Source of the DNA: Clostridia bacterium
GTDB lineage: Bacteria > Bacillota > Clostridia > Christensenellales > Aristaeellaceae
Direction: 5' to 3'
NCBI GenBank assembly: GCA_017429695.1
Contig: JAFROK010000059.1
Coordinates: 1-45,127, forward strand
DNA length: 45,127 nt
The number at the start of each line of letters is the position of its first letter. Positions within the stretch are counted from its first letter, which is position 1. Positions 1 to 45,127 of the stretch are shown piece by piece. Under the pieces are notes generated by a model. It had not been told where the DNA came from and ran no database searches. It saw only the letters and a program-made list of their open reading frames with translations. The position numbers were made by a program, and so were the translations under genes.

Positions 1-77
1 GTGGAGAAATCTGATATGTAATGACCTTTGTCAACCCCAAAAGTTGATAACCAGGCCAAAACAAACTATTCAGTTGC

Positions 78-290
78 GGGGAAGCACCCGGATAGGGTTA
101 TGATATCAGATCCCGGCATTGGCCACTCTGATATACGTGGATTCGGATTACTCCTTACCTACAGGTCAATGGTCCGCCGTGAGCGCCACCGTCTCCCAAT
201 GTGGATCACAGTTTCCTGTGCCAACTCAGATTTCTTCGTGGATCGCTCGAACCTTGATAAGACCATAACCCTATCGAGATGCTTCCCATG
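78..290 (-). ncRNA. Putative IS1111 guide RNA (bridge/seek RNA) region
   Basis: This is the non-coding segment between the transposase stop and the IS end. It contains a long-range stem: GATAGGGTTATG (91-102) pairs perfectly with 264-275, and GGGAAGC (79-85) pairs with GCTTCCC (281-287), separated by a small internal loop. IS110/IS1111 elements are known to encode a structured RNA in their long non-coding end that pairs with target and donor DNA. The stem is seen directly; that it belongs to the guide RNA, its ends and its transcribed strand are inferred. Confidence 0.55.
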
Positions 291-325
291 GTTGTGTGCT
301 GCCAATTCAGTCTGGATCGATGCGC

Positions 326-1447
326 TTATGCAATATTTCCTGTCATCATTCCCCAGATAAAGCAGGCAAGTTCCCTCGCTACCGCGACTTTTGCTACATT
401 GGATCGTTTGTTTTTCGCAAGTACTAGTCTGTAGTACCTGCGATGTAGTCTCTCATTCGCTTTGTCTGCATACGCAATCACCTCCGGAGCATTGCCTTCC
501 TGTCGTTTCTTCAATTCCTTGGATTTATGGCCGATATGTCCTCGGCCGTAATGCTGAGCTGCTTCGACAAGAAGCATTCTCAGATGACGATTGCCAGCTT
601 TCGTAATTCCCAGTTTGATTTCCTCTTCACCACTGGAATTCTCTCCTGGTACCAATCCCAGGTATGATGCATACTGCTGAGCAGTAGCGAAGCGTTTGAA
701 GTCTCCGGTTTCTGTAATGAGTGAAAGTGCGGCTTGAGTCTTGATCCCAGGGAAACATGAAAGCTTCCGGACATCCTCTGCGTATTCCTCTTCAGCAGCC
801 ATTTCCTCAATCCGCTTATCCATTCGTTCCAGTTTGTCCACCAGATTGTTGTAGGTAAGCAGATACTCTTCGAGGATTTCCTGGTACATTCCACCCGGCT
901 TCAATTCCCGCAGCCATTTCAGATGAGTCTTTGTCCAGTTCTGGCTTCCTCCTGTATAGCTGTAGCCATGCCTGAGACAGAATGACAGAATCTGTTGCTT
1001 GATTTTCTTCAGTGCCAGCTTGTGGTCATCCCGCATCCTGAGATATTCCTTGGTTTCCTCATCCTTGGCTGTCGGAATATGAACCGCACTGTATTCGTGG
1101 TGTGCCAGACATTTGGCAATCTTGCGAGCATCTCTCCGGTCGGTCTTTACCTTCTTCTTTCCTTGCTGAACCGGCATGGATGTCGGTGCGATTATTACGC
1201 ACCGCACATGGTGGTTCGTCAGTTGATGATACAGCGTATACCCGAGGCAGCCTGCCTCATACCCGCATATGAAAGTCACATCGTCGCCGTAATGGAAACG
1301 CATGGCTTCCAGATAGCTGATGACTTTACTGTAATGGGCTTCGGTTCTCTGGACGTACTCTGCCTCTTCTTTCTCATTGGTGTAGCAGGCCAGAGTAAAA
1401 CTTTCCTTGTGTACATCCATTCCAACGTAAACTGTGGTATACTTCAT
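326..1447 (-). CDS. IS110-family DEDD transposase
   Basis: This 373-residue RuvC-like recombinase moves the insertion sequence, probably guided by an element-encoded RNA. The N-terminal DEDD domain begins with GMDVHKE (about residues 9-15), continues with the acidic YEAG motif near 64 and has TDRRDARKIA near 102-111. A coiled-coil linker lies around 140-225. The C-terminal Transposase_20 part starts at LSCFPGIKT and includes YLGLVPGENSSGEEE followed by GITKAGNRHLR, with the conserved serine region and the helix-hairpin-helix-like segment. Length is slightly below the usual 380-420. The gene is complete with no frameshift, so the copy may be active. Its ATG is about 90 bp from the right inverted repeat. 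Confidence 0.93.
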   Translation of the reverse strand: MKYTTVYVGMDVHKESFTLACYTNEKEEAEYVQRTEAHYSKVISYLEAMRFHYGDDVTFICGYEAGCLGYTLYHQLTNHHVRCVIIAPTSMPVQQGKKKVKTDRRDARKIAKCLAHHEYSAVHIPTAKDEETKEYLRMRDDHKLALKKIKQQILSFCLRHGYSYTGGSQNWTKTHLKWLRELKPGGMYQEILEEYLLTYNNLVDKLERMDKRIEEMAAEEEYAEDVRKLSCFPGIKTQAALSLITETGDFKRFATAQQYASYLGLVPGENSSGEEEIKLGITKAGNRHLRMLLVEAAQHYGRGHIGHKSKELKKRQEGNAPEVIAYADKANERLHRRYYRLVLAKNKRSNVAKVAVARELACFIWGMMTGNIA

Positions 1448-1619
1448 GTGATGACCTCCTTTTGTATGCGGTAAACCCTGTTACCACTTTTGTTCATCCA
1501 TTTGTAGTATACAGGTAAATCCACGAACCTACAAAATGGAGGTCATTACATATTGTCTCCTCCGGAGAAGTGAACCTTCAAGCAATAGGGAATCTCTTGC
1601 GTGAAGAAAAAAAAATTCT

Positions 1620-1646
1620 GAATTATGAATTATGAATTGTGAATTA
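1620..1646. repeat. Tandem heptamer array (GAATTAT/GAATTGT)
   Basis: Four consecutive 7-base units (GAATTAT, GAATTAT, GAATTGT, GAATTA) lie between the IS and the MATE gene terminator. This is the leftmost member of the heptamer family found at many gene edges in the window. Confidence 0.8.
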
Positions 1647-1676
1647 AAAAGTGACAGCCTTTCGCTGTCACTTTTT
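1646..1676 (-). terminator. Bidirectional-looking terminator after the MATE gene
   Basis: The stem AAAAAGTGACAGC / GCTGTCACTTTTT with a CTTTC loop begins one base after the MATE stop codon. It has A/T tracts on both sides and could act on either strand. Confidence 0.85.
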
Positions 1677-1677
1677 C

Positions 1678-3087
1678 TCACGCACTTTTCAGCGCGACAA
1701 TCTTTCCTTTTTCCTGTTTGTCCGCTTCCACACCCGGCAGCAGCCGCCCGTGCAGGGACTTCACCAGCTTGAAATAGCAAGGGAACAGGAACAGATCCGC
1801 CATCACCCAGGCCGCGGGGTTTGCGAAGCAGGCGCCCACAAACCCGGCCGCCGGCACCAGGAACAGCGCCACCACGGTTCTCGCCAGCATCTCCGCCAGG
1901 CCCGCGAACATGGCCACCCGGGTATATCCCATGCCCTGGATGCACAGCCGCAGGATGTTCACATACAGCAGCGGAATATAGAACGCCGCGTTGATCTTCA
2001 GGAAACGGAAAGCCAGTCCCATGACCTCGGCGTTCTCGCCGCTGTCAATGAACAGGCCCAGCAGCTCGTCGCCAAACAGCAGCACAATACCGAAGGCCAG
2101 GCCGCAGTAGATCAAACCCACCGCGGATGCTGCCCGCATACCCTGCCGGACCCGGTCCAGTTTCCTGGCGCCGATGTTCTGCCCGGCGAAGGTCGCCATG
2201 GTGGAAGCCAGGGCGTCAAACACACAGCAGAAGAACATGCTCAGTTTGAAAGCCGCGCTCACGGCTGCCACGGAGTTCACACCCAGGCCGTTCACGGACC
2301 ACTGAACCATCACGGAACCGATGGCGGTGATGGAAAACTGCAGACCCATGGGCAGGCCGATGCCCAGCATGGAGCGTCCACGCCGCATGGAGAACCGCCG
2401 ATCTTCCTTCGTCAGTTTCAGGATCGGGAACCGCTTGATAATCACCAGCAGGCAGCCGATGCCGGAAATCAGCTGGCTGATGGCAGTAGCCACCGCCGCA
2501 CCGGCCACGTCCATCCCGGCATAAATGATCAGCACCAGGTCCAGCACGATGTTCACCAGGGAAGCCAGCACCAGGAAGACCACCGGCGTTTTGCTGTCCC
2601 CCAGGGAACGAAGAATGCCGCTGGCCATGTTATACAGCACGCAGCAGGGAATTGCCGCGAAAATGATCCGGATATAGGAAGCGGATGAATCCAGGATTTC
2701 CTCCGGGGTGTTCATCAGCCGCAGCAGCGGTTTACACAGCAGCGTGGCTGCCAGGCCGAACAGCAGGCTCAGTCCCGCGCACAGCACAGCCGAATGCCAT
2801 ACGCACCGGCGCACCTCATGCTCGTTCTTCGCCCCGAAAGCCTGCGCAATCGGAATGGCAAAACCCGAGCAGAAGCCCAAGCACAGGCCGATCACCAGGA
2901 AGTTCACCGAACCGGTGGCACCGACCGCCGCCAGTTTCTCTGCCCCGAGATACCGGCCCACAATTGCCGTATCCACAAAGCTGTAGAACTGCTGGAACAG
3001 CATTCCGAACAGCAGCGGGGCTGCAAAGGAAAGGACCAGCTTCAGCGGTCTCCCTTCCGTAAGATCTTTTGTCATGGTACGTGCCAT
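1678..3087 (-). CDS. MATE-family multidrug/Na+ efflux transporter
   Basis: An integral membrane antiporter of about 469 residues with around 12 hydrophobic helices, exporting cationic compounds in exchange for Na+ or H+. The N-terminal sequence GRPLKLVLSFAAPLLFGML is followed by FVDTAIVGRYLGAEKLAAVG, the typical MATE helix 1-2 signature. A second-half repeat begins around GIGLPMGLQFSITAIGSVMVQW. The start chosen is the ATG at 3087, with AAGGAG 11 bases upstream; an upstream in-frame extension lacks a ribosome site. It is a single gene flanked by terminators. The substrate cannot be read from sequence, and subfamily placement (DinF/NorM-like) is uncertain. Confidence 0.93.
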   Translation of the reverse strand: MARTMTKDLTEGRPLKLVLSFAAPLLFGMLFQQFYSFVDTAIVGRYLGAEKLAAVGATGSVNFLVIGLCLGFCSGFAIPIAQAFGAKNEHEVRRCVWHSAVLCAGLSLLFGLAATLLCKPLLRLMNTPEEILDSSASYIRIIFAAIPCCVLYNMASGILRSLGDSKTPVVFLVLASLVNIVLDLVLIIYAGMDVAGAAVATAISQLISGIGCLLVIIKRFPILKLTKEDRRFSMRRGRSMLGIGLPMGLQFSITAIGSVMVQWSVNGLGVNSVAAVSAAFKLSMFFCCVFDALASTMATFAGQNIGARKLDRVRQGMRAASAVGLIYCGLAFGIVLLFGDELLGLFIDSGENAEVMGLAFRFLKINAAFYIPLLYVNILRLCIQGMGYTRVAMFAGLAEMLARTVVALFLVPAAGFVGACFANPAAWVMADLFLFPCYFKLVKSLHGRLLPGVEADKQEKGKIVALKSA

Positions 3088-3205
3088 GCATTCATGCTCC
3101 TTCTGCAAACATTTAGTTTGCTGCGATGTTATAGCACTTTTCCCCTCCCCCTGCAATCAGTCGTTTGGTTGGTTTATAAGCCATTTCAGGCATGTTTCGA
3201 AAAAA

Positions 3206-3237
3206 GGAAAAAAAGAAGACCCCGCTTTCGCGGGATC
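3206..3237 (-). terminator. Terminator of the sigma/anti-sigma operon
   Basis: A hairpin built on CCCGC-TTTC-GCGGG, with a mismatch-interrupted extension, is followed on the minus strand by TCTTCTTTTTTTCC. It begins about 10 bases after the 3248 stop codon. Confidence 0.75.
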
Positions 3238-3247
3238 TGCTTCCCTG

Positions 3248-4351
3248 TCAGTGCTTTTTGACGTCCACCAACGTCCCGTCCCGGCTGATGATTGCATACA
3301 CTTTTTGCTCCACGCAGTCCACCAGCCACTGGCACTCATCCATTTTACCGTCAACCGTTTTGGCATAATCGTATTCATTCACTGTATAATATGCCTTCAC
3401 GCCGTTCAGTACGCCCTCCGTCACTCCCAGTTTCTCCGCCATAGCTTTCCGTCCGGTTGCCAGCGCCTGCTCCTCCGGAACCGCTTCCGCGTCAGGGATC
3501 ATGCCTACCAGATGCAGCGCATACAGTTCAGGAATATGATAGGACAGCACTGTTCCGTCAGCCTTCAGATAAACATACAGGGGATTGCCCCTGAACTCTC
3601 CGTCGGTTCTCAGGTCATACCAGATCGTCCAGATACGCCGTCCGGCAATATCTTCTTCAAAATACGGGCTCATAATGCCGTCATCCAGGTCCCTGTCGCT
3701 CTTACTTTCCAGCAGCGTCCGCGCAATCCGGACTGCTTCTTCCTGGTTGATCTCGCCTTCTTCCGGCAGGATAAATTTCGGGTCTTCTGAAGTCAGCATG
3801 CCGTATTTCTCCAGCATCTGGTTATACCAGTATTTATCCTCCACAGACCAGGCAGGCGTACCACCCTCCACGTCATTCAGCGTGGACAGGATCGTCTCCA
3901 GGCAGATCATATCAACCTGGTCCTCGCCGATATAGTCCAGCATGATCCGGTCGCACAGGGCGTCTTTTTCAGCGTCTGTCACGCCTTCACCCTGAAGCAG
4001 GCGCTCAGCATCCGCGTTTCCCTTCAGGGCTTCCATCTCATACAGATCCCGGACCAGTTCAACCTTTGTGGCTGTATCCCAGGTATCATAGTATCCGTAT
4101 TCACCTTCCAGTTCAGCCACTTTTTCCCCGGCGTCCTTCCAGAGCACCGTGGCAGCCACCGCCGCGGCCGCAAGGACCAGGATCACCAGTGCAATTACCA
4201 ATGTCATTGATATTTTCTTAACCATGGGTTCTTCTCCTTTCGCTTTGCGCAGAATCTCATAGCGGAGCGAGGGCGCTTCATCCACTCCCCGTGTACAGTC
4301 GTCGATCGCGGCGCGGATGTTCATCATCAATTCCTGATCATTTGCCATCAT
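3248..4351 (-). CDS. Membrane-anchored anti-sigma-like protein with PepSY-like C-terminus
   Basis: A 367-residue protein encoded directly behind an ECF sigma gene, with a 4-base overlap between the sigma stop and this start (ATGATG). The N-terminal cytoplasmic part (about residues 1-45) is followed by one strong transmembrane helix (about 47-70) and a large extracellular domain. Within the extracellular part, EGEINQEEAVRIARTLLESK and EQALATGRKAMAEKLGV look like two PepSY-type units, a fold often used for binding or inhibition outside the membrane. Operon position and topology argue that it holds the partner sigma factor at the membrane. There is no zinc-binding HxxxCxxC motif, so it is not a classic ZAS anti-sigma. 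The signal sensed is unknown. Confidence 0.7.
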   Translation of the reverse strand: MMANDQELMMNIRAAIDDCTRGVDEAPSLRYEILRKAKGEEPMVKKISMTLVIALVILVLAAAAVAATVLWKDAGEKVAELEGEYGYYDTWDTATKVELVRDLYEMEALKGNADAERLLQGEGVTDAEKDALCDRIMLDYIGEDQVDMICLETILSTLNDVEGGTPAWSVEDKYWYNQMLEKYGMLTSEDPKFILPEEGEINQEEAVRIARTLLESKSDRDLDDGIMSPYFEEDIAGRRIWTIWYDLRTDGEFRGNPLYVYLKADGTVLSYHIPELYALHLVGMIPDAEAVPEEQALATGRKAMAEKLGVTEGVLNGVKAYYTVNEYDYAKTVDGKMDECQWLVDCVEQKVYAIISRDGTLVDVKKH

Positions 4352-4866
4352 GCCCGCCCCCCTTCGAGTTCCTGCTTCAGTTTCTGTTTTGCCTTCCGGA
4401 TTCTGTCTGAAACAGCAGCCTCCGTGATATCCAGCATTTCCCCGATCTCCTTCATGGAGTATCCTTCATAGAAATACAGCAGGACGGCTTCCATATATTT
4501 CGGTTTCAGCTTCATGATCGCCAGCGTCAGTTCCACATGCTCGCTGTCCGGCGGCTCTGATGACGCAGGCAGATCATTCAGGGATACCCGGGGATCAATG
4601 TAGCGGAACCAGGCGCTCCGCCTGTAGTCCCTGCATCCGTTCAGCGCAATCCTGATCAGCCAAGTTTTCTCACTGCTTTCTCCCCGGAAGGAGTCCAGAT
4701 GGCGGAATGCCTTCAGAAAGGTTTCCTGCACAACATCCTCCGCAGCGTTCCAGTCTCTCAGATACAGACAGCAGAGGCGCAGCAGGTCTTTTTCATATTG
4801 CTGGACCATCCGGTCCAGCCGGTCAATCTGGGCTTGATCCGGCGCCTGAATCACTCCCACCGTCAT
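4348..4866 (-). CDS. ECF-type RNA polymerase sigma factor
   Basis: About 172 residues with both ECF regions. Region 2 contains YEKDLLRLCCLYLRDWNAAEDVVQETFLKAFRHLDSF and the WLIRIALNGCRDYRR end. Region 4 contains YMEAVLLYFYEGYSMKEIGEMLDITEAAVSDRIRKAKQKLK, a helix-turn-helix for the -35 element. It should direct polymerase to a small regulon including its own operon. The start is ambiguous: the perfect AGGAGGTGAT sits only two bases before the ATG at 4866, while a GTG at 4860 has better spacing. A CGTCTAA sequence upstream matches the one before the second ECF gene at 12051. Confidence 0.9.
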   Translation of the reverse strand: MTVGVIQAPDQAQIDRLDRMVQQYEKDLLRLCCLYLRDWNAAEDVVQETFLKAFRHLDSFRGESSEKTWLIRIALNGCRDYRRSAWFRYIDPRVSLNDLPASSEPPDSEHVELTLAIMKLKPKYMEAVLLYFYEGYSMKEIGEMLDITEAAVSDRIRKAKQKLKQELEGGRA

Positions 4867-4881
4867 CACCTCCTCATCCAA

Positions 4882-4911
4882 TTAGACGAAACACGGCTGC
4901 AAAACTTAAGC
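4882..4911 (-). promoter_or_regulatory. Possible ECF autoregulatory promoter
   Basis: On the minus strand CGTCTAA (4882-4888) lies 16 bases downstream of GCTTAAG (4905-4911). The same CGTCTAA with a 16-base spacer precedes the ECF gene at 12051. The -35 part here does not match the usual GAAAC, so the call is tentative. Confidence 0.4.
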
Positions 4912-4914
4912 GAA

Positions 4915-4963
4915 AAAAATAAAAAACGTCTGTTACCGGCAAGCCGCTAAATAACAGACGTTT
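4915..4963 (-). terminator. Terminator upstream of the ECF operon
   Basis: The 12-bp stem AAACGTCTGTTA / TAACAGACGTTT (4924-4935 with 4952-4963) is followed on the minus strand by a T-rich run. It would insulate the ECF operon from the coiled-coil gene at 5041. Confidence 0.75.
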
Positions 4964-5001
4964 GCAACAGGGGGCTTTCTTCCTCCGATATGGTTCAAAA
5001 A

Positions 5002-5025
5002 CAAAAAAGCCGCCCGAAGGCGGCT
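5002..5025 (-). terminator. Terminator of the 5041 gene
   Basis: The stem AGCCGCC-CGAA-GGCGGCT (5008-5025) is followed on the minus strand by six T residues. Confidence 0.9.
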
Positions 5026-5099
5026 GAATGAACCAATAGACTAATCATCCGCGGATTCATATTTACGGGAGGAAAAGTATTTGTCGTCCTCTTCCGGGA
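5002..5099. repeat. 98-bp direct repeat, copy 1 (gene end plus terminator)
   Basis: This segment holds the terminator and the last codons of the gene at 5041. It is nearly identical to 5883-5980 at the end of the paralogue at 5922. The upstream parts of the two genes are much more diverged, so the shared end points to gene conversion, a recent partial copy or selection. Confidence 0.85.
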
Positions 5100-5613
5100 A
5101 CTCCATCGTCGGAACATTTGCGGCCATGGCAGCCGTACGGGCCGCATCCTTTTCCAGATCACGCACTATGATCCGGTTCATCAACGCTTCGTCGACCGGG
5201 ATCACTGGCTCAGTTTGCGCTTCTTCGATAGTTCCTGATTTCAGCTGTTCCCGGATAGCTTTCCGGGCTTCAATTCCATCTTTCAGCGCTCTTACGCCGT
5301 CTTCCGTCTTCCGCGCACATTTCTTCCCCAGCGCTCCAATTCCTGTCATCACAGCATCAAACCGTTCCGCGGCTTTCTCTAACCGTGCTTCACGCGCTTC
5401 CCAGCGAGCTTCCTGCATCGCTTCCTTGAATTCCCGTCTGTCTTCCCGGAACTCCCGGATTTCTTTCATCACAAGTTTCGCGGTTTTCTTTATACTCTTT
5501 CCGCTTTTCCTGGTTTTCCCGTACAACGTGACATCCCGGAGGGAGAGCCAAACAATCAGTCTCATGACCAGAAACAATACAACCATCAAAATCGGTCCGA
5601 TCGGTCCGAGCAT
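5041..5613 (-). CDS. Membrane-anchored, charged coiled-coil protein (paralogue A)
   Basis: A 190-residue protein of unknown function. One N-terminal transmembrane helix (about residues 5-26) leads into a long, very charged region rich in Arg, Lys and Glu (about 45-130) that should form an extended coiled coil. The tail is acidic and ends in FPEEDDKYFSSRKYESADD. The gene at 5922 has the same architecture, a similar middle (EARWEAREAR-type heptads) and the same last 19 residues, so the two are tandem paralogues. The start is supported by AAAGGAGGG upstream. The conserved tail suggests a binding or localisation signal; no enzymatic motif is visible. Confidence 0.75.
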   Translation of the reverse strand: MLGPIGPILMVVLFLVMRLIVWLSLRDVTLYGKTRKSGKSIKKTAKLVMKEIREFREDRREFKEAMQEARWEAREARLEKAAERFDAVMTGIGALGKKCARKTEDGVRALKDGIEARKAIREQLKSGTIEEAQTEPVIPVDEALMNRIIVRDLEKDAARTAAMAANVPTMEFPEEDDKYFSSRKYESADD

Positions 5614-5679
5614 TCGTTCTCCCTCCTTTCAAACAGGAATGCTTTACGGTATGGAAGCAGTATAACACCTCAGGTGCTG

Positions 5680-5811
5680 TCAAAAAAGGATTCTGTTCGT
5701 AAAATATCCAGCTATATTTTTCCAATAGAGAAAACATACCGGTGGCCCCGCCGGCTGTTCAAATTTCTGAGCGCGATCCGGAGCAGTGTCATAGCCCGTA
5801 ACATTGCTCAT
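5680..5811 (-). CDS. Possible 43-residue peptide between the paralogues
   Basis: A short frame that starts MSNVTGYDTAPDRAQKFEQ and ends in NRILF. It has a perfect AGGAGGTGAA ribosome site eight bases before its ATG, the main support for it being real. A shorter upstream frame with a TTG start and a CDECGF half zinc-ribbon overlaps this ATG by four bases, which could mean translational coupling or the remnant of a longer zinc-ribbon protein. No family is recognised. Apart from this the 308-base gap between 5614 and 5921 shows nothing else. Confidence 0.35.
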   Translation of the reverse strand: MSNVTGYDTAPDRAQKFEQPAGPPVCFLYWKNIAGYFTNRILF

Positions 5812-5882
5812 CTGTCGTTCACCTCCTGCATTTGTACAGGCGATTTAAAACCACATTCATCGCATTTTATCTTTTCTTTTTT

Positions 5883-5980
5883 CAAAAAAGCCGCCCGAAG
5901 GCGGCTGAATGAACCAATAGACTAATCATCCGCGGATTCATATTTACGGGAGGAAAAGTATTTGTCGTCCTCTTCCGGAA
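5883..5980. repeat. 98-bp direct repeat, copy 2 (gene end plus terminator)
   Basis: Second copy of the 5002-5099 segment. It includes the stem AGCCGCC-CGAA-GGCGGCT (5889-5906), followed on the minus strand by T residues and so the terminator of the 5922 gene, and the shared C-terminal codons. Confidence 0.85.
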
Positions 5981-6497
5981 ACTCAATCGTCGGAACATCC
6001 GCGGCCATGGCTGCCGTACGGGCATCCCTTTCCAGATCCAGCACCAGCTCCATGTTTTCATGCGCTTCATTGTCCGCAGTCACCGGCTTCGCTTTCACTT
6101 CGCGAACACTCTCCGCCTCTTCCAGCTCCTGGCGGGCTTTCCGGGCTTCGATTTCGAGTTGCAGCGTTTTCATGCGTCCTGCTGTCTTCTGCGCCAATCT
6201 TTTACCGTGTTTTTCAATCCCGGCCAGTACAGCATCCATCCGCTCTCCGGCTTTCTCTATCCGGGCTTCACGCGCTTCCCAACGGGCGTCCTGAATCGCT
6301 TTATGGAACTCCCAGCTGTCTTCCCGTGCTTCCCGAAATTCCCTTACCGCAGCCTTTACCGCTTTCCGTATAGCCTTTCCAATTTTCCCGACTTTCCCGA
6401 CGGGCTGCTTAATCCCCATGGCTTTCCGGAGGCTGCGTTTTGCACGTATTTCATCGCACACAAGAAACAGGAACAGCAGTATCAACACCACGTACAT
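5922..6497 (-). CDS. Membrane-anchored, charged coiled-coil protein (paralogue B)
   Basis: A 191-residue protein with a short N-terminal transmembrane helix (about residues 2-16), a basic stretch (GKVGKIGKAIRKAVKAAV) and then a long charged coiled coil containing QDARWEAREARIEKAGERM. It ends in the same 19 residues as the 5041 product, while most of the rest is only moderately similar. A GAAAGGAGAGGG site supports the start. It is convergent with no plus-strand gene and ends at its own terminator copy. The function is unknown; a role in envelope organisation is only a guess from the topology. Confidence 0.75.
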   Translation of the reverse strand: MYVVLILLFLFLVCDEIRAKRSLRKAMGIKQPVGKVGKIGKAIRKAVKAAVREFREAREDSWEFHKAIQDARWEAREARIEKAGERMDAVLAGIEKHGKRLAQKTAGRMKTLQLEIEARKARQELEEAESVREVKAKPVTADNEAHENMELVLDLERDARTAAMAADVPTIEFPEEDDKYFSSRKYESADD

Positions 6498-6538
6498 TCG
6501 TTCCCTCTCCTTTCAGCCCGGAATGCTTTTTGCTTAAA

Positions 6539-7852
6539 TCAGCCAAAAATCCCCATGGAAAGATCCACCAGGCCGTGCAGCAGAGCGCAGCCGAAGATAT
6601 TCCCGTACCGGCGGTACAGCCAGGTGCAGACCAGATGCCAGACAAACTGCATGGGCGCATTCGCAATAAAGGTAGGCCAGTACTCCGCCAGTCCCATCCC
6701 CCGCCTGGCCATCTGGAAAGGCATATGCATCAGCACAAACAATATGCCGCCAACCAGGATCGTCAGCCATTCCTTCTTCAGGGCCGGGAACAGCCGGGGC
6801 TGGATAAACCCGCGGAAGGCAATCTCCTCGCACAGGCCGATGATAATGAAATACTGGTACACATTGTACAGGATCTCACCCGCCGGCAGCAGCTTCGCCC
6901 CGGAAACAATCCCGGGAATAACGGTCCAGGCTGCCAGGAATACCAGTCCGATCGCCGCTCCCATGAGCAGGGACGGTTTCAGGTTGCGCAGGGTAATGCC
7001 CACATGGGACAGGTGTTTCACACACAGCAGCACCGGTATGAGGGCAAGAATCAGGTTGCCGGCCTCGATCAGGTAGCGCCCTGTCCGGGCCTGCTCCCAG
7101 CCCATCCAGAAATAAGCCGCCATAAACAGCGCATAGTAAATCAGCGCCGCTGCCATATCTTTCAGGGTATAGTGCTCCATCTGTTCGCGGTATACCGGAT
7201 CAATTGCCAGAAAACTTTTCTTCATGTTCCAGTCTCCTAAGTCTGTTTTTTCCGTCTCTCCGGGATCAGCATCAGGAGGCATTATATCACAAACGGCGCC
7301 GTTGGTTCGTTCCTGATTCAATTCAGGTTCATGCTTTATCAGATAGTTCCGCAGCTGGGCCCGGACGCTCCAGGGTCTTGAAACAAACTCACCCGGAATC
7401 GGCGGCATCCAGCCGATCAGTACACTCATATAGTCCCAATGGCCAAAGGCGCAGTACACATGTTGTGTTTTGTTCTTGAGCTGTTCCTCTTCCCGCTCTG
7501 TATGATAGATCCATGCAAGCAGGACGTAGCTCCACACAAATACCATCCTGTCATCTGATTCAGGAGCTTCCGCCCGGCACAGGGCTTCCACTTTCTCTTC
7601 CAGTTTCTCACTGTAACGATCTTCCGTAATCAGGTCGATCACAAGATCCAGCAACGGATTGTCCTCATTCGCCGCTTCCATCGCATAGGACAGCATATCC
7701 GATAACGTTACAATTTCATATTGCCAGCCCCAGCGCAGTTCCTGCCACGTCCAGGACTGTTTATACGGTTTTAATTCAGAAAATGCCGGCGCAAAACCGG
7801 CAAATGTTTTCACGTGCATCATCCGGCAATCACCGTCCTCAGTCCAAAACAT
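6539..7852 (-). CDS. CPBP-family intramembrane protease fused to an uncharacterised N-terminal domain
   Basis: The frame codes for 437 residues. Residues about 1-195 are soluble and Trp-rich (WTWQELRWGWQYE), somewhat like DUF2247. Residues about 210-437 form a multi-pass CPBP (CAAX/bacteriocin-processing-like) domain with the glutamate pair in EEIAFRGFIQPRL, a histidine in LFVLMHMPF and a last motif GCALLHGLVD. These Glu and His residues are the expected metal-binding active site in the membrane. An in-frame ATG at 7225 with TAGGAG eight bases upstream would give a normal 228-residue CPBP protein. The locus therefore makes either a fusion, two products, or a fusion created by loss of an intervening stop. 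Confidence 0.8.
   Translation of the reverse strand: MFWTEDGDCRMMHVKTFAGFAPAFSELKPYKQSWTWQELRWGWQYEIVTLSDMLSYAMEAANEDNPLLDLVIDLITEDRYSEKLEEKVEALCRAEAPESDDRMVFVWSYVLLAWIYHTEREEEQLKNKTQHVYCAFGHWDYMSVLIGWMPPIPGEFVSRPWSVRAQLRNYLIKHEPELNQERTNGAVCDIMPPDADPGETEKTDLGDWNMKKSFLAIDPVYREQMEHYTLKDMAAALIYYALFMAAYFWMGWEQARTGRYLIEAGNLILALIPVLLCVKHLSHVGITLRNLKPSLLMGAAIGLVFLAAWTVIPGIVSGAKLLPAGEILYNVYQYFIIIGLCEEIAFRGFIQPRLFPALKKEWLTILVGGILFVLMHMPFQMARRGMGLAEYWPTFIANAPMQFVWHLVCTWLYRRYGNIFGCALLHGLVDLSMGIFG
7225..7239 (-). promoter_or_regulatory. Internal ribosome site and ATG for a stand-alone CPBP protein
   Basis: TAGGAG at 7234-7239 lies eight bases before the ATG ending at 7225, inside the long frame. This is better than the weak site at the 7852 start and suggests independent translation of the membrane domain. 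Confidence 0.6.
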
Positions 7853-7934
7853 AAACAGTTCAGGGGTTCTGTGCCCTGTGCCGATTATATCATGGCTTCA
7901 GCGGCCGCAGTGTAACAATACCGTAAACATTTAT

Positions 7935-7958
7935 GGACACCGAAGATATTCGGTGTCC
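7935..7958. terminator. Strong hairpin between the 7852 and 7981 genes
   Basis: A perfect 10-bp stem GGACACCGAA / TTCGGTGTCC with a GATA loop lies just after the stop of the 7981 gene. The following minus-strand bases have no clear T run, so termination is weakly supported. Confidence 0.5.
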
Positions 7959-7980
7959 GCTTTGCAGAATTCAACAGCTC

Positions 7981-8370
7981 TTACTTCTTCCGCCCTATTC
8001 CCGCCAGACCAAGAACGGCAAAAATAATCAGGGCAATGGAACCTGCCAACAGGAAATAATACCCCATATTGTTCTGGATTAAGGATCTTGCCAACGCATC
8101 TATTTCTTTTCCCAGATTCGTTGTAATGCTGTTGTTCTCAATGAAAAACATTGCTAAAGAAGCCATTCCCAGAAATATTACCGGTAAATATTTCCCTATA
8201 ATGGAGAAAACCAAAGCGGCGCCGGCAATGATTAGAATATAAATCCAGTCGTTACTGTCTTTCAGGCTTTTCGATACCGTTATTCCCAGCCCGGAAACAG
8301 AAAAATAAGGGAGGAAAGCGCTGACGCCAATTACCAGACAGGCAATGATGCAAAGGATCTTTATTTTCAT
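7981..8370 (-). CDS. Small four-helix membrane protein
   Basis: About 129 residues with four hydrophobic segments (near 5-25, 42-60, 62-80 and 104-125) and a short basic C-terminus (GRKK). There is no catalytic motif and no family is recognised. The start at 8370 is preferred because the GAGGAG site abuts the earlier ATG at 8379. It is a single gene between two hairpins and could be a small transporter accessory or stress protein. Confidence 0.7.
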   Translation of the reverse strand: MKIKILCIIACLVIGVSAFLPYFSVSGLGITVSKSLKDSNDWIYILIIAGAALVFSIIGKYLPVIFLGMASLAMFFIENNSITTNLGKEIDALARSLIQNNMGYYFLLAGSIALIIFAVLGLAGIGRKK

Positions 8371-8435
8371 CTGAATCATCTCCTCAATGCTTCAATATAT
8401 AATAAACAATACCATCAAAATATCATCCACACAAC

Positions 8436-8466
8436 AAAAAAAGGCTGCTGCCCGAAAGCAGCAGCC
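8436..8466 (-). terminator. Terminator downstream of the lysis genes
   Basis: The stem GGCTGCTGC / GCAGCAGCC (8443-8451 with 8458-8466) is followed on the minus strand by seven T residues. It would end transcription of the holin gene after the repeat element at 8477. Confidence 0.88.
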
Positions 8467-8476
8467 TGACATATAT

Positions 8477-8612
8477 CAATTCAATTGTTCACAGCATCGT
8501 ATCCGCAATCTCAGTCGGCGCAGCAGGCATCGCTGACGCTTCAACCCGCTGCTTGCTTCGATTGACTCGTTCACTTCATTTCGGCTTCGCCGACAGCCCA
8601 CAGGGCTGACAT
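8477..8612. repeat. Modular hairpin element, copy R1
   Basis: This 136-base non-coding stretch directly abuts the holin stop codon. It shares CCGCAATCTCA and, about 45 bases later, GCTTGC with TTCGATTGAC, with the element at 16323-16546 (read on the other strand), while the sequence between them differs. It contains several hairpins: GTCGGCG/CGCTGAC, TCGGC-TTC-GCCGA and CAGCC-CACA-GGGCTG. Confidence 0.65.
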
Positions 8613-8873
8613 TCAGCTCGCTCCCCAGGGTTCCTCATACCCCATGGCCCGGTCGCTGTCCTCCAGTCCGGCAGTAGTGGGATCCACGATCACGCCGATG
8701 AGTCCCAGGAAAGTCAGCACCTGGTTCAACAGCTGCACCACCAGGTTCTGGGTCACTGCCGGGAACACATCAAACAGCGCCAGCAGGCTGTAGATAAAGC
8801 CCACCACCAGGCTGAAGAAGCTTCCCAGCCACACCTTGTTCTTAAAACGCACTTTCCAGTTAATTCTCATCAT
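8613..8873 (-). CDS. Phage holin, phi LC3-type
   Basis: An 86-residue holin that should make the membrane lesion letting the endolysin reach the wall. It opens with INWKVRFKNKVW, the family signature, then has a transmembrane helix (about 15-35) and a second hydrophobic part (about 43-62) ending in GVIVDPTTAGLEDSDRAMGY, which is typical of Phage_holin_1. Start codon doublet ATGATG follows AAGGAGGAACG. It sits nine bases behind the XhlA-like gene and downstream of the endolysin, the usual lysis cassette. It is the last gene of the scattered phage module. Confidence 0.92.
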   Translation of the reverse strand: MMRINWKVRFKNKVWLGSFFSLVVGFIYSLLALFDVFPAVTQNLVVQLLNQVLTFLGLIGVIVDPTTAGLEDSDRAMGYEEPWGAS

Positions 8874-8882
8874 CGTTCCTCC

Positions 8883-9101
8883 TTACAGATGTTTGATTTC
8901 CTTCAGTTCGTCCTGCAGGTTTTTGACGGTTTCCTCCAGGCGGAACATCCGTTCCACCACGCTGTTGTGCTTATCCACTTTCTCCTCCAGTTTTTCCAGC
9001 CGGTAGGATACAAGCGCCGTCTGCTTCCGGTTGCTCACATAAACGCCCAGGAACGCGAACCCCGCCGTAATAAGTGCGACCACAATCGTCTCGATGTTCA
9101 A
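8883..9101 (-). CDS. XhlA-like small membrane coiled-coil lysis protein
   Basis: A 72-residue protein with an N-terminal transmembrane helix (about residues 4-22), then a coiled coil (EKLEEKVDKHNSVVERMFRLEETVKNLQDELKEI). This layout is that of XhlA/BhlA-type proteins that work with holins in PBSX-like prophages. It lies between endolysin and holin on the same strand. The family assignment rests on architecture and position. Confidence 0.78.
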   Translation of the reverse strand: MNIETIVVALITAGFAFLGVYVSNRKQTALVSYRLEKLEEKVDKHNSVVERMFRLEETVKNLQDELKEIKHL

Positions 9102-9117
9102 TCCGTTTCACTCCTTT

Positions 9118-9243
9118 CGATTCACAATTCATAATTTTGTGATCGCTGTTACCAAAGTCCCTTCAGGACTTTGACAGCTGTAGCATGGCAGTTGTTACCC
9201 AAATCAAAAATTTGGACAACTGCTCAATAATTCACAATTATGA
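9118..9243. repeat. Modular double-hairpin element, copy R2, bordered by heptamer arrays
   Basis: Heptamer units (9118-9137) lead into GTGATCGCTGTTAC, a hairpin with stem CAAAGTCC/GGACTTTG, then ACAGCTGTAGCATGGCAGT, a second hairpin CCAAATCAAAAATTTGG inside GTTGT/ACAAC, and a second heptamer stretch (9226-9243). The same constant joints with other hairpins occur at 16323-16546 and 20166-20262. Its right part codes for the last residues of the endolysin. Confidence 0.75.
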
Positions 9244-10001
9244 TTTGTTAACGCCTTCCAGGTGTTGGGACCTACTACTCCGTCTACGATCAATCCATGG
9301 TCTTTCTGGAACGCCTTCACCGCTGCCAGGGTTGCCTTCCCGAATATGCCGTCAATTCCACACGAACCCACGTCATATCCCAACTCAACCAGTTTTGTCT
9401 GGCACTCCTTAACAACCCTTCCTTTGCAGCCCTTCAGAATCGTCTTATGGTCATTCACTCCCTTTAATTGTTCATTGTGCATTGTTAATTGTTCATTCCC
9501 ACCGGCGTAATCGACGCCGGTGAGCTCTCCCCAGTGCGTCCACTTCCCGGCGCTGACCTTTGTCGTAGTCACGCCCTTGATCGTCCCCATGGCCTCAATC
9601 ACGATTCCATCGCCCACATACAGCCCCACATGGCTGTAATTGCTGCCGTTCCAGACGAAGACCGCGGTGCCGGGCTTCAGGGTTCCCTGATCCGTCCGCT
9701 TCCCCTTGTTCAGTTCTCCCTTGTTCACGCAATATTTCCGGTACATGGTGTCAGAGCCGTGGTACATCGTCCCGCCCAGCTTCCTAAAAGCCCACGAAAA
9801 AAGGCCGCTGCAGTCAGCGACCGTGTGCCCGATCCATTTGCTCCCGTACTTCCGCCCCTGGGCCCGGCTGGAATCCGTTGTCTTTTCCAGTTCCTTCTGT
9901 TTTGCCTCCGTCCAGGCTTCCCCGGCCGTACCCCAGATATAGCCCCAGTGCTCGTCCAGCGCCTGCCGGAATTTTACGATCAATGCTTCCGGTGTAATCA
10001 T
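9204..10001 (-). CDS. Phage endolysin: NlpC/P60-like amidase/peptidase plus peptidoglycan-binding domain
   Basis: A 265-residue peptidoglycan hydrolase. The N-terminal half (about 1-165) is a papain-like NlpC/P60 domain with catalytic Cys in ADCSGLFSWAF and His in NYSHVGLYVGDG. The C-terminal part (about 190-250) is a PG_binding_1 domain (CQTKLVELGYDVG, GIDGIFGKATLAAVKAFQKDHGL, DGVVGPNTWKAL). The linker NEQLTMHNEQL is encoded by a heptamer array, and the last 14 residues after WKALTNH come from the neighbouring repeat R2, with the stop codon in its hairpin. Upstream GGGGG supports the start. In phages this gene follows the baseplate/fibre genes and precedes the holin, as here. Confidence 0.92.
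   Translation of the reverse strand: MITPEALIVKFRQALDEHWGYIWGTAGEAWTEAKQKELEKTTDSSRAQGRKYGSKWIGHTVADCSGLFSWAFRKLGGTMYHGSDTMYRKYCVNKGELNKGKRTDQGTLKPGTAVFVWNGSNYSHVGLYVGDGIVIEAMGTIKGVTTTKVSAGKWTHWGELTGVDYAGGNEQLTMHNEQLKGVNDHKTILKGCKGRVVKECQTKLVELGYDVGSCGIDGIFGKATLAAVKAFQKDHGLIVDGVVGPNTWKALTNHNCELLSSCPNF
9466..9500. repeat. Heptamer array inside the endolysin gene
   Basis: Five 7-base units (AATTGTT, CATTGTG, CATTGTT, AATTGTT, CATTCCC) lie within the coding region and encode the linker between the catalytic and binding domains. Confidence 0.8.
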
Positions 10002-10016
10002 TCAATTCCCCCTTAA

Positions 10017-10053
10017 AAATAATTCATAATTCACAATTCATAATTCATAATTT
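10017..10053. repeat. Heptamer array upstream of the endolysin
   Basis: CATAATT/CACAATT units in tandem lie just upstream of the endolysin ribosome site. The remainder of the gap to 10273 has only two small hairpins, TTTTGCCT-TCG-AGGCAAAA near 10152 and GCGGC-TTTC-GCCGC near 10241. Confidence 0.85.
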
Positions 10054-10273
10054 TGTTTTCATGCCTGTACTATGATGATGTTCCTGTCACCTTCCTGAAC
10101 GTGTAGTGAAAAAGAGATCTGCCGCTCATTGATCCTGATTTCTGAATTCATTTTGCCTTCGAGGCAAAAAAGCAATGTCTATTTTTCTCTTTTTGCCCTG
10201 TTTCCGGATTCCCGGCTGTCATATGATGTATGCAGTAAAAAAGCGGCTTTCGCCGCATTTGGAGGAAGATATC

Positions 10274-10570
10274 ATGAAGAAAGAAATGTTTATCGTAAGT
10301 TTCTGCTACCGTGGTTTACTGGGCGGTGAAATCATCGCGGATGATCTGGCCATCACCTACAGAACCGGCAAACTGACAATTCCCGCTGAATACCGGAACC
10401 TCGAAATGAGGTATACGGATATCGCCTATGTCGGTAGTGACAAGGCTGCGTTCCTTCCGGCGGTTTCCGTTCATATGAAGAATGACAGCAACTACAAGTT
10501 TGTCTTTTTCTTCGGCCGGAAAAAGTTCTATGAGCTGATGAAGGCCCACGGAGTTACGGTCAACACATAA
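10274..10570 (+). CDS. Small PH/GRAM-like protein of unknown function
   Basis: A 98-residue soluble protein rich in beta-strand-forming segments, with no signal peptide and a C-terminal helix (FYELMKAHGVTVNT). The pattern of strands followed by one amphipathic helix is reminiscent of a bacterial PH or GRAM-like fold, but I recognise no family. It has a strong GGAGGAAG site. Its stop codon is immediately followed, with no spacer, by the stop codon of the convergent phage gene at 10571. It occupies the place where tail-fibre genes would be expected in an intact phage. Confidence 0.75.
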   Translation: MKKEMFIVSFCYRGLLGGEIIADDLAITYRTGKLTIPAEYRNLEMRYTDIAYVGSDKAAFLPAVSVHMKNDSNYKFVFFFGRKKFYELMKAHGVTVNT

Positions 10571-10999
10571 CTATGCATTATGCATTGTCCCGATCCCCGC
10601 TGGGATCGGGAATACTTTACTCACCTCCACAGGTGATGAGCCCGTTATGGAAACCGTTCCGTCCCCGTTGTCTGTCTGCGTACTGCCCGGCAGGGCGATA
10701 CCCAGCACTTCGGGGACGGTTTTGTTTGTCCCGTCCAAGCTCCACAGGGCCAGCTTCGCCAGCAGGTACTGCCGGAAGGTTTCATCCGGCACATCCGTTC
10801 CAATATCGGTACGGTTCAACCCGATGGCTGCCGCGATCTGATCCAGCTGAACCCCTTCCGCTTCTTCAAAGGAAAACCCCGCCTGCAGCTGCGCAGCCAG
10901 TGCCGCCAGGTCCGATGCCTGCCACAGCACTGCCTCCACCAGCGCCATAAAACGGGGCCGGTCCCGGGAGGCGCCCGGGAAAAGAGAAAGCCATTCCAT
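10571..10999 (-). CDS. Phage tail/baseplate protein, DUF2612-like
   Basis: A protein of about 142 residues starting MEWLSLFPGASRDRPRF, placed 13 bases behind baseplate J. It has LAAQLQAGFSFEEAEGVQLDQIAAAIGLNRTD and DETFRQYLLAKLALWSLDGTN, typical of the small protein that follows J in contractile phages and links the baseplate to fibres. The final codons, giving TMHNA and the stop, lie in a heptamer repeat (ATGCATAATGCA). The native C-terminus may therefore have been trimmed. The start at 10999 has GGGGGAAAAAGG upstream. Confidence 0.83.
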   Translation of the reverse strand: MEWLSLFPGASRDRPRFMALVEAVLWQASDLAALAAQLQAGFSFEEAEGVQLDQIAAAIGLNRTDIGTDVPDETFRQYLLAKLALWSLDGTNKTVPEVLGIALPGSTQTDNGDGTVSITGSSPVEVSKVFPIPAGIGTMHNA

Positions 11000-11012
11000 T
11001 CCTTTTTCCCCC

Positions 11013-11930
11013 TTACACAAAATGTATCGTAATGCCCGTACCCGGCGCCGCGGAGATCTTTTCATTCCACGCGCAGGGAACCAGATCCCGGATCACGCCG
11101 GAAACTCCGGGCACGCTGACCTGGACATCCGTGACCACAAAGGTCTTCGCGATGGACGGATCCGCGGCATAGGCAACCCCGTACAGCTGCGGCACGTTCA
11201 GCGAAACCGTCAGGCCGAGGCTGTCCAGGTACTCCGTTACCGCGGGAAGCACCGCGTTCTGGATTGTTTCCTGGTTTCCGCCTTCCACCACCCGGATATA
11301 CAAATGGAGAAAGATCCTCTTTTCTGTAAACCGGGTAAACGCCACCGTATGCTCCCGCCCCTCCGCGTCCGTCGCGATGCCGGAGTTGCTGCCCCAGGTT
11401 CCGATTCCCGGCGCCTTTTTGTCATAGATAGCCTGGGCCACCGCGTTTGCCCCGCCGGCCCGGGTAACCACGGCGATGCTGTGGGCTGGAATGCCGATGC
11501 TGTCCGTACTGTCCGTTTCATTGATGTACATCACCGCGTCCCGGACGCCCCTGGCGGCTTTCACCGCCGCCAGCAGGGCATCCGCGGTACCTGATCCCCG
11601 GCCTGCCAGGGAATGCCGGATCCGGTCACGGACCGAAGCATCGGTCTCCCCGGCCTCCCGGGTGATCCCGTACTGGGGCAGCAGCAGATCCAGCGCCTGG
11701 CCCGTCGCATACGCCGGATTCCGGCTGTTATAGGCCTGCAGCATCAGGGCGGATACGTCGTCCAGCGCTTTGGCAAAAACGGAAAGCAGCTGGTAATCCG
11801 GCACGGAAGCGGACAGATCCGCTTCAATGCCGAAGATGCTCCTGTACGCCGCTGTCAGCTCTTCCAGCCGATCCTCATAGGTCGGAAGATGAATGCCCGC
11901 AGCGTCAATGTATGGGGCAAAATAAGCCAT
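11013..11930 (-). CDS. Baseplate J-like protein
   Basis: A 305-residue baseplate wedge protein of contractile tails. It opens with MAYFAPYIDAAGIHLPTYEDR and the typical FGIEADLSASVPDYQLLSVFAKALDD segment, and has GQALDLLLPQYGITREAGETDASVRDRI and a central GIPAHSIAVVTRAGGANAVAQAIYDKKAPG (trimerisation and jelly-roll region). The C-terminus ends GTGITIHFV. Length matches short J proteins of PBSX-like elements. The gene is intact, has AAGGAGG upstream and forms a pair with 10571. Confidence 0.94.
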   Translation of the reverse strand: MAYFAPYIDAAGIHLPTYEDRLEELTAAYRSIFGIEADLSASVPDYQLLSVFAKALDDVSALMLQAYNSRNPAYATGQALDLLLPQYGITREAGETDASVRDRIRHSLAGRGSGTADALLAAVKAARGVRDAVMYINETDSTDSIGIPAHSIAVVTRAGGANAVAQAIYDKKAPGIGTWGSNSGIATDAEGREHTVAFTRFTEKRIFLHLYIRVVEGGNQETIQNAVLPAVTEYLDSLGLTVSLNVPQLYGVAYAADPSIAKTFVVTDVQVSVPGVSGVIRDLVPCAWNEKISAAPGTGITIHFV

Positions 11931-11975
11931 AAAACCTCCTTGTTTTCCTCAGGGAAAAAAACTTTTATGCTAAAA

Positions 11976-12005
11976 TGAAACCTGTTTTCCGGCTTCTCCG
12001 TCTAA
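11976..12005 (+). promoter_or_regulatory. ECF-type promoter before the sigma gene at 12051
   Basis: TGAAACC (11976-11982), a 16-base spacer and CGTCTAA (11999-12005) match the GAAAC-N16-CGTC pattern of ECF promoters, consistent with autoregulation. A TATGCTAAAAT housekeeping-like -10 overlaps just upstream. Confidence 0.65.
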
Positions 12006-12050
12006 CGGATGGATTCAAACCCGGACAGATGATCTTCAGGAGGAACCAAA

Positions 12051-12536
12051 GTGACCAACGAAGCCTTTACCGAGGCCGTCATCCGGATGACGCCCACGCT
12101 CTACCGGATCGCCCGCGGCCAGCTGCTGATCGAGGCGGATCAGCAGGATGCCGTACAGGAGGCCATCCGCCGCAGCTGGGAAAAGCGAAACAGTCTGAAG
12201 AATGAGCGCTATCTGCAGACCTGGGTCATTCGCATTCTCCTGAACGTGTGCCATGATATCCAGCGGCATGGAAAAAGGGAGTTCCCGGTTGAAGAACTCC
12301 CTGAACGGTCACTGGCGGCACCGGATTATATCGACCTGCGGGACGCCCTGTTCCGGCTGAAGGAAAAGGAACGCGTCCCCGTCATCCTGCATTATGTTGA
12401 AGGATATGACGTAAAGCATGTCGCGGAAATCCTGAAGATTCCTGTCAATTCTGTCAAAACCCGGCTCATGCGTGCCCGGGCCCATCTGCGGAACATCCTG
12501 AACGAGGAGGCGCTTGAAGACAATGAAACGAAATGA
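12051..12536 (+). CDS. ECF-type RNA polymerase sigma factor
   Basis: A 161-residue ECF sigma factor with GTG start and AGGAGG at proper spacing. Region 2 is short: FTEAVIRMTPTLYRIARGQLLIEADQQDAVQEAIRRSWEKRNSL, then YLQTWVIRILLNVCHDI. Region 4 is VPVILHYVEGYDVKHVAEILKIPVNSVKTRLMRARAHLRNIL. The D-Q-Q-D-A-V-Q-E motif is the usual region 2.2 core. It overlaps the next gene by 14 bases. It lies between the phage J gene and the gp25 gene. Confidence 0.92.
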   Translation: MTNEAFTEAVIRMTPTLYRIARGQLLIEADQQDAVQEAIRRSWEKRNSLKNERYLQTWVIRILLNVCHDIQRHGKREFPVEELPERSLAAPDYIDLRDALFRLKEKERVPVILHYVEGYDVKHVAEILKIPVNSVKTRLMRARAHLRNILNEEALEDNETK

Positions 12537-14901
12537 AGATTTCAGAAAAGCATTGGGCGAGCCGGATGAGTACTTCCGGCAGTCCGTCATTGATACACTG
12601 GATCAGCTGAACATGCAGGCGGAAAAGAAGAGCCGCCCGCAAAGGAGATATTCCACCCGGATCATTGCCTCCTTTGCCGCGCTGGTGCTGGCTGTCACCG
12701 GCATTGTCCTGGGCCGCCGCTATATTCCGGGCATCTCCCCGGACGGGCATATTGACGCCATCAACCCCACACCCACGGTCGCTACCCAGCTTGCAAAATC
12801 AGCTTCTGTTGTGGAAACAGACCTGGCAACGCTTTCCATCCGGAATACCGGAATTGATGGGAATACAGTATATGTTTCCGTGGAAGTCATGCCCCGGAAA
12901 AAGAAAAGCCTTGCCCTGAACTGGAGCCTCAAACCTTATTCTGATTCAGTTACCAAAATCGGGAAAACACCGGATTACGAAGGGCAAACCGTTATGGGCT
13001 GGGCCCGGGAACACGGTTATGAAGAAATCATCCGCGTTGTCTTCAGCAATGCGTTTGAGCCCCTGACGCCTGGTGTTGTGGACGCCCCATTTGACCAGCA
13101 AACCGGTATTGTTCCTGCTCCTGCTTTTGATTCCCTTTGCATCAACCATTCGGAATATGAGGACAACGGCGCCACTCTCATTTATGTCACCGGCAATTTG
13201 CTTCCGGACACGAAAGAATATATGCTTGGGTTTGTGCTTCAGACCTGGGACATGACGCTGACAGACCATGCCGTTCATGACTCTGCCATCAGTATTGATC
13301 CGCAAATTTTCGGCAACATTCCCTTCACGATCGGTGAACCGGAGAAACCGGAAGTGATTGCGGAATACAGACGCGCGTCAGATCCGGAGAATCCGAATAT
13401 AACCCTCTCGCTTCTCAGAACCTCTTATTCTGATTTTTATGAAATCAGGACGAATAACACGCATGATGCCCAGGAATATACGGGTACCTCCATTTTCGAA
13501 TATGATAACGGCCTTCCCATCCCCATTTCAGTCAGCATTTTGCCCGGAGTCGAAATCCAGCCGGAAGGAGACAACGACCCATACGTCTTCAGGCGTGCCT
13601 GTGACATTAACGATGTTCCCGAAAAGCTGTCCCTGTTCCTTGTCTCAGGACAGATGCAGGAGTTTATCCTGACGTCCTCCCGCGCGGGCACTCCAACCGG
13701 TAACAGCACAGCAAGAAAAGTGGTACCGCCACTTGAAGAATACTCTGCACAGGCATGGGCAGTCACAGCCGAATCCCTCTCTGACCTGTATGAAAACGCA
13801 GAAGCCCGAATCGGCCAGGTGTACTGTGTCAAAGGTGTCGTAGAAAACACTTTCCTGGACGACCATTTAGGCCGGGTAATCATCAACGTCGGTGAAAACG
13901 GTCAATATCTGCCGGTCTGCGTTGAAAGCTCTGAAGATTATCCTTTTACCTGGAAAGTCGGATCTTACTACCAGATCTATGCGGATGTTACTTCCATTGA
14001 GGGTAACATGCCCATACTGACCGCCCGTTATTCCTTTACCATGTCTGAAAATATAGCCATAGGAACGGACTTTGCCACCCTGAAAGTCCGAGAAGCAAAA
14101 ACAGACGGGTACGGTGTATTCCTGCAGGTTGAAGTGCTGCCCCAAAACGAAAAGACCCTGGTTGTGGCAAACACTCTCAACATCATGAATGATTCTGTCA
14201 GGAAACTGGGAATAGACGAGCGGAAAAGCATTTATCAATGGGCTGTTGACAATCATTATCAGCTTCTGATTGTTGATTTCAACTCACCGGCAGATACCAC
14301 AGACAACGATACTGATCCTGACCGCGGTTTCCATTCTTACTGGAATGAGCCTTCCTTTACCTCTGAAAACGGCTCCACGGTCATCAGTGCAGCCAGGGAT
14401 GCGATCCCGGATACTGCCCAATATGAACTGGGCTATACCCTGGCTTATATTGATCAGGATCCCTCAGGCAATCCGGTCCATCATTCTTTGGCAGAAGGCG
14501 TCATTCCCGTTACTGTCACCGAAACCGAAGAACCGAAGGTTATCGCTGAATACAAGGCTGTCAGTGAACCGTCCGCATATTTCGACAATCCCGACGCAAC
14601 CCTCACTCTCCTTCGGAGCCCCTGGTCGGATTATTATGAATTCCGATCCAGTCATACGGATCATGCGTTCCCTGATAAAACCCGTTATAACTTTGAACTC
14701 TCCAATGACTTTTTTACCGACGGTGATTATGTCGAATATTGCGTGGGAAAGAACAACTTCAAGATCTCTTATCAGGCGATAGAAGATGACAACACGTTTG
14801 TTGTCCGTCATTCCTGTACCTTCCCTGAAAAGTTTCCGGAGCACCTCCGCCTGAATGATCCCTCCAATATTTTCTCCGGCTTATTCGAAAAGGTGCAGTA
14901 A
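12523..14901 (+). CDS. Large membrane-anchored anti-sigma-like protein with duplicated extracellular domains
   Basis: About 792 residues, co-encoded with the sigma factor at 12051. A cytoplasmic N-terminus (about 1-45) is followed by one transmembrane helix (about 46-66) and a long extracellular part. That part has two homologous halves, the first starting at TDLATLSIRNTGIDG and the second at TDFATLKVREAKTDG, each with a later VIAEY...TLSLLR or TLTLLR and SD(F/Y)YE(I/F)R segment. Between them lies an OB-like domain (QVYCVKGVVE ... NMPILTARYSFT), also present at the C-terminus of the 33362 protein. It resembles DUF4179-type anti-sigma proteins. Sensing of an extracellular ligand is inferred. 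The stop is 12 bases from the convergent phage stop at 14914. Confidence 0.75.
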   Translation: MKRNEDFRKALGEPDEYFRQSVIDTLDQLNMQAEKKSRPQRRYSTRIIASFAALVLAVTGIVLGRRYIPGISPDGHIDAINPTPTVATQLAKSASVVETDLATLSIRNTGIDGNTVYVSVEVMPRKKKSLALNWSLKPYSDSVTKIGKTPDYEGQTVMGWAREHGYEEIIRVVFSNAFEPLTPGVVDAPFDQQTGIVPAPAFDSLCINHSEYEDNGATLIYVTGNLLPDTKEYMLGFVLQTWDMTLTDHAVHDSAISIDPQIFGNIPFTIGEPEKPEVIAEYRRASDPENPNITLSLLRTSYSDFYEIRTNNTHDAQEYTGTSIFEYDNGLPIPISVSILPGVEIQPEGDNDPYVFRRACDINDVPEKLSLFLVSGQMQEFILTSSRAGTPTGNSTARKVVPPLEEYSAQAWAVTAESLSDLYENAEARIGQVYCVKGVVENTFLDDHLGRVIINVGENGQYLPVCVESSEDYPFTWKVGSYYQIYADVTSIEGNMPILTARYSFTMSENIAIGTDFATLKVREAKTDGYGVFLQVEVLPQNEKTLVVANTLNIMNDSVRKLGIDERKSIYQWAVDNHYQLLIVDFNSPADTTDNDTDPDRGFHSYWNEPSFTSENGSTVISAARDAIPDTAQYELGYTLAYIDQDPSGNPVHHSLAEGVIPVTVTETEEPKVIAEYKAVSEPSAYFDNPDATLTLLRSPWSDYYEFRSSHTDHAFPDKTRYNFELSNDFFTDGDYVEYCVGKNNFKISYQAIEDDNTFVVRHSCTFPEKFPEHLRLNDPSNIFSGLFEKVQ

Positions 14902-14913
14902 CGCATCACCGGA

Positions 14914-15276
14914 TCAGTATTCATAACTGATCCCGGCCGTCCCGTTCTCCGTAACAATCTCACAGGAGTAACGGAACTGCCTTCCCTCAACGGAAACCTT
15001 TACCTCCCGGACGTCTAGTACGCCGGGAGTTTTCCTTATGAAGCCGGATACATAATTGGCCAGCACCTGCTGATCCGCTTCCGTCAGCCTGGATTCCTTC
15101 AGCATCTCCAGGATGCCGTTTCCCCAGGCCGGGTTTTCCCACCATTCTCCGGTCAGCAGCCGCAGCCGGTTCCGGACAAGTTCCGACTCTGCCCGGACAC
15201 CTGTCAGCAAATCGGAAGCAGACAATACAGGCAGAATATCGCCGGAATCATCCACAGGTCTGATAAACATTCTCAA
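14914..15276 (-). CDS. Baseplate wedge protein, gp25/DUF2634-like
   Basis: A 120-residue protein of the T4 gp25/XkdS class that joins sheath and baseplate. It starts MRMFIRPVDDSGDILPV and contains GVRAESELVRNRLRLLTGEWWENPAWGNGILEML, with the Glu-rich segment typical of the family, and DQQVLANYVSGFIRKTPGVLDV. It overlaps the preceding spike gene by four bases (ATGA), so the two are translated together. The position between spike and J is exactly as in contractile phages. Confidence 0.88.
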   Translation of the reverse strand: MRMFIRPVDDSGDILPVLSASDLLTGVRAESELVRNRLRLLTGEWWENPAWGNGILEMLKESRLTEADQQVLANYVSGFIRKTPGVLDVREVKVSVEGRQFRYSCEIVTENGTAGISYEY

Positions 15277-15653
15277 ACTCCTTTCGCTCGAAATCCGACG
15301 AATGCGAAGGCGTCTGACAGGGAATGCTGCCTGCCGGATAAAGGAACCTCCGCCCCGCCGGACTCAAACCAGGCATCAATGTCGCAGTCTGCGAAAACCA
15401 GCAGGCAGGCATCCCCCGGGTTCACCTCAAAGGGCACGGGCATAAAAACCGGCACGTCCCGGAGCATCGGCATTTCGCAGGGTCCTCCGTTTCTCAGTCT
15501 GCGTTTCACCGCCGGGCGGACGGAAGCCGTCCCACTTTCCGGATCAAAGGCTTCCACAGTCCCCGGCAGGGCACAGTGAAGGGAGGCAAGAATCTCCGTC
15601 TTCAGCGCCTGGATGCCGGAAGGAAACCTCTCCGTTTCAGTCGAATTATTCAT
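15273..15653 (-). CDS. Baseplate spike-like protein, Gp138/DUF2577 region
   Basis: A 126-residue protein starting MNNSTETERFPSGIQALKTEI with GAGGTGA upstream. It has an OB-fold-like core: GTVEAFDPESGTASVRPAVKRR, then CEMPMLRDVPVFMPVPFEVNPGDACLLVFADCDIDAW, and a tail RQHSLSDAFAFVGF. This is the pattern of Gp138 N-terminal domains, the membrane-puncturing spike of contractile tails, in a minimal form without a long needle. A longer reading frame continues upstream, but the ATG at 15653 is the one with a ribosome site. It starts 42 bases from the divergent phosphoesterase gene. Confidence 0.83.
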   Translation of the reverse strand: MNNSTETERFPSGIQALKTEILASLHCALPGTVEAFDPESGTASVRPAVKRRLRNGGPCEMPMLRDVPVFMPVPFEVNPGDACLLVFADCDIDAWFESGGAEVPLSGRQHSLSDAFAFVGFRAKGV

Positions 15654-15695
15654 TCTGTCACCTCGATAAAAGAAATGTGTAAGGAGATACCTTCT

Positions 15696-16238
15696 TTGAA
15701 ACTGCTGATTGCTTCGGATATACACGGTTCCGCCCTGTACTGCGGAGAACTGCTGAAAGCTTATGACCGGGAGAAAGCGGACCGGATGCTCCTGCTGGGC
15801 GACGTTCTTTATCACGGGCCCCGCAACGACCTGCCCGACGGCTATGCCCCGAAGGAAGTCATTCCCGCCCTGAACGCGCGAAAGAACGACATCCTCTGCA
15901 TCCGGGGAAACTGCGACACGGAAGTGGACCAGATGGTGCTGGACTTTCCCCTGATGGCGGACTATGCCCTGCTGTGCATTGACGGCCTCCGGATTTACGC
16001 CACCCACGGCCATGTTTACAACCCGGATCGTATGCCGCCGCTTCAGCCCGGCGATATCCTGCTCTACGGCCATACCCATATCCCCGCCTGGGATCACCGG
16101 GACGGCGTCCTGTGCCTGAATCCCGGCTCTGTCTCCATCCCGAAAGCCGGTTCCGAAAGAAGCTACATGATCCTCGAAAACGGCACCTTTACCTGGAAAA
16201 CGCTGGACGGGAAGGAATACCACACTGTTAATGCATAA
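15696..16238 (+). CDS. YfcE/MJ0936-type metallophosphoesterase
   Basis: A 180-residue calcineurin-like phosphodiesterase. The metal ligands are visible in order: SDIHGS, LLGDVLYHG, RGNCD, THGHVY and GHTH. These set up the two-metal active site that cleaves phosphodiesters in YfcE-like enzymes. It starts at a TTG with AAGGAG upstream. Its last codons (HTVNA and the stop) lie at the start of a heptamer array, so the end of the gene has been shaped by the repeat. The gene is inserted between phage hub and spike genes. Confidence 0.9.
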   Translation: MKLLIASDIHGSALYCGELLKAYDREKADRMLLLGDVLYHGPRNDLPDGYAPKEVIPALNARKNDILCIRGNCDTEVDQMVLDFPLMADYALLCIDGLRIYATHGHVYNPDRMPPLQPGDILLYGHTHIPAWDHRDGVLCLNPGSVSIPKAGSERSYMILENGTFTWKTLDGKEYHTVNA

Positions 16239-16259
16239 TGCACAATGCACAATGCATAA
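16227..16259. repeat. Heptamer array (GCATAAT/GCACAAT)
   Basis: Four to five units follow the phosphoesterase and provide its stop codon. Confidence 0.85.
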
Positions 16260-16322
16260 TGATATTTACTCACCACCCTGTTGGACCGTTTAGGTATAAA
16301 AGTAACTATCATTTTTATGTTT

Positions 16323-16546
16323 TCAGTTTTCAGTTGTTGAGCAGTTGTCCAAATCTCTGATTTGGGGCGAAGAACCGATGACCGCCAGTGGCGGGAATCT
16401 CATCGGGTCTGAGGTCAATCGAAAGGGAGCAAGCTCTACAGTGTAGAGTTGCGACCATTGAGATTGCGGAATACGACTGCCATGTTACAGCCGTTCATTT
16501 CTGCAAGCTATAAGCGCTGCAGAAATGAAATACGGCGATCACAAAG
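16323..16546 (-). repeat. Long modular hairpin element, copy R3
   Basis: On the minus strand it begins TTTGTGATCGCCGT at the end of the hub gene, providing the hub's TGA. It has hairpin CATTTCTGCA/TGCAGAAATG, then GGCTGTAACATGGCAGT, CCGCAATCTCA, CTCTACA/TGTAGAG and TTCGATTGAC. It continues with a CCGATGA/TCATCGG stem enclosing CCGCCA/TGGCGG, and finally CCAAATC-GATTTGG and ACAACTGCTC. It thus contains the joints of both R1 and R2 and looks like the full-length form of the family. The gap between 16239 and 16538 holds this element and no gene. Confidence 0.75.
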
Positions 16547-17306
16547 TATTCATTTTTATAATCAGCGTACTTTCCCACTTCCCGTTCATCGTATTGGCAT
16601 CTACCCTCCGTTCCACAACGAGTCCCTCTGCGGACCCGTTTTTCCATTTTACGGAGACTTTTTCCCCGACCGGCCATCCGGTCACAGTAGTCCGCAGGAT
16701 CATTTGCCCGTCCGTAAAGGAGGGCACGTCGATCAGATCCCTTTCGGAAAGATACAGGCTTACCGGCAGTCCTTCCCGGGGAATCACCCGGAGTCCTGCG
16801 GGACTGAGGCCGGCCCAGGCCGGAACCGCGGACAGCGCTTCATTCACGCATTCCGCTGCCCGGCCGTAAAAAGCCTGCCCGCGGGTGCGGACAGGATCTT
16901 CCCCGGGGAAAGCCAGCAATGAAATCTCCGTTCCGGAGGCGGTCAGGATCCTCCGCAGGGTTTCGGAAACGGAAACGCCGGCCTCCACAGACAGGGAGAC
17001 CGGCGCTTCCCACAGGGCAAGTCCCGGGGAAAAGATTACTTCCGTGAGTGCTCCTTCCGGCACATTCTGCCGGAGTACCGCCGAGATCCTGCCGGATGCC
17101 AGCAGGGAGTTATCCCGCAGGACGGTCAGTTCTTTTGCGGCATACAGCTGCCCGGCACCGGAATCCGGCAGGTTCAGGAGCCGCAGGGTGTAAGGCAGCG
17201 GCAGCAGTCCCAATGCTTCCCTCCCTGTCAGATGCGCATAACAAAAACCGGTCACCTGCTCTCCGTCCGCGAGGACGGTCAGTGACCGGAAAAGATTCTT
17301 TTCCAT
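16539..17306 (-). CDS. Baseplate hub protein (XkdQ/gpD-like)
   Basis: A 255-residue protein in the hub position, between plug and spike. Sequence such as LTVLRDNSLLASGRISAVLRQ, VSVSETLRRILTASGTEISLLAFPG and RRVDANTMNGKWESTLIIKM fits the beta-rich hub fold that holds the spike at the tail tip. The C-terminal codons run into repeat R3, which supplies the stop. Only five bases separate its start from the stop of the host-type DUF6483 gene, and its own ribosome site is weak (AAGAGAT). The original upstream region has probably been replaced. Confidence 0.75.
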   Translation of the reverse strand: MEKNLFRSLTVLADGEQVTGFCYAHLTGREALGLLPLPYTLRLLNLPDSGAGQLYAAKELTVLRDNSLLASGRISAVLRQNVPEGALTEVIFSPGLALWEAPVSLSVEAGVSVSETLRRILTASGTEISLLAFPGEDPVRTRGQAFYGRAAECVNEALSAVPAWAGLSPAGLRVIPREGLPVSLYLSERDLIDVPSFTDGQMILRTTVTGWPVGEKVSVKWKNGSAEGLVVERRVDANTMNGKWESTLIIKMNTL

Positions 17307-17311
17307 ATCTC

Positions 17312-17701
17312 TTATATATTCACATACTCCGAAACGTCCATGCCGATCCGGCCCATGGCATCCCGCAGGCCGCTGAGGATCTCCTCCCGGCTGAATCCCG
17401 CCCTGGCCAGGAAGTCATCATCCTTGCTGTTCACGTGTTCATAGAACATGAGGATCAGCGGACCCAGCGCATCCTTGGGCAGGCCGGAAGTCTCGATGAT
17501 CTCAAACAGCCGGTTCTCCGCCGCGTTGATTTCCCCTTTATCCACCAGCTCCAGCAGATAATCGTTATTGCCCTTGAATTCATCCCCGTAGGCAATGATC
17601 AGGTCCTGGGCATCCAGCTTCTTCCCGAAAAGGATCACGGCCAGCATCTGGATAATGCCGTAGATCATGCGCATGATGTAGTCTTTCTCATAGATATACA
17701 T
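17312..17701 (-). CDS. DUF6483 family protein
   Basis: A 129-residue helical protein that starts MYIYEKDYIMRMIYGIIQML, the signature of this Firmicutes-only family of unknown function. The middle (DNDYLLELVDKGEINAAENRLFEII-like) looks tetratricopeptide-like, with a C-terminal GFSREEILSGLRDAMGRIGMD helix. It is a host gene on the same strand as the phage genes, wedged between plug and hub. GGAG lies ten bases before its ATG. Confidence 0.8.
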   Translation of the reverse strand: MYIYEKDYIMRMIYGIIQMLAVILFGKKLDAQDLIIAYGDEFKGNNDYLLELVDKGEINAAENRLFEIIETSGLPKDALGPLILMFYEHVNSKDDDFLARAGFSREEILSGLRDAMGRIGMDVSEYVNI

Positions 17702-17770
17702 TGGCCGAAATCTCCGTTTCGTGGTTTTTGTTCATTGTACCCTATCCCTGTCCGCAGGGCAAATAGAAAC

Positions 17771-17874
17771 TATCACATTCGACGTCAGTCGAATATTTCA
17801 CATCGCGAAGCGATATTTCACATTGAGTCGCCTGCGACTCAATATTTCACATTTGCCACAGGCAAATATTTCAT
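17771..17874. repeat. Array of four different hairpins separated by the constant heptamer ATTTCAC
   Basis: Perfect hairpins at 17777-17794 (ATTCGAC/GTCGAAT), 17802-17814 (ATCGC/GCGAT), 17822-17843 (ATTGAGTCGC/GCGACTCAAT) and 17851-17867 (ATTTGCC/GGCAAAT). Between them the seven bases ATTTCAC are repeated exactly (17795-17801, 17815-17821, 17844-17850), with ATTTCAT after the last. The hairpins differ in sequence and length but all begin and end in AT. It lies between the DUF6483 and plug genes. Confidence 0.85.
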
Positions 17875-17895
17875 TTTCAATTTACCTCCTACTTC

Positions 17896-18273
17896 CTACC
17901 TGATCTGGTCACTCCAGATCAACTCAAATTCCCTCAAACTCTCCCACGCCGGATCCGGCTTCGCCGTCTCCTCTCCCGCTCTCAGACAAATCAACGATCC
18001 CACCCCTTTCCCTTCCCGCAGATGCCGGAAGGGCAGGAGCAGATCATTCACTTCTCCCCGGGAGCAAATCAGCGGAATCATGTTCACCAGCAGATCACCC
18101 GTTGCATGATCCCGCAGGGAAAAGAACCACTGATCCGGCGCCGGCAGGTACCGGATTTCAATCTGCGCCTGCATCGGTTCCCCATCCAGGATAACGTTCA
18201 GGGTCATCACCTGTCGGGGAGAAGAATTTAAAGGGAGCAAATAGCCTGAGGAAGATGTAAATTCACAATTCAT
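17896..18273 (-). CDS. Baseplate plug-like protein (DUF6983-like)
   Basis: A 125-residue protein with the family pattern: YLLPLNSSPRQVMTLNVILDG, EIRYLPAPDQWFFSLRDHATGDLLVNMIPLI and a C-terminal LREFELIWSDQ. It fills the slot between Dit-like and hub genes. The assigned ATG (MNCEF) is part of a heptamer array and has no ribosome site. The conserved family sequence starts around residue 10, so the native start codon appears to have been lost and replaced by the repeat. An internal ATG (MTLNV) would cut into the conserved region. Confidence 0.7.
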   Translation of the reverse strand: MNCEFTSSSGYLLPLNSSPRQVMTLNVILDGEPMQAQIEIRYLPAPDQWFFSLRDHATGDLLVNMIPLICSRGEVNDLLLPFRHLREGKGVGSLICLRAGEETAKPDPAWESLREFELIWSDQIR

Positions 18274-18285
18274 AATTCATAATTA
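18259..18285. repeat. Heptamer array between the Dit-like and plug genes
   Basis: AATTCAC, AATTCAT and AATTCAT units begin right after the stop codon of 18286 and reach into the start of 17896. Confidence 0.85.
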
Positions 18286-18801
18286 CTATAATCTTGATTC
18301 AAAAAGTCTGTTCACAGTCTCGGCGGTCAGCTGAACCAAATTCCCAGTGAAGCCTGTGTTCTCTCTTGTGGAGGAGTTGTCGTTGGTTTTCACGCTGCTT
18401 TCCACCTCGGATGGCACATACTGGGTAAAGGTCAGGCTTCCGCTCCAGCCGCACTGGTTCTCTTCATCATGGGTCGCCGTGATCTCCGTCAGCAGCATAT
18501 CCGTATAGCTTCCCATGGAAGTGACCACACCGCAGAGCATGCGGTTCCTTTTCAGTCCCGCCATGGCCGCCAGCATGCGGGCTGCCCAGCCGGGTGAATG
18601 CTCCGCGTCCGACTCGATCACGGTGAGGGTCACCCGGTCCGGCTGGTTCCTGGCTCCGTTGATCAGATCCGCGCCCTGGGCGGCGGTGCTGTTCAGGGTC
18701 AGCGACAGGCTGTGCTCTATGGCTGTCACCCCGGTAAAGTGCCAGGCACAGGGCTCGCCGTTCACCCGGGCGGTCACATAGGCGGCGGATGTGGCATTCA
18801 T
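18286..18801 (-). CDS. Phage distal tail protein (Dit-like)
   Basis: A 171-residue protein just after the tape measure in module order. It starts MNATSAAYVTARVNGEPCAWHF and has beta-rich text with GARNQPDRVTLTVIESDAEHSPGWAARMLAAM and a central GVVTSMGSYTDMLLTEITATHDEENQCGWSGSLTFTQY. The last motif matches the strand pair that Dit-like or DUF6046 tail-hub proteins use to form the ring joining tube and hub. GGAGGGAGAAAG supports the start. It is separated from the tape measure gene by the antiporter gene at 18869 and from the plug gene by a heptamer array. Confidence 0.75.
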   Translation of the reverse strand: MNATSAAYVTARVNGEPCAWHFTGVTAIEHSLSLTLNSTAAQGADLINGARNQPDRVTLTVIESDAEHSPGWAARMLAAMAGLKRNRMLCGVVTSMGSYTDMLLTEITATHDEENQCGWSGSLTFTQYVPSEVESSVKTNDNSSTRENTGFTGNLVQLTAETVNRLFESRL

Positions 18802-18824
18802 CTTTCTCCCTCCTTCCGGGCATG

Positions 18825-18850
18825 AAAAACGGCCTGCCGCTGGCAGGCCG
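18825..18850 (-). terminator. Terminator of the antiporter gene
   Basis: The stem CGGCCTGCC-GCT-GGCAGGCCG (18830-18850) is followed on the minus strand by five T residues, just before the Dit-like gene. The phage gene beyond it would need its own promoter. Confidence 0.88.
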
Positions 18851-18868
18851 GAATGGCTTTATCAATGT

Positions 18869-19834
18869 TTATCTGACAAACTGGAAGATGCAGAAGGCCG
18901 CGTAGACACACAGCAGGATGATGCCCTGGGGCCGGGTCAGCTTCTGGCGCTTGAGTGCGGGGATGGTCATAAAGAGCATTACAAAGAACATCACCGGGAT
19001 ATCCACAGCCAGGGAGACCGGAATTCCGAAGAGGCTCTTGGCAGCAGGCACCGCGAAGGGACAGAGCGCTGTGCTCAGGCCGGAAACCAGCACCAGGTTG
19101 AACAGGTTCGCGCCCACGATGTTGCCCAGGCTCAGGGCGCTGTGTCCTTTGCGCAGGGCGGTGATGGCTGTCACCAGCTCCGGCAGGCTTGTACCCAGCG
19201 CCACAAAGGTCAGGGCTATGACGGATTCCGGCACGCCCAGCCACTCGGCGATCAGGGTTCCGTTGTCCACCAGCAGCCTGGCGCCGATGGCAATCGCCGC
19301 CGCGCCGACCACCAGCATCAGCATGGTTTTCCAGAGGGGATTGTCCTTGTTGTCCTCCGCCTGGTCTTCCACACCGAAGCCGTGCCGTTTGCCGGACCAG
19401 ATGGTGTAGCCGATATAAGCGGCGAACAGCAGCAGCAGGGCGATGCCGGTCAGCCGGGTGAAATACCGGCCGATGTAAGCATTCAGCGCGTAGAAGACCG
19501 CCGCGGCGAAGAAGAAAATCACCGGCGTGCGGAAGGTTTTCGCTTCCACCTTGCAGGGCCGCACCGCGAAGGTGATGGCCGAGATCAGCGCCGTGTTGCA
19601 GATCACGCTGCCGATAGCGTTGCCGTAGGCAATCTCACTGTGGCCGCTGAGGGCGCCGGTAGCGGAAACCAGCACCTCCGGCAAGGTAGTTCCGATGGAT
19701 ACCACCGTCGCTCCGATGACGAGCTCCGGCACATGAAAACGGCGGGCCAGATCCGTGGAACCGTCCACAAACCAGTCTCCGCCCTTAATCAGCAGAATCA
19801 ACCCAAGTATGAATAACAAAACCGGCACGAGCAT
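18869..19834 (-). CDS. CaCA-family calcium/sodium antiporter (YrbG-like)
   Basis: A 321-residue inner-membrane antiporter with about ten helices in two inverted halves. The two alpha-repeats are clear: GTTLPEVLVSATGALSGHSEI with GNAIGS near residues 48-76, and GTSLPELVTAITALRKGHSAL with GNIVGANLFN near 220-250. The Glu in each repeat is the ion-binding residue. A soluble acidic loop around 160-175 separates the halves. It has AGGAGGAG at the start and its own terminator. It is a host housekeeping gene inserted, in the same direction, between the tape measure and the Dit-like genes. Confidence 0.95.
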   Translation of the reverse strand: MLVPVLLFILGLILLIKGGDWFVDGSTDLARRFHVPELVIGATVVSIGTTLPEVLVSATGALSGHSEIAYGNAIGSVICNTALISAITFAVRPCKVEAKTFRTPVIFFFAAAVFYALNAYIGRYFTRLTGIALLLLFAAYIGYTIWSGKRHGFGVEDQAEDNKDNPLWKTMLMLVVGAAAIAIGARLLVDNGTLIAEWLGVPESVIALTFVALGTSLPELVTAITALRKGHSALSLGNIVGANLFNLVLVSGLSTALCPFAVPAAKSLFGIPVSLAVDIPVMFFVMLFMTIPALKRQKLTRPQGIILLCVYAAFCIFQFVR

Positions 19835-19946
19835 GCTTATCTCCTCCTGACCGGTTGATTATATCACACTAACACCATATCGCGATGCCTGCTTTGAGAA
19901 AATAACGCAGGCTATTTTGCCGAAAACCGCAAAATAGATTTTTGCC

Positions 19947-20870
19947 TCAGCAGAAAGCGGACTCCAGCGTCCGCTGCAGGTGCCGTTCCGTCATGCTGTA
20001 CAGGGACTGCCCGATTCTTTCCGGATCCGTGCCGGACGCGTGCACCTGGATGCTCACCGGTGCGGAGACGTTCTGATGGCTCTGGTAGACCGTAGTTACG
20101 ACCTCCCCTGCGTTCAGGCTTCCCGAGAGAATTGCTCCCGCCCGCCCCCTGCTGTCCGCAGGTATGAATTGTTGCGGAGTCATCCGTGCTTCAGCACGGT
20201 TCATGACTCCCATGCTACAGCTGTCCAAATCTTTGATTTGGGTAACAGCGATCGCAGAATTGGAGATGCTTTCCCTCGCCGCCGGGGACAGTTCCGAAAG
20301 CAACTGACGCAGGAGGGGCAGCGCTTTTTCTTCCTTCTTCACGGGAATAATGTATTCCGCGTCCCCGTCCTCCGCCACCTGTACGTCCGTCGGCCGGGAA
20401 AACCTGCCGCCTGCGGACATCTTCAGGGTCGTTCCGCTGCTTTTGCTTTCCTCCCCGCCCGTTTCCGCCCGGAACCGGATATCCACCGGCTCCGCAAAAA
20501 TGCTCCGCACGCTGCTCATGGCAGTCCGCGCGGCGGAAGTAATCCCGGAGGCGTTCACTTTCAGGGAAAGGGGCTGTTTCACCAGCGCGGTGAAAGCCTC
20601 ATAATCGCTGAAAGCCCTGGACAGGTCCAACCCCACCGCCAGCCCGCCGAAGCCGCTCATTCCTTCTGTGGTGATGCCGTATCCGGCGGAAAAGTTCGGC
20701 AGGATCCCCAGCTCCTCCGCGAAGGAGCGGACCGCCTCCGAAGCGGCATGGAACGATTCTGCCAGAGCATCCGCCAGTTCCCGGTTTTCAGTCAGGATCG
20801 CCTGGAGCCGGGATACCCCGGCCTCGTCAATCTCCACCGCAAAGGAAGCCAGGAACTCCTGGTCCGCCAT
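19947..20870 (-). CDS. Very short phage tape measure-like protein
   Basis: A 307-residue protein in the tape-measure slot. The N-terminal third has helical segments (LQAILTENRELADALAESFHAASEAVRSFAEELGI). The C-terminal half carries AGGRFSRPTDVQVAEDGDAEYIIPVKKEEKALPLLRQLL and a final ERIGQSLYSMTERHLQRTLESAF, typical of tape-measure ends. No peptidase or lysozyme domain is present. Using 1.5 Angstrom per residue, the known tape-measure rule, it would measure a tail near 45 nm. A repeat element is inserted in frame (20166-20262), encoding about residues 203-235. The short length could reflect deletion or a deliberately short tail. Confidence 0.78.
   Translation of the reverse strand: MADQEFLASFAVEIDEAGVSRLQAILTENRELADALAESFHAASEAVRSFAEELGILPNFSAGYGITTEGMSGFGGLAVGLDLSRAFSDYEAFTALVKQPLSLKVNASGITSAARTAMSSVRSIFAEPVDIRFRAETGGEESKSSGTTLKMSAGGRFSRPTDVQVAEDGDAEYIIPVKKEEKALPLLRQLLSELSPAARESISNSAIAVTQIKDLDSCSMGVMNRAEARMTPQQFIPADSRGRAGAILSGSLNAGEVVTTVYQSHQNVSAPVSIQVHASGTDPERIGQSLYSMTERHLQRTLESAFC
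20166..20262 (-). repeat. Modular hairpin element inserted in frame in the tape-measure gene, copy R4
   Basis: On the minus strand GCGATCGCTGTTAC leads into CCAAATC-AAA-GATTTGG and ACAGCTGTAGCATGG, the same joints as copy R2. Then comes a new hairpin, GGAGTCAT ... ATGACTCC, enclosing CCGTGCT/AGCACGG. It is bordered by AATTC-rich bases like the heptamers and keeps the reading frame open. Confidence 0.8.
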
Positions 20871-20973
20871 CTTTTATCCCCCTTTCTGAAAAAAAGATGT
20901 CAATCAATGGAACTTTCCGTTATTCCCAGCGTCTGAATAAGTGCAGCCGGAAAATGCTGCAGGAAAGGAAGTA

Positions 20974-21345
20974 ATGAAAATGAAAAAACTGATTGCCCTC
21001 ATCCTGATGCTCCTGATGATAATCTCCGCCGCGTCCGCCGAAGGTCCCCTGGAAGGCGGCTGGACCCCCTCCGCGGATCCCGCTGTTACCGAAGAACTCA
21101 AAGCCCTTTTTGACAAAGGAACGGAAACCCTGACCGGCGCCAGCTATATCCCGGTAGCCTATCTGGGCAGCCAGGTGGTTGCCGGAATCAATCACGCCTT
21201 CCTGTGCCGGGCCGTTACGGCTTATCCGGGTTCCCTGGAAACAGCCCCAGCCTATGCCATGGTTTATCTGTATGAAGACCTGAGCGGCCAGGTATCCATC
21301 CTGAGCATCGCGGACTTCGATATCGGTTCCCTCTGCACCTATTAA
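20974..21345 (+). CDS. Secreted cystatin-like protein
   Basis: A 123-residue protein with a signal peptide (MKMKKLIALILMLLMIISAASA). The mature part starts EGPLEGGWTPSADPAVTEELKALF and has SYIPVAYLGSQVVAGINHAFLC. The N-terminal GG, a long helix, then QVVAG in a hairpin is the arrangement by which cystatins plug the active site of papain-like cysteine proteases. The second loop (PW in eukaryotes) is replaced. Bacterial cystatin-like proteins are known but little studied. An AGGAAAGGAAG site precedes the start. It is divergent from the tape measure gene. The fold call rests on motif order, not a search. Confidence 0.72.
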   Translation: MKMKKLIALILMLLMIISAASAEGPLEGGWTPSADPAVTEELKALFDKGTETLTGASYIPVAYLGSQVVAGINHAFLCRAVTAYPGSLETAPAYAMVYLYEDLSGQVSILSIADFDIGSLCTY

Positions 21346-21371
21346 TTCCTGTCCCCTGATCCTCCTTCCGT

Positions 21372-21403
21372 CCCCGGACCGCTTGTGGTCCGGGGGCTTT
21401 TCT
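21372..21403 (+). terminator. Terminator of the cystatin-like gene
   Basis: The stem CCCCGGACC-GCTTGT-GGTCCGGGG is followed by GCTTTTCTG. Confidence 0.88.
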
Positions 21404-21544
21404 GTCCGGCACTGGACACAGGCGGATTCCGGATGCTATCATTACCTCTGTTAATCCCCTTCAACTAATAACATCAGAGAAAAAAACAACTGCCTGAACA
21501 TACAGGATCCATCCGGAATGACGGTAACAGGGAGGACTACAGCC

Positions 21545-22153
21545 ATGAAAACCATCTATACGGTTCAGCATACACAATCCATCCATCACACCAACGGCAT
21601 GGTCGGCTCCTGGACAGACTGGGAACTGACAGACCTGGGCAAACAGCAGGCGGATCAGATCAGCCTGAAGCTGCAGAAGGAACTGGAAGGGAAAGAAGTG
21701 GTTCTTTACTCTTCCGACCTGATGCGCGCTAAGCAGACCGCCGGGTTTATCGCCGACCGCCTGCAGGTTACCCCCGTTTACCGGACGGAGCTGCGGGAAC
21801 GCAACCTCGGCAAATGCTGCGGCAAATCCGTGCAGTGGCTGCGGGAAAACATCGAATGCCCTGAAAAGACCATCGACGACCGGCTTTTCTCGGACGCGGA
21901 AAGCCGCCGGGACGAATGGAACCGGCTGAAGCCCTTCTTTGACAGCGTGATGGCGGAAGAAGCCGAAAATATCATCATTGTGTCCCACGGAGACCTGCTC
22001 AGCGTTTTCAACGCCATGTTCCTGGGCCTGGAAGCGGAAGCCCTGAACGCCGTGGACCTGTTCGGCTTTGCCGGAGGCGTTTCCCAGATGATCATCAAGG
22101 ACGACGGAAAGCGGACCATCCGGCGTCTCAGCGATATGTCCTTCGTCGGATAA
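21545..22153 (+). CDS. Histidine phosphatase (phosphoglycerate mutase-like) superfamily protein with altered RHG motif
   Basis: A 202-residue protein with the branch-1 histidine phosphatase layout. The start is YTVQHTQSIHH, then TDWELTDLGKQQADQISLKL, YSSDLMRAKQTAGFIADRL, ELRERNLGKCCGKS and the second histidine in IIIVSHGDLLSVFNAM. In the first motif the usual RHGE/T reads QHTQ: the nucleophilic His is present but the phosphate-binding Arg and the Gly are replaced. It may have changed specificity or reduced activity. GGGAGGACTACAGCC precedes the ATG. The physiological substrate is unknown. Confidence 0.85.
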   Translation: MKTIYTVQHTQSIHHTNGMVGSWTDWELTDLGKQQADQISLKLQKELEGKEVVLYSSDLMRAKQTAGFIADRLQVTPVYRTELRERNLGKCCGKSVQWLRENIECPEKTIDDRLFSDAESRRDEWNRLKPFFDSVMAEEAENIIIVSHGDLLSVFNAMFLGLEAEALNAVDLFGFAGGVSQMIIKDDGKRTIRRLSDMSFVG

Positions 22154-22303
22154 CCGACAGGGGATCCATCTTTTCTGAAAAAAATAAATATCTTACTGCC
22201 ATCCTTTTTTCTGCTGCGTACAAATTCATGGCAGGCCGATGAAGCCCGCCGGATATGAAAAGCAGTTACCGCCTGTACAAGGCGATGAAAGGAAGGATAT
22301 TTT

Positions 22304-22858
22304 ATGAAAAAGATTCTCAGCATCGTCATGATCCTGGTTACCGTGCTTGCCCTGATGATCCCCGCCTTCGCCTCCGCCGAAGAGTACACCGGCATTGAAA
22401 TGTGGGTGAACTGCGAGAACGGAAAGAAGCTGAACGTCCGTGAAACGACCAACACCAGCTGCCGGATCATCACCCGCCTGGAATGCGGCACCAAGGTACA
22501 GGTTGACTACTTCACCGGAGACGGCTGGGCCGCCATCAGCGACTATCACTTCTCCGGCTATGTGCAGACCAGGTTCCTGGTCAGCGAAAAGCCCGGCAAA
22601 TATGAAATCACCGAGCGGGATGATAACTTTGTGAATGTGAAGAATCCCTACCTGGTCAGCGCCCTGCGCCGGAGCGCGAAATCCGACAGCAGCGTCGGCC
22701 TTCGCGAGAAGCCCAACAAGACCGCCAAGGCCATCCGCCGCCTGACCGCCGGCGACCAGCTGCAGGTGATTGCCCGCGGCACCGTCTGGAGCAAGGTTGT
22801 GGACCTGCAGACCGGCAAAACCGGCTATGTGGCCAACGACTATATCCGGAAGATCTGA
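22304..22858 (+). CDS. Secreted protein with two SH3b-like domains
   Basis: A 184-residue exported protein with signal peptide (cleavage after AFASA). Two bacterial SH3 domains follow: the first around MWVNCENGKKLNVRETTNTSCRIITRLECGTKVQVDYF, the second around SSVGLREKPNKTAKAIRRLTAGDQLQVIARGTVWSKVVDLQTGKTGYVANDYI. Such domains bind cell-wall peptides, and no catalytic domain is attached. The gene is followed after 17 bases by a small peptide gene with a bacteriocin-like leader, so the two may be co-transcribed. AAGGAAGGA precedes the ATG. Confidence 0.88.
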   Translation: MKKILSIVMILVTVLALMIPAFASAEEYTGIEMWVNCENGKKLNVRETTNTSCRIITRLECGTKVQVDYFTGDGWAAISDYHFSGYVQTRFLVSEKPGKYEITERDDNFVNVKNPYLVSALRRSAKSDSSVGLREKPNKTAKAIRRLTAGDQLQVIARGTVWSKVVDLQTGKTGYVANDYIRKI

Positions 22859-22875
22859 GACAGGAGGACAAGGAT

Positions 22876-23001
22876 ATGAACAGCAATCGTCGTGAACTGA
22901 CCATGGAAGAACTGGAGCAGGTAAACGGTGCCGGCTTCTGGGATCTCCTGAAGGAAATCGGTGAAATGATCCTGGACGGCATGACCGGCGCGGACAACTG
23001 A
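22876..23001 (+). CDS. Small double-glycine-type leader peptide (bacteriocin/pheromone-like)
   Basis: A 41-residue peptide with AGGAGG upstream. The N-terminal part RRELTMEELEQVNGAG is the classic leader sequence of class II bacteriocins and peptide pheromones (ELxxEEL..V.G[GA]), which are cut after the double-small residue by a C39-peptidase ABC exporter. The remainder, FWDLLKEIGEMILDGMTGADN, would be a 21-residue amphipathic acidic peptide. No transporter or immunity gene lies nearby in the window. It is followed by a terminator. The call rests on the leader motif and ribosome site only. Confidence 0.65.
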   Translation: MNSNRRELTMEELEQVNGAGFWDLLKEIGEMILDGMTGADN

Positions 23002-23032
23002 CGCCCCGACGCCATATCATTCAATGCTTCCA

Positions 23033-23060
23033 CCCGCGCAGCATCCGCCGTGCGGGTTTT
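23033..23060 (+). terminator. Terminator after the leader-peptide gene
   Basis: The stem CCCGCGC / GTGCGGG is followed by TTTTCATTT. Confidence 0.75.
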
Positions 23061-23136
23061 CATTTGGAAAAATAACCGGGGATATTTCTCCCATTTGAAT
23101 CTGTTTTTCCCGCTCCCGCTGCCTTATCCTATGCAC

Positions 23137-23154
23137 GTACCAAATGATTGGTAC
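23137..23154. promoter_or_regulatory. Perfect operator-like palindrome
   Basis: GTACCAA-ATGA-TTGGTAC lies about 34 bases before the start of the 23188 gene. It is too short a stem with too little T run for a terminator, so a repressor site is the better reading. The regulator is not identified. Confidence 0.6.
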
Positions 23155-23187
23155 ACCTGATAAGACTTGAAACGGAGGAACATTAAA

Positions 23188-23496
23188 ATGCTGCGCCTGC
23201 TTGGAATTCTGACCCTTGGAAATCTGATCTTCGGTGGCAGCCGCCACCGCAATGACAGTCTCCTCGGAGGTCTTTTGCTCCTGCCTGCGCTGATTTTTGG
23301 CGGCTGGATCGCCCTCGCCGTTGTCGGCGGTGTGTTCAGCCTGATTGGCACTGTCATCGGCGGGATCTTCTCCGGACTGGCTTCCATCGCTTCCGGAATC
23401 TTCTCCGGCCATGGCCTTGTGATCGGCATCATCATCGGTGTCGCCCTGTATTACTACGTCCGTCGCCAGAACAACGATACTGCCGAGGAGGAGTAA
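23188..23496 (+). CDS. Small Gly-rich membrane protein
   Basis: A 102-residue protein with three hydrophobic, glycine-rich segments (about 30-50, 52-72 and 76-92) and a charged tail (RRQNNDTAEEE). The Gly/Ile/Phe pattern (GGVFSLIGTVIGGIFSGLASIASGIFSG) is like small envelope-stress proteins, but there is no firm family. GGAGGAAC lies before its ATG. The next gene begins four bases after its stop, and an 18-bp palindrome lies upstream, so the two form a small regulated operon. Confidence 0.7.
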   Translation: MLRLLGILTLGNLIFGGSRHRNDSLLGGLLLLPALIFGGWIALAVVGGVFSLIGTVIGGIFSGLASIASGIFSGHGLVIGIIIGVALYYYVRRQNNDTAEEE

Positions 23497-23499
23497 AGC

Positions 23500-23655
23500 A
23501 TGCTGATTCTGATTGGCATTCTGGTCTTCAGCGCTTTCCTGTACAGGAGGAGCCTGCGGCTTGAAGGAGCCGCCGAAACAAACCAGGATCTGTCTGTCCG
23601 CGCCTATGTGGACGGCAAACGGGTAACTTCCTACGTGAAGGATTCCGTTTCCTGA
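23500..23655 (+). CDS. 51-residue membrane-anchored peptide
   Basis: A short protein, MLILIGILVFSAFLYRRSL then a polar tail ending KDSVS. One N-terminal transmembrane helix (about 2-15) is followed by a cytoplasmic tail. It has GAGGAGGAG from the end of the preceding gene as ribosome site and is translated with it. Its stop is only four bases from the stop of the convergent GT reading frame at 23660, so both coding regions end at the same point. Confidence 0.65.
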   Translation: MLILIGILVFSAFLYRRSLRLEGAAETNQDLSVRAYVDGKRVTSYVKDSVS

Positions 23656-23659
23656 AGAA

Positions 23660-23884
23660 TCAATTTCCCCGGGCGGCTGCGGCCGCCCTTTTTTGATTGC
23701 TCCTGCGGATTCGGATCAGCTCCGTGATATCCAGCAGGTCATCCAGGGTATAGGTGCCGTCCCAGAGTTCGTGCTGGCGCCAGTATCCCTCCGCCACCGG
23801 CAGGAACAGGAACTCATCGATATTCGGGCAGGTCAGGGGGACGTATCCGCAGTCCCGGTTTTCTCCCTCAACCCGCCTTCGCCG
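23660..23884 (-). CDS. Tail assembly chaperone T-extension, reached by -1 frameshift (GT product)
   Basis: In the -1 frame behind the slippery site an open frame of 74 codons continues to a TGA at 23660-23662. It reads VPLTCPNIDEFLFLPVAEG, then YWRQHELWDGTYTLDDLLDI. This has the look of the small PVAEG/ELxDGT protein found after tail chaperones in such phages. There is no ATG in the frame, which is why gene callers would miss it. The predicted GT fusion has G residues 1 to about 116 plus this extension. The plus-strand terminator of the 23500 gene lies inside its last codons (KRAAAAARGN). Confidence 0.72.
   Translation of the reverse strand, partial: RRRRVEGENRDCGYVPLTCPNIDEFLFLPVAEGYWRQHELWDGTYTLDDLLDITELIRIRRSNQKRAAAAARGN
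23671..23694 (+). terminator. Terminator of the 23188-23655 operon, inside the GT coding end
   Basis: The stem GGGCGGC-TGCG-GCCGCCC is followed by six T residues on the plus strand. On the other strand the same bases encode the Ala-rich end of the GT frame. Confidence 0.88.
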
Positions 23885-24231
23885 AAAAAACCGGAAAGGC
23901 TCCAGGCGATGCCTTCCATCAGCAGCTTCATGCAGGAGGGCGTGTCATGCTCCAGCTCCGGGTATCCCCATTCCGGCCCGGTCATCACCGGCTGCGGCCC
24001 GGCGGGCAGCAGCACCGCGGTATGATTCAGCACCGTCGTCATCACGGAGCGGAGCTCCTCCTCCGACAGGGAAGCAATCAGGTCCAACATAGTCGGATGC
24101 ACATTCTTCTCTTCCAACCGCATCAGCAGCCGGAGCAGCATGATCCCGGAAAAAGCATCCAGTTTAGTAAGACGGAAACCAGTCTGGTTTCCGTCAATGT
24201 TTATCCGGATATCCTTATTGACTGTTCGCAT
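23833..24231 (-). CDS. Phage tail assembly chaperone (G protein)
   Basis: A 132-residue protein directly after the tail tube gene, starting MRTVNKDIRINIDGNQTGFRLTKLDAFSG. The alpha-helical body (LLRLLMRLEEKNVHPTMLDLIASLSEEELRSVMTTVLNH) is typical of the chaperones that coat the tape measure before the tube assembles. Near its end the codons GGT TTT TTC GGC hold the slippery heptamer T TTT TTC, which lets a fraction of ribosomes move to the -1 frame. The start at 24231 has GGAG eight bases upstream; a longer version would run into the heptamer array. Confidence 0.82.
   Translation of the reverse strand: MRTVNKDIRINIDGNQTGFRLTKLDAFSGIMLLRLLMRLEEKNVHPTMLDLIASLSEEELRSVMTTVLNHTAVLLPAGPQPVMTGPEWGYPELEHDTPSCMKLLMEGIAWSLSGFFGEGGLREKTGTADTSP
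23884..23890 (-). promoter_or_regulatory. Slippery heptamer T TTT TTC for programmed -1 frameshifting
   Basis: The seven bases match X XXY YYZ exactly and are in the zero frame of the chaperone gene. After the shift the frame stays open for 74 codons. Programmed -1 frameshifting in tail chaperone genes is a widely conserved phage feature. Confidence 0.78.
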
Positions 24232-24242
24232 ACCAAACACTC

Positions 24243-24281
24243 CATAATTATGCATTATGCATTATGCATTGTGCATTGTTT
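24243..24281. repeat. Heptamer array between tail tube and chaperone genes
   Basis: ATAATTATGCATTATGCATT-type 7-base units followed by GTGCATTGTTTATTG fill the gap between two phage genes with no host gene in between. Confidence 0.85.
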
Positions 24282-24287
24282 ATTGTC

Positions 24288-24722
24288 TTACTGTTCCGTT
24301 ATCGTCGTTGCCAGCAGCGTATAACTCACGTTCGTCGCGGTCCGGTCGTACGTTCTCTCCGGCGCCTTCTGCAAGGAAACGCCGGTGCAGATCGTTCTAT
24401 AACCGGAGACGCTGTCCGTGATGGTCAGCGTCCCCAGGGCAATCCGGTTCGGGCTGTTTGTATTTCTGGCCCACCGGGCCCAGCGCCGGAGGAAATCATC
24501 CCCCATGGAATTCTGCGGCACCTCAATGGTGATGGTACCGTTGGTTGTCTTCAGCCGGTTCACCACCACGTACCCGTCCGCTGTGGAGGTATGGGAGCTC
24601 AGGTCGCCCGCCGCGGCGATTGTGATCTTCCCGATCCCGCACAGGTGCAGGTTGGCGGTACCCACGTCCGGGTGATAGAGAACGGACTTCACGTCCGGGA
24701 GGCTGTATACGTTATAGGCCAT
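24288..24722 (-). CDS. Contractile tail tube protein (DUF3277-like)
   Basis: A 144-residue protein between sheath and chaperone. It starts MAYNVYSLPDVKSVLYHPDVGTANLHLCGIGKITIAAAGDLSSHTSTADGYV and continues with KTTNGTITIEVPQNSMGDDFLRRWARW and a last beta part (GYRTICTGVSLQKAPERTYDRTATNVSYTLL). The short size, beta-rich sequence and position fit the inner tube of a contractile tail. CGGAGG precedes the start. A host gene starts 47 bases away in the divergent direction. Confidence 0.85.
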   Translation of the reverse strand: MAYNVYSLPDVKSVLYHPDVGTANLHLCGIGKITIAAAGDLSSHTSTADGYVVVNRLKTTNGTITIEVPQNSMGDDFLRRWARWARNTNSPNRIALGTLTITDSVSGYRTICTGVSLQKAPERTYDRTATNVSYTLLATTITEQ

Positions 24723-24769
24723 AATGCGTTATTCCTCCGTGCATCAAGTTTGAAGGGAGATTCGTATTC

Positions 24770-25249
24770 ATGAAAAAGGTTGTCACATTCATTCTTTCCC
24801 TGTGCCTGGTTCTCGCTCTCCTGATTCCAGGCCTGGCAGATGAGGTTTCCCCTGAAACCAAAGATTCATTCACACCCCCGACCGTTGTCCCCGCAAAGGG
24901 AATCGAGGACTTTATCGGTGAGTGGCAGTTTTACTGGATTATCCAGGATGACGGTACGGAAATGAACCGTGAACAGATGCTGGCGGACGGTCTCGTTGAT
25001 AGTCGTGCGGAAGTGACCATAACCGAAAGCGAGCTCATATTATATACTGATTTCGAGGAGCATCTTAACTCCATCAAACATGAGTTTATTCCGGAAGACG
25101 GATCCCTGAAGATTCTGAACGGCAGTGATGAGCCGCCTGTTTTCCGTCTGAATGACAACGGCATGCTTTCATGCCTCGTCCCGCCTATTTCCTCTATATC
25201 TTCAGTGGGTATGACCTGCTACTTTATCCGCGTAACGCCACAGCCCTGA
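24770..25249 (+). CDS. Small secreted lipocalin-like protein
   Basis: A 159-residue exported protein with a signal peptide (about 1-24, ending in GLADE). The body has FIGEWQFYWIIQDDGTEMNREQML, then alternating strands (AEVTITESELILYTDF, DGSLKILNGSDEPPVFRL) like the short beta barrels of extracellular lipocalin-like proteins common in gut Clostridia. No catalytic residues are seen. It has its own terminator. Confidence 0.72.
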   Translation: MKKVVTFILSLCLVLALLIPGLADEVSPETKDSFTPPTVVPAKGIEDFIGEWQFYWIIQDDGTEMNREQMLADGLVDSRAEVTITESELILYTDFEEHLNSIKHEFIPEDGSLKILNGSDEPPVFRLNDNGMLSCLVPPISSISSVGMTCYFIRVTPQP

Positions 25250-25266
25250 AAAAACCGTCTTTTCAG

Positions 25267-25292
25267 CCGCCGCGCTCCTGTGCGGCGGTTTT
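25267..25292 (+). terminator. Terminator of the 24770 gene
   Basis: CCGCCGC / GCGGCGG stem (25267-25273 with 25282-25288) followed by TTTTCC. Confidence 0.85.
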
Positions 25293-25363
25293 CCTTATCC
25301 GTGAGACAGTGGTATAATCCTTTTGTTTTAGGCCAATCACTGACGTTCGGAGGATAAAAGCGT

Positions 25364-25996
25364 ATGCTGCCTACAGCGGAAGAAGCCCTGCAGGAACTGC
25401 GGATTGCGGAAGAGCTGAATCCAGGTCCCTGGGTGAAGCACTCCATCAACACCGGCATCGCGGCCCGGAATATTGCCGAAAAAATCCCGTCCATGGATCC
25501 GGAAAAGGCTTATATTGTCGGCCTGCTGCACGATATCGGCAGGCGGGTCGGCATTGTGGATATCCCGACCCATATTTATGAGGGCTACAAGTATTGTATG
25601 GAGAAGAGCTGGGATGAAGCCGCCCGGATCTGTATGACCCATTCCTATCTCCGCATGCAGGAAGAGTTCAACTATGAACCGGATAACGAAACGGAAAAAG
25701 CCATCAAAGCATACATCATGAACTGCGAGGCGGACGACTACGACCGGCTGATCCAGCTCTGCGATTCCCTGGCCGTGGATTACGGCTTTGTCATCCTGGA
25801 AAAGCGGTTCGTGGACGTCACCCGGCGGTACGGCATCATGGAAGGCTATATCAAAGGCTGGAATACCGCCTTTGCCATCAAGGAAGCCTTTGAAAAGGAA
25901 ATGGGCTGTTCCATCTACGACGTCCTGCCGGACATTGCCCAGACGTCGCTGCTGACCCCGAAGCCATGGAAGCCAAGTTCAATGCAGAATTTATAA
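25364..25996 (+). CDS. HD-domain phosphohydrolase-like protein
   Basis: A 210-residue soluble protein. An HD-type metal site is suggested by WVKHSINTGIAARNIAEK, YIVGLLHDIGRRVG (the HD pair) and CMTHSYLRMQ, with a later DSLAVDYGF. This is the layout of stand-alone HD hydrolases acting on nucleotides or phosphate esters. CGGAGG precedes the ATG and a TATAAT (25313-25318) lies upstream. Its stop is eight bases from the stop of the convergent sheath gene. The substrate is unknown. Confidence 0.86.
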   Translation: MLPTAEEALQELRIAEELNPGPWVKHSINTGIAARNIAEKIPSMDPEKAYIVGLLHDIGRRVGIVDIPTHIYEGYKYCMEKSWDEAARICMTHSYLRMQEEFNYEPDNETEKAIKAYIMNCEADDYDRLIQLCDSLAVDYGFVILEKRFVDVTRRYGIMEGYIKGWNTAFAIKEAFEKEMGCSIYDVLPDIAQTSLLTPKPWKPSSMQNL

Positions 25997-26004
25997 TCCG
26001 CTTA

Positions 26005-27111
26005 CTATACTTGTACGTTCACCGTAATCACAATGGACTCTATACTTCCCGCCGGTGTCAGGGCAACCTGCACCGGCATTGCTTTATGTGCCTCCCGGTC
26101 AGCGTCCGGCTGGTCGTCATAGCTGTCCGCCCAGAGCATGAAGCCGTTCTCTATGATCTCCCCACCCCTGACCGGGCCGATATCCGCCCCGCGCCAGACG
26201 GAGGAAGCCAGCACGCCCCGCTCGGTATAGCCCATGAGGATAGACGAAAACCGGTTGATAAACTGGGCTGTGGAATCATCCGTCTGGGGCAGTTTGTCCG
26301 GATTCTCCGCCAGCAGCGTCACCGCCGCGTTCTGCAGATCCGCCCCGATCTTATCGATATACAGCACCTCGTCATACCGCTGCCCGTTGGCCATCGTGCC
26401 GTTCTCCAGCAGGAAATGGGTATAGCCCCGGGCAATATAGACGTTCCCGTTCTTTGCCTTGATGCTGTCCACCTGCGTCTGCGTCAGGTCCGCGGGCTGG
26501 ATCCCGTTGACCGTCTTGTAGCACAGGGCAAAGGCGGAAGCAGTATGGGAAAGTTCCAGCCCCATGGCTGTGCCCATCACGGCGGCGCAGTCGGAAAGCG
26601 TCCCGCAGCAGAAGGGCAGCGTCCGCTTGAACTGTCCCCGGTACAGCAGGTCCAGTGTGCCGCCGGCTTCCGCGGAGAAGCCCGTCACCGGCGCAAAGAG
26701 CACCGCCGGGTTCTGCAAGGCCTCCACATGCTGTGCCAGGCTGACCAGCTCCCCGTCGTTCAGAACCGCAACCGGCATGACGCCATAGAAGTCAGCCGTC
26801 CGCTCCAGCACCGCGTCCAGCGCTTCTCCCGGAGTCTGGTTAGCCGGATAACAGGAAACCAGCAGCCGCCCCGGCGCCGGAGACGCCGCAAAATACTTCA
26901 GTGCCGCTTTGTACGCCTCGGAATCCGCCGTAAAGCCCAGCTCCGTTAGCCCTGCCGCAGCGGCCGGGCCGGAGGGATAGGTCATCAGCCGCCGATCCTC
27001 CGTAAAGGAGGCGTCCGGCACCAGCAGCAAGCCGGTATCAAAGGCGGAAGGCGAAGAAGAAGCCCGTATGGTATTCACAACCACACGGGCAATGGACGTT
27101 ACAGGTAACAT
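26005..27111 (-). CDS. Contractile tail sheath protein (DUF3383-like)
   Basis: A 368-residue sheath protein, the contracting outer tube. It starts MLPVTSIARVVVNTIRASSSPSAFDTGLLLV, followed by YPSGPAAAAGLTELGFTADSEAYKAALKYFAASPAPGRLLVSCY and the C-terminal TERGVLASSVWRGADIGPVRGGEIIENGFMLWAD, with the final beta strand VALTPAGSIESIVITVNVQV that hooks neighbouring subunits. The length equals the family norm and the frame is intact. GGAGGAACAACG precedes the ATG. This is the clearest evidence for a myovirus-type tail in the window. Confidence 0.93.
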   Translation of the reverse strand: MLPVTSIARVVVNTIRASSSPSAFDTGLLLVPDASFTEDRRLMTYPSGPAAAAGLTELGFTADSEAYKAALKYFAASPAPGRLLVSCYPANQTPGEALDAVLERTADFYGVMPVAVLNDGELVSLAQHVEALQNPAVLFAPVTGFSAEAGGTLDLLYRGQFKRTLPFCCGTLSDCAAVMGTAMGLELSHTASAFALCYKTVNGIQPADLTQTQVDSIKAKNGNVYIARGYTHFLLENGTMANGQRYDEVLYIDKIGADLQNAAVTLLAENPDKLPQTDDSTAQFINRFSSILMGYTERGVLASSVWRGADIGPVRGGEIIENGFMLWADSYDDQPDADREAHKAMPVQVALTPAGSIESIVITVNVQV

Positions 27112-27122
27112 CGTTGTTCCTC

Positions 27123-27169
27123 CAATTCATTTCACTAATTCAGAATTATGAATTCAGAATTCAGAATTT
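27123..27169. repeat. Heptamer array upstream of the sheath gene
   Basis: TTCAGAA, TTATGAA, TTCAGAA and TTCAGAA units lie between the sheath start and the MerR promoter. Confidence 0.8.
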
Positions 27170-27232
27170 TATGTTTATAAGCAGTGTTCCGTGCACAGCA
27201 TAATTCATCATATGGAAAAATATAAAAAAGTA

Positions 27233-27263
27233 TTGACTCTTACGTTACGTCATAGTTTATATT
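27233..27263 (+). promoter_or_regulatory. MerR-type promoter with 19-bp spacer and dyad
   Basis: TTGACT (27233-27238) and TATATT (27258-27263) are separated by 19 bases, the long spacer typical of MerR-controlled promoters. A dyad, CTTACGT-T-ACGTCATAG, fills the spacer. The gene behind it encodes a MerR protein, so autoregulation is likely. Confidence 0.8.
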
Positions 27264-27293
27264 GATGTTGTCAGGCGAAAGGAGGAAACCGCT

Positions 27294-28028
27294 GTGATGA
27301 CGGTTCATGAGGTGAGCAAGCTTGCCGGGGTGAGTATACGCACCCTGCAGTACTACGACAAGATCGGGCTTTTGCATCCGACGGGATACACCGATGCGGG
27401 TTACAGGCTGTATGACGATACGGACCTGGAACGCCTTCAGCACATCTTATTGTTCCGTGAACTGGAGTTTCCGCTGAAAGACATCAGGGACATCCTGAAC
27501 AGCCCTGACTTTGACAGAAGCCGGGCGCTGGAGCAGCAGATCGAACTGCTGAAGCTGAAGAAGGAACACATCGAGAACCTGATGAACTTTGCGCTTGGGA
27601 TCAAAATGATGGGAGTGAAACATATGGACTTCAAAGCTTTCGACAGAAGTAAACTGGACGAGTATTCCAGGCAGGCGAAAGAGCTTTACGGCAATACGCC
27701 GGAGTATAAGGAACTTGAGGAAAAGCAGAAGAACCGGACCAAAGAAGAGGATAACCTGCTGGCTGACCGGTTCATGCTGTTCTTCAAGGAAGCCGGGGAG
27801 ATAAAAAATACCGATCCGGCTTCCCCTGAAGCCCAGGATCTGGTGAAACGGATCCAGGACTATATCACGGAGAACTTGTATACCTGTACCAATAAGATCC
27901 TGCGGGGTCTTGGGAAAATGTATTCCGGCGGCGGTGATTTTACGAAAAACATTGACGCGTACGGCGGTGAAGGCACAGCCGTATTCGTGGACAATGCCAT
28001 CCGGATCTACTGCGATAAAGCTGAATAA
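27294..28028 (+). CDS. MerR-family regulator with TipAS-like C-terminal domain
   Basis: A 244-residue transcription factor. The winged-helix DNA-binding domain is MTVHEVSKLAGVSIRTLQYYDKIGLLHPTGYTDAGYRLYDDTDLERLQHILLFRELEFPLKDI. A coiled-coil dimer helix follows (about 80-110). The C-terminal domain (about 125-244), with RTKEEDNLLADRFMLFF and YTCTNKILRGLGKMYSGGGDFTKNID, matches TipAS domains that bind thiopeptide or other bulky antibiotics. It probably activates its own promoter by untwisting the 19-bp spacer. It lies between the sheath and neck genes. Confidence 0.92.
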   Translation: MMTVHEVSKLAGVSIRTLQYYDKIGLLHPTGYTDAGYRLYDDTDLERLQHILLFRELEFPLKDIRDILNSPDFDRSRALEQQIELLKLKKEHIENLMNFALGIKMMGVKHMDFKAFDRSKLDEYSRQAKELYGNTPEYKELEEKQKNRTKEEDNLLADRFMLFFKEAGEIKNTDPASPEAQDLVKRIQDYITENLYTCTNKILRGLGKMYSGGGDFTKNIDAYGGEGTAVFVDNAIRIYCDKAE

Positions 28029-28041
28029 AATGCCTGAAAGG

Positions 28042-28063
28042 GAGCCGGGAAACCGGCTCTTTT
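28042..28063 (+). terminator. Terminator of the MerR gene
   Basis: GAGCCGG-GAAA-CCGGCTC followed by TTTT, just before a heptamer array. Confidence 0.85.
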
Positions 28064-28096
28064 CCAATGCACAATGCATAATGCATAATGCACAAT
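28064..28096. repeat. Heptamer array at the 3' end of the neck gene
   Basis: GCACAAT/GCATAAT units join the end of the neck gene, whose TAA stop lies at the repeat boundary. Confidence 0.85.
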
Positions 28097-28647
28097 TATT
28101 TGTGAAGGACGACAGCTGGTACAACAGTAATTGATCTGCGGTCCGATGCCTGTTGTTCGTGTTGTATTCGCAAGGAGATCGTCAGGTCTGCCCGTTTCCG
28201 CCAGAGGGAGCTTTCCTCCTCATACAGGATGGAGGGCTGGGGCGGATCCGGGACCGGATAGATTCCCGCCTCCCGCAGGATCCGCCGGGGAAAGCCTGCG
28301 CCGTCCAGATACAGCATGGAGCGGATCCGGAGCGCGTACTCCTCTGCATCCGGGCCGTAGCAGACAATGACCAGCTGGTATTTCAGCGTCGTGTACACCA
28401 CGACGCTGTTTCTGCCTGCTCCCGCCGTCTCCGGATTATACGTGGTGGAAACCGGGTCAGAAGCCGTATCCTGCAGCAGCGTCCAGTAGATCACATTCCG
28501 GTTCCGGGGCGGCCGCGGAGCGTTTTCCGGCTCGGCATATGCCTCATGGATGAGGGCAGCAGCCTCCCTTGAGTCCCTTCCCAGTCCCAGGCAGGCACAA
28601 AAAGCGTCGAAAATGGCGGTATGATGCGGTTTTTTTGAAAAAAACAT
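28096..28647 (-). CDS. Phage neck terminator-like protein
   Basis: A 183-residue protein upstream of the sheath in module order. YWTLLQDTASDPVSTTY, GRNSVVVYTTLKYQLVIVCYGPDAEEYALRIRSML and RRILREAGIYPVPDPPQPSILYEEESSLWRKRADLTISLRI match the gp12-like neck terminator or tail-terminator fold (LIC12616 type) that caps the tube. Its C-terminus ends LHK at the edge of a heptamer array. AAGGA lies before the ATG. A host HU gene lies on the other side. Confidence 0.83.
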   Translation of the reverse strand: MFFSKKPHHTAIFDAFCACLGLGRDSREAAALIHEAYAEPENAPRPPRNRNVIYWTLLQDTASDPVSTTYNPETAGAGRNSVVVYTTLKYQLVIVCYGPDAEEYALRIRSMLYLDGAGFPRRILREAGIYPVPDPPQPSILYEEESSLWRKRADLTISLRIQHEQQASDRRSITVVPAVVLHK

Positions 28648-28689
28648 ACAAGAAATCCTTCCATTTGTATGGATTTAAATGCACAAGTA

Positions 28690-28698
28690 TGATATAAT
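28690..28698 (+). promoter_or_regulatory. Extended -10 promoter of the HU gene
   Basis: TGATATAAT, an extended -10 element, lies 43 bases before the HU ATG. The -35 region is weak. Confidence 0.7.
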
Positions 28699-28741
28699 GT
28701 CACAAAAGAAAGGGCATAAGCCCGGAAAGGAAAATAAGATT

Positions 28742-29026
28742 ATGAACAAAACTGAACTCGTTGAAGTCGTATCCAAGAATGCTGCTATCTCCAAGGCAGA
28801 AGCTCAGAAGGTTGTTACCGCTACGCTGGACGCTATCGTTGCCGGTGTTGTTTCCGACGGCAAAGTGATCCTGCCCGGCTTTGGTACCTTTGAAACCCGT
28901 CAGCGTTCCGCCCGCAACGGCCGGAACCCCCGCACCGGCGAGGTCATCAAGATCAAGGCTACAAAGGCTCCCGCTTTCAAACCCGGCAAGGGAATGAAGG
29001 ACGCCGTTGCCAAGAAAAAGAAGTAA
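28742..29026 (+). CDS. hup: HU-family DNA-binding protein
   Basis: A 94-residue nucleoid protein. It has the complete HU pattern: MNKTELVEVVSKNAAISKAEAQKVVTATLDAIV, the hinge GKVILPGFGTFETRQRSARNGRNPRTGEVI and the C-terminal KATKAPAFKPGKGMKDAV followed by a Lys run. It bends DNA and compacts the chromosome. The typical ribosome site GGAAAGG and an extended -10 are present. A core host gene like this inside a phage structural operon is a strong sign that the operon is part of the normal chromosome. Confidence 0.96.
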   Translation: MNKTELVEVVSKNAAISKAEAQKVVTATLDAIVAGVVSDGKVILPGFGTFETRQRSARNGRNPRTGEVIKIKATKAPAFKPGKGMKDAVAKKKK

Positions 29027-29046
29027 TTCAATCATCTCATAAACAG

Positions 29047-29080
29047 CCGGGAGTGATCATCACTCCCGGTATTCTTTGTC
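29047..29080 (+). terminator. HU terminator overlapping the end of the phage gene at 29060
   Basis: The near-perfect palindrome CCGGGAGTGATCATCACTCCCGG is followed by TATTCTTTG. Its right arm encodes the last residues and the stop (RE and TGA) of the convergent phage gene. Confidence 0.75.
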
Positions 29081-29443
29081 TTCCGGCATCCGTACTGCCC
29101 AGGCCTGCACATAGCCGAAGCCCTGCCAGTCCCGGATCTTTACCACCCGCCAGGCCTGCCCGCTCCAGTGAATCCGGTCCGGCGCGTCAAAGGACGCTCC
29201 GTCCTCCCCCGGAGTGCCTGTGCTCAGGATATAATCTGTATAAATCACAATAAAGGTCTCCTGCTGCTCCTCCGCCGGCAGCAGTTTCAGCATTTCCGGC
29301 GTTCCGGGATGAATGCAGCCCGTTGCCTGTATCGTCCGGCTGCAGGAGGTTGTCCCCTCCCGGCTCCGGGTACAGGTAATCCGCTCCACGGTGAAGGCCG
29401 TGCCCCCGAGTTCCGGATCCAAAAGAACGGAAGAAATATCCAT
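29060..29443 (-). CDS. Phage head-closure/minor structural protein
   Basis: A 127-residue protein located between the minor head protein (40735) and neck terminator (28096) in module order. It starts MDISSVLLDPELGGTAFTVERITCTRSREGTTSCSRTIQATG and ends DRIHWSGQAWRVVKIRDWQGFGYVQAWAVRM, a beta-rich sequence in which the WRVVKIRDW segment is typical of head-tail stopper proteins of gp16/FluMu type. Family identity is inferred from position and composition. AAAGGTAACTGT lies before the ATG. Confidence 0.68.
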   Translation of the reverse strand: MDISSVLLDPELGGTAFTVERITCTRSREGTTSCSRTIQATGCIHPGTPEMLKLLPAEEQQETFIVIYTDYILSTGTPGEDGASFDAPDRIHWSGQAWRVVKIRDWQGFGYVQAWAVRMPEDKEYRE

Positions 29444-29584
29444 ACAGTTACCTTTTCCCCTCTTTTCCGACGCCAGCTGCGGAATATGCCGCCGTATTTT
29501 TCCCGGATTGTCCTGTTTTTCTTACAGGCGTTTTTTTATACTGATCCTGTACCTGGTAATTCATCGGGAAAGGAGGCGCCTGAA

Positions 29585-30037
29585 ATGGCAGTACGCGACA
29601 ATACAAACAGCCGCAATCCGGTTATGCGCGCAATGGAATGGTTTTTTCACCGGAACGGACTGATCCTCATCATCGGTATTTCCTTTGTTGCAGTATCAAT
29701 CAACAGGGGTTATGACCGTGCCCTTCAGGCCATCCTCAGGACCCTTTCTCCCAATATCTTTACCGGCGGAAGCGTGGTGGCCGGCATCCTGCTCGGCATG
29801 CTTGTTCTCCGCAGGATTCAGCAGAATAAAGCTTGCCGGGCCGCCCATGCAGAAGAAGAAGTTTTCATCGAAGATGAAGAATATGATTTTGATGAGGATG
29901 AGGCAAATACAGAAGCGGTTGCCCGTCAGTCTTCTCCCATGACCTCCTGCTGGGATGACCCCCGGGCAAAACTCATGGATGAAACAATCATTCAGCTCAT
30001 GAGTGCCAAAGGCAATCCGGAATCCGTTCCATTCTGA
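29585..30037 (+). CDS. Membrane protein with acidic tail, unknown function
   Basis: A 150-residue protein with two hydrophobic segments (about 22-40 and 60-76) and a very acidic region (EEEVFIEDEEYDFDEDE, about 90-106). It starts after a strong AAAGGAGG. No family is recognised; two helices with an acidic cytoplasmic tail are seen also in the nearby 30961 product. It begins the 11-kb block of host genes between the phage genes at 29443 and 40735. Confidence 0.7.
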   Translation: MAVRDNTNSRNPVMRAMEWFFHRNGLILIIGISFVAVSINRGYDRALQAILRTLSPNIFTGGSVVAGILLGMLVLRRIQQNKACRAAHAEEEVFIEDEEYDFDEDEANTEAVARQSSPMTSCWDDPRAKLMDETIIQLMSAKGNPESVPF

Positions 30038-30141
30038 GCATTAATGTGTTACCATGCATCTATAATCCCATTCTCCGTCCGGAACAGATCCGGGACTTTC
30101 TTTCGTTATATGGATACCAAATAACAGGGAGGTCACCCCAG

Positions 30142-30798
30142 ATGAAAAAACGCCGCCGGATTACCTGCATCCTGCTATGCCTGCTGACTGTTATCCTCTG
30201 CGCTTCCGCTTCCGCGGGAACATGCATCACCGCCGTGGCCACCTCCGTGAATCCGGATAACCTGGCCTGCACCGCCGTGAACGCCAGGATTCTCGGCTAT
30301 CATCCGGAGAGCAACACGCTCACCCTGGAACTGATCGTGCCCGAAGTGTTTTCCGCCGAAGAAGTTGAAAACCTGAAAGTCGGCGACGCCATCTACTCCC
30401 AGGGAAAGGAAATCCCGGTGAAGTCCATTGAAGATGACGGACTGAGCTTCAGCATCAACGGCGGAGGCTATGAATACGAGGAAGGAACCCTCTGGCTGGT
30501 TCAGGATTCCACTGACGACAGGAACTACCGGCCGATGAATTACAATGATTATCTCTGGACGTCACTGGCGGAAATACAGGTGCCTGTGCCGGACTCCCTC
30601 CTGTTCCTGGATGATATCGACACACTCGGCGGCCCGCTCCCGCTTCCCGCCGTTTATACCGCGGAAGAGTTCCTGCGGATCCTGCGGGAAGAAGCAGAAT
30701 ACGACGGTGTCGGCTTCGCAACGAACAATGTATATGTGGTCTTTGACGGACAGGGAACACTGGCTTCCATTGAGCGGTATTACGTGCCCTGGCAGTAA
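30142..30798 (+). CDS. Secreted protein of unknown function
   Basis: A 218-residue exported protein with a signal peptide (KKRRRITCILLCLLTVILCASASA). The mature part has a beta-rich domain (ARILGYHPESNTLTLELIVPEVFSAEEVENLKVGDAIY) and a C-terminal AEYDGVGFATNNVYVVFDGQGTLASIERYYVPWQ. No known family. The ATG at 30142 follows AGGGAGG. A 60-base gap to the next gene region at 30850 has no strong terminator. Confidence 0.72.
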   Translation: MKKRRRITCILLCLLTVILCASASAGTCITAVATSVNPDNLACTAVNARILGYHPESNTLTLELIVPEVFSAEEVENLKVGDAIYSQGKEIPVKSIEDDGLSFSINGGGYEYEEGTLWLVQDSTDDRNYRPMNYNDYLWTSLAEIQVPVPDSLLFLDDIDTLGGPLPLPAVYTAEEFLRILREEAEYDGVGFATNNVYVVFDGQGTLASIERYYVPWQ

Positions 30799-30960
30799 GC
30801 TGTTCTCCCGGCATGCTGTTTTTCATCATCGGCGCTTTTTCATGCCCGCGGAATAATATGCAGTTTTATTTTTCCACTCCGGTGCTGTACTGAACCGCGT
30901 GTGTATGTTATCTTTCTTACGGTAAATAATTCCTGACGAACCTGAAAGGAGCATTCCGCC

Positions 30961-31428
30961 ATGTCCGCCCGCAAAAGGCCCTCCCCTCACCAGAGGCGTT
31001 CCCTTGCTGAAGCCCGTGACAATATAATGCGGCGGAGAATTGAACGGGGCGCCTGGATTTTTTTCTTCATTGTGATTATTGCGGCAGGGATAGCAATCGG
31101 GGTCAACCAGAAAAACAACGGTGGCAAATCATTCGCGGTTGAGCATCCCGCGGCTTTCATTCTCATCAGCGTGCTTTGCGGAGTATTGATTGGCTTCTAC
31201 CTGCACATGGATTTCCGGAAAAACAATCAGCGCCGTCCCGACCCTGAAGAGGATGAGGACCAGGAAAACGGAATTTCACGCAAGGCACGGAGAAACGCCG
31301 CCCGGAGAGCGTCCCTTAAGAATGCACAGGCTGCGGGAGAACCCCGCCTCTATCCCCTGATGAACACAAAAACCGAAAACAACAATGATTCCGGCCCTGC
31401 CGAAACACAGCGTTCCGCCCGTTCCTGA
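30961..31428 (+). CDS. Two-helix membrane protein with basic ends
   Basis: A 155-residue protein. The basic N-terminus (RKRPSPHQRRSLAEARDNIMRRRIERG) is followed by two transmembrane helices (about 31-48 and 62-82) and a long polar tail with RKARRNAARRASLKNAQ. The Lys/Arg-rich termini would face the cytoplasm. No family is recognised. AAAGGAGC precedes its ATG. Confidence 0.65.
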   Translation: MSARKRPSPHQRRSLAEARDNIMRRRIERGAWIFFFIVIIAAGIAIGVNQKNNGGKSFAVEHPAAFILISVLCGVLIGFYLHMDFRKNNQRRPDPEEDEDQENGISRKARRNAARRASLKNAQAAGEPRLYPLMNTKTENNNDSGPAETQRSARS

Positions 31429-31511
31429 CAAGACCTCCGCCCGTCCGGGACAAAAATTGAGGATTGTTTCGTTATATTGATGAACACTCTTCAAAGGAGG
31501 TAATGTGTAAG

Positions 31512-32564
31512 ATGTTCAACAACCACTACCGGAAGCCTGTGATTACACGATTCCTGGGCGTTCTGCTGGCCGCGATCCTGATGATTGGATCTGCCTTCGC
31601 GGAAGGAAACGATACCTTCTTCGCCCAGTTTGACGGTATAACCTGGAGTTTCTGCAGCGGCGCCGGTGCCTGGAGTACGGATCTCACAATCCTGCCGGAC
31701 GGCTCCTTCAGCGGAGACTACCATGACAGCGATATGGGTGACACCTCGGAAGCCTATCCGAACGGTACCATTTACGTCTGCTCCTTCTCCGGCAAACTGT
31801 CCCTCGTGGAACAGCTGGATGAAAACTCCTGGAAACTCCATGTGGATGAACTGACCTATACCGAGCCCAATGGCAAGGAAGTCATTGAGGACGGCGTCAA
31901 ATACATTTATACCGACGTTTACGGTCTCAGCCTCGGGGATGAAATGACGCTGTACAAGCCGGGAACTCCCGTGGACAGCTTTACGGACGAAATGAAGTTC
32001 TTTGCCCATGCCTTTGACCTCACCGATCTGCCCGGCTGGTACTTCTACAGCGTCAAGAACAACAGCGGTTTTGAAGGTTTCCCGGTAACGCCCGACCTGT
32101 CCGCCGCCAACACGGACAACCAGGACGTATCCATGGGCAATCCCTGGGAGGTCATGACTGCCGAGGAGCTGCAGAAGACCATCGGAATCATGTTCCATGC
32201 GCCGCAAGGTGCGGATAAAACTGCCTATCGCTGGTTTGCTGCCGCCAGTCTGGCGGAAATGCAGTTCATCATGAACGGCGAAGACTACACCTTCCGCGCC
32301 CAGCCTGTCGCCCTGGATGTGGGTGAGATGCCGGACATCTCCGGCCTTTATTTCACCTGGGAAAACGAGGAGCCCGTTACAGTTGCCGGATTCAACGGCC
32401 TGATCAGGCAGGCAAAAACCGAAACCGGGGATACGGTAGAGTGCGTCCTGTGGTATGACAACACCACCGGCACCATGCATTCCCTTTCCGTGCTTGCCTC
32501 CGACGTGGACGGTCTGGACCTGGCCGCCGTCGCAGAGCAGATTGTACTTCCAGCTGTGGAATAA
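31512..32564 (+). CDS. Large secreted protein of unknown function
   Basis: A 350-residue exported protein with a signal peptide ending GSAFAEG. The first half (FFAQFDGITWSFCSGAGAWSTDLTILPDGSFSGDYHDSDMGD) is like secreted beta-sandwich proteins of gut Clostridia. The second half has YRWFAAASLAEMQFIMNGEDYTFRAQPVALDVGEMPDISGLYFTWENEEPV, a cystatin-like/DUF4367-like extracellular domain. The gene follows AAAGGAGG at 11 bases and ends at its own terminator. Function unknown. Confidence 0.72.
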   Translation: MFNNHYRKPVITRFLGVLLAAILMIGSAFAEGNDTFFAQFDGITWSFCSGAGAWSTDLTILPDGSFSGDYHDSDMGDTSEAYPNGTIYVCSFSGKLSLVEQLDENSWKLHVDELTYTEPNGKEVIEDGVKYIYTDVYGLSLGDEMTLYKPGTPVDSFTDEMKFFAHAFDLTDLPGWYFYSVKNNSGFEGFPVTPDLSAANTDNQDVSMGNPWEVMTAEELQKTIGIMFHAPQGADKTAYRWFAAASLAEMQFIMNGEDYTFRAQPVALDVGEMPDISGLYFTWENEEPVTVAGFNGLIRQAKTETGDTVECVLWYDNTTGTMHSLSVLASDVDGLDLAAVAEQIVLPAVE

Positions 32565-32582
32565 AATTCATGACAGCATATC

Positions 32583-32613
32583 CGGTACCGGCCTGAAAAC
32601 CGGTGCCGTTTTC
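32583..32613 (+). terminator. Terminator of the 31512 gene
   Basis: GGTACCGG / CCGGTGCC stem (one G-T pair) followed by GTTTTCTTTT. Confidence 0.82.
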
Positions 32614-32683
32614 TTTTGCCTGATCATATTCATACATTCTCTTTTATGATATGATAAGCGCATCATTTTACCGGAGGAAGGCC

Positions 32684-33193
32684 ATGCTTTACAGAGCGCT
32701 GACAGAAAACGACACGGAAGCTTTCTTTGAGATGATGTGCCGTCTGGACGAAGAAACGGAATACATGATGTATGAGCCTGGGGAGCGCCGGGAGAAGACA
32801 AAGAATCTGGACAGGCTGCGGGCCAACATTGAGGGAGCAAACAGCGGCGGGGATTTCCTGCTGGCCGCCGTGACGGAAGCCGGGGAAATCGCCGGGTTCA
32901 TCTGGGCCTCCCGCGGAGACCTGAACCGGGTTCTGCACACCGCCTATATCGTCACCGGAATCCGCAAAGCCTGGCGCCGGCAGGGCATCGGAACAGAGTT
33001 CTTTAACCGGCTGGATGACTGGGCCAGGGCCAACAGCCTTGTCCGCCTGGAACTGACAGTGGAGTGTCCCAACGTCGGCGCAAAAGCCCTGTACGAAAAG
33101 CACGGTTTCTGCGTGGAAGGTATCCGGCCGAAATCCATGAAAGTCAACGGTGTCTATGTGGATGAATACTACATGGGCAAAATTCTGAAATGA
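32684..33193 (+). CDS. GNAT-family N-acetyltransferase
   Basis: A 169-residue acetyl-CoA-dependent acetyltransferase. The acetyl-CoA loop is in GIRKAWRRQGIGTEFFNRLDDWARANSLVRLELTVECPNVGAKALYEKHGFCVEGIRPKSMKVNG, with the R/Q-x-x-G-x-G/A site (RRQGIG) and the terminal YYMGKIL. The target amine is unknown. GGAGG precedes the ATG. Confidence 0.92.
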   Translation: MLYRALTENDTEAFFEMMCRLDEETEYMMYEPGERREKTKNLDRLRANIEGANSGGDFLLAAVTEAGEIAGFIWASRGDLNRVLHTAYIVTGIRKAWRRQGIGTEFFNRLDDWARANSLVRLELTVECPNVGAKALYEKHGFCVEGIRPKSMKVNGVYVDEYYMGKILK

Positions 33194-33200
33194 TCGTTAA

Positions 33201-33226
33201 ACACGCCGATTCACGGCGTGTTTTTT
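33201..33226 (+). terminator. Terminator of the GNAT gene
   Basis: ACACGCCG / CGGCGTGT stem followed by six T residues. Confidence 0.9.
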
Positions 33227-33361
33227 CTTCCGACCCTTGGGCAGAACCCCCGGCAGGAACAAAACCGGCGGTTAAATCGTTCGTATTTAAGGAACCCTCC
33301 CCCAGAGCACCATCGTCCGGGAAAACACCGGTGACGAAGACTTGTAAAGGAGTTTGAAATC

Positions 33362-35230
33362 GTGAAAAAGATTATTCTTCTGGTTATGGCCATGATATTA
33401 CTGGTCTCCTCCGCCCTGGCAGAAGATCTCCCGAACATGACAGATGAAGAACTGCTGATCCTGTACCAGCAGGTATCCGGCGAACTGGCAAACAGGAACC
33501 TCGCCCCGAATGAGCTGGATGAACCTTTAAAAAACCGCCTGTTTGAATTTATGAGCCTCTGGTACAAACAGGATATTGCGGGCATGGTACACTACTCTAC
33601 GTCCGACTGGCTGGCCAAGCAGGAAAACCCCCAGCTCTCTATGTCTGAAATCCTGAAAGGCAGACAACCAATACAATACGAATTGATTTCTGTTTCCGGA
33701 GATCCCTGGGACTCCGTCCGGTTTGCTGACTGTGATATTACGATCAACTGGAACACCGGCAAACCTTACAAGAAGTACAATTTCAAAATCACCATGGTTC
33801 TGGAAGAAGACGGCCTCTGGCATGTTGATCCGACCAGTCTGGTAACGAATGAACTGCCTGAAGGGACCCTGATGCCGCCGGAGCTGACGCCCGCTCCTGA
33901 AGAAGCGCAGGATGAGTCCTTAAAAATGCGCCTGTATGAATTCATGTGCCTGTGGAGTGAAAACGATATTGCGGGCATGGTGAAATACTGCTCTTCCGAA
34001 TGGGCAGCGCAGCAGGAAGATCCGGCAATGTCCCTGTTTGGCATCCTGAAAAACAGGACGCCCATAGTCTATGAATTGGTCTCTGTTTCCGGATCCCCGG
34101 CGGATACGACCCGGTCTGTTGCGTGTAATGTTGAAGCCGATCTGCATACCGGAAAAGACTACAAGACATACGAGTACCAAATCTCAATGGTTCTGGAAAA
34201 CGGCCTCTGGTATGTCGATCCTGCCAGTATTGTGGCAAATTACACCTCGGAACCGACCCTGGTGCCGGAGCTGACGCCCGCCCCTGATGGGGCAGCGGCC
34301 GGCACTGCCGGGGATATCATAGATGCAGAAGTAAAAAACCGCCTGAATGAGTTCATCCTTTTCTGGTCCGCGAACGATTGCCCGAGCATGGTAAACTACT
34401 GCACTTCCGACTGGAAATCAAAGCAGGAAAACCCCCAGGCTTCGCTGCTTGCGGTTCTTAAAAACAGGACAGCTGTCACTTATAAACTCAACGCTCTTTT
34501 AAAAGCTCCTGACAATAAATCCTGTACTGCATCATGCAATATTGAAATAGACTCGAACATCGGTAAACCTCACAGGATATATCTTTACATGATCTCCATG
34601 GTCCTGGAAGACGACGGCCTCTGGTATGTCGATCCTGCCAGTCTGGCAACCAATGAAATACCGGAATCAGCCCCGGTGCCGGAGCAGACGCCCGCTCCTG
34701 CTGCGGAAATCACCGGAGACACCATCCTGTATTACAATCCGGAGGGTGGATCAAAATACCATTTAGATCCGAACTGCAAAACAGTCAATCCGAAGTTTAT
34801 CCCGCTGCAGGGTACCTTCCGCTATTCGGAAGTGAACGACCCGCAGTACCAGGAACTGAGGACCTGCCATATCTGCCTCGCGCCCGAAAGGCCGTCAGGC
34901 GATTCCGGTGAGCTCTCACCTTCAGATTACACCCAGAAGGCATGGGCATTCACCGCTGAACTCTACGCGGAAATACTGAAGAATCCGGAAAGCAACACCA
35001 ACCAGCCTTTCTGTGTCAAAGGCATGGTACAGGAAGTCGTTTCTGAAAATCCGCTGACCGTTGTGATCAACACCGGCGATGACGGCGAATCCCTGCCGGT
35101 CATCATTGAAAGCCCTGACGCGGACAAAATCCACTGGGAAAAGGGCTGTAAGTATCGGATCTACGGGGACTTTGTTTCCGTGAAGGATAACATGCCCGTA
35201 CTGAACGCCCGTTTCAGCTTCACCTGGTAA
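33362..35230 (+). CDS. Secreted protein with three tandem repeats and a shared C-terminal OB-like domain
   Basis: A 622-residue exported protein. After the signal peptide (ending SSALAE) come three repeats of about 140 residues. They share LKNRL/FEFMSLWYKQDIAGMV-type starts, (S/T)SDWLAKQENPQ, ILK(G/N)R and a final (D/N)GLWYVDPAS, an NTF2-like pattern. Each is separated by a Pro-rich TPAP linker. A Cys-containing domain follows (YHLDPNCKTVNPKF ... LRTCHIC), perhaps metal-binding. The last part (FCVKGMVQEV ... NMPVLNARFSFTW) is homologous to the OB-like domain in the anti-sigma protein at 12523. It starts at GTG with AAAGGAG. Confidence 0.78.
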   Translation: MKKIILLVMAMILLVSSALAEDLPNMTDEELLILYQQVSGELANRNLAPNELDEPLKNRLFEFMSLWYKQDIAGMVHYSTSDWLAKQENPQLSMSEILKGRQPIQYELISVSGDPWDSVRFADCDITINWNTGKPYKKYNFKITMVLEEDGLWHVDPTSLVTNELPEGTLMPPELTPAPEEAQDESLKMRLYEFMCLWSENDIAGMVKYCSSEWAAQQEDPAMSLFGILKNRTPIVYELVSVSGSPADTTRSVACNVEADLHTGKDYKTYEYQISMVLENGLWYVDPASIVANYTSEPTLVPELTPAPDGAAAGTAGDIIDAEVKNRLNEFILFWSANDCPSMVNYCTSDWKSKQENPQASLLAVLKNRTAVTYKLNALLKAPDNKSCTASCNIEIDSNIGKPHRIYLYMISMVLEDDGLWYVDPASLATNEIPESAPVPEQTPAPAAEITGDTILYYNPEGGSKYHLDPNCKTVNPKFIPLQGTFRYSEVNDPQYQELRTCHICLAPERPSGDSGELSPSDYTQKAWAFTAELYAEILKNPESNTNQPFCVKGMVQEVVSENPLTVVINTGDDGESLPVIIESPDADKIHWEKGCKYRIYGDFVSVKDNMPVLNARFSFTW

Positions 35231-35245
35231 AACTGCCGCATAATA

Positions 35246-35288
35246 AAACGGAGACAAGGATTCGTTTCCTTGTCTCCGTTTATTTTTT
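35246..35288. terminator. Bidirectional terminator
   Basis: The 15-bp stem AAACGGAGACAAGGA / TCCTTGTCTCCGTTT with a TTCGTT loop and T runs on both strands ends both the 33362 and the 35288 genes. Confidence 0.9.
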
Positions 35289-37501
35289 TATTTCTTCCGG
35301 GAGGCTTTCCATGCCGCGCTGCACAGAAGCAGTCCCAGGAGACTGAACAGGATCAGGCCGATCCATATCATCGGATGACCGCTGTCACCGGTTTTCGGCA
35401 CCGGCCGCGGTGTTGCTGTCGGAGCCGGCGTAGGAGAAGGTGTCGGGGAGGCCGTTGGGGAGGCCGTCGGAGAAAGCGTCGGAGAAGCGGTAGCCGGCGC
35501 GGTTGTAACAGGCGCTGCCTGACTGACGGTCAGGGTCGCTTCCGCCTCTCCGTCTTCAAAGGTAATTACGATCTTGTGCTCTCCGGTGGCCAGCGAATCC
35601 AGGTACCCTGCCTTCAGCGTCAGGACCAGGCTGCCCGCAGTCTTGCTGTAGTTTCCCTCGCCGACAGGTTTCCCATCCACGGTGACGCTTTTAAAGCTGT
35701 CAAATGTCACCGCGTCCCGGATGCTGCGCTTAACCGTAAAAACAAAGTCTTTCCCGCTGCCCTGGATATACCCGTCTCCTTCCGCTGTAACGGAATAAAC
35801 CGGATCCTCTTCATAGGTATAAACATAGACGGTGTCCTGAGTGAGTACCGTTTCCGTATCCGGCGTCACGTCCCAGCTGCCGGCCTTGCAGCTGGCGGCA
35901 GGTTTTGTGCCGGCGCCGGGAATCTGCTCCGTCTTCAGTTTCAGCGTATCCCCTTCGAAGCCGGTCAGCACGGCTTCCATGTCATCGCTGCCGCCCTGGT
36001 CCCATTCACCGTTGACCACGCGGAAGATCACCTTCACGCTGACCCCGTCCCGGACCGTCAGGCTGCCCGGTACATACTTGATATCGTAATTGCCGGTCAT
36101 ATCCTGCTCTTCGTTGTCCGTGATCCGGGCCGCGGACGGAACGATTTTCCCGTTTTCCACTTTCAGCGTGACCGCGCTGAGGGTATGGCCGTCTGCCAGG
36201 CCGTCCGCATCCACATAGCCTACGCCGGTTTCAGGCTGACTGCCTTCCATAACTGTCTGGGCTTTCGCTGTCACGGAAACCACTTTGGGGCTGATAACCA
36301 CTGTGACACACTTCCTGCCGGAATGGCTGTGGGTGCTGTCGCCGGCCGCCCGGTACCAGACGTAATAGGTTCCTGCATCGGTACCTGTTGGAATCTCTTC
36401 GCCCCAGCCGAAAACAGGAGCATCTTCCGCGTTCTTGCCGAGAATATACTGCATCGTACCGTCCTCAGCCTTCCCGGCGCTAACAAGCGCAACGGCCGAA
36501 CCCGTATAGCTTTTATCCTGCCCCCGGGGCACGGTTTGGACGGTTGCGGAAGGTTTTTCCGGCCATATCGCTTTTACCTTGATCACTCCGTCTACTGCAC
36601 AGGAGCGGGTAATCAGTACTTCCGTTCCCACTTCACCGATCAGATCCACGCCGTTGACTTCCCAATGGCTGAATTTCCTTCCCTCCGGCGGTTCAAAGCC
36701 GCAATCCGGAAGTACCACCTTCCCGCCTTCACTGACCGTTTCGGATTCCATAGTGCCAAAGCCGCCATTGGGATCATAGACAAGTTTAAACTGCACGGAC
36801 GGGAAACCCGCTTCTTTATAGTCCAGCGTTTTTCCCGTCTTATCAACCGGTATGCCTGTCGGCTGTTTCCACCGGTCATAACCCACGCCGGACACCTCAT
36901 TGACCACGGTGCCGGAAAAGGCTTTTCCGCTATCCAGGAAGGCCTGTGTTCCCACAGAAACAATCTCTTTTTTGATCGTGACCTTGGAAGCGCTGATGCC
37001 GCCGCTTCCGCCAATCGCTTTGACTGAACCGCCGCTGAAGACCAGCGGACCGTTACAGATGATTGCCGGGCCGCCCCAGGTGTCGTACATTTCAGCATTC
37101 AGGCTGCCGGAACCGCCGATGGTTACAGTACAATCGGCTTTGGCGCTCCTGATGACGTTATCCTCATCATAGGCCCATTCCTTGCCCTGGATCACGGAGT
37201 TTGTCCCCTCCAGGAGAATTGTCAGGTTATCGGTGCCGTTATAGTAGATCGCGGCGTTTCTGCCGGCTGTATACTCATACCCCAGCCCGTTGTAGCTGTA
37301 GTCCTTCAAGGTGAGGGTATGGGAAGAGGGTTCATACTTCCAGTGGTTTTCCTCCAGGCTGCCGCAGTTTTCATCGGTAACCTGTGTTCCACCAATCCAG
37401 AGCGGATACTGAGTCGCGGATGTTCCCAGCGCGGCGGTGCAGGCTGCAGCAAAAACAAGGCATAGCAGCAGGCATGCCAGAACCTTTGTCCTGTTGATCA
37501 T
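35288..37501 (-). CDS. Sortase-anchored multi-domain surface protein
   Basis: A 737-residue wall-attached protein. A signal peptide (about 1-28) is followed by a repeat-rich N-terminal part (YPLWIGGTQVTDENCGSLEENHWKYEPSSHTLTLKDY ... GTNSVIQGK), an InlB B-repeat-like domain (FKLVYDPNGGFGTMESETVSEGGKV ... FSHWEVNG), and MBG-like domains (RGQDKSYTGSAVALV; GNYDIKYVPGSLTV). A Pro/Thr-rich spacer is followed by PVPKTGDSG, a sortase motif, a transmembrane helix and a basic tail (KASRKK). It should display adhesion-like modules. AGAGGA precedes the ATG. Confidence 0.88.
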   Translation of the reverse strand: MINRTKVLACLLLCLVFAAACTAALGTSATQYPLWIGGTQVTDENCGSLEENHWKYEPSSHTLTLKDYSYNGLGYEYTAGRNAAIYYNGTDNLTILLEGTNSVIQGKEWAYDEDNVIRSAKADCTVTIGGSGSLNAEMYDTWGGPAIICNGPLVFSGGSVKAIGGSGGISASKVTIKKEIVSVGTQAFLDSGKAFSGTVVNEVSGVGYDRWKQPTGIPVDKTGKTLDYKEAGFPSVQFKLVYDPNGGFGTMESETVSEGGKVVLPDCGFEPPEGRKFSHWEVNGVDLIGEVGTEVLITRSCAVDGVIKVKAIWPEKPSATVQTVPRGQDKSYTGSAVALVSAGKAEDGTMQYILGKNAEDAPVFGWGEEIPTGTDAGTYYVWYRAAGDSTHSHSGRKCVTVVISPKVVSVTAKAQTVMEGSQPETGVGYVDADGLADGHTLSAVTLKVENGKIVPSAARITDNEEQDMTGNYDIKYVPGSLTVRDGVSVKVIFRVVNGEWDQGGSDDMEAVLTGFEGDTLKLKTEQIPGAGTKPAASCKAGSWDVTPDTETVLTQDTVYVYTYEEDPVYSVTAEGDGYIQGSGKDFVFTVKRSIRDAVTFDSFKSVTVDGKPVGEGNYSKTAGSLVLTLKAGYLDSLATGEHKIVITFEDGEAEATLTVSQAAPVTTAPATASPTLSPTASPTASPTPSPTPAPTATPRPVPKTGDSGHPMIWIGLILFSLLGLLLCSAAWKASRKK

Positions 37502-37683
37502 TTCTGTGTCCTCTTTTCACGCGGCAGCACCGGTGCTTTGCCCGGAAACCGCAATTCATAAATATTGTACATACTCTTTCTTATATTTTCAACATCAAAA
37601 TATGCGTTTTTCCTTTCCCTACCCAGGTGTTTCGCTTTGTGTTATACTCTCACCGGATATTTCCTTTACGGGAGGACAAGGTC

Positions 37684-38307
37684 ATGCAGATCCTGTTTGT
37701 TCTGGAAATCATCGGTACCATTGCCTTTGCGATTTCCGGCGCGATTGTCGGCATTCAGAAAAAAATGGATATCTTCGGCGTGTGCATTCTGGGCCTCACG
37801 GCGGCTGTCGGAGGCGGTATCCTGCGGGACCTGATCCTGAACATCACCCCGCCCGCGGCTTTCCAGAATCCTGCCTTTGCGGCGACTGCCATCGTCGTCA
37901 GCATCCTGGTTTTCATTCCGGCAATCCGGAACGTCTTTGAGCACGGGAAGAAGTTCTATGAAGCCCTGATCCTGATCATGGATTCCATCGGCCTGGGGCT
38001 GTTTACCGTGGTCGGCGTCCAGGTGGCCACCGCCGCCATGCCGGAGCGGAACCTGTTCCTGATCACCTTCGTCGGTGTGCTCACCGGTGTGGGCGGCGGC
38101 ATCCTGCGGGATGTGTTTGCCGGGAATACGCCCTATATCTTTATCAAGCACTTCTATGCCTGCGCCTCCATCATCGGGGCGTGGACCTGTGCCCTGCTCT
38201 GGCCTTATACCGGCTCTGTCACCGCTATGATTGCCGGTGCCGCCCTGACCGTTATCCTCCGCCTGCTGGCAGCCCGCTTCCGCTGGAGCCTGCCCAAAGC
38301 AAAATAA
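37684..38307 (+). CDS. TRIC-type cation channel family protein (UPF0126/YicG)
   Basis: A 207-residue membrane protein with seven helices in two homologous halves. The paired motifs are KKMDIFGVCILGLTAAVGGGILRDLIL near residues 27-53 and TFVGVLTGVGGGILRDVFAG near 121-140. GGGILRD in each half is the signature of this family, whose members form trimeric K+/cation channels. A GGGAGGACAAGG site precedes the ATG. It is encoded upstream of the RpiB-like gene with a 22-base gap. Confidence 0.94.
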   Translation: MQILFVLEIIGTIAFAISGAIVGIQKKMDIFGVCILGLTAAVGGGILRDLILNITPPAAFQNPAFAATAIVVSILVFIPAIRNVFEHGKKFYEALILIMDSIGLGLFTVVGVQVATAAMPERNLFLITFVGVLTGVGGGILRDVFAGNTPYIFIKHFYACASIIGAWTCALLWPYTGSVTAMIAGAALTVILRLLAARFRWSLPKAK

Positions 38308-38329
38308 ACCCTCACGGAGTAATGGCAAT

Positions 38330-38953
38330 ATGAAAATCGGAGTCATCCAGGCAAGTTCCCAGGCTTCCAAAAACAGCCTGATATACAATACGGTCCGAAA
38401 GTATGCCCCGGATGCGGAAGTGATCAACTTCGGCTGCACGGAAGACGAGCAGGAACGCTACAGCTATATCGAGATTTCCCTGCTGGCCGGGATGCTGCTG
38501 GCCAGCGGCGCGGTGGACTTTATCGTCACCGGCTGCTCCTCCGGCCAGGGCATGATGCTCGCCTGCAACAGCTTCCCGGGGGTACTGTGCGGCTACGCAC
38601 CCACCCCGGCGGACGCTTACCTCTTTGCCCAGATCAACAACGGCAATGCTGTTTCCCTGCCCCTGGGAGAGGAATACACCTGGACCGGAGAAGAAAACTT
38701 TGAGGCCACCATTGCCCGCCTTTTCTCGGAACCTTTCGGCCAGGGCTGGCCCAAGGGAGAATCCGCCCGGAAGCTCCGGGATACGGAACTGCTGAAGAGC
38801 ATCCGCCGAAGTTCCCAGGTATCTGCCGTTGAGTTGTTGAATTCCCTGGACAAGTCCGTACTGAAAAGCATCCTGAGAAAACAGAATGTCATCGAATATA
38901 TTCTGAAACATGGCAACGAAGAGATAAATCAATTCATAATTCACAATTCATAA
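38330..38953 (+). CDS. RpiB/LacAB-type sugar-phosphate isomerase
   Basis: A 207-residue isomerase-like protein. The N-terminal domain has MKIGVIQASSQASKN, GAVDFIVTGCSSGQGMMLACNSFPGVLCGYAPTPADAYLFAQINNGNAVSLPLG, with the catalytic Cys/Ser-Gly pocket of RpiB. The later part has a C-terminal helical extension. The last residues, NQFIIHNS, are encoded by a heptamer array (TTCATAATTCACAATTCATAA), so the gene end has been replaced by the repeat. It probably interconverts ribose/ribulose 5-phosphate or a related sugar. Confidence 0.87.
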   Translation: MKIGVIQASSQASKNSLIYNTVRKYAPDAEVINFGCTEDEQERYSYIEISLLAGMLLASGAVDFIVTGCSSGQGMMLACNSFPGVLCGYAPTPADAYLFAQINNGNAVSLPLGEEYTWTGEENFEATIARLFSEPFGQGWPKGESARKLRDTELLKSIRRSSQVSAVELLNSLDKSVLKSILRKQNVIEYILKHGNEEINQFIIHNS

Positions 38954-38962
38954 TTCATAATT
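38930..38962. repeat. Heptamer array at the 3' end of the RpiB-like gene
   Basis: CATAATT/CACAATT units supply the isomerase's last codons and stop. Confidence 0.85.
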
Positions 38963-38996
38963 TGTGGCTTATACACCAAATGGAGAATCTGTACAC

Positions 38997-39437
38997 ATGG
39001 ACATTCGCATTGTTGACAACGACATCCGCCTGATTCCCTACTACCGGAACGACGAGGTTTCCCTGGCCTGGTACCAGGACCTGGATGTTTGCAAACAAGT
39101 GGATAACATCGATCACACCTACGACCTGGAAACCCTGCATAACATGTATGATTACCTGTCCTCCCACGGCGACTGCTATTATATCGAGTACCAGGGCGTG
39201 CTGGTGGGCGACGTCTCCCTGCGGGAGAACAAGGAAGTCGCCATCGTCATCTGCAAGGAATACCAGAACCGGCACATCGGCCGGAAGTGCGTCATGGATA
39301 TGCTGAAGCTGGCAAAAGAAAAGGGCTATGACAAGGTCATCGCCAGCATCTATACCTTCAACGAGCAGAGCAAGAGCATGTTCCGGGCGCTGGGCTTCGT
39401 GCAGACCGGCGAAGAAGACTTTGAACTGATACTGTGA
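38997..39437 (+). CDS. GNAT-family N-acetyltransferase
   Basis: A 146-residue acetyltransferase. It starts MDIRIVDNDIRLIPYYRNDEVSLAWYQDLDVCKQVDN, has VSLRENKEVAIVICKEYQNRHIGRKCVMDMLKLAKEKGYDKVIASIYTFNEQSKSMFRALGFVQTG, with the RHIG acetyl-CoA loop. The ATG at 38997 has GGAG 11 bases upstream; a longer start would sit next to the heptamer array. The next gene starts eight bases after its stop. Confidence 0.9.
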   Translation: MDIRIVDNDIRLIPYYRNDEVSLAWYQDLDVCKQVDNIDHTYDLETLHNMYDYLSSHGDCYYIEYQGVLVGDVSLRENKEVAIVICKEYQNRHIGRKCVMDMLKLAKEKGYDKVIASIYTFNEQSKSMFRALGFVQTGEEDFELIL

Positions 39438-39444
39438 GGACTCC

Positions 39445-40068
39445 ATGGATATTCAGCGCATAGACAACTATACAGATACCCGTTTTTCAAAGACAGTGCT
39501 GGAGCAGCACGGCGCTTACCTGATTGACAATGATCCCTATGAAATCAAAATCACAGGCCCGGCGGAAGCAACAGTCCGCGGGAAGGATCCGTCCGTGTAT
39601 GCGGAGCTGATTGAGGAATTCCGTTTCCACGCACCGCATATCACCCGTTTCTTTGATGAAGCCGGTTCCCTGCTTGCGGAGTATCCGGTGCCGGAGATAA
39701 TTGAGGTAGAGATCGACCGGATCCAGCCATCCCAGTTCTTTGTTGATGAGGAGAAGCTGGCCGCCATCCGGAGCTTTATCCATCAGCCGGAAGACGTCAT
39801 TATCCAGGTGCTTCCCTGGAACGACCGGTTCATCTCCCTGGACGGTCATACCCGTCTGTACGCAGCTGTGCAGGAGGGTTTTCCATCCGTGAAGGCAGTT
39901 ATCAGCGAAACAAACGAATGGGTCTGGCCCTTTGTCTTGGAAGCGGAGAAAAGAAAAATCTTTAGTCCCCGGGATCTGATCCTGCTTTCCCATGACGATT
40001 ACGAGGTTCAGTGGAACCAGTACTGCGATTCCGTTTTTGCGCAGCAAGATCCCAACGCTGACGGATAA
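39445..40068 (+). CDS. ParB/sulfiredoxin-like domain protein
   Basis: A 207-residue protein with a ParB-like core: EVEIDRIQPSQFFVDEEKLAAI, then VLPWNDRFISLDGHTRLYAAVQEGFPSVKAVI. The DGHTRLYAA segment matches the nucleotide-binding box of ParB/Srx-type domains (GxHRxxA). The N-terminal third is unlike known families. There is no helix-turn-helix, so it is not a partition protein. Its role is unknown. It is encoded close behind the GNAT gene, likely in one transcript. Confidence 0.75.
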   Translation: MDIQRIDNYTDTRFSKTVLEQHGAYLIDNDPYEIKITGPAEATVRGKDPSVYAELIEEFRFHAPHITRFFDEAGSLLAEYPVPEIIEVEIDRIQPSQFFVDEEKLAAIRSFIHQPEDVIIQVLPWNDRFISLDGHTRLYAAVQEGFPSVKAVISETNEWVWPFVLEAEKRKIFSPRDLILLSHDDYEVQWNQYCDSVFAQQDPNADG

Positions 40069-40170
40069 CCAGACATATTTTTCCATATCAGTCCTTTATT
40101 CAGGGCTGATATATATTTATACTGTATCCATGAAGATCAATGAAGCCCAGGGAAGGAGTGAAACCCGTTC

Positions 40171-40353
40171 ATGAACAGAATCCAGTTTCTCCCGATTCTT
40201 TCAACGGTTTTCCTCTGCCTGGTTTTTGCCGCCGGCTATTTCGGCATATCGGTGCCGAATTATATTACAGCCGCAGCGCTTGCCCTGGAGTTTATCAATA
40301 TCAGCGTCCTGCTTGTCAAAGGGCTCTGGAGAAAGAAGGATAAAAATGATTGA
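40171..40353 (+). CDS. 60-residue two-helix membrane protein
   Basis: A small protein with two hydrophobic segments (about 5-22 and 29-49) and a basic tail (RKKDKND). It overlaps the next gene by eight bases. AAGGAG lies upstream at somewhat long spacing. No family is recognised. Confidence 0.62.
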   Translation: MNRIQFLPILSTVFLCLVFAAGYFGISVPNYITAAALALEFINISVLLVKGLWRKKDKND

Positions 40354-40495
40354 TTTCCTGTTTGATGCAGCCGAGGTTGTCCTGGACGTTATCATTAACA
40401 TATTCTCAGCGAAGCGGCGGAAACGCAAAGCCCAGCGCAAAGCGGAGGAAACCGGAGGAACCAGTGAACACACCGAAGATGAACAGGGAAAATAA
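40346..40495 (+). CDS. 49-residue amphipathic, basic protein
   Basis: It starts inside the end of the preceding gene (ATG at 40346, GAAAGAAGG upstream). The N-terminal helix (FLFDAAEVVLDVIINIF) leads to a Lys/Arg-rich stretch (AKRRKRKAQRKAE) and an acidic end. It overlaps the zinc-ribbon gene that follows, giving a set of three translationally coupled small genes. Confidence 0.6.
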   Translation: MIDFLFDAAEVVLDVIINIFSAKRRKRKAQRKAEETGGTSEHTEDEQGK

Positions 40496-40733
40496 TGTGC
40501 CTGTGACCTGTCCGTACTGCGGACAGGAAATGGATGACGGAGAAGTCATGAGCAATGGCCCCTGCGCTCTTTACTGGTTGCCGTCTGATCCAGAGCTCCG
40601 GGCTTTGGCCTTCCGTGGAGGCCGCGGCCTGCTCAAAAGTGTTGTTTCCAGGAACCTTGTGCAGATTTCTATAAAGGGAAATTACTGCCACACCTGCAGG
40701 AAGCTGATCATCCCCACGGAGATCCAGCCCTGA
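40464..40733 (+). CDS. Zinc-ribbon protein (DUF6487-like)
   Basis: An 89-residue protein with two Cys pairs, CPYCGQEMDDGEV and CHTCRKLII, and a WLPSD segment between, the layout of DUF6487 zinc ribbons. It starts at a GTG with GGAGG five bases upstream; an ATG at 40479 is possible. The last of three overlapping small genes, it stops one base before the stop codon of the convergent phage gene at 40735. Confidence 0.8.
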   Translation: MNTPKMNRENNVPVTCPYCGQEMDDGEVMSNGPCALYWLPSDPELRALAFRGGRGLLKSVVSRNLVQISIKGNYCHTCRKLIIPTEIQP

Positions 40734-40734
40734 C

Positions 40735-41241
40735 TTACCTCTCCGTAACCTCATAGTCAAAATCGTTATACAGCGCACCGGTGTCAAGCAAAGGCTTGTC
40801 ACCGGTTTTCCCTTTGACCAGGACACCTTTCTTCGCCACCCGGTTATAAATCCATCCGCCGGAAAGGGTGACCGGGCTGTTGGGCGGATCAATCCCGGCG
40901 TCAATATATTCCCGGATACCCTCCGCACCCCGCTGTCCGGCATTCTCCAGCCCGGCCTGCGTGCCGGATAAATCGCCATTGTTTGCCGCCTCGCAGGCTT
41001 CCATCAGGCACTCCGCCATTTCCGCCCGCAGGGTTTCCCTTGCCAGGGCCGGCCGGACCACCGGCCGGGGCGGAATCCGCATGACCGGCGATCCCCGGGT
41101 ATGGATGGCCAGCAGGAACTTTGACCGGGCGGAAGCCCCGGACGTCAGGCCCACGTCCACCCGGTGCGTTTGCAGATACTTCAGGCATTTTGACCGTTTT
41201 TTGATTTGATCCGTATTCTCTGTGACTGTGATCTTCAGCAT
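40735..41241 (-). CDS. Phage minor head / tail completion protein (HK97 gp10/XkdI-like)
   Basis: A protein of about 168 residues in the head-tail junction slot. VGLTSGASARSKFLLAIHTRGSPVMRIPPRPVVRPAL and LSGTQAGLENAGQRGAEGIREYIDAGIDPPNSPVTLSGGWIYNRVAKKGVLVKGKTGDKPLLDTGALYNDFDYEV match neck/tail-completion proteins, in which the conserved PL(L/I)DTG segment lies near the C-terminus. Neither the ATG at 41241 nor that at 41271 has a ribosome site, so the native 5' end may have been lost next to the divergent host gene at 41323. Confidence 0.82.
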   Translation of the reverse strand: MLKITVTENTDQIKKRSKCLKYLQTHRVDVGLTSGASARSKFLLAIHTRGSPVMRIPPRPVVRPALARETLRAEMAECLMEACEAANNGDLSGTQAGLENAGQRGAEGIREYIDAGIDPPNSPVTLSGGWIYNRVAKKGVLVKGKTGDKPLLDTGALYNDFDYEVTER

Positions 41242-41322
41242 ATGTTCACATTTTGCGCATGCGAAATACATACAGACATTTTACAATCATAGTGGAGGAT
41301 TCCATACAGAAAGGAGATTCCT

Positions 41323-41985
41323 ATGGAAAGAACCACCCCTAACATTTCCAGCTCCCTGCGTCATGAGATCCTGAGGATTCCTGAGGCCACCTACGCGGCC
41401 ACCGGGATTATCATCAACGGCCGGCGGATCAAGAGCCTGGTATTCACCACAGACCTGGCCATCATCCGTAACTGTGACGCGGACGCTGTTTTCGCTGTAT
41501 ATCCCTTTACACCCCAGCAGGTCATCAGTGACGCGATCATCAAGGCGTCCTATATCCCTGTTTTCTGCGGCGTCGGCGGCGGCACCACCCAGGGCCTGCG
41601 CACCGTCACCCTGGCGAAGGACGTGGAATGCCAGGGCGCCATGGGCGTTGTGCTCAACGCGCCGATTACCAACCCGAACCTGAGCGCCGTTGTCAAGGCG
41701 GTGGATATCCCCGTCATCATCACGGTCACCAAACCGGATACGGATATTGAAGCCCGGCTGGACGCCGGCGCCTCCATCCTGAACGTCGCCGGCGGTGCCG
41801 CCACACCGGATATTGTTCGCAGCATCCGGGAGCGCTTCCCGGAGGTTCCCATCATCGCCAGCGGCGGAAACACGGATGAGAACATCGAGAAGACGATCCT
41901 GGCCGGGGCAAACGCAATCACCTATACCCCGCCCACTACCAACGACCTGTTCAAGGCCCTCATGGAAAAATACAGGGAAGAATAA
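41323..41985 (+). CDS. TIM-barrel phosphate-binding protein of unknown reaction
   Basis: A 220-residue protein with a beta/alpha-barrel pattern: strands ending in VFAVYPF, IPVFCGVGGGT, AMGVVLNAP, IPVIITVTKPDT, ASILNVAGGAAT, PIIASGGNTDENIEKTILAGANAITYTPP. The glycine pairs near the C-terminal strands (GGAAT, ASGGNT) form a phosphate-binding cup as in ThiG, PdxS or flavin-type barrels. It is often annotated as a hydrolase in Clostridia, without proof. GAAAGGAG precedes the ATG. Its stop is four bases from the stop of the convergent connector gene. Confidence 0.78.
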   Translation: MERTTPNISSSLRHEILRIPEATYAATGIIINGRRIKSLVFTTDLAIIRNCDADAVFAVYPFTPQQVISDAIIKASYIPVFCGVGGGTTQGLRTVTLAKDVECQGAMGVVLNAPITNPNLSAVVKAVDIPVIITVTKPDTDIEARLDAGASILNVAGGAATPDIVRSIRERFPEVPIIASGGNTDENIEKTILAGANAITYTPPTTNDLFKALMEKYREE

Positions 41986-41989
41986 TCCC

Positions 41990-42394
41990 TCAGGGAATAT
42001 AGACTGACCGGCTGTACAGCCGGATCAGCGACAGCAGCTGCAGTCCAAAGGTGGTTTCCGGCAGATCCGCCAGGACCGTGGACGCAGCGGAAGAAGCAGA
42101 GGAGGCGCCGGCCGCGTAAGTGACCGACACCTCCCCTGCTTTTTTACCTGTAATCCGCTGCGGCTGCCCTGCCGCGGCGATCTGCGCTTTGGTAGCGGCG
42201 ATCTCGTCGGGCAGGGCTGTGCGGGCATACAGCGTCAGCTTATGCGCCGCGTACAGCCGCCGGGCCTCCTCCGCGTCCTCCGCCGTGAAGGCGGAGAAAC
42301 GGGCATTGGCCTGGGCAATACAGGAGGATAAAACAAAAGCGGGCGTAAAGCCCGCAAATTGTGGATAATAGGATTTAAACTCCGATTCTGTCAA
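41990..42394 (-). CDS. Phage head-tail connector (DUF4054-like)
   Basis: A 134-residue protein starting MTESEFKSYYPQFAGFTPAFVLSSCIAQANARFSAF, then EEARRLYAAHKLTLYARTALP and the C-terminal LADLPETTFGLQLLSLIRLYSRSVYIP with the conserved T-x-x-G-x-Q/L segment (adaptor-protein fold). It starts at a TTG codon, with GAGG as ribosome site inside the end of the LRR gene, and overlaps it by 20 bases. It would join portal and tail in the head-tail joint. Confidence 0.84.
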   Translation of the reverse strand: MTESEFKSYYPQFAGFTPAFVLSSCIAQANARFSAFTAEDAEEARRLYAAHKLTLYARTALPDEIAATKAQIAAAGQPQRITGKKAGEVSVTYAAGASSASSAASTVLADLPETTFGLQLLSLIRLYSRSVYIP

Positions 42395-43820
42395 AGTTTG
42401 ATTCCTCGTACAGGTCGCTCAGATCCGGAAGGTCCAGCTTCACGCAGTTCTCAAAGGCGTCGGGGCCGACGTTTTCCAGTTCCTCCGGCAGCTCGATGCT
42501 TTCCAGTGCCAGGCAGTTGGAGAAGGCCTTGTCGCCGATCACTTCCACCGGATCGGGAATCACGATTTCCTTCAGCGTGTAGCAGCAGAAGAAGGCGCTT
42601 TCACCGATTTCCTCCAGATCGTCCGGCAGCCGGATGTCCGTCAGGGCAATGCAGCCGGAGAAGGTGAAGGGATTGATCGAATAGGTCCAGGAAGGCATCA
42701 CCATGCTCTGCAGGGACTGGCAGCGGCAGAAGGCCTTGGCGCCGATGAAGCTGCAGGTATCCGGAATGGAGACGTTTGTCAGGCTGATGCAGCCGTCAAA
42801 CGCTTCGCTGCCGATGTAATCCACTGCAGCGGGCAGGGTCACACTGGCCAGGCTTTCACAGTTCTGGAAAGCGCCGCCGCCGATGTAGAACAACTCGTCC
42901 GGCAGGATCAGTTCAGTCAGGTTTGTGCAGCCCGCGAAGGTGTTCTTGCCGATGGTGGTCAGGTCCACAGGCAGGCGTACGGAGGTGAGGCTTTCACAGT
43001 TCCGGAAGGCCATCTCCCCGATGAAGGTAATGTTTTCCGGGAAAACCAGTTCCGTCAGGGCGGTGCAGTCCTGGAAGGCACGCTCCGCAATGGAGGTTAC
43101 CTTCGCCGGGAAGGTGATGCTCTTCAGCTTGCGGCAGCCGTTGAAGGCGTCCGCACCGACAGTGGAGATATTGGTATCATGCAGGTTAATATACCGCAGA
43201 TTATCGCACTGGTAGAATGCCCGCCGGCCGATCGCCCGCACCGAGTCGAAAACAACCACCTGGGCGAGGCTTTCATTGCCGTAGAAGGCGGACGCACCGA
43301 TAATGCGGGTTCCATCCGGCAGCGTATACGCGCTGTATTCCTTGGTCATCGGATAGCAGATCAGGCGGCTGTCATCCCGGCTGAACAGTACTCCGTCGTT
43401 CAGGTACAGGTTCGGGTTTCCTTCGGCAACCGTCATATCCGTCAGCCATGCGCAGCCTTCAAAGGGATTCATGCCGACCACTGTCAGGGTAGCGGGCAGG
43501 CTCACCTTCTCCAGGTTGGCGCAGCGGCGGAAAGCGTAATCTCCGAGGGAGACCAGGCCGTCTTTAATTTCCAGCTCTTCCAGGTAATCATCCGCCTGGA
43601 AAGCGGAAGGCCCGATGGCCGTAACCTTGATCCCGTTCAGTTCCTGCGGAATGACCAGGGAGGTCTCCGTACCTTCATACAGGATGATCTCTGCAGTGCC
43701 GTCATGCTGGATGATATAGGTATAATCCCCGGCCTTCTGGCTCTGCTCCGCAACAGCGGCCGGAAGGATACAGCAAAGGAAGAGAACGCAGACTATCAGA
43801 GCTGCTGCGAACTTTCTCAT
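42375..43820 (-). CDS. Secreted BspA-type leucine-rich repeat protein
   Basis: A 481-residue exported protein (signal peptide about 1-25). It consists of about 15 TpLRR/BspA repeats of some 23 residues each, of the kind LTELVFPENITFIGEMAFRNCESL, with the constant A(F)xxCxxL. Such repeats form a solenoid that binds surface ligands. The last residues, SNFDRIGV, come from bases that are also the start of the connector gene in another frame, so the tail was formed when the gene joined the phage gene. The ATG at 43820 follows GGGAGGGG. Confidence 0.9.
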   Translation of the reverse strand: MRKFAAALIVCVLFLCCILPAAVAEQSQKAGDYTYIIQHDGTAEIILYEGTETSLVIPQELNGIKVTAIGPSAFQADDYLEELEIKDGLVSLGDYAFRRCANLEKVSLPATLTVVGMNPFEGCAWLTDMTVAEGNPNLYLNDGVLFSRDDSRLICYPMTKEYSAYTLPDGTRIIGASAFYGNESLAQVVVFDSVRAIGRRAFYQCDNLRYINLHDTNISTVGADAFNGCRKLKSITFPAKVTSIAERAFQDCTALTELVFPENITFIGEMAFRNCESLTSVRLPVDLTTIGKNTFAGCTNLTELILPDELFYIGGGAFQNCESLASVTLPAAVDYIGSEAFDGCISLTNVSIPDTCSFIGAKAFCRCQSLQSMVMPSWTYSINPFTFSGCIALTDIRLPDDLEEIGESAFFCCYTLKEIVIPDPVEVIGDKAFSNCLALESIELPEELENVGPDAFENCVKLDLPDLSDLYEESNFDRIGV

Positions 43821-43890
43821 CCGTACCCCTCCCATCATGCTGTTCTATTCTGCCTTTTTGTGTCATATAATCATATCGTGTTTTCGCCTG

Positions 43891-44250
43891 TTAGTCAATT
43901 TTTTTGTTGTTTTCTGCCGCAGTGGAATCCACCTGTGGCGCGGTTTTTGCGGCGTTTTGCTTCCGGCCGGATGGATTCGGGCGCGTTTCCCCCTCCGGAG
44001 AGGGGGCGGCAGGCACTTTCCGGCCTGTCGCATCCGTGCCCTCCAGCGGCTCCGCTTCAAGCTTTTTCCGCTGTACGGAGGTCACTGCCGCCTCCAGGGA
44101 ACCGTCATTCAGCAGCATCTGGAACAGGGGATCCTCGCGGATGGCCTCCGGGGCTTCCCGGAAGGTCAGGCGCGTTTCCGGGGTAACCCGGTGAATCACT
44201 GCGCCGGTATGATCACGAAACTCGGCGCAGACACGGGACAAAATGAGCAT
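43891..44250 (-). CDS. Small phage head-region protein
   Basis: A 119-residue protein starting MLILSRVCAEFRDHTG, with TPETRLTFREAPEAIREDPLFQMLLNDGSLEAAV, then a Pro/Ala-rich tail. It sits between capsid and connector genes and GAAAGGAG lies before the ATG at 44250. Sequence and position fit a small head decoration or assembly protein; no firm family. The longer frame begins inside a heptamer array. Confidence 0.68.
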   Translation of the reverse strand: MLILSRVCAEFRDHTGAVIHRVTPETRLTFREAPEAIREDPLFQMLLNDGSLEAAVTSVQRKKLEAEPLEGTDATGRKVPAAPSPEGETRPNPSGRKQNAAKTAPQVDSTAAENNKKID

Positions 44251-44271
44251 AGGTTTTCTCCTTTCAGTCGA

Positions 44272-44306
44272 AAACAATTCACAATTCATAATTCATAATT
44301 CACAAT
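44272..44306. repeat. Heptamer array upstream of the 43891 gene
   Basis: AATTCAC/AATTCAT units, ending in a partial palindrome CAATTCACAATTCATAATTC with its inverse. Confidence 0.85.
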
Positions 44307-44423
44307 TGTTTTCAACATTAACAGACATTCTGGACTTACAATAGCATTGACATTATCATTTCGATCAAGATTGCAGATGACTACAGGAGCAATTTCACCC
44401 CGCAATTCTACAGAAGTTCAGCA
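44307..44423. other. Unexplained spacer between two inverted heptamer arrays
   Basis: The 117 bases contain no open frame or strong hairpin. Arrays of opposite orientation lie on both sides (44272-44306 and 44424-44462), so the block has the appearance of a short inverted-repeat-flanked insertion. Confidence 0.4.
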
Positions 44424-44462
44424 ACTCATAATTATGAATTATGGATTGTGAATTATGAATTG
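44424..44462. repeat. Heptamer array downstream of the capsid gene
   Basis: GAATTAT, GGATTGT and GAATTAT units follow the capsid stop at 44468. Confidence 0.82.
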
Positions 44463-44467
44463 ACGGA

Positions 44468-45127
44468 TCAGATTCCATCTAAATATCTGATGGTAGAGGG
44501 ATACAAGAACCTTACCTCGGAGAACTGAGCGATATAGGGGATTTTGATCCGCATTTCGGAGTACTCCGTGTCCATCCGGCGCAGGGGCTGGGTGAGGTTG
44601 AAGCAGATCCGGTCCACCCGGTTCATATAAACCACCATGCGGTCAGATCCGTTGCTGCCCACGCCGCCGCACCACTTGCAGGGAGAAATGGTCAGCTCAC
44701 CGCCCTGCTGCACAGACAGGTTGTTCTCCAGCACATAGGTCAGGATGGACCGTTCAGAGTCGTCGGACACCTTGCGGGTCACCAGCTGGCCAAACTGCTC
44801 CACAGGGATCAGGATATGGTTCGGCAGAGCGTCGGAGGAGCAGTCGTTGTCCTTCCAGAGGGCGGAAATGGCCCTGTTGATGTCCGCCAGGATCTCATCC
44901 GCCGTCTTGTTGTCCCAGGCCGTGTCCGTTCCGCCCGGGGTATGCGGTGCCGCGGAAGACCGGGTGATATTCGGGTTATTGCACAGGCCCGTGGAGGAAA
45001 CCTTGGTAAAGCCGGTATAAACGTTGCGGTCAATCAGCTTGTCGCAGTGCAGGCGGATACCCTTGTTCAGGAAAGTTTCCGGATCCCGGCCGACCTGCAG
45101 CATCTTCTCCCGCTCCATGGTGGAGAA
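44468..45127 (-). CDS. Major capsid protein, DUF2184-like (partial)
   Basis: At least 216 residues of a larger protein whose N-terminus lies beyond the right window edge. NKTADEILADINRAISALWKDNDCSSDALPNHILIPVEQFGQLVTRKVSDDSERSILTYVLENNLS and the C-terminal DRMVVYMNRVDRICFNLTQPLRRMDTEYSEMRIKIPYIAQFSEVRFLYPSTIRYLDGI match the C-terminal HK97-like core of DUF2184 capsid proteins. The frame is open up to the edge. Presence of a capsid gene argues against a tail-only bacteriocin. Confidence 0.85.
   Translation of the reverse strand, partial: FSTMEREKMLQVGRDPETFLNKGIRLHCDKLIDRNVYTGFTKVSSTGLCNNPNITRSSAAPHTPGGTDTAWDNKTADEILADINRAISALWKDNDCSSDALPNHILIPVEQFGQLVTRKVSDDSERSILTYVLENNLSVQQGGELTISPCKWCGGVGSNGSDRMVVYMNRVDRICFNLTQPLRRMDTEYSEMRIKIPYIAQFSEVRFLYPSTIRYLDGI

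Follow-up and report, generated by a model that had tools for sequence, protein, structure and literature searches.

The gene transfer agents (GTAs) treated in the sections of PMC9662315 and PMC12946183 on which we draw have non-contractile or podovirus-like particles. The same sections of PMC12946183 place 3 of 25 events of GTA-like packaging in Christensenellaceae, and for an order newly reported to show such packaging they leave the genes unassigned. The window analysed here is a stretch of 45,127 nucleotides (contig JAFROK010000059.1) from a Clostridia bacterium. Its genus presumably belongs to that same order. Judging from the genes of the window and its relatives, we propose a domesticated, vertically inherited cluster for a Pam3/XM1-like contractile particle, with a host function in one genus of gut Clostridia and most likely a GTA, a reading to which we give a probability of about 0.58. 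A contractile GTA in gut Clostridia would, if true, be another independent domestication.

Layout of the cluster

Between positions 8613 and 45127 the ORF map holds 20 phage structural and lysis genes, all on the minus strand and in phage order from capsid to holin. Interspersed with these are 32 other genes, of which 27 lie on the plus strand. These counts bear out the first-pass annotation of the window, which had described about twenty minus-strand phage genes in canonical order with host genes between them, mostly on the opposite strand; most of the 20 also have PHROGs matches. The features are as follows.

44468..45127, minus, major capsid protein, codons 105-323 only (phrog_264, 1e-47), cut by the contig end at a recombination junction
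43891..44250, minus, P57 (our own label), small head-region protein, same place in relatives
42375..43820, minus, BspA-type LRR protein on the phage strand, secreted-looking (PF13306, 5e-114)
41990..42394, minus, P55, head/connector protein (phrog_302, 3e-16)
41323..41985, plus, non-phage gene conserved in relatives, no family above cut-off
40735..41241, minus, P53, virion-region protein, family not assigned (order conserved in relatives; 28% match to a protein of phage AB434P2)
29585..40495, plus, block with GNAT (32684), TRIC-type channel (37684), RpiB (38330), GNAT (38997) and others, of which 35288-37501 is on the minus strand
29060..29443, minus, P39, head protein (phrog_939, 1e-16)
28742..29026, plus, HU (PF00216)
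28096..28647, minus, P37, putative connector/tail-completion region protein, by its place (PHROGs weak, 0.07; order conserved)
27297..28028, plus, MerR/TipAS regulator (PF07739, PF13411)
26005..27111, minus, tail sheath (phrog_205, 9e-49; DUF3383; Pam3 sheath 8hdr_M, 8e-12)
24288..24722, minus, tail tube (phrog_280, 5e-15; KPP10_Orf10, 2e-16)
23833..24231, minus, tail assembly chaperone (phrog_1688, 4e-5), slippery T-run at 23884-23892
23660..23797, minus, -1 frame extension of the chaperone, predicted end (open -1 frame overlapping the chaperone)
20974..23655, plus, genes including histidine phosphatase (21545), SH3 (22304) and GG-leader peptide (22876)
19947..20870, minus, short tape measure, 307 aa (phrog_167, weak C-terminal match, 8e-4; position; lengths in relatives)
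18869..19834, minus, Na/Ca exchanger on the phage strand (PF01699, 7e-59)
18286..18801, minus, P21, tail protein (phrog_817, 2e-9)
17896..18207, minus, P20, virion protein (phrog_349, weak, 0.0025)
16539..17306, minus, baseplate hub (phrog_196, 1.6e-5)
15696..16238, plus, metallophosphoesterase (PF12850, 4e-23)
15273..15653, minus, BP16, baseplate-region protein, 126 aa, start set by comparison with G022
14914..15270, minus, baseplate wedge W (phrog_120, 1.6e-6)
12051..14901, plus, ECF sigma factor (PF08281) and a 792-aa partner gene without family
11013..11930, minus, baseplate J (phrog_6, 3e-23)
10571..10948, minus, baseplate/tail-tip protein (phrog_587, 8.5e-10)
9204..10001, minus, endolysin, NlpC/P60 and peptidoglycan-binding domain (phrog_2649, 2e-20; PF01471, PF00877)
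8883..9101, minus, small lysis-region protein, our label XhlA (phrog_1863, function not annotated, 1.4e-11)
8613..8873, minus, holin (phrog_297, 5e-20)

PHROGs matches were accepted at E-values up to or near 1e-5 and regarded as weak from 8e-4 to 0.07. The genes at 43891 and 15273 (the latter in a shorter 66-aa form) had no match in the PHROGs scan and that at 40735 none in the Pfam scan, so their roles are taken from the gene order conserved in relatives. The module had been called complete, with all phage frames open. The first is too strong, as the genes for TerS, TerL, portal, DUF2213 and cement lie beyond 45127 and were seen in relatives only; the second holds for the tail and lysis genes, but the contig ends inside the capsid gene, whose frame breaks off at codon 105. 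As had been noted before, the window genes examined (small ORFs were scanned in part) include no recognised integrase, repressor or replication gene, of the kind expected beside the module of an active phage, and neither do the mapped flanks; in four genomes the nearest tyrosine integrase (PF00589) lies about 300 kb away or farther.

Among the host genes named earlier, Pfam confirmed HU, MerR/TipAS, the Na/Ca exchanger, the TRIC-type channel (PF03458), RpiB and two GNATs and, from the ECF sigma pairs, one sigma factor. Several relatives also have the BspA-type LRR gene between P55 and P57. HU was rejected as a host-essential anchor: the window's own genome (G000) has three HU genes, as do most of ten genomes. 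Over 25 stretches, the non-phage DNA within clusters (245 kb) has 15 GG-leader peptides and the DNA outside (385 kb) has 3, the three outside all adjoining the lysis end in G009, and the matches in the window, G022 and G035 are orthologues of one another. That these peptides are cluster-specific was rejected, one family occurring at nine places in G012.

Arrays of heptamer repeats that lie upstream of particle genes were likewise rejected as a shared control element: in the same subclade they also occur outside the cluster and beside host genes, and the pattern was absent from about 8-9 other mapped regions (among them G044, G009, G036, G012, G041, G017, G020, G008 and G042). A terminator-like site marks 14 of 26 unit ends outside; at convergent junctions, phage genes have one in 4 of 50 cases and interleaved genes in 12 of 50 (Fisher test 2e-5 and 0.054, the loci being related), and minus-strand terminator-like sites in the window showed no overall depletion (18 vs 19). 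The counts are at most suggestive of a read-through operon across the particle genes.

Related clusters and the interrupted capsid gene

The single-contig genomes G022 and G035 share the phage genes of the window and many of its interleaved genes; portal, TerL and TerS lie just past the position matching the window end, where the first-pass annotation had advised looking for portal and terminase. The interleaved layout is also present in G002 (two contigs), in G044 with fewer inserts and in further genomes; the synteny proposed for checking is therefore conserved, and mis-assembly, named as a possible refutation, is unlikely. The gene set is complete in G022 and nearly so in G035, G002 and G044. 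Cluster size runs from an almost uninterrupted ~16 kb (G018, G042) to an interleaved 43 kb (G022), and in one subclade ~65% of the 43 kb is non-phage DNA, mostly antisense inserts. This graded series allows the absorption of a virus into a chromosome to be watched, and raises the question of how particle genes so scattered are still expressed together.

TerL gave one match each in 18 of 28 other genomes of the genus that were searched and none in 10, while the own genome holds only a fragment from a degraded copy. Five genomes (G011, G012, G013, G017 and G028) have a sheath match and no TerL match, and in G012 a different TerL type adjoins the module. Tape measure lengths are 514 aa in L129, 412-461 aa in G018, G042 and L114, and 1218 aa in a prophage-like copy in G020; the tape measure of the window holds an in-frame copy of a repeat present elsewhere in the window. 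The idea that a short tape measure signals domestication is weakened by the virus-like contig G356, in which it is also short (288 aa).

The full-length capsid protein of G022 has 323 aa (PF09950). In the near-identical genome G001 a serine-recombinase element splits the capsid gene at about codon 104-105, and the window contig ends at the exact base of this junction. The same junction with the element occurs in G009 and G010, and the gene is interrupted in four relatives (these three and G036). The capsid gene of the window strain is probably interrupted by the element too, so that this strain probably makes no heads. Since the interruption is patchy in the genus and the recombinase is nearly identical across species, the event is recent. 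That such an element sits in the capsid gene of more than one species suggests that mobile elements are in conflict with a particle owned by the host.

Selection, inheritance and alternative explanations

For 25 phage genes and seven genome pairs, the dN/dS values obtained all lay between 0.03 and 0.47, and dS of the phage genes was close to that of neighbouring host genes. For sheath, tube, J and capsid, the genes singled out for this check by the first-pass annotation, the range was 0.03-0.26. Across 16 genomes, distances for TerL plus portal followed those for RpoB (Mantel r 0.73, 0 of 5000 permutations; the RpoB frame of each genome was picked by a conserved motif). Both trees have identical branching in the window's subclade, and the pair G044 and G014 differs in position between them. 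Together with the shared layout, these results support well the earlier description of a domesticated phage particle. Weighing against the preferred reading are the interrupted capsid genes, the genomes without a TerL match, the additional structural copies, the differing chromosomal flanks, the two placements of G044 and G014, the similar modules and short tape measure in virus-like contigs, and the lack of a recognised tail fibre. A GTA is understood here as a set of tailed-phage-derived genes, with capsid, portal and terminase, that is inherited with the host chromosome and maintained by selection. The relatives carry such genes, the capsid of the window being partial; inheritance with the chromosome holds in the 16 genomes, with one pair placed differently, and selection maintains the set. 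In the strict sense a GTA also packages random host DNA, never its own gene set as a whole, and transfers DNA to recipients, which would be the case here under the working proposed below.

A domesticated PBSX-like killer, whose contractile tail kills competitors and which may package host DNA but transfers no genes, is rather unlikely. PBSX itself, a contractile particle that packages host DNA, provides the precedent. Contractile tail, endolysin and holin are kept and constrained, and no tail-fibre gene for delivery to kin was recognised in the window. However, with dN/dS of 0.03-0.17 capsid, portal and TerL belong to the most strongly constrained genes, which is more than a killer tail needs, and the families found are Pam3/XM1-like and not those known from PBSX.

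We consider it quite improbable that the module belongs to live phages or satellites, that is, to a defective or helper prophage lineage renewed again and again through recombination with active phages and without host function. Sister modules accompanied by replication genes and a TerL of another type are found on contig G015:C32 and on the virus-like contig G356, and this close similarity makes recent exchange with phages possible. In addition, several genomes (e.g., G011, G020, G033, G041 and G042) have more than one structural copy, and one recombinase element is found repeatedly in the capsid gene. Against this stand the co-diversification with RpoB and the host-like dS; moreover, the interleaved genes and flank are common to the window's subclade. 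Between subclades the chromosomal flanks vary.

Slow decay of a prophage invaded by host genes is very improbable. It would fit the interleaving, the interrupted capsid gene and the degraded extra copies C55 and C44 of the window's own genome, whose truncation illustrates the look of a dead copy. Random decay, with dN/dS near 1 and stops, had been named as a refutation of domestication; instead, dN/dS is well under 1 for all 25 genes across species, the -1 frameshift signal and overlapping open -1 frame of the tail chaperone are kept in 21 of 21 loci, and at least one gene set is complete. A tailocin, or headless killing tail, is scarcely credible, for while the capsid gene is interrupted in four relatives and probably in the window strain, whose tail and lysis genes are open, the interruption is patchy and recent and elsewhere in the genus the genes for capsid, portal and TerL are present intact and under constraint, so that the earlier argument from capsid and lysis genes against a pure tailocin stands for the relatives with head genes and does not cover strains with an interrupted capsid.

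Proposed working and comparison with known systems

For the preferred reading, a domesticated contractile particle most likely acting as a GTA, we propose the packaging of host DNA, headful filling, transfer, read-through and a trigger. In some cells the minus-strand particle genes would be turned on, and TerS and TerL would fill the capsid to capacity with host DNA via the portal. With the help of the frameshifted chaperone, a short contractile tail would be built on the shortened tape measure; holin and the NlpC/P60 endolysin would break open the cell, and kin would receive DNA injected by the particles. ComEC is present in all nine genomes checked. Host genes would have accreted between the particle genes, mostly antisense, and the latter may stay readable as long read-through transcripts. 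More tentatively, a genus-wide contractile GTA may be dissolving into the chromosome while still made from such transcripts, the serine-recombinase element using the capsid gene as its attachment site and switching particles off, perhaps reversibly.

The capsid, sheath, tube, cement and portal families are those of Pam3/XM1-type myophages and of Agathobaculum phage AB434P2. The latter has the same gene order and a capsid with 39.5% identity, but it is compact; its tape measure has 512 aa, its baseplate proteins are longer, and a gene of 505 aa occupies the fibre position. PBSX of Bacillus subtilis is likewise a contractile particle from a chromosomal defective prophage, but its genes are compactly arranged, it has regulators of its own, and its set of protein families is different. 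RcGTA resembles the locus in its short tape measure and differs in being siphovirus-like, and its main cluster is not known to be interleaved with host genes. As described in the sections of PMC9662315 used here, RcGTA (Rhodogtaviriformidae) is also phage-derived, host-inherited and selected, without a phage replication module and with its set split over loci; its tail measures 49 nm, whereas here the gene content indicates a contractile tail and the greater part of the cluster is taken up by host genes. FpGTA of Faecalibacterium shares the setting in gut Clostridia, the occurrence of its phage-derived genes in more than one locus and widely in the genus, and the lysis genes; in the portions of PMC12946183 considered it is most likely podovirus-like, with particles and ~9 kb DNA shown, whereas the particle here is predicted from its genes to be contractile. 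BhGTA (VSH-1) of Brachyspira is likewise co-diversified with its host and has dispersed phage genes; it is genus-wide with a single TerL (PMC9662315, same sections), comparable with the one TerL match in each of 18 of 28 genomes here. Its tail is flexible and non-contractile, encoded in a 16.3 kb structural cluster, and apart from the endolysin its proteins are described there as unrelated to known phage, in contrast to the contractile module reported here, which has clear phage relatives.

Gene content of the particle cluster

The genome to which the window belongs, G000 (3.03 Mb in 60 contigs, estimated 88% complete), contains it as one whole contig, in which our gene finder called 59 genes. 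Between 8613 and 45127 there were 20 phage genes, all on the minus strand and taking up 29% of the span, together with 32 others, of which 27 lay on the plus strand. PHROGs matches were obtained for the capsid, head and connector proteins, sheath, tube, chaperone, hub, baseplate proteins W and J, endolysin and holin; where matches were weak or absent, as for the tape measure and for two or three small proteins, conserved order was the basis of assignment. Labels P20-P57, BP16, SCAF (cement) and GP7 (DUF2213) were coined in this analysis. The sheath was similar to that of phage Pam3 (8hdr_M) and the capsid matched 8hdt_A ('Major capsid'), while the same kind of search returned no match for the tail tube. 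In relatives, cement (E217/Pam3/XM1 families), Phage_portal_3, DUF2213 and Terminase_6 domains were also seen. Pfam assigned the interleaved genes to HU, MerR/TipAS, Na/Ca exchanger, metallophosphoesterase, histidine phosphatase, two GNATs, RpiB, a TRIC-type channel and an ECF sigma factor. Other features of the window were the following:

5002-6497, just outside the cluster, duplicated gene pair with DNA stretches 71-96% identical
9167-9237, 16327-16366 and 20206-20247, palindromic REP-like repeat, of which one copy falls in frame within the tape-measure gene
17790-17876, minus strand, Gut-1 RNA (Rfam RF01706, 58.8 bits) between particle genes
22876-23001, small double-glycine-type leader peptide
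42375-43820, minus strand, BspA-type leucine-rich repeat gene adjoining P57/P55
1614-1645, 10021-10052, 18260-18284, 24246-24277, 27137-27168, 28066-28097, 38931-38962 and 44276-44307, arrays of 7-base units (AATTRTG, AATGCAT and similar), mostly intergenic

The arrays are frequent in the window's subclade, and the pattern search was negative in several other genus members. Similar leader peptides, several with a core that we take to be LysM-like or glycine-rich, were found in G016, G012, G020:C37 and G000:C10; they are repeatedly seen between particle genes, and G012 and G020 have them in other places too. The leucine-rich repeat gene occupies a similar place in G022, G035, G007, G040, G016, G009 and G003, and its product is a possible partner of the particle.

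Distribution, selection and inheritance

Sheath matches were present in 32 of the 120 genomes searched: the window's own, one from another genus, and 30 of the 44 other members of its genus. TerL or capsid searches added G004, G014, G024 and G026, raising the genus count to 34 of 44; the remaining 10 (54-91% complete) were negative in the searches that included them. Capsid matches were found in 36 of 300 family genomes drawn, and the eight positives that fell outside the genus were remote (36-53% identity), with some of them short pieces. The relatives are recorded as uncultured Clostridia or Clostridiales, many of ruminant gut origin.

The phage genes were accompanied by many of the window's interleaved genes in G022 and G035 (one contig each) and in G002 (two contigs, with RpiB, TRIC and P53 in rearranged order). 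All 25 phage gene kinds were called by our gene finder in G022, and BP16 was missed in the other two. Upstream lay cement, DUF2213, a presumably MurJ-like gene, portal, TerL, TerS and two genes that we take to be CobW-like; the CobW flank is common to G007, G040 and G016 as well. In G035, P53 and part of its neighbour are duplicated in tandem (map positions 31280-33869). The G044 cluster is 32.6 kb with few inserts, and those of G018 and G042, about 16 kb as labelled, have one insert each and an altered baseplate order. The chromosomal flanks are unlike between subclades.

All dN/dS values obtained (Nei-Gojobori) for 25 phage genes in seven genome pairs, some genes being absent from some pairs, were 0.03-0.47. 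Their dS was close to that of adjacent host genes, for which the SH3, LRR, sigma partner and exchanger rows in G040 are probably not orthologous. RpoB was recovered from 23 of 30 genomes requested; in the 16 with TerL and portal in hand, TerL+portal and RpoB distances were correlated (r 0.73; 0 of 5000 permutations as high). Both trees recovered the subclade ((G016,G040),(G002,(G007,(G022,G001,G035)))) and the pairs G018+G026, G003+G009 and G044+G014, the last differing in position. Of 28 other genus genomes, 18 gave exactly one TerL match and 10 gave none; five of the latter have a sheath match. The chaperone gene of all 21 loci compared, among which are the window and three virus-labelled contigs (two being near-identical), has a slippery T-run and a -1 frame that overlaps it. 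In G022, G035, G002 and G044, a distance of about 300 kb or more separates the cluster from the nearest tyrosine integrase. We consider it very probable (about 0.85-0.9) that the cluster consists of domesticated, selected and vertically inherited contractile-particle genes. As judged from sequence, we lean slightly towards a particle that would transfer genes.

Insert orientation and capsid interruption

Of the interleaved genes, 195 of 248 across all 19 loci of one count, and 148 of 171 across eight loci of a second, ran antiparallel to the phage genes; the counts are not independent, because the loci are related. The ninth locus of the second count, G009, had 2 of 13 opposite, its interleaved genes being mostly cargo of a serine-recombinase element. 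The corresponding figure for 12 flanking stretches was 104 of 245 genes. We read this bias as selection against inserts that would block particle gene transcription; terminator counts bearing on transcription through inserts were suggestive only.

A break at codon 104 disrupts the capsid gene in G001:C6, G009:C40 and G010 (C32 and C52), where a serine recombinase, 99-100% identical across species, adjoins the C-terminal part; part of the same recombinase adjoins the capsid at the end of G036:C10. Identity of the capsid parts to the reference was 72-83% in G009, G010 and G036 and 99% in G001. About 21 kb separates the two parts in G009, and the G001 locus is devoid of the N-terminal part, cement and most of the DUF2213 gene. 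The window contig (at 45127) and G015:C92 both end exactly at the break base. Since the recombinase was absent from the G000 assembly, as from that of G015, the interruption in the window strain is one that we infer; if right, this strain would make tail and lysis proteins and no heads.

Further copies, phage relatives and known systems

Multiple structural copies occur in several genomes, and some of the copies contain stops (G011, G033). In G000, TerL occurs only as a fragment belonging to a second, degraded copy (C55); contigs C55, C44, C10 and C25 hold this more divergent gene set, whose TerL, portal and one sheath piece are truncated. On the lysis side of its module, G012 carries a portal together with a TerL of another type. 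Virus-like contig G356 and contig G015:C32 carry sister modules with replication genes and that TerL type, and a prophage-like copy in G020 has a tape measure of 1218 aa; hence there is a live phage lineage alongside the cluster. IMG/VR yielded five contigs with a close capsid and two with a close TerL. The virus-labelled IMG/VR contigs L129, L130 and L131 have the capsid-to-tail module; upstream of DUF2213, L129 and L130 have plasmid-like genes, and portal and TerL were not recognised in that stretch.

In a non-exhaustive reading of the GTA literature, neither a contractile GTA from this group nor a host-interleaved one was found. PMC12946183 reports GTA-like packaging for Christensenellaceae in 3 of 25 events, the genes having been sought there only in MAGs of other genera. 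Searched against the phage collection, the capsid best matched that of Agathobaculum phage AB434P2 (39.5%), whose module has a gene order identical to that of the cluster but differs in having a tape measure of 512 aa, longer baseplate proteins and, at the fibre position, a gene of 505 aa.
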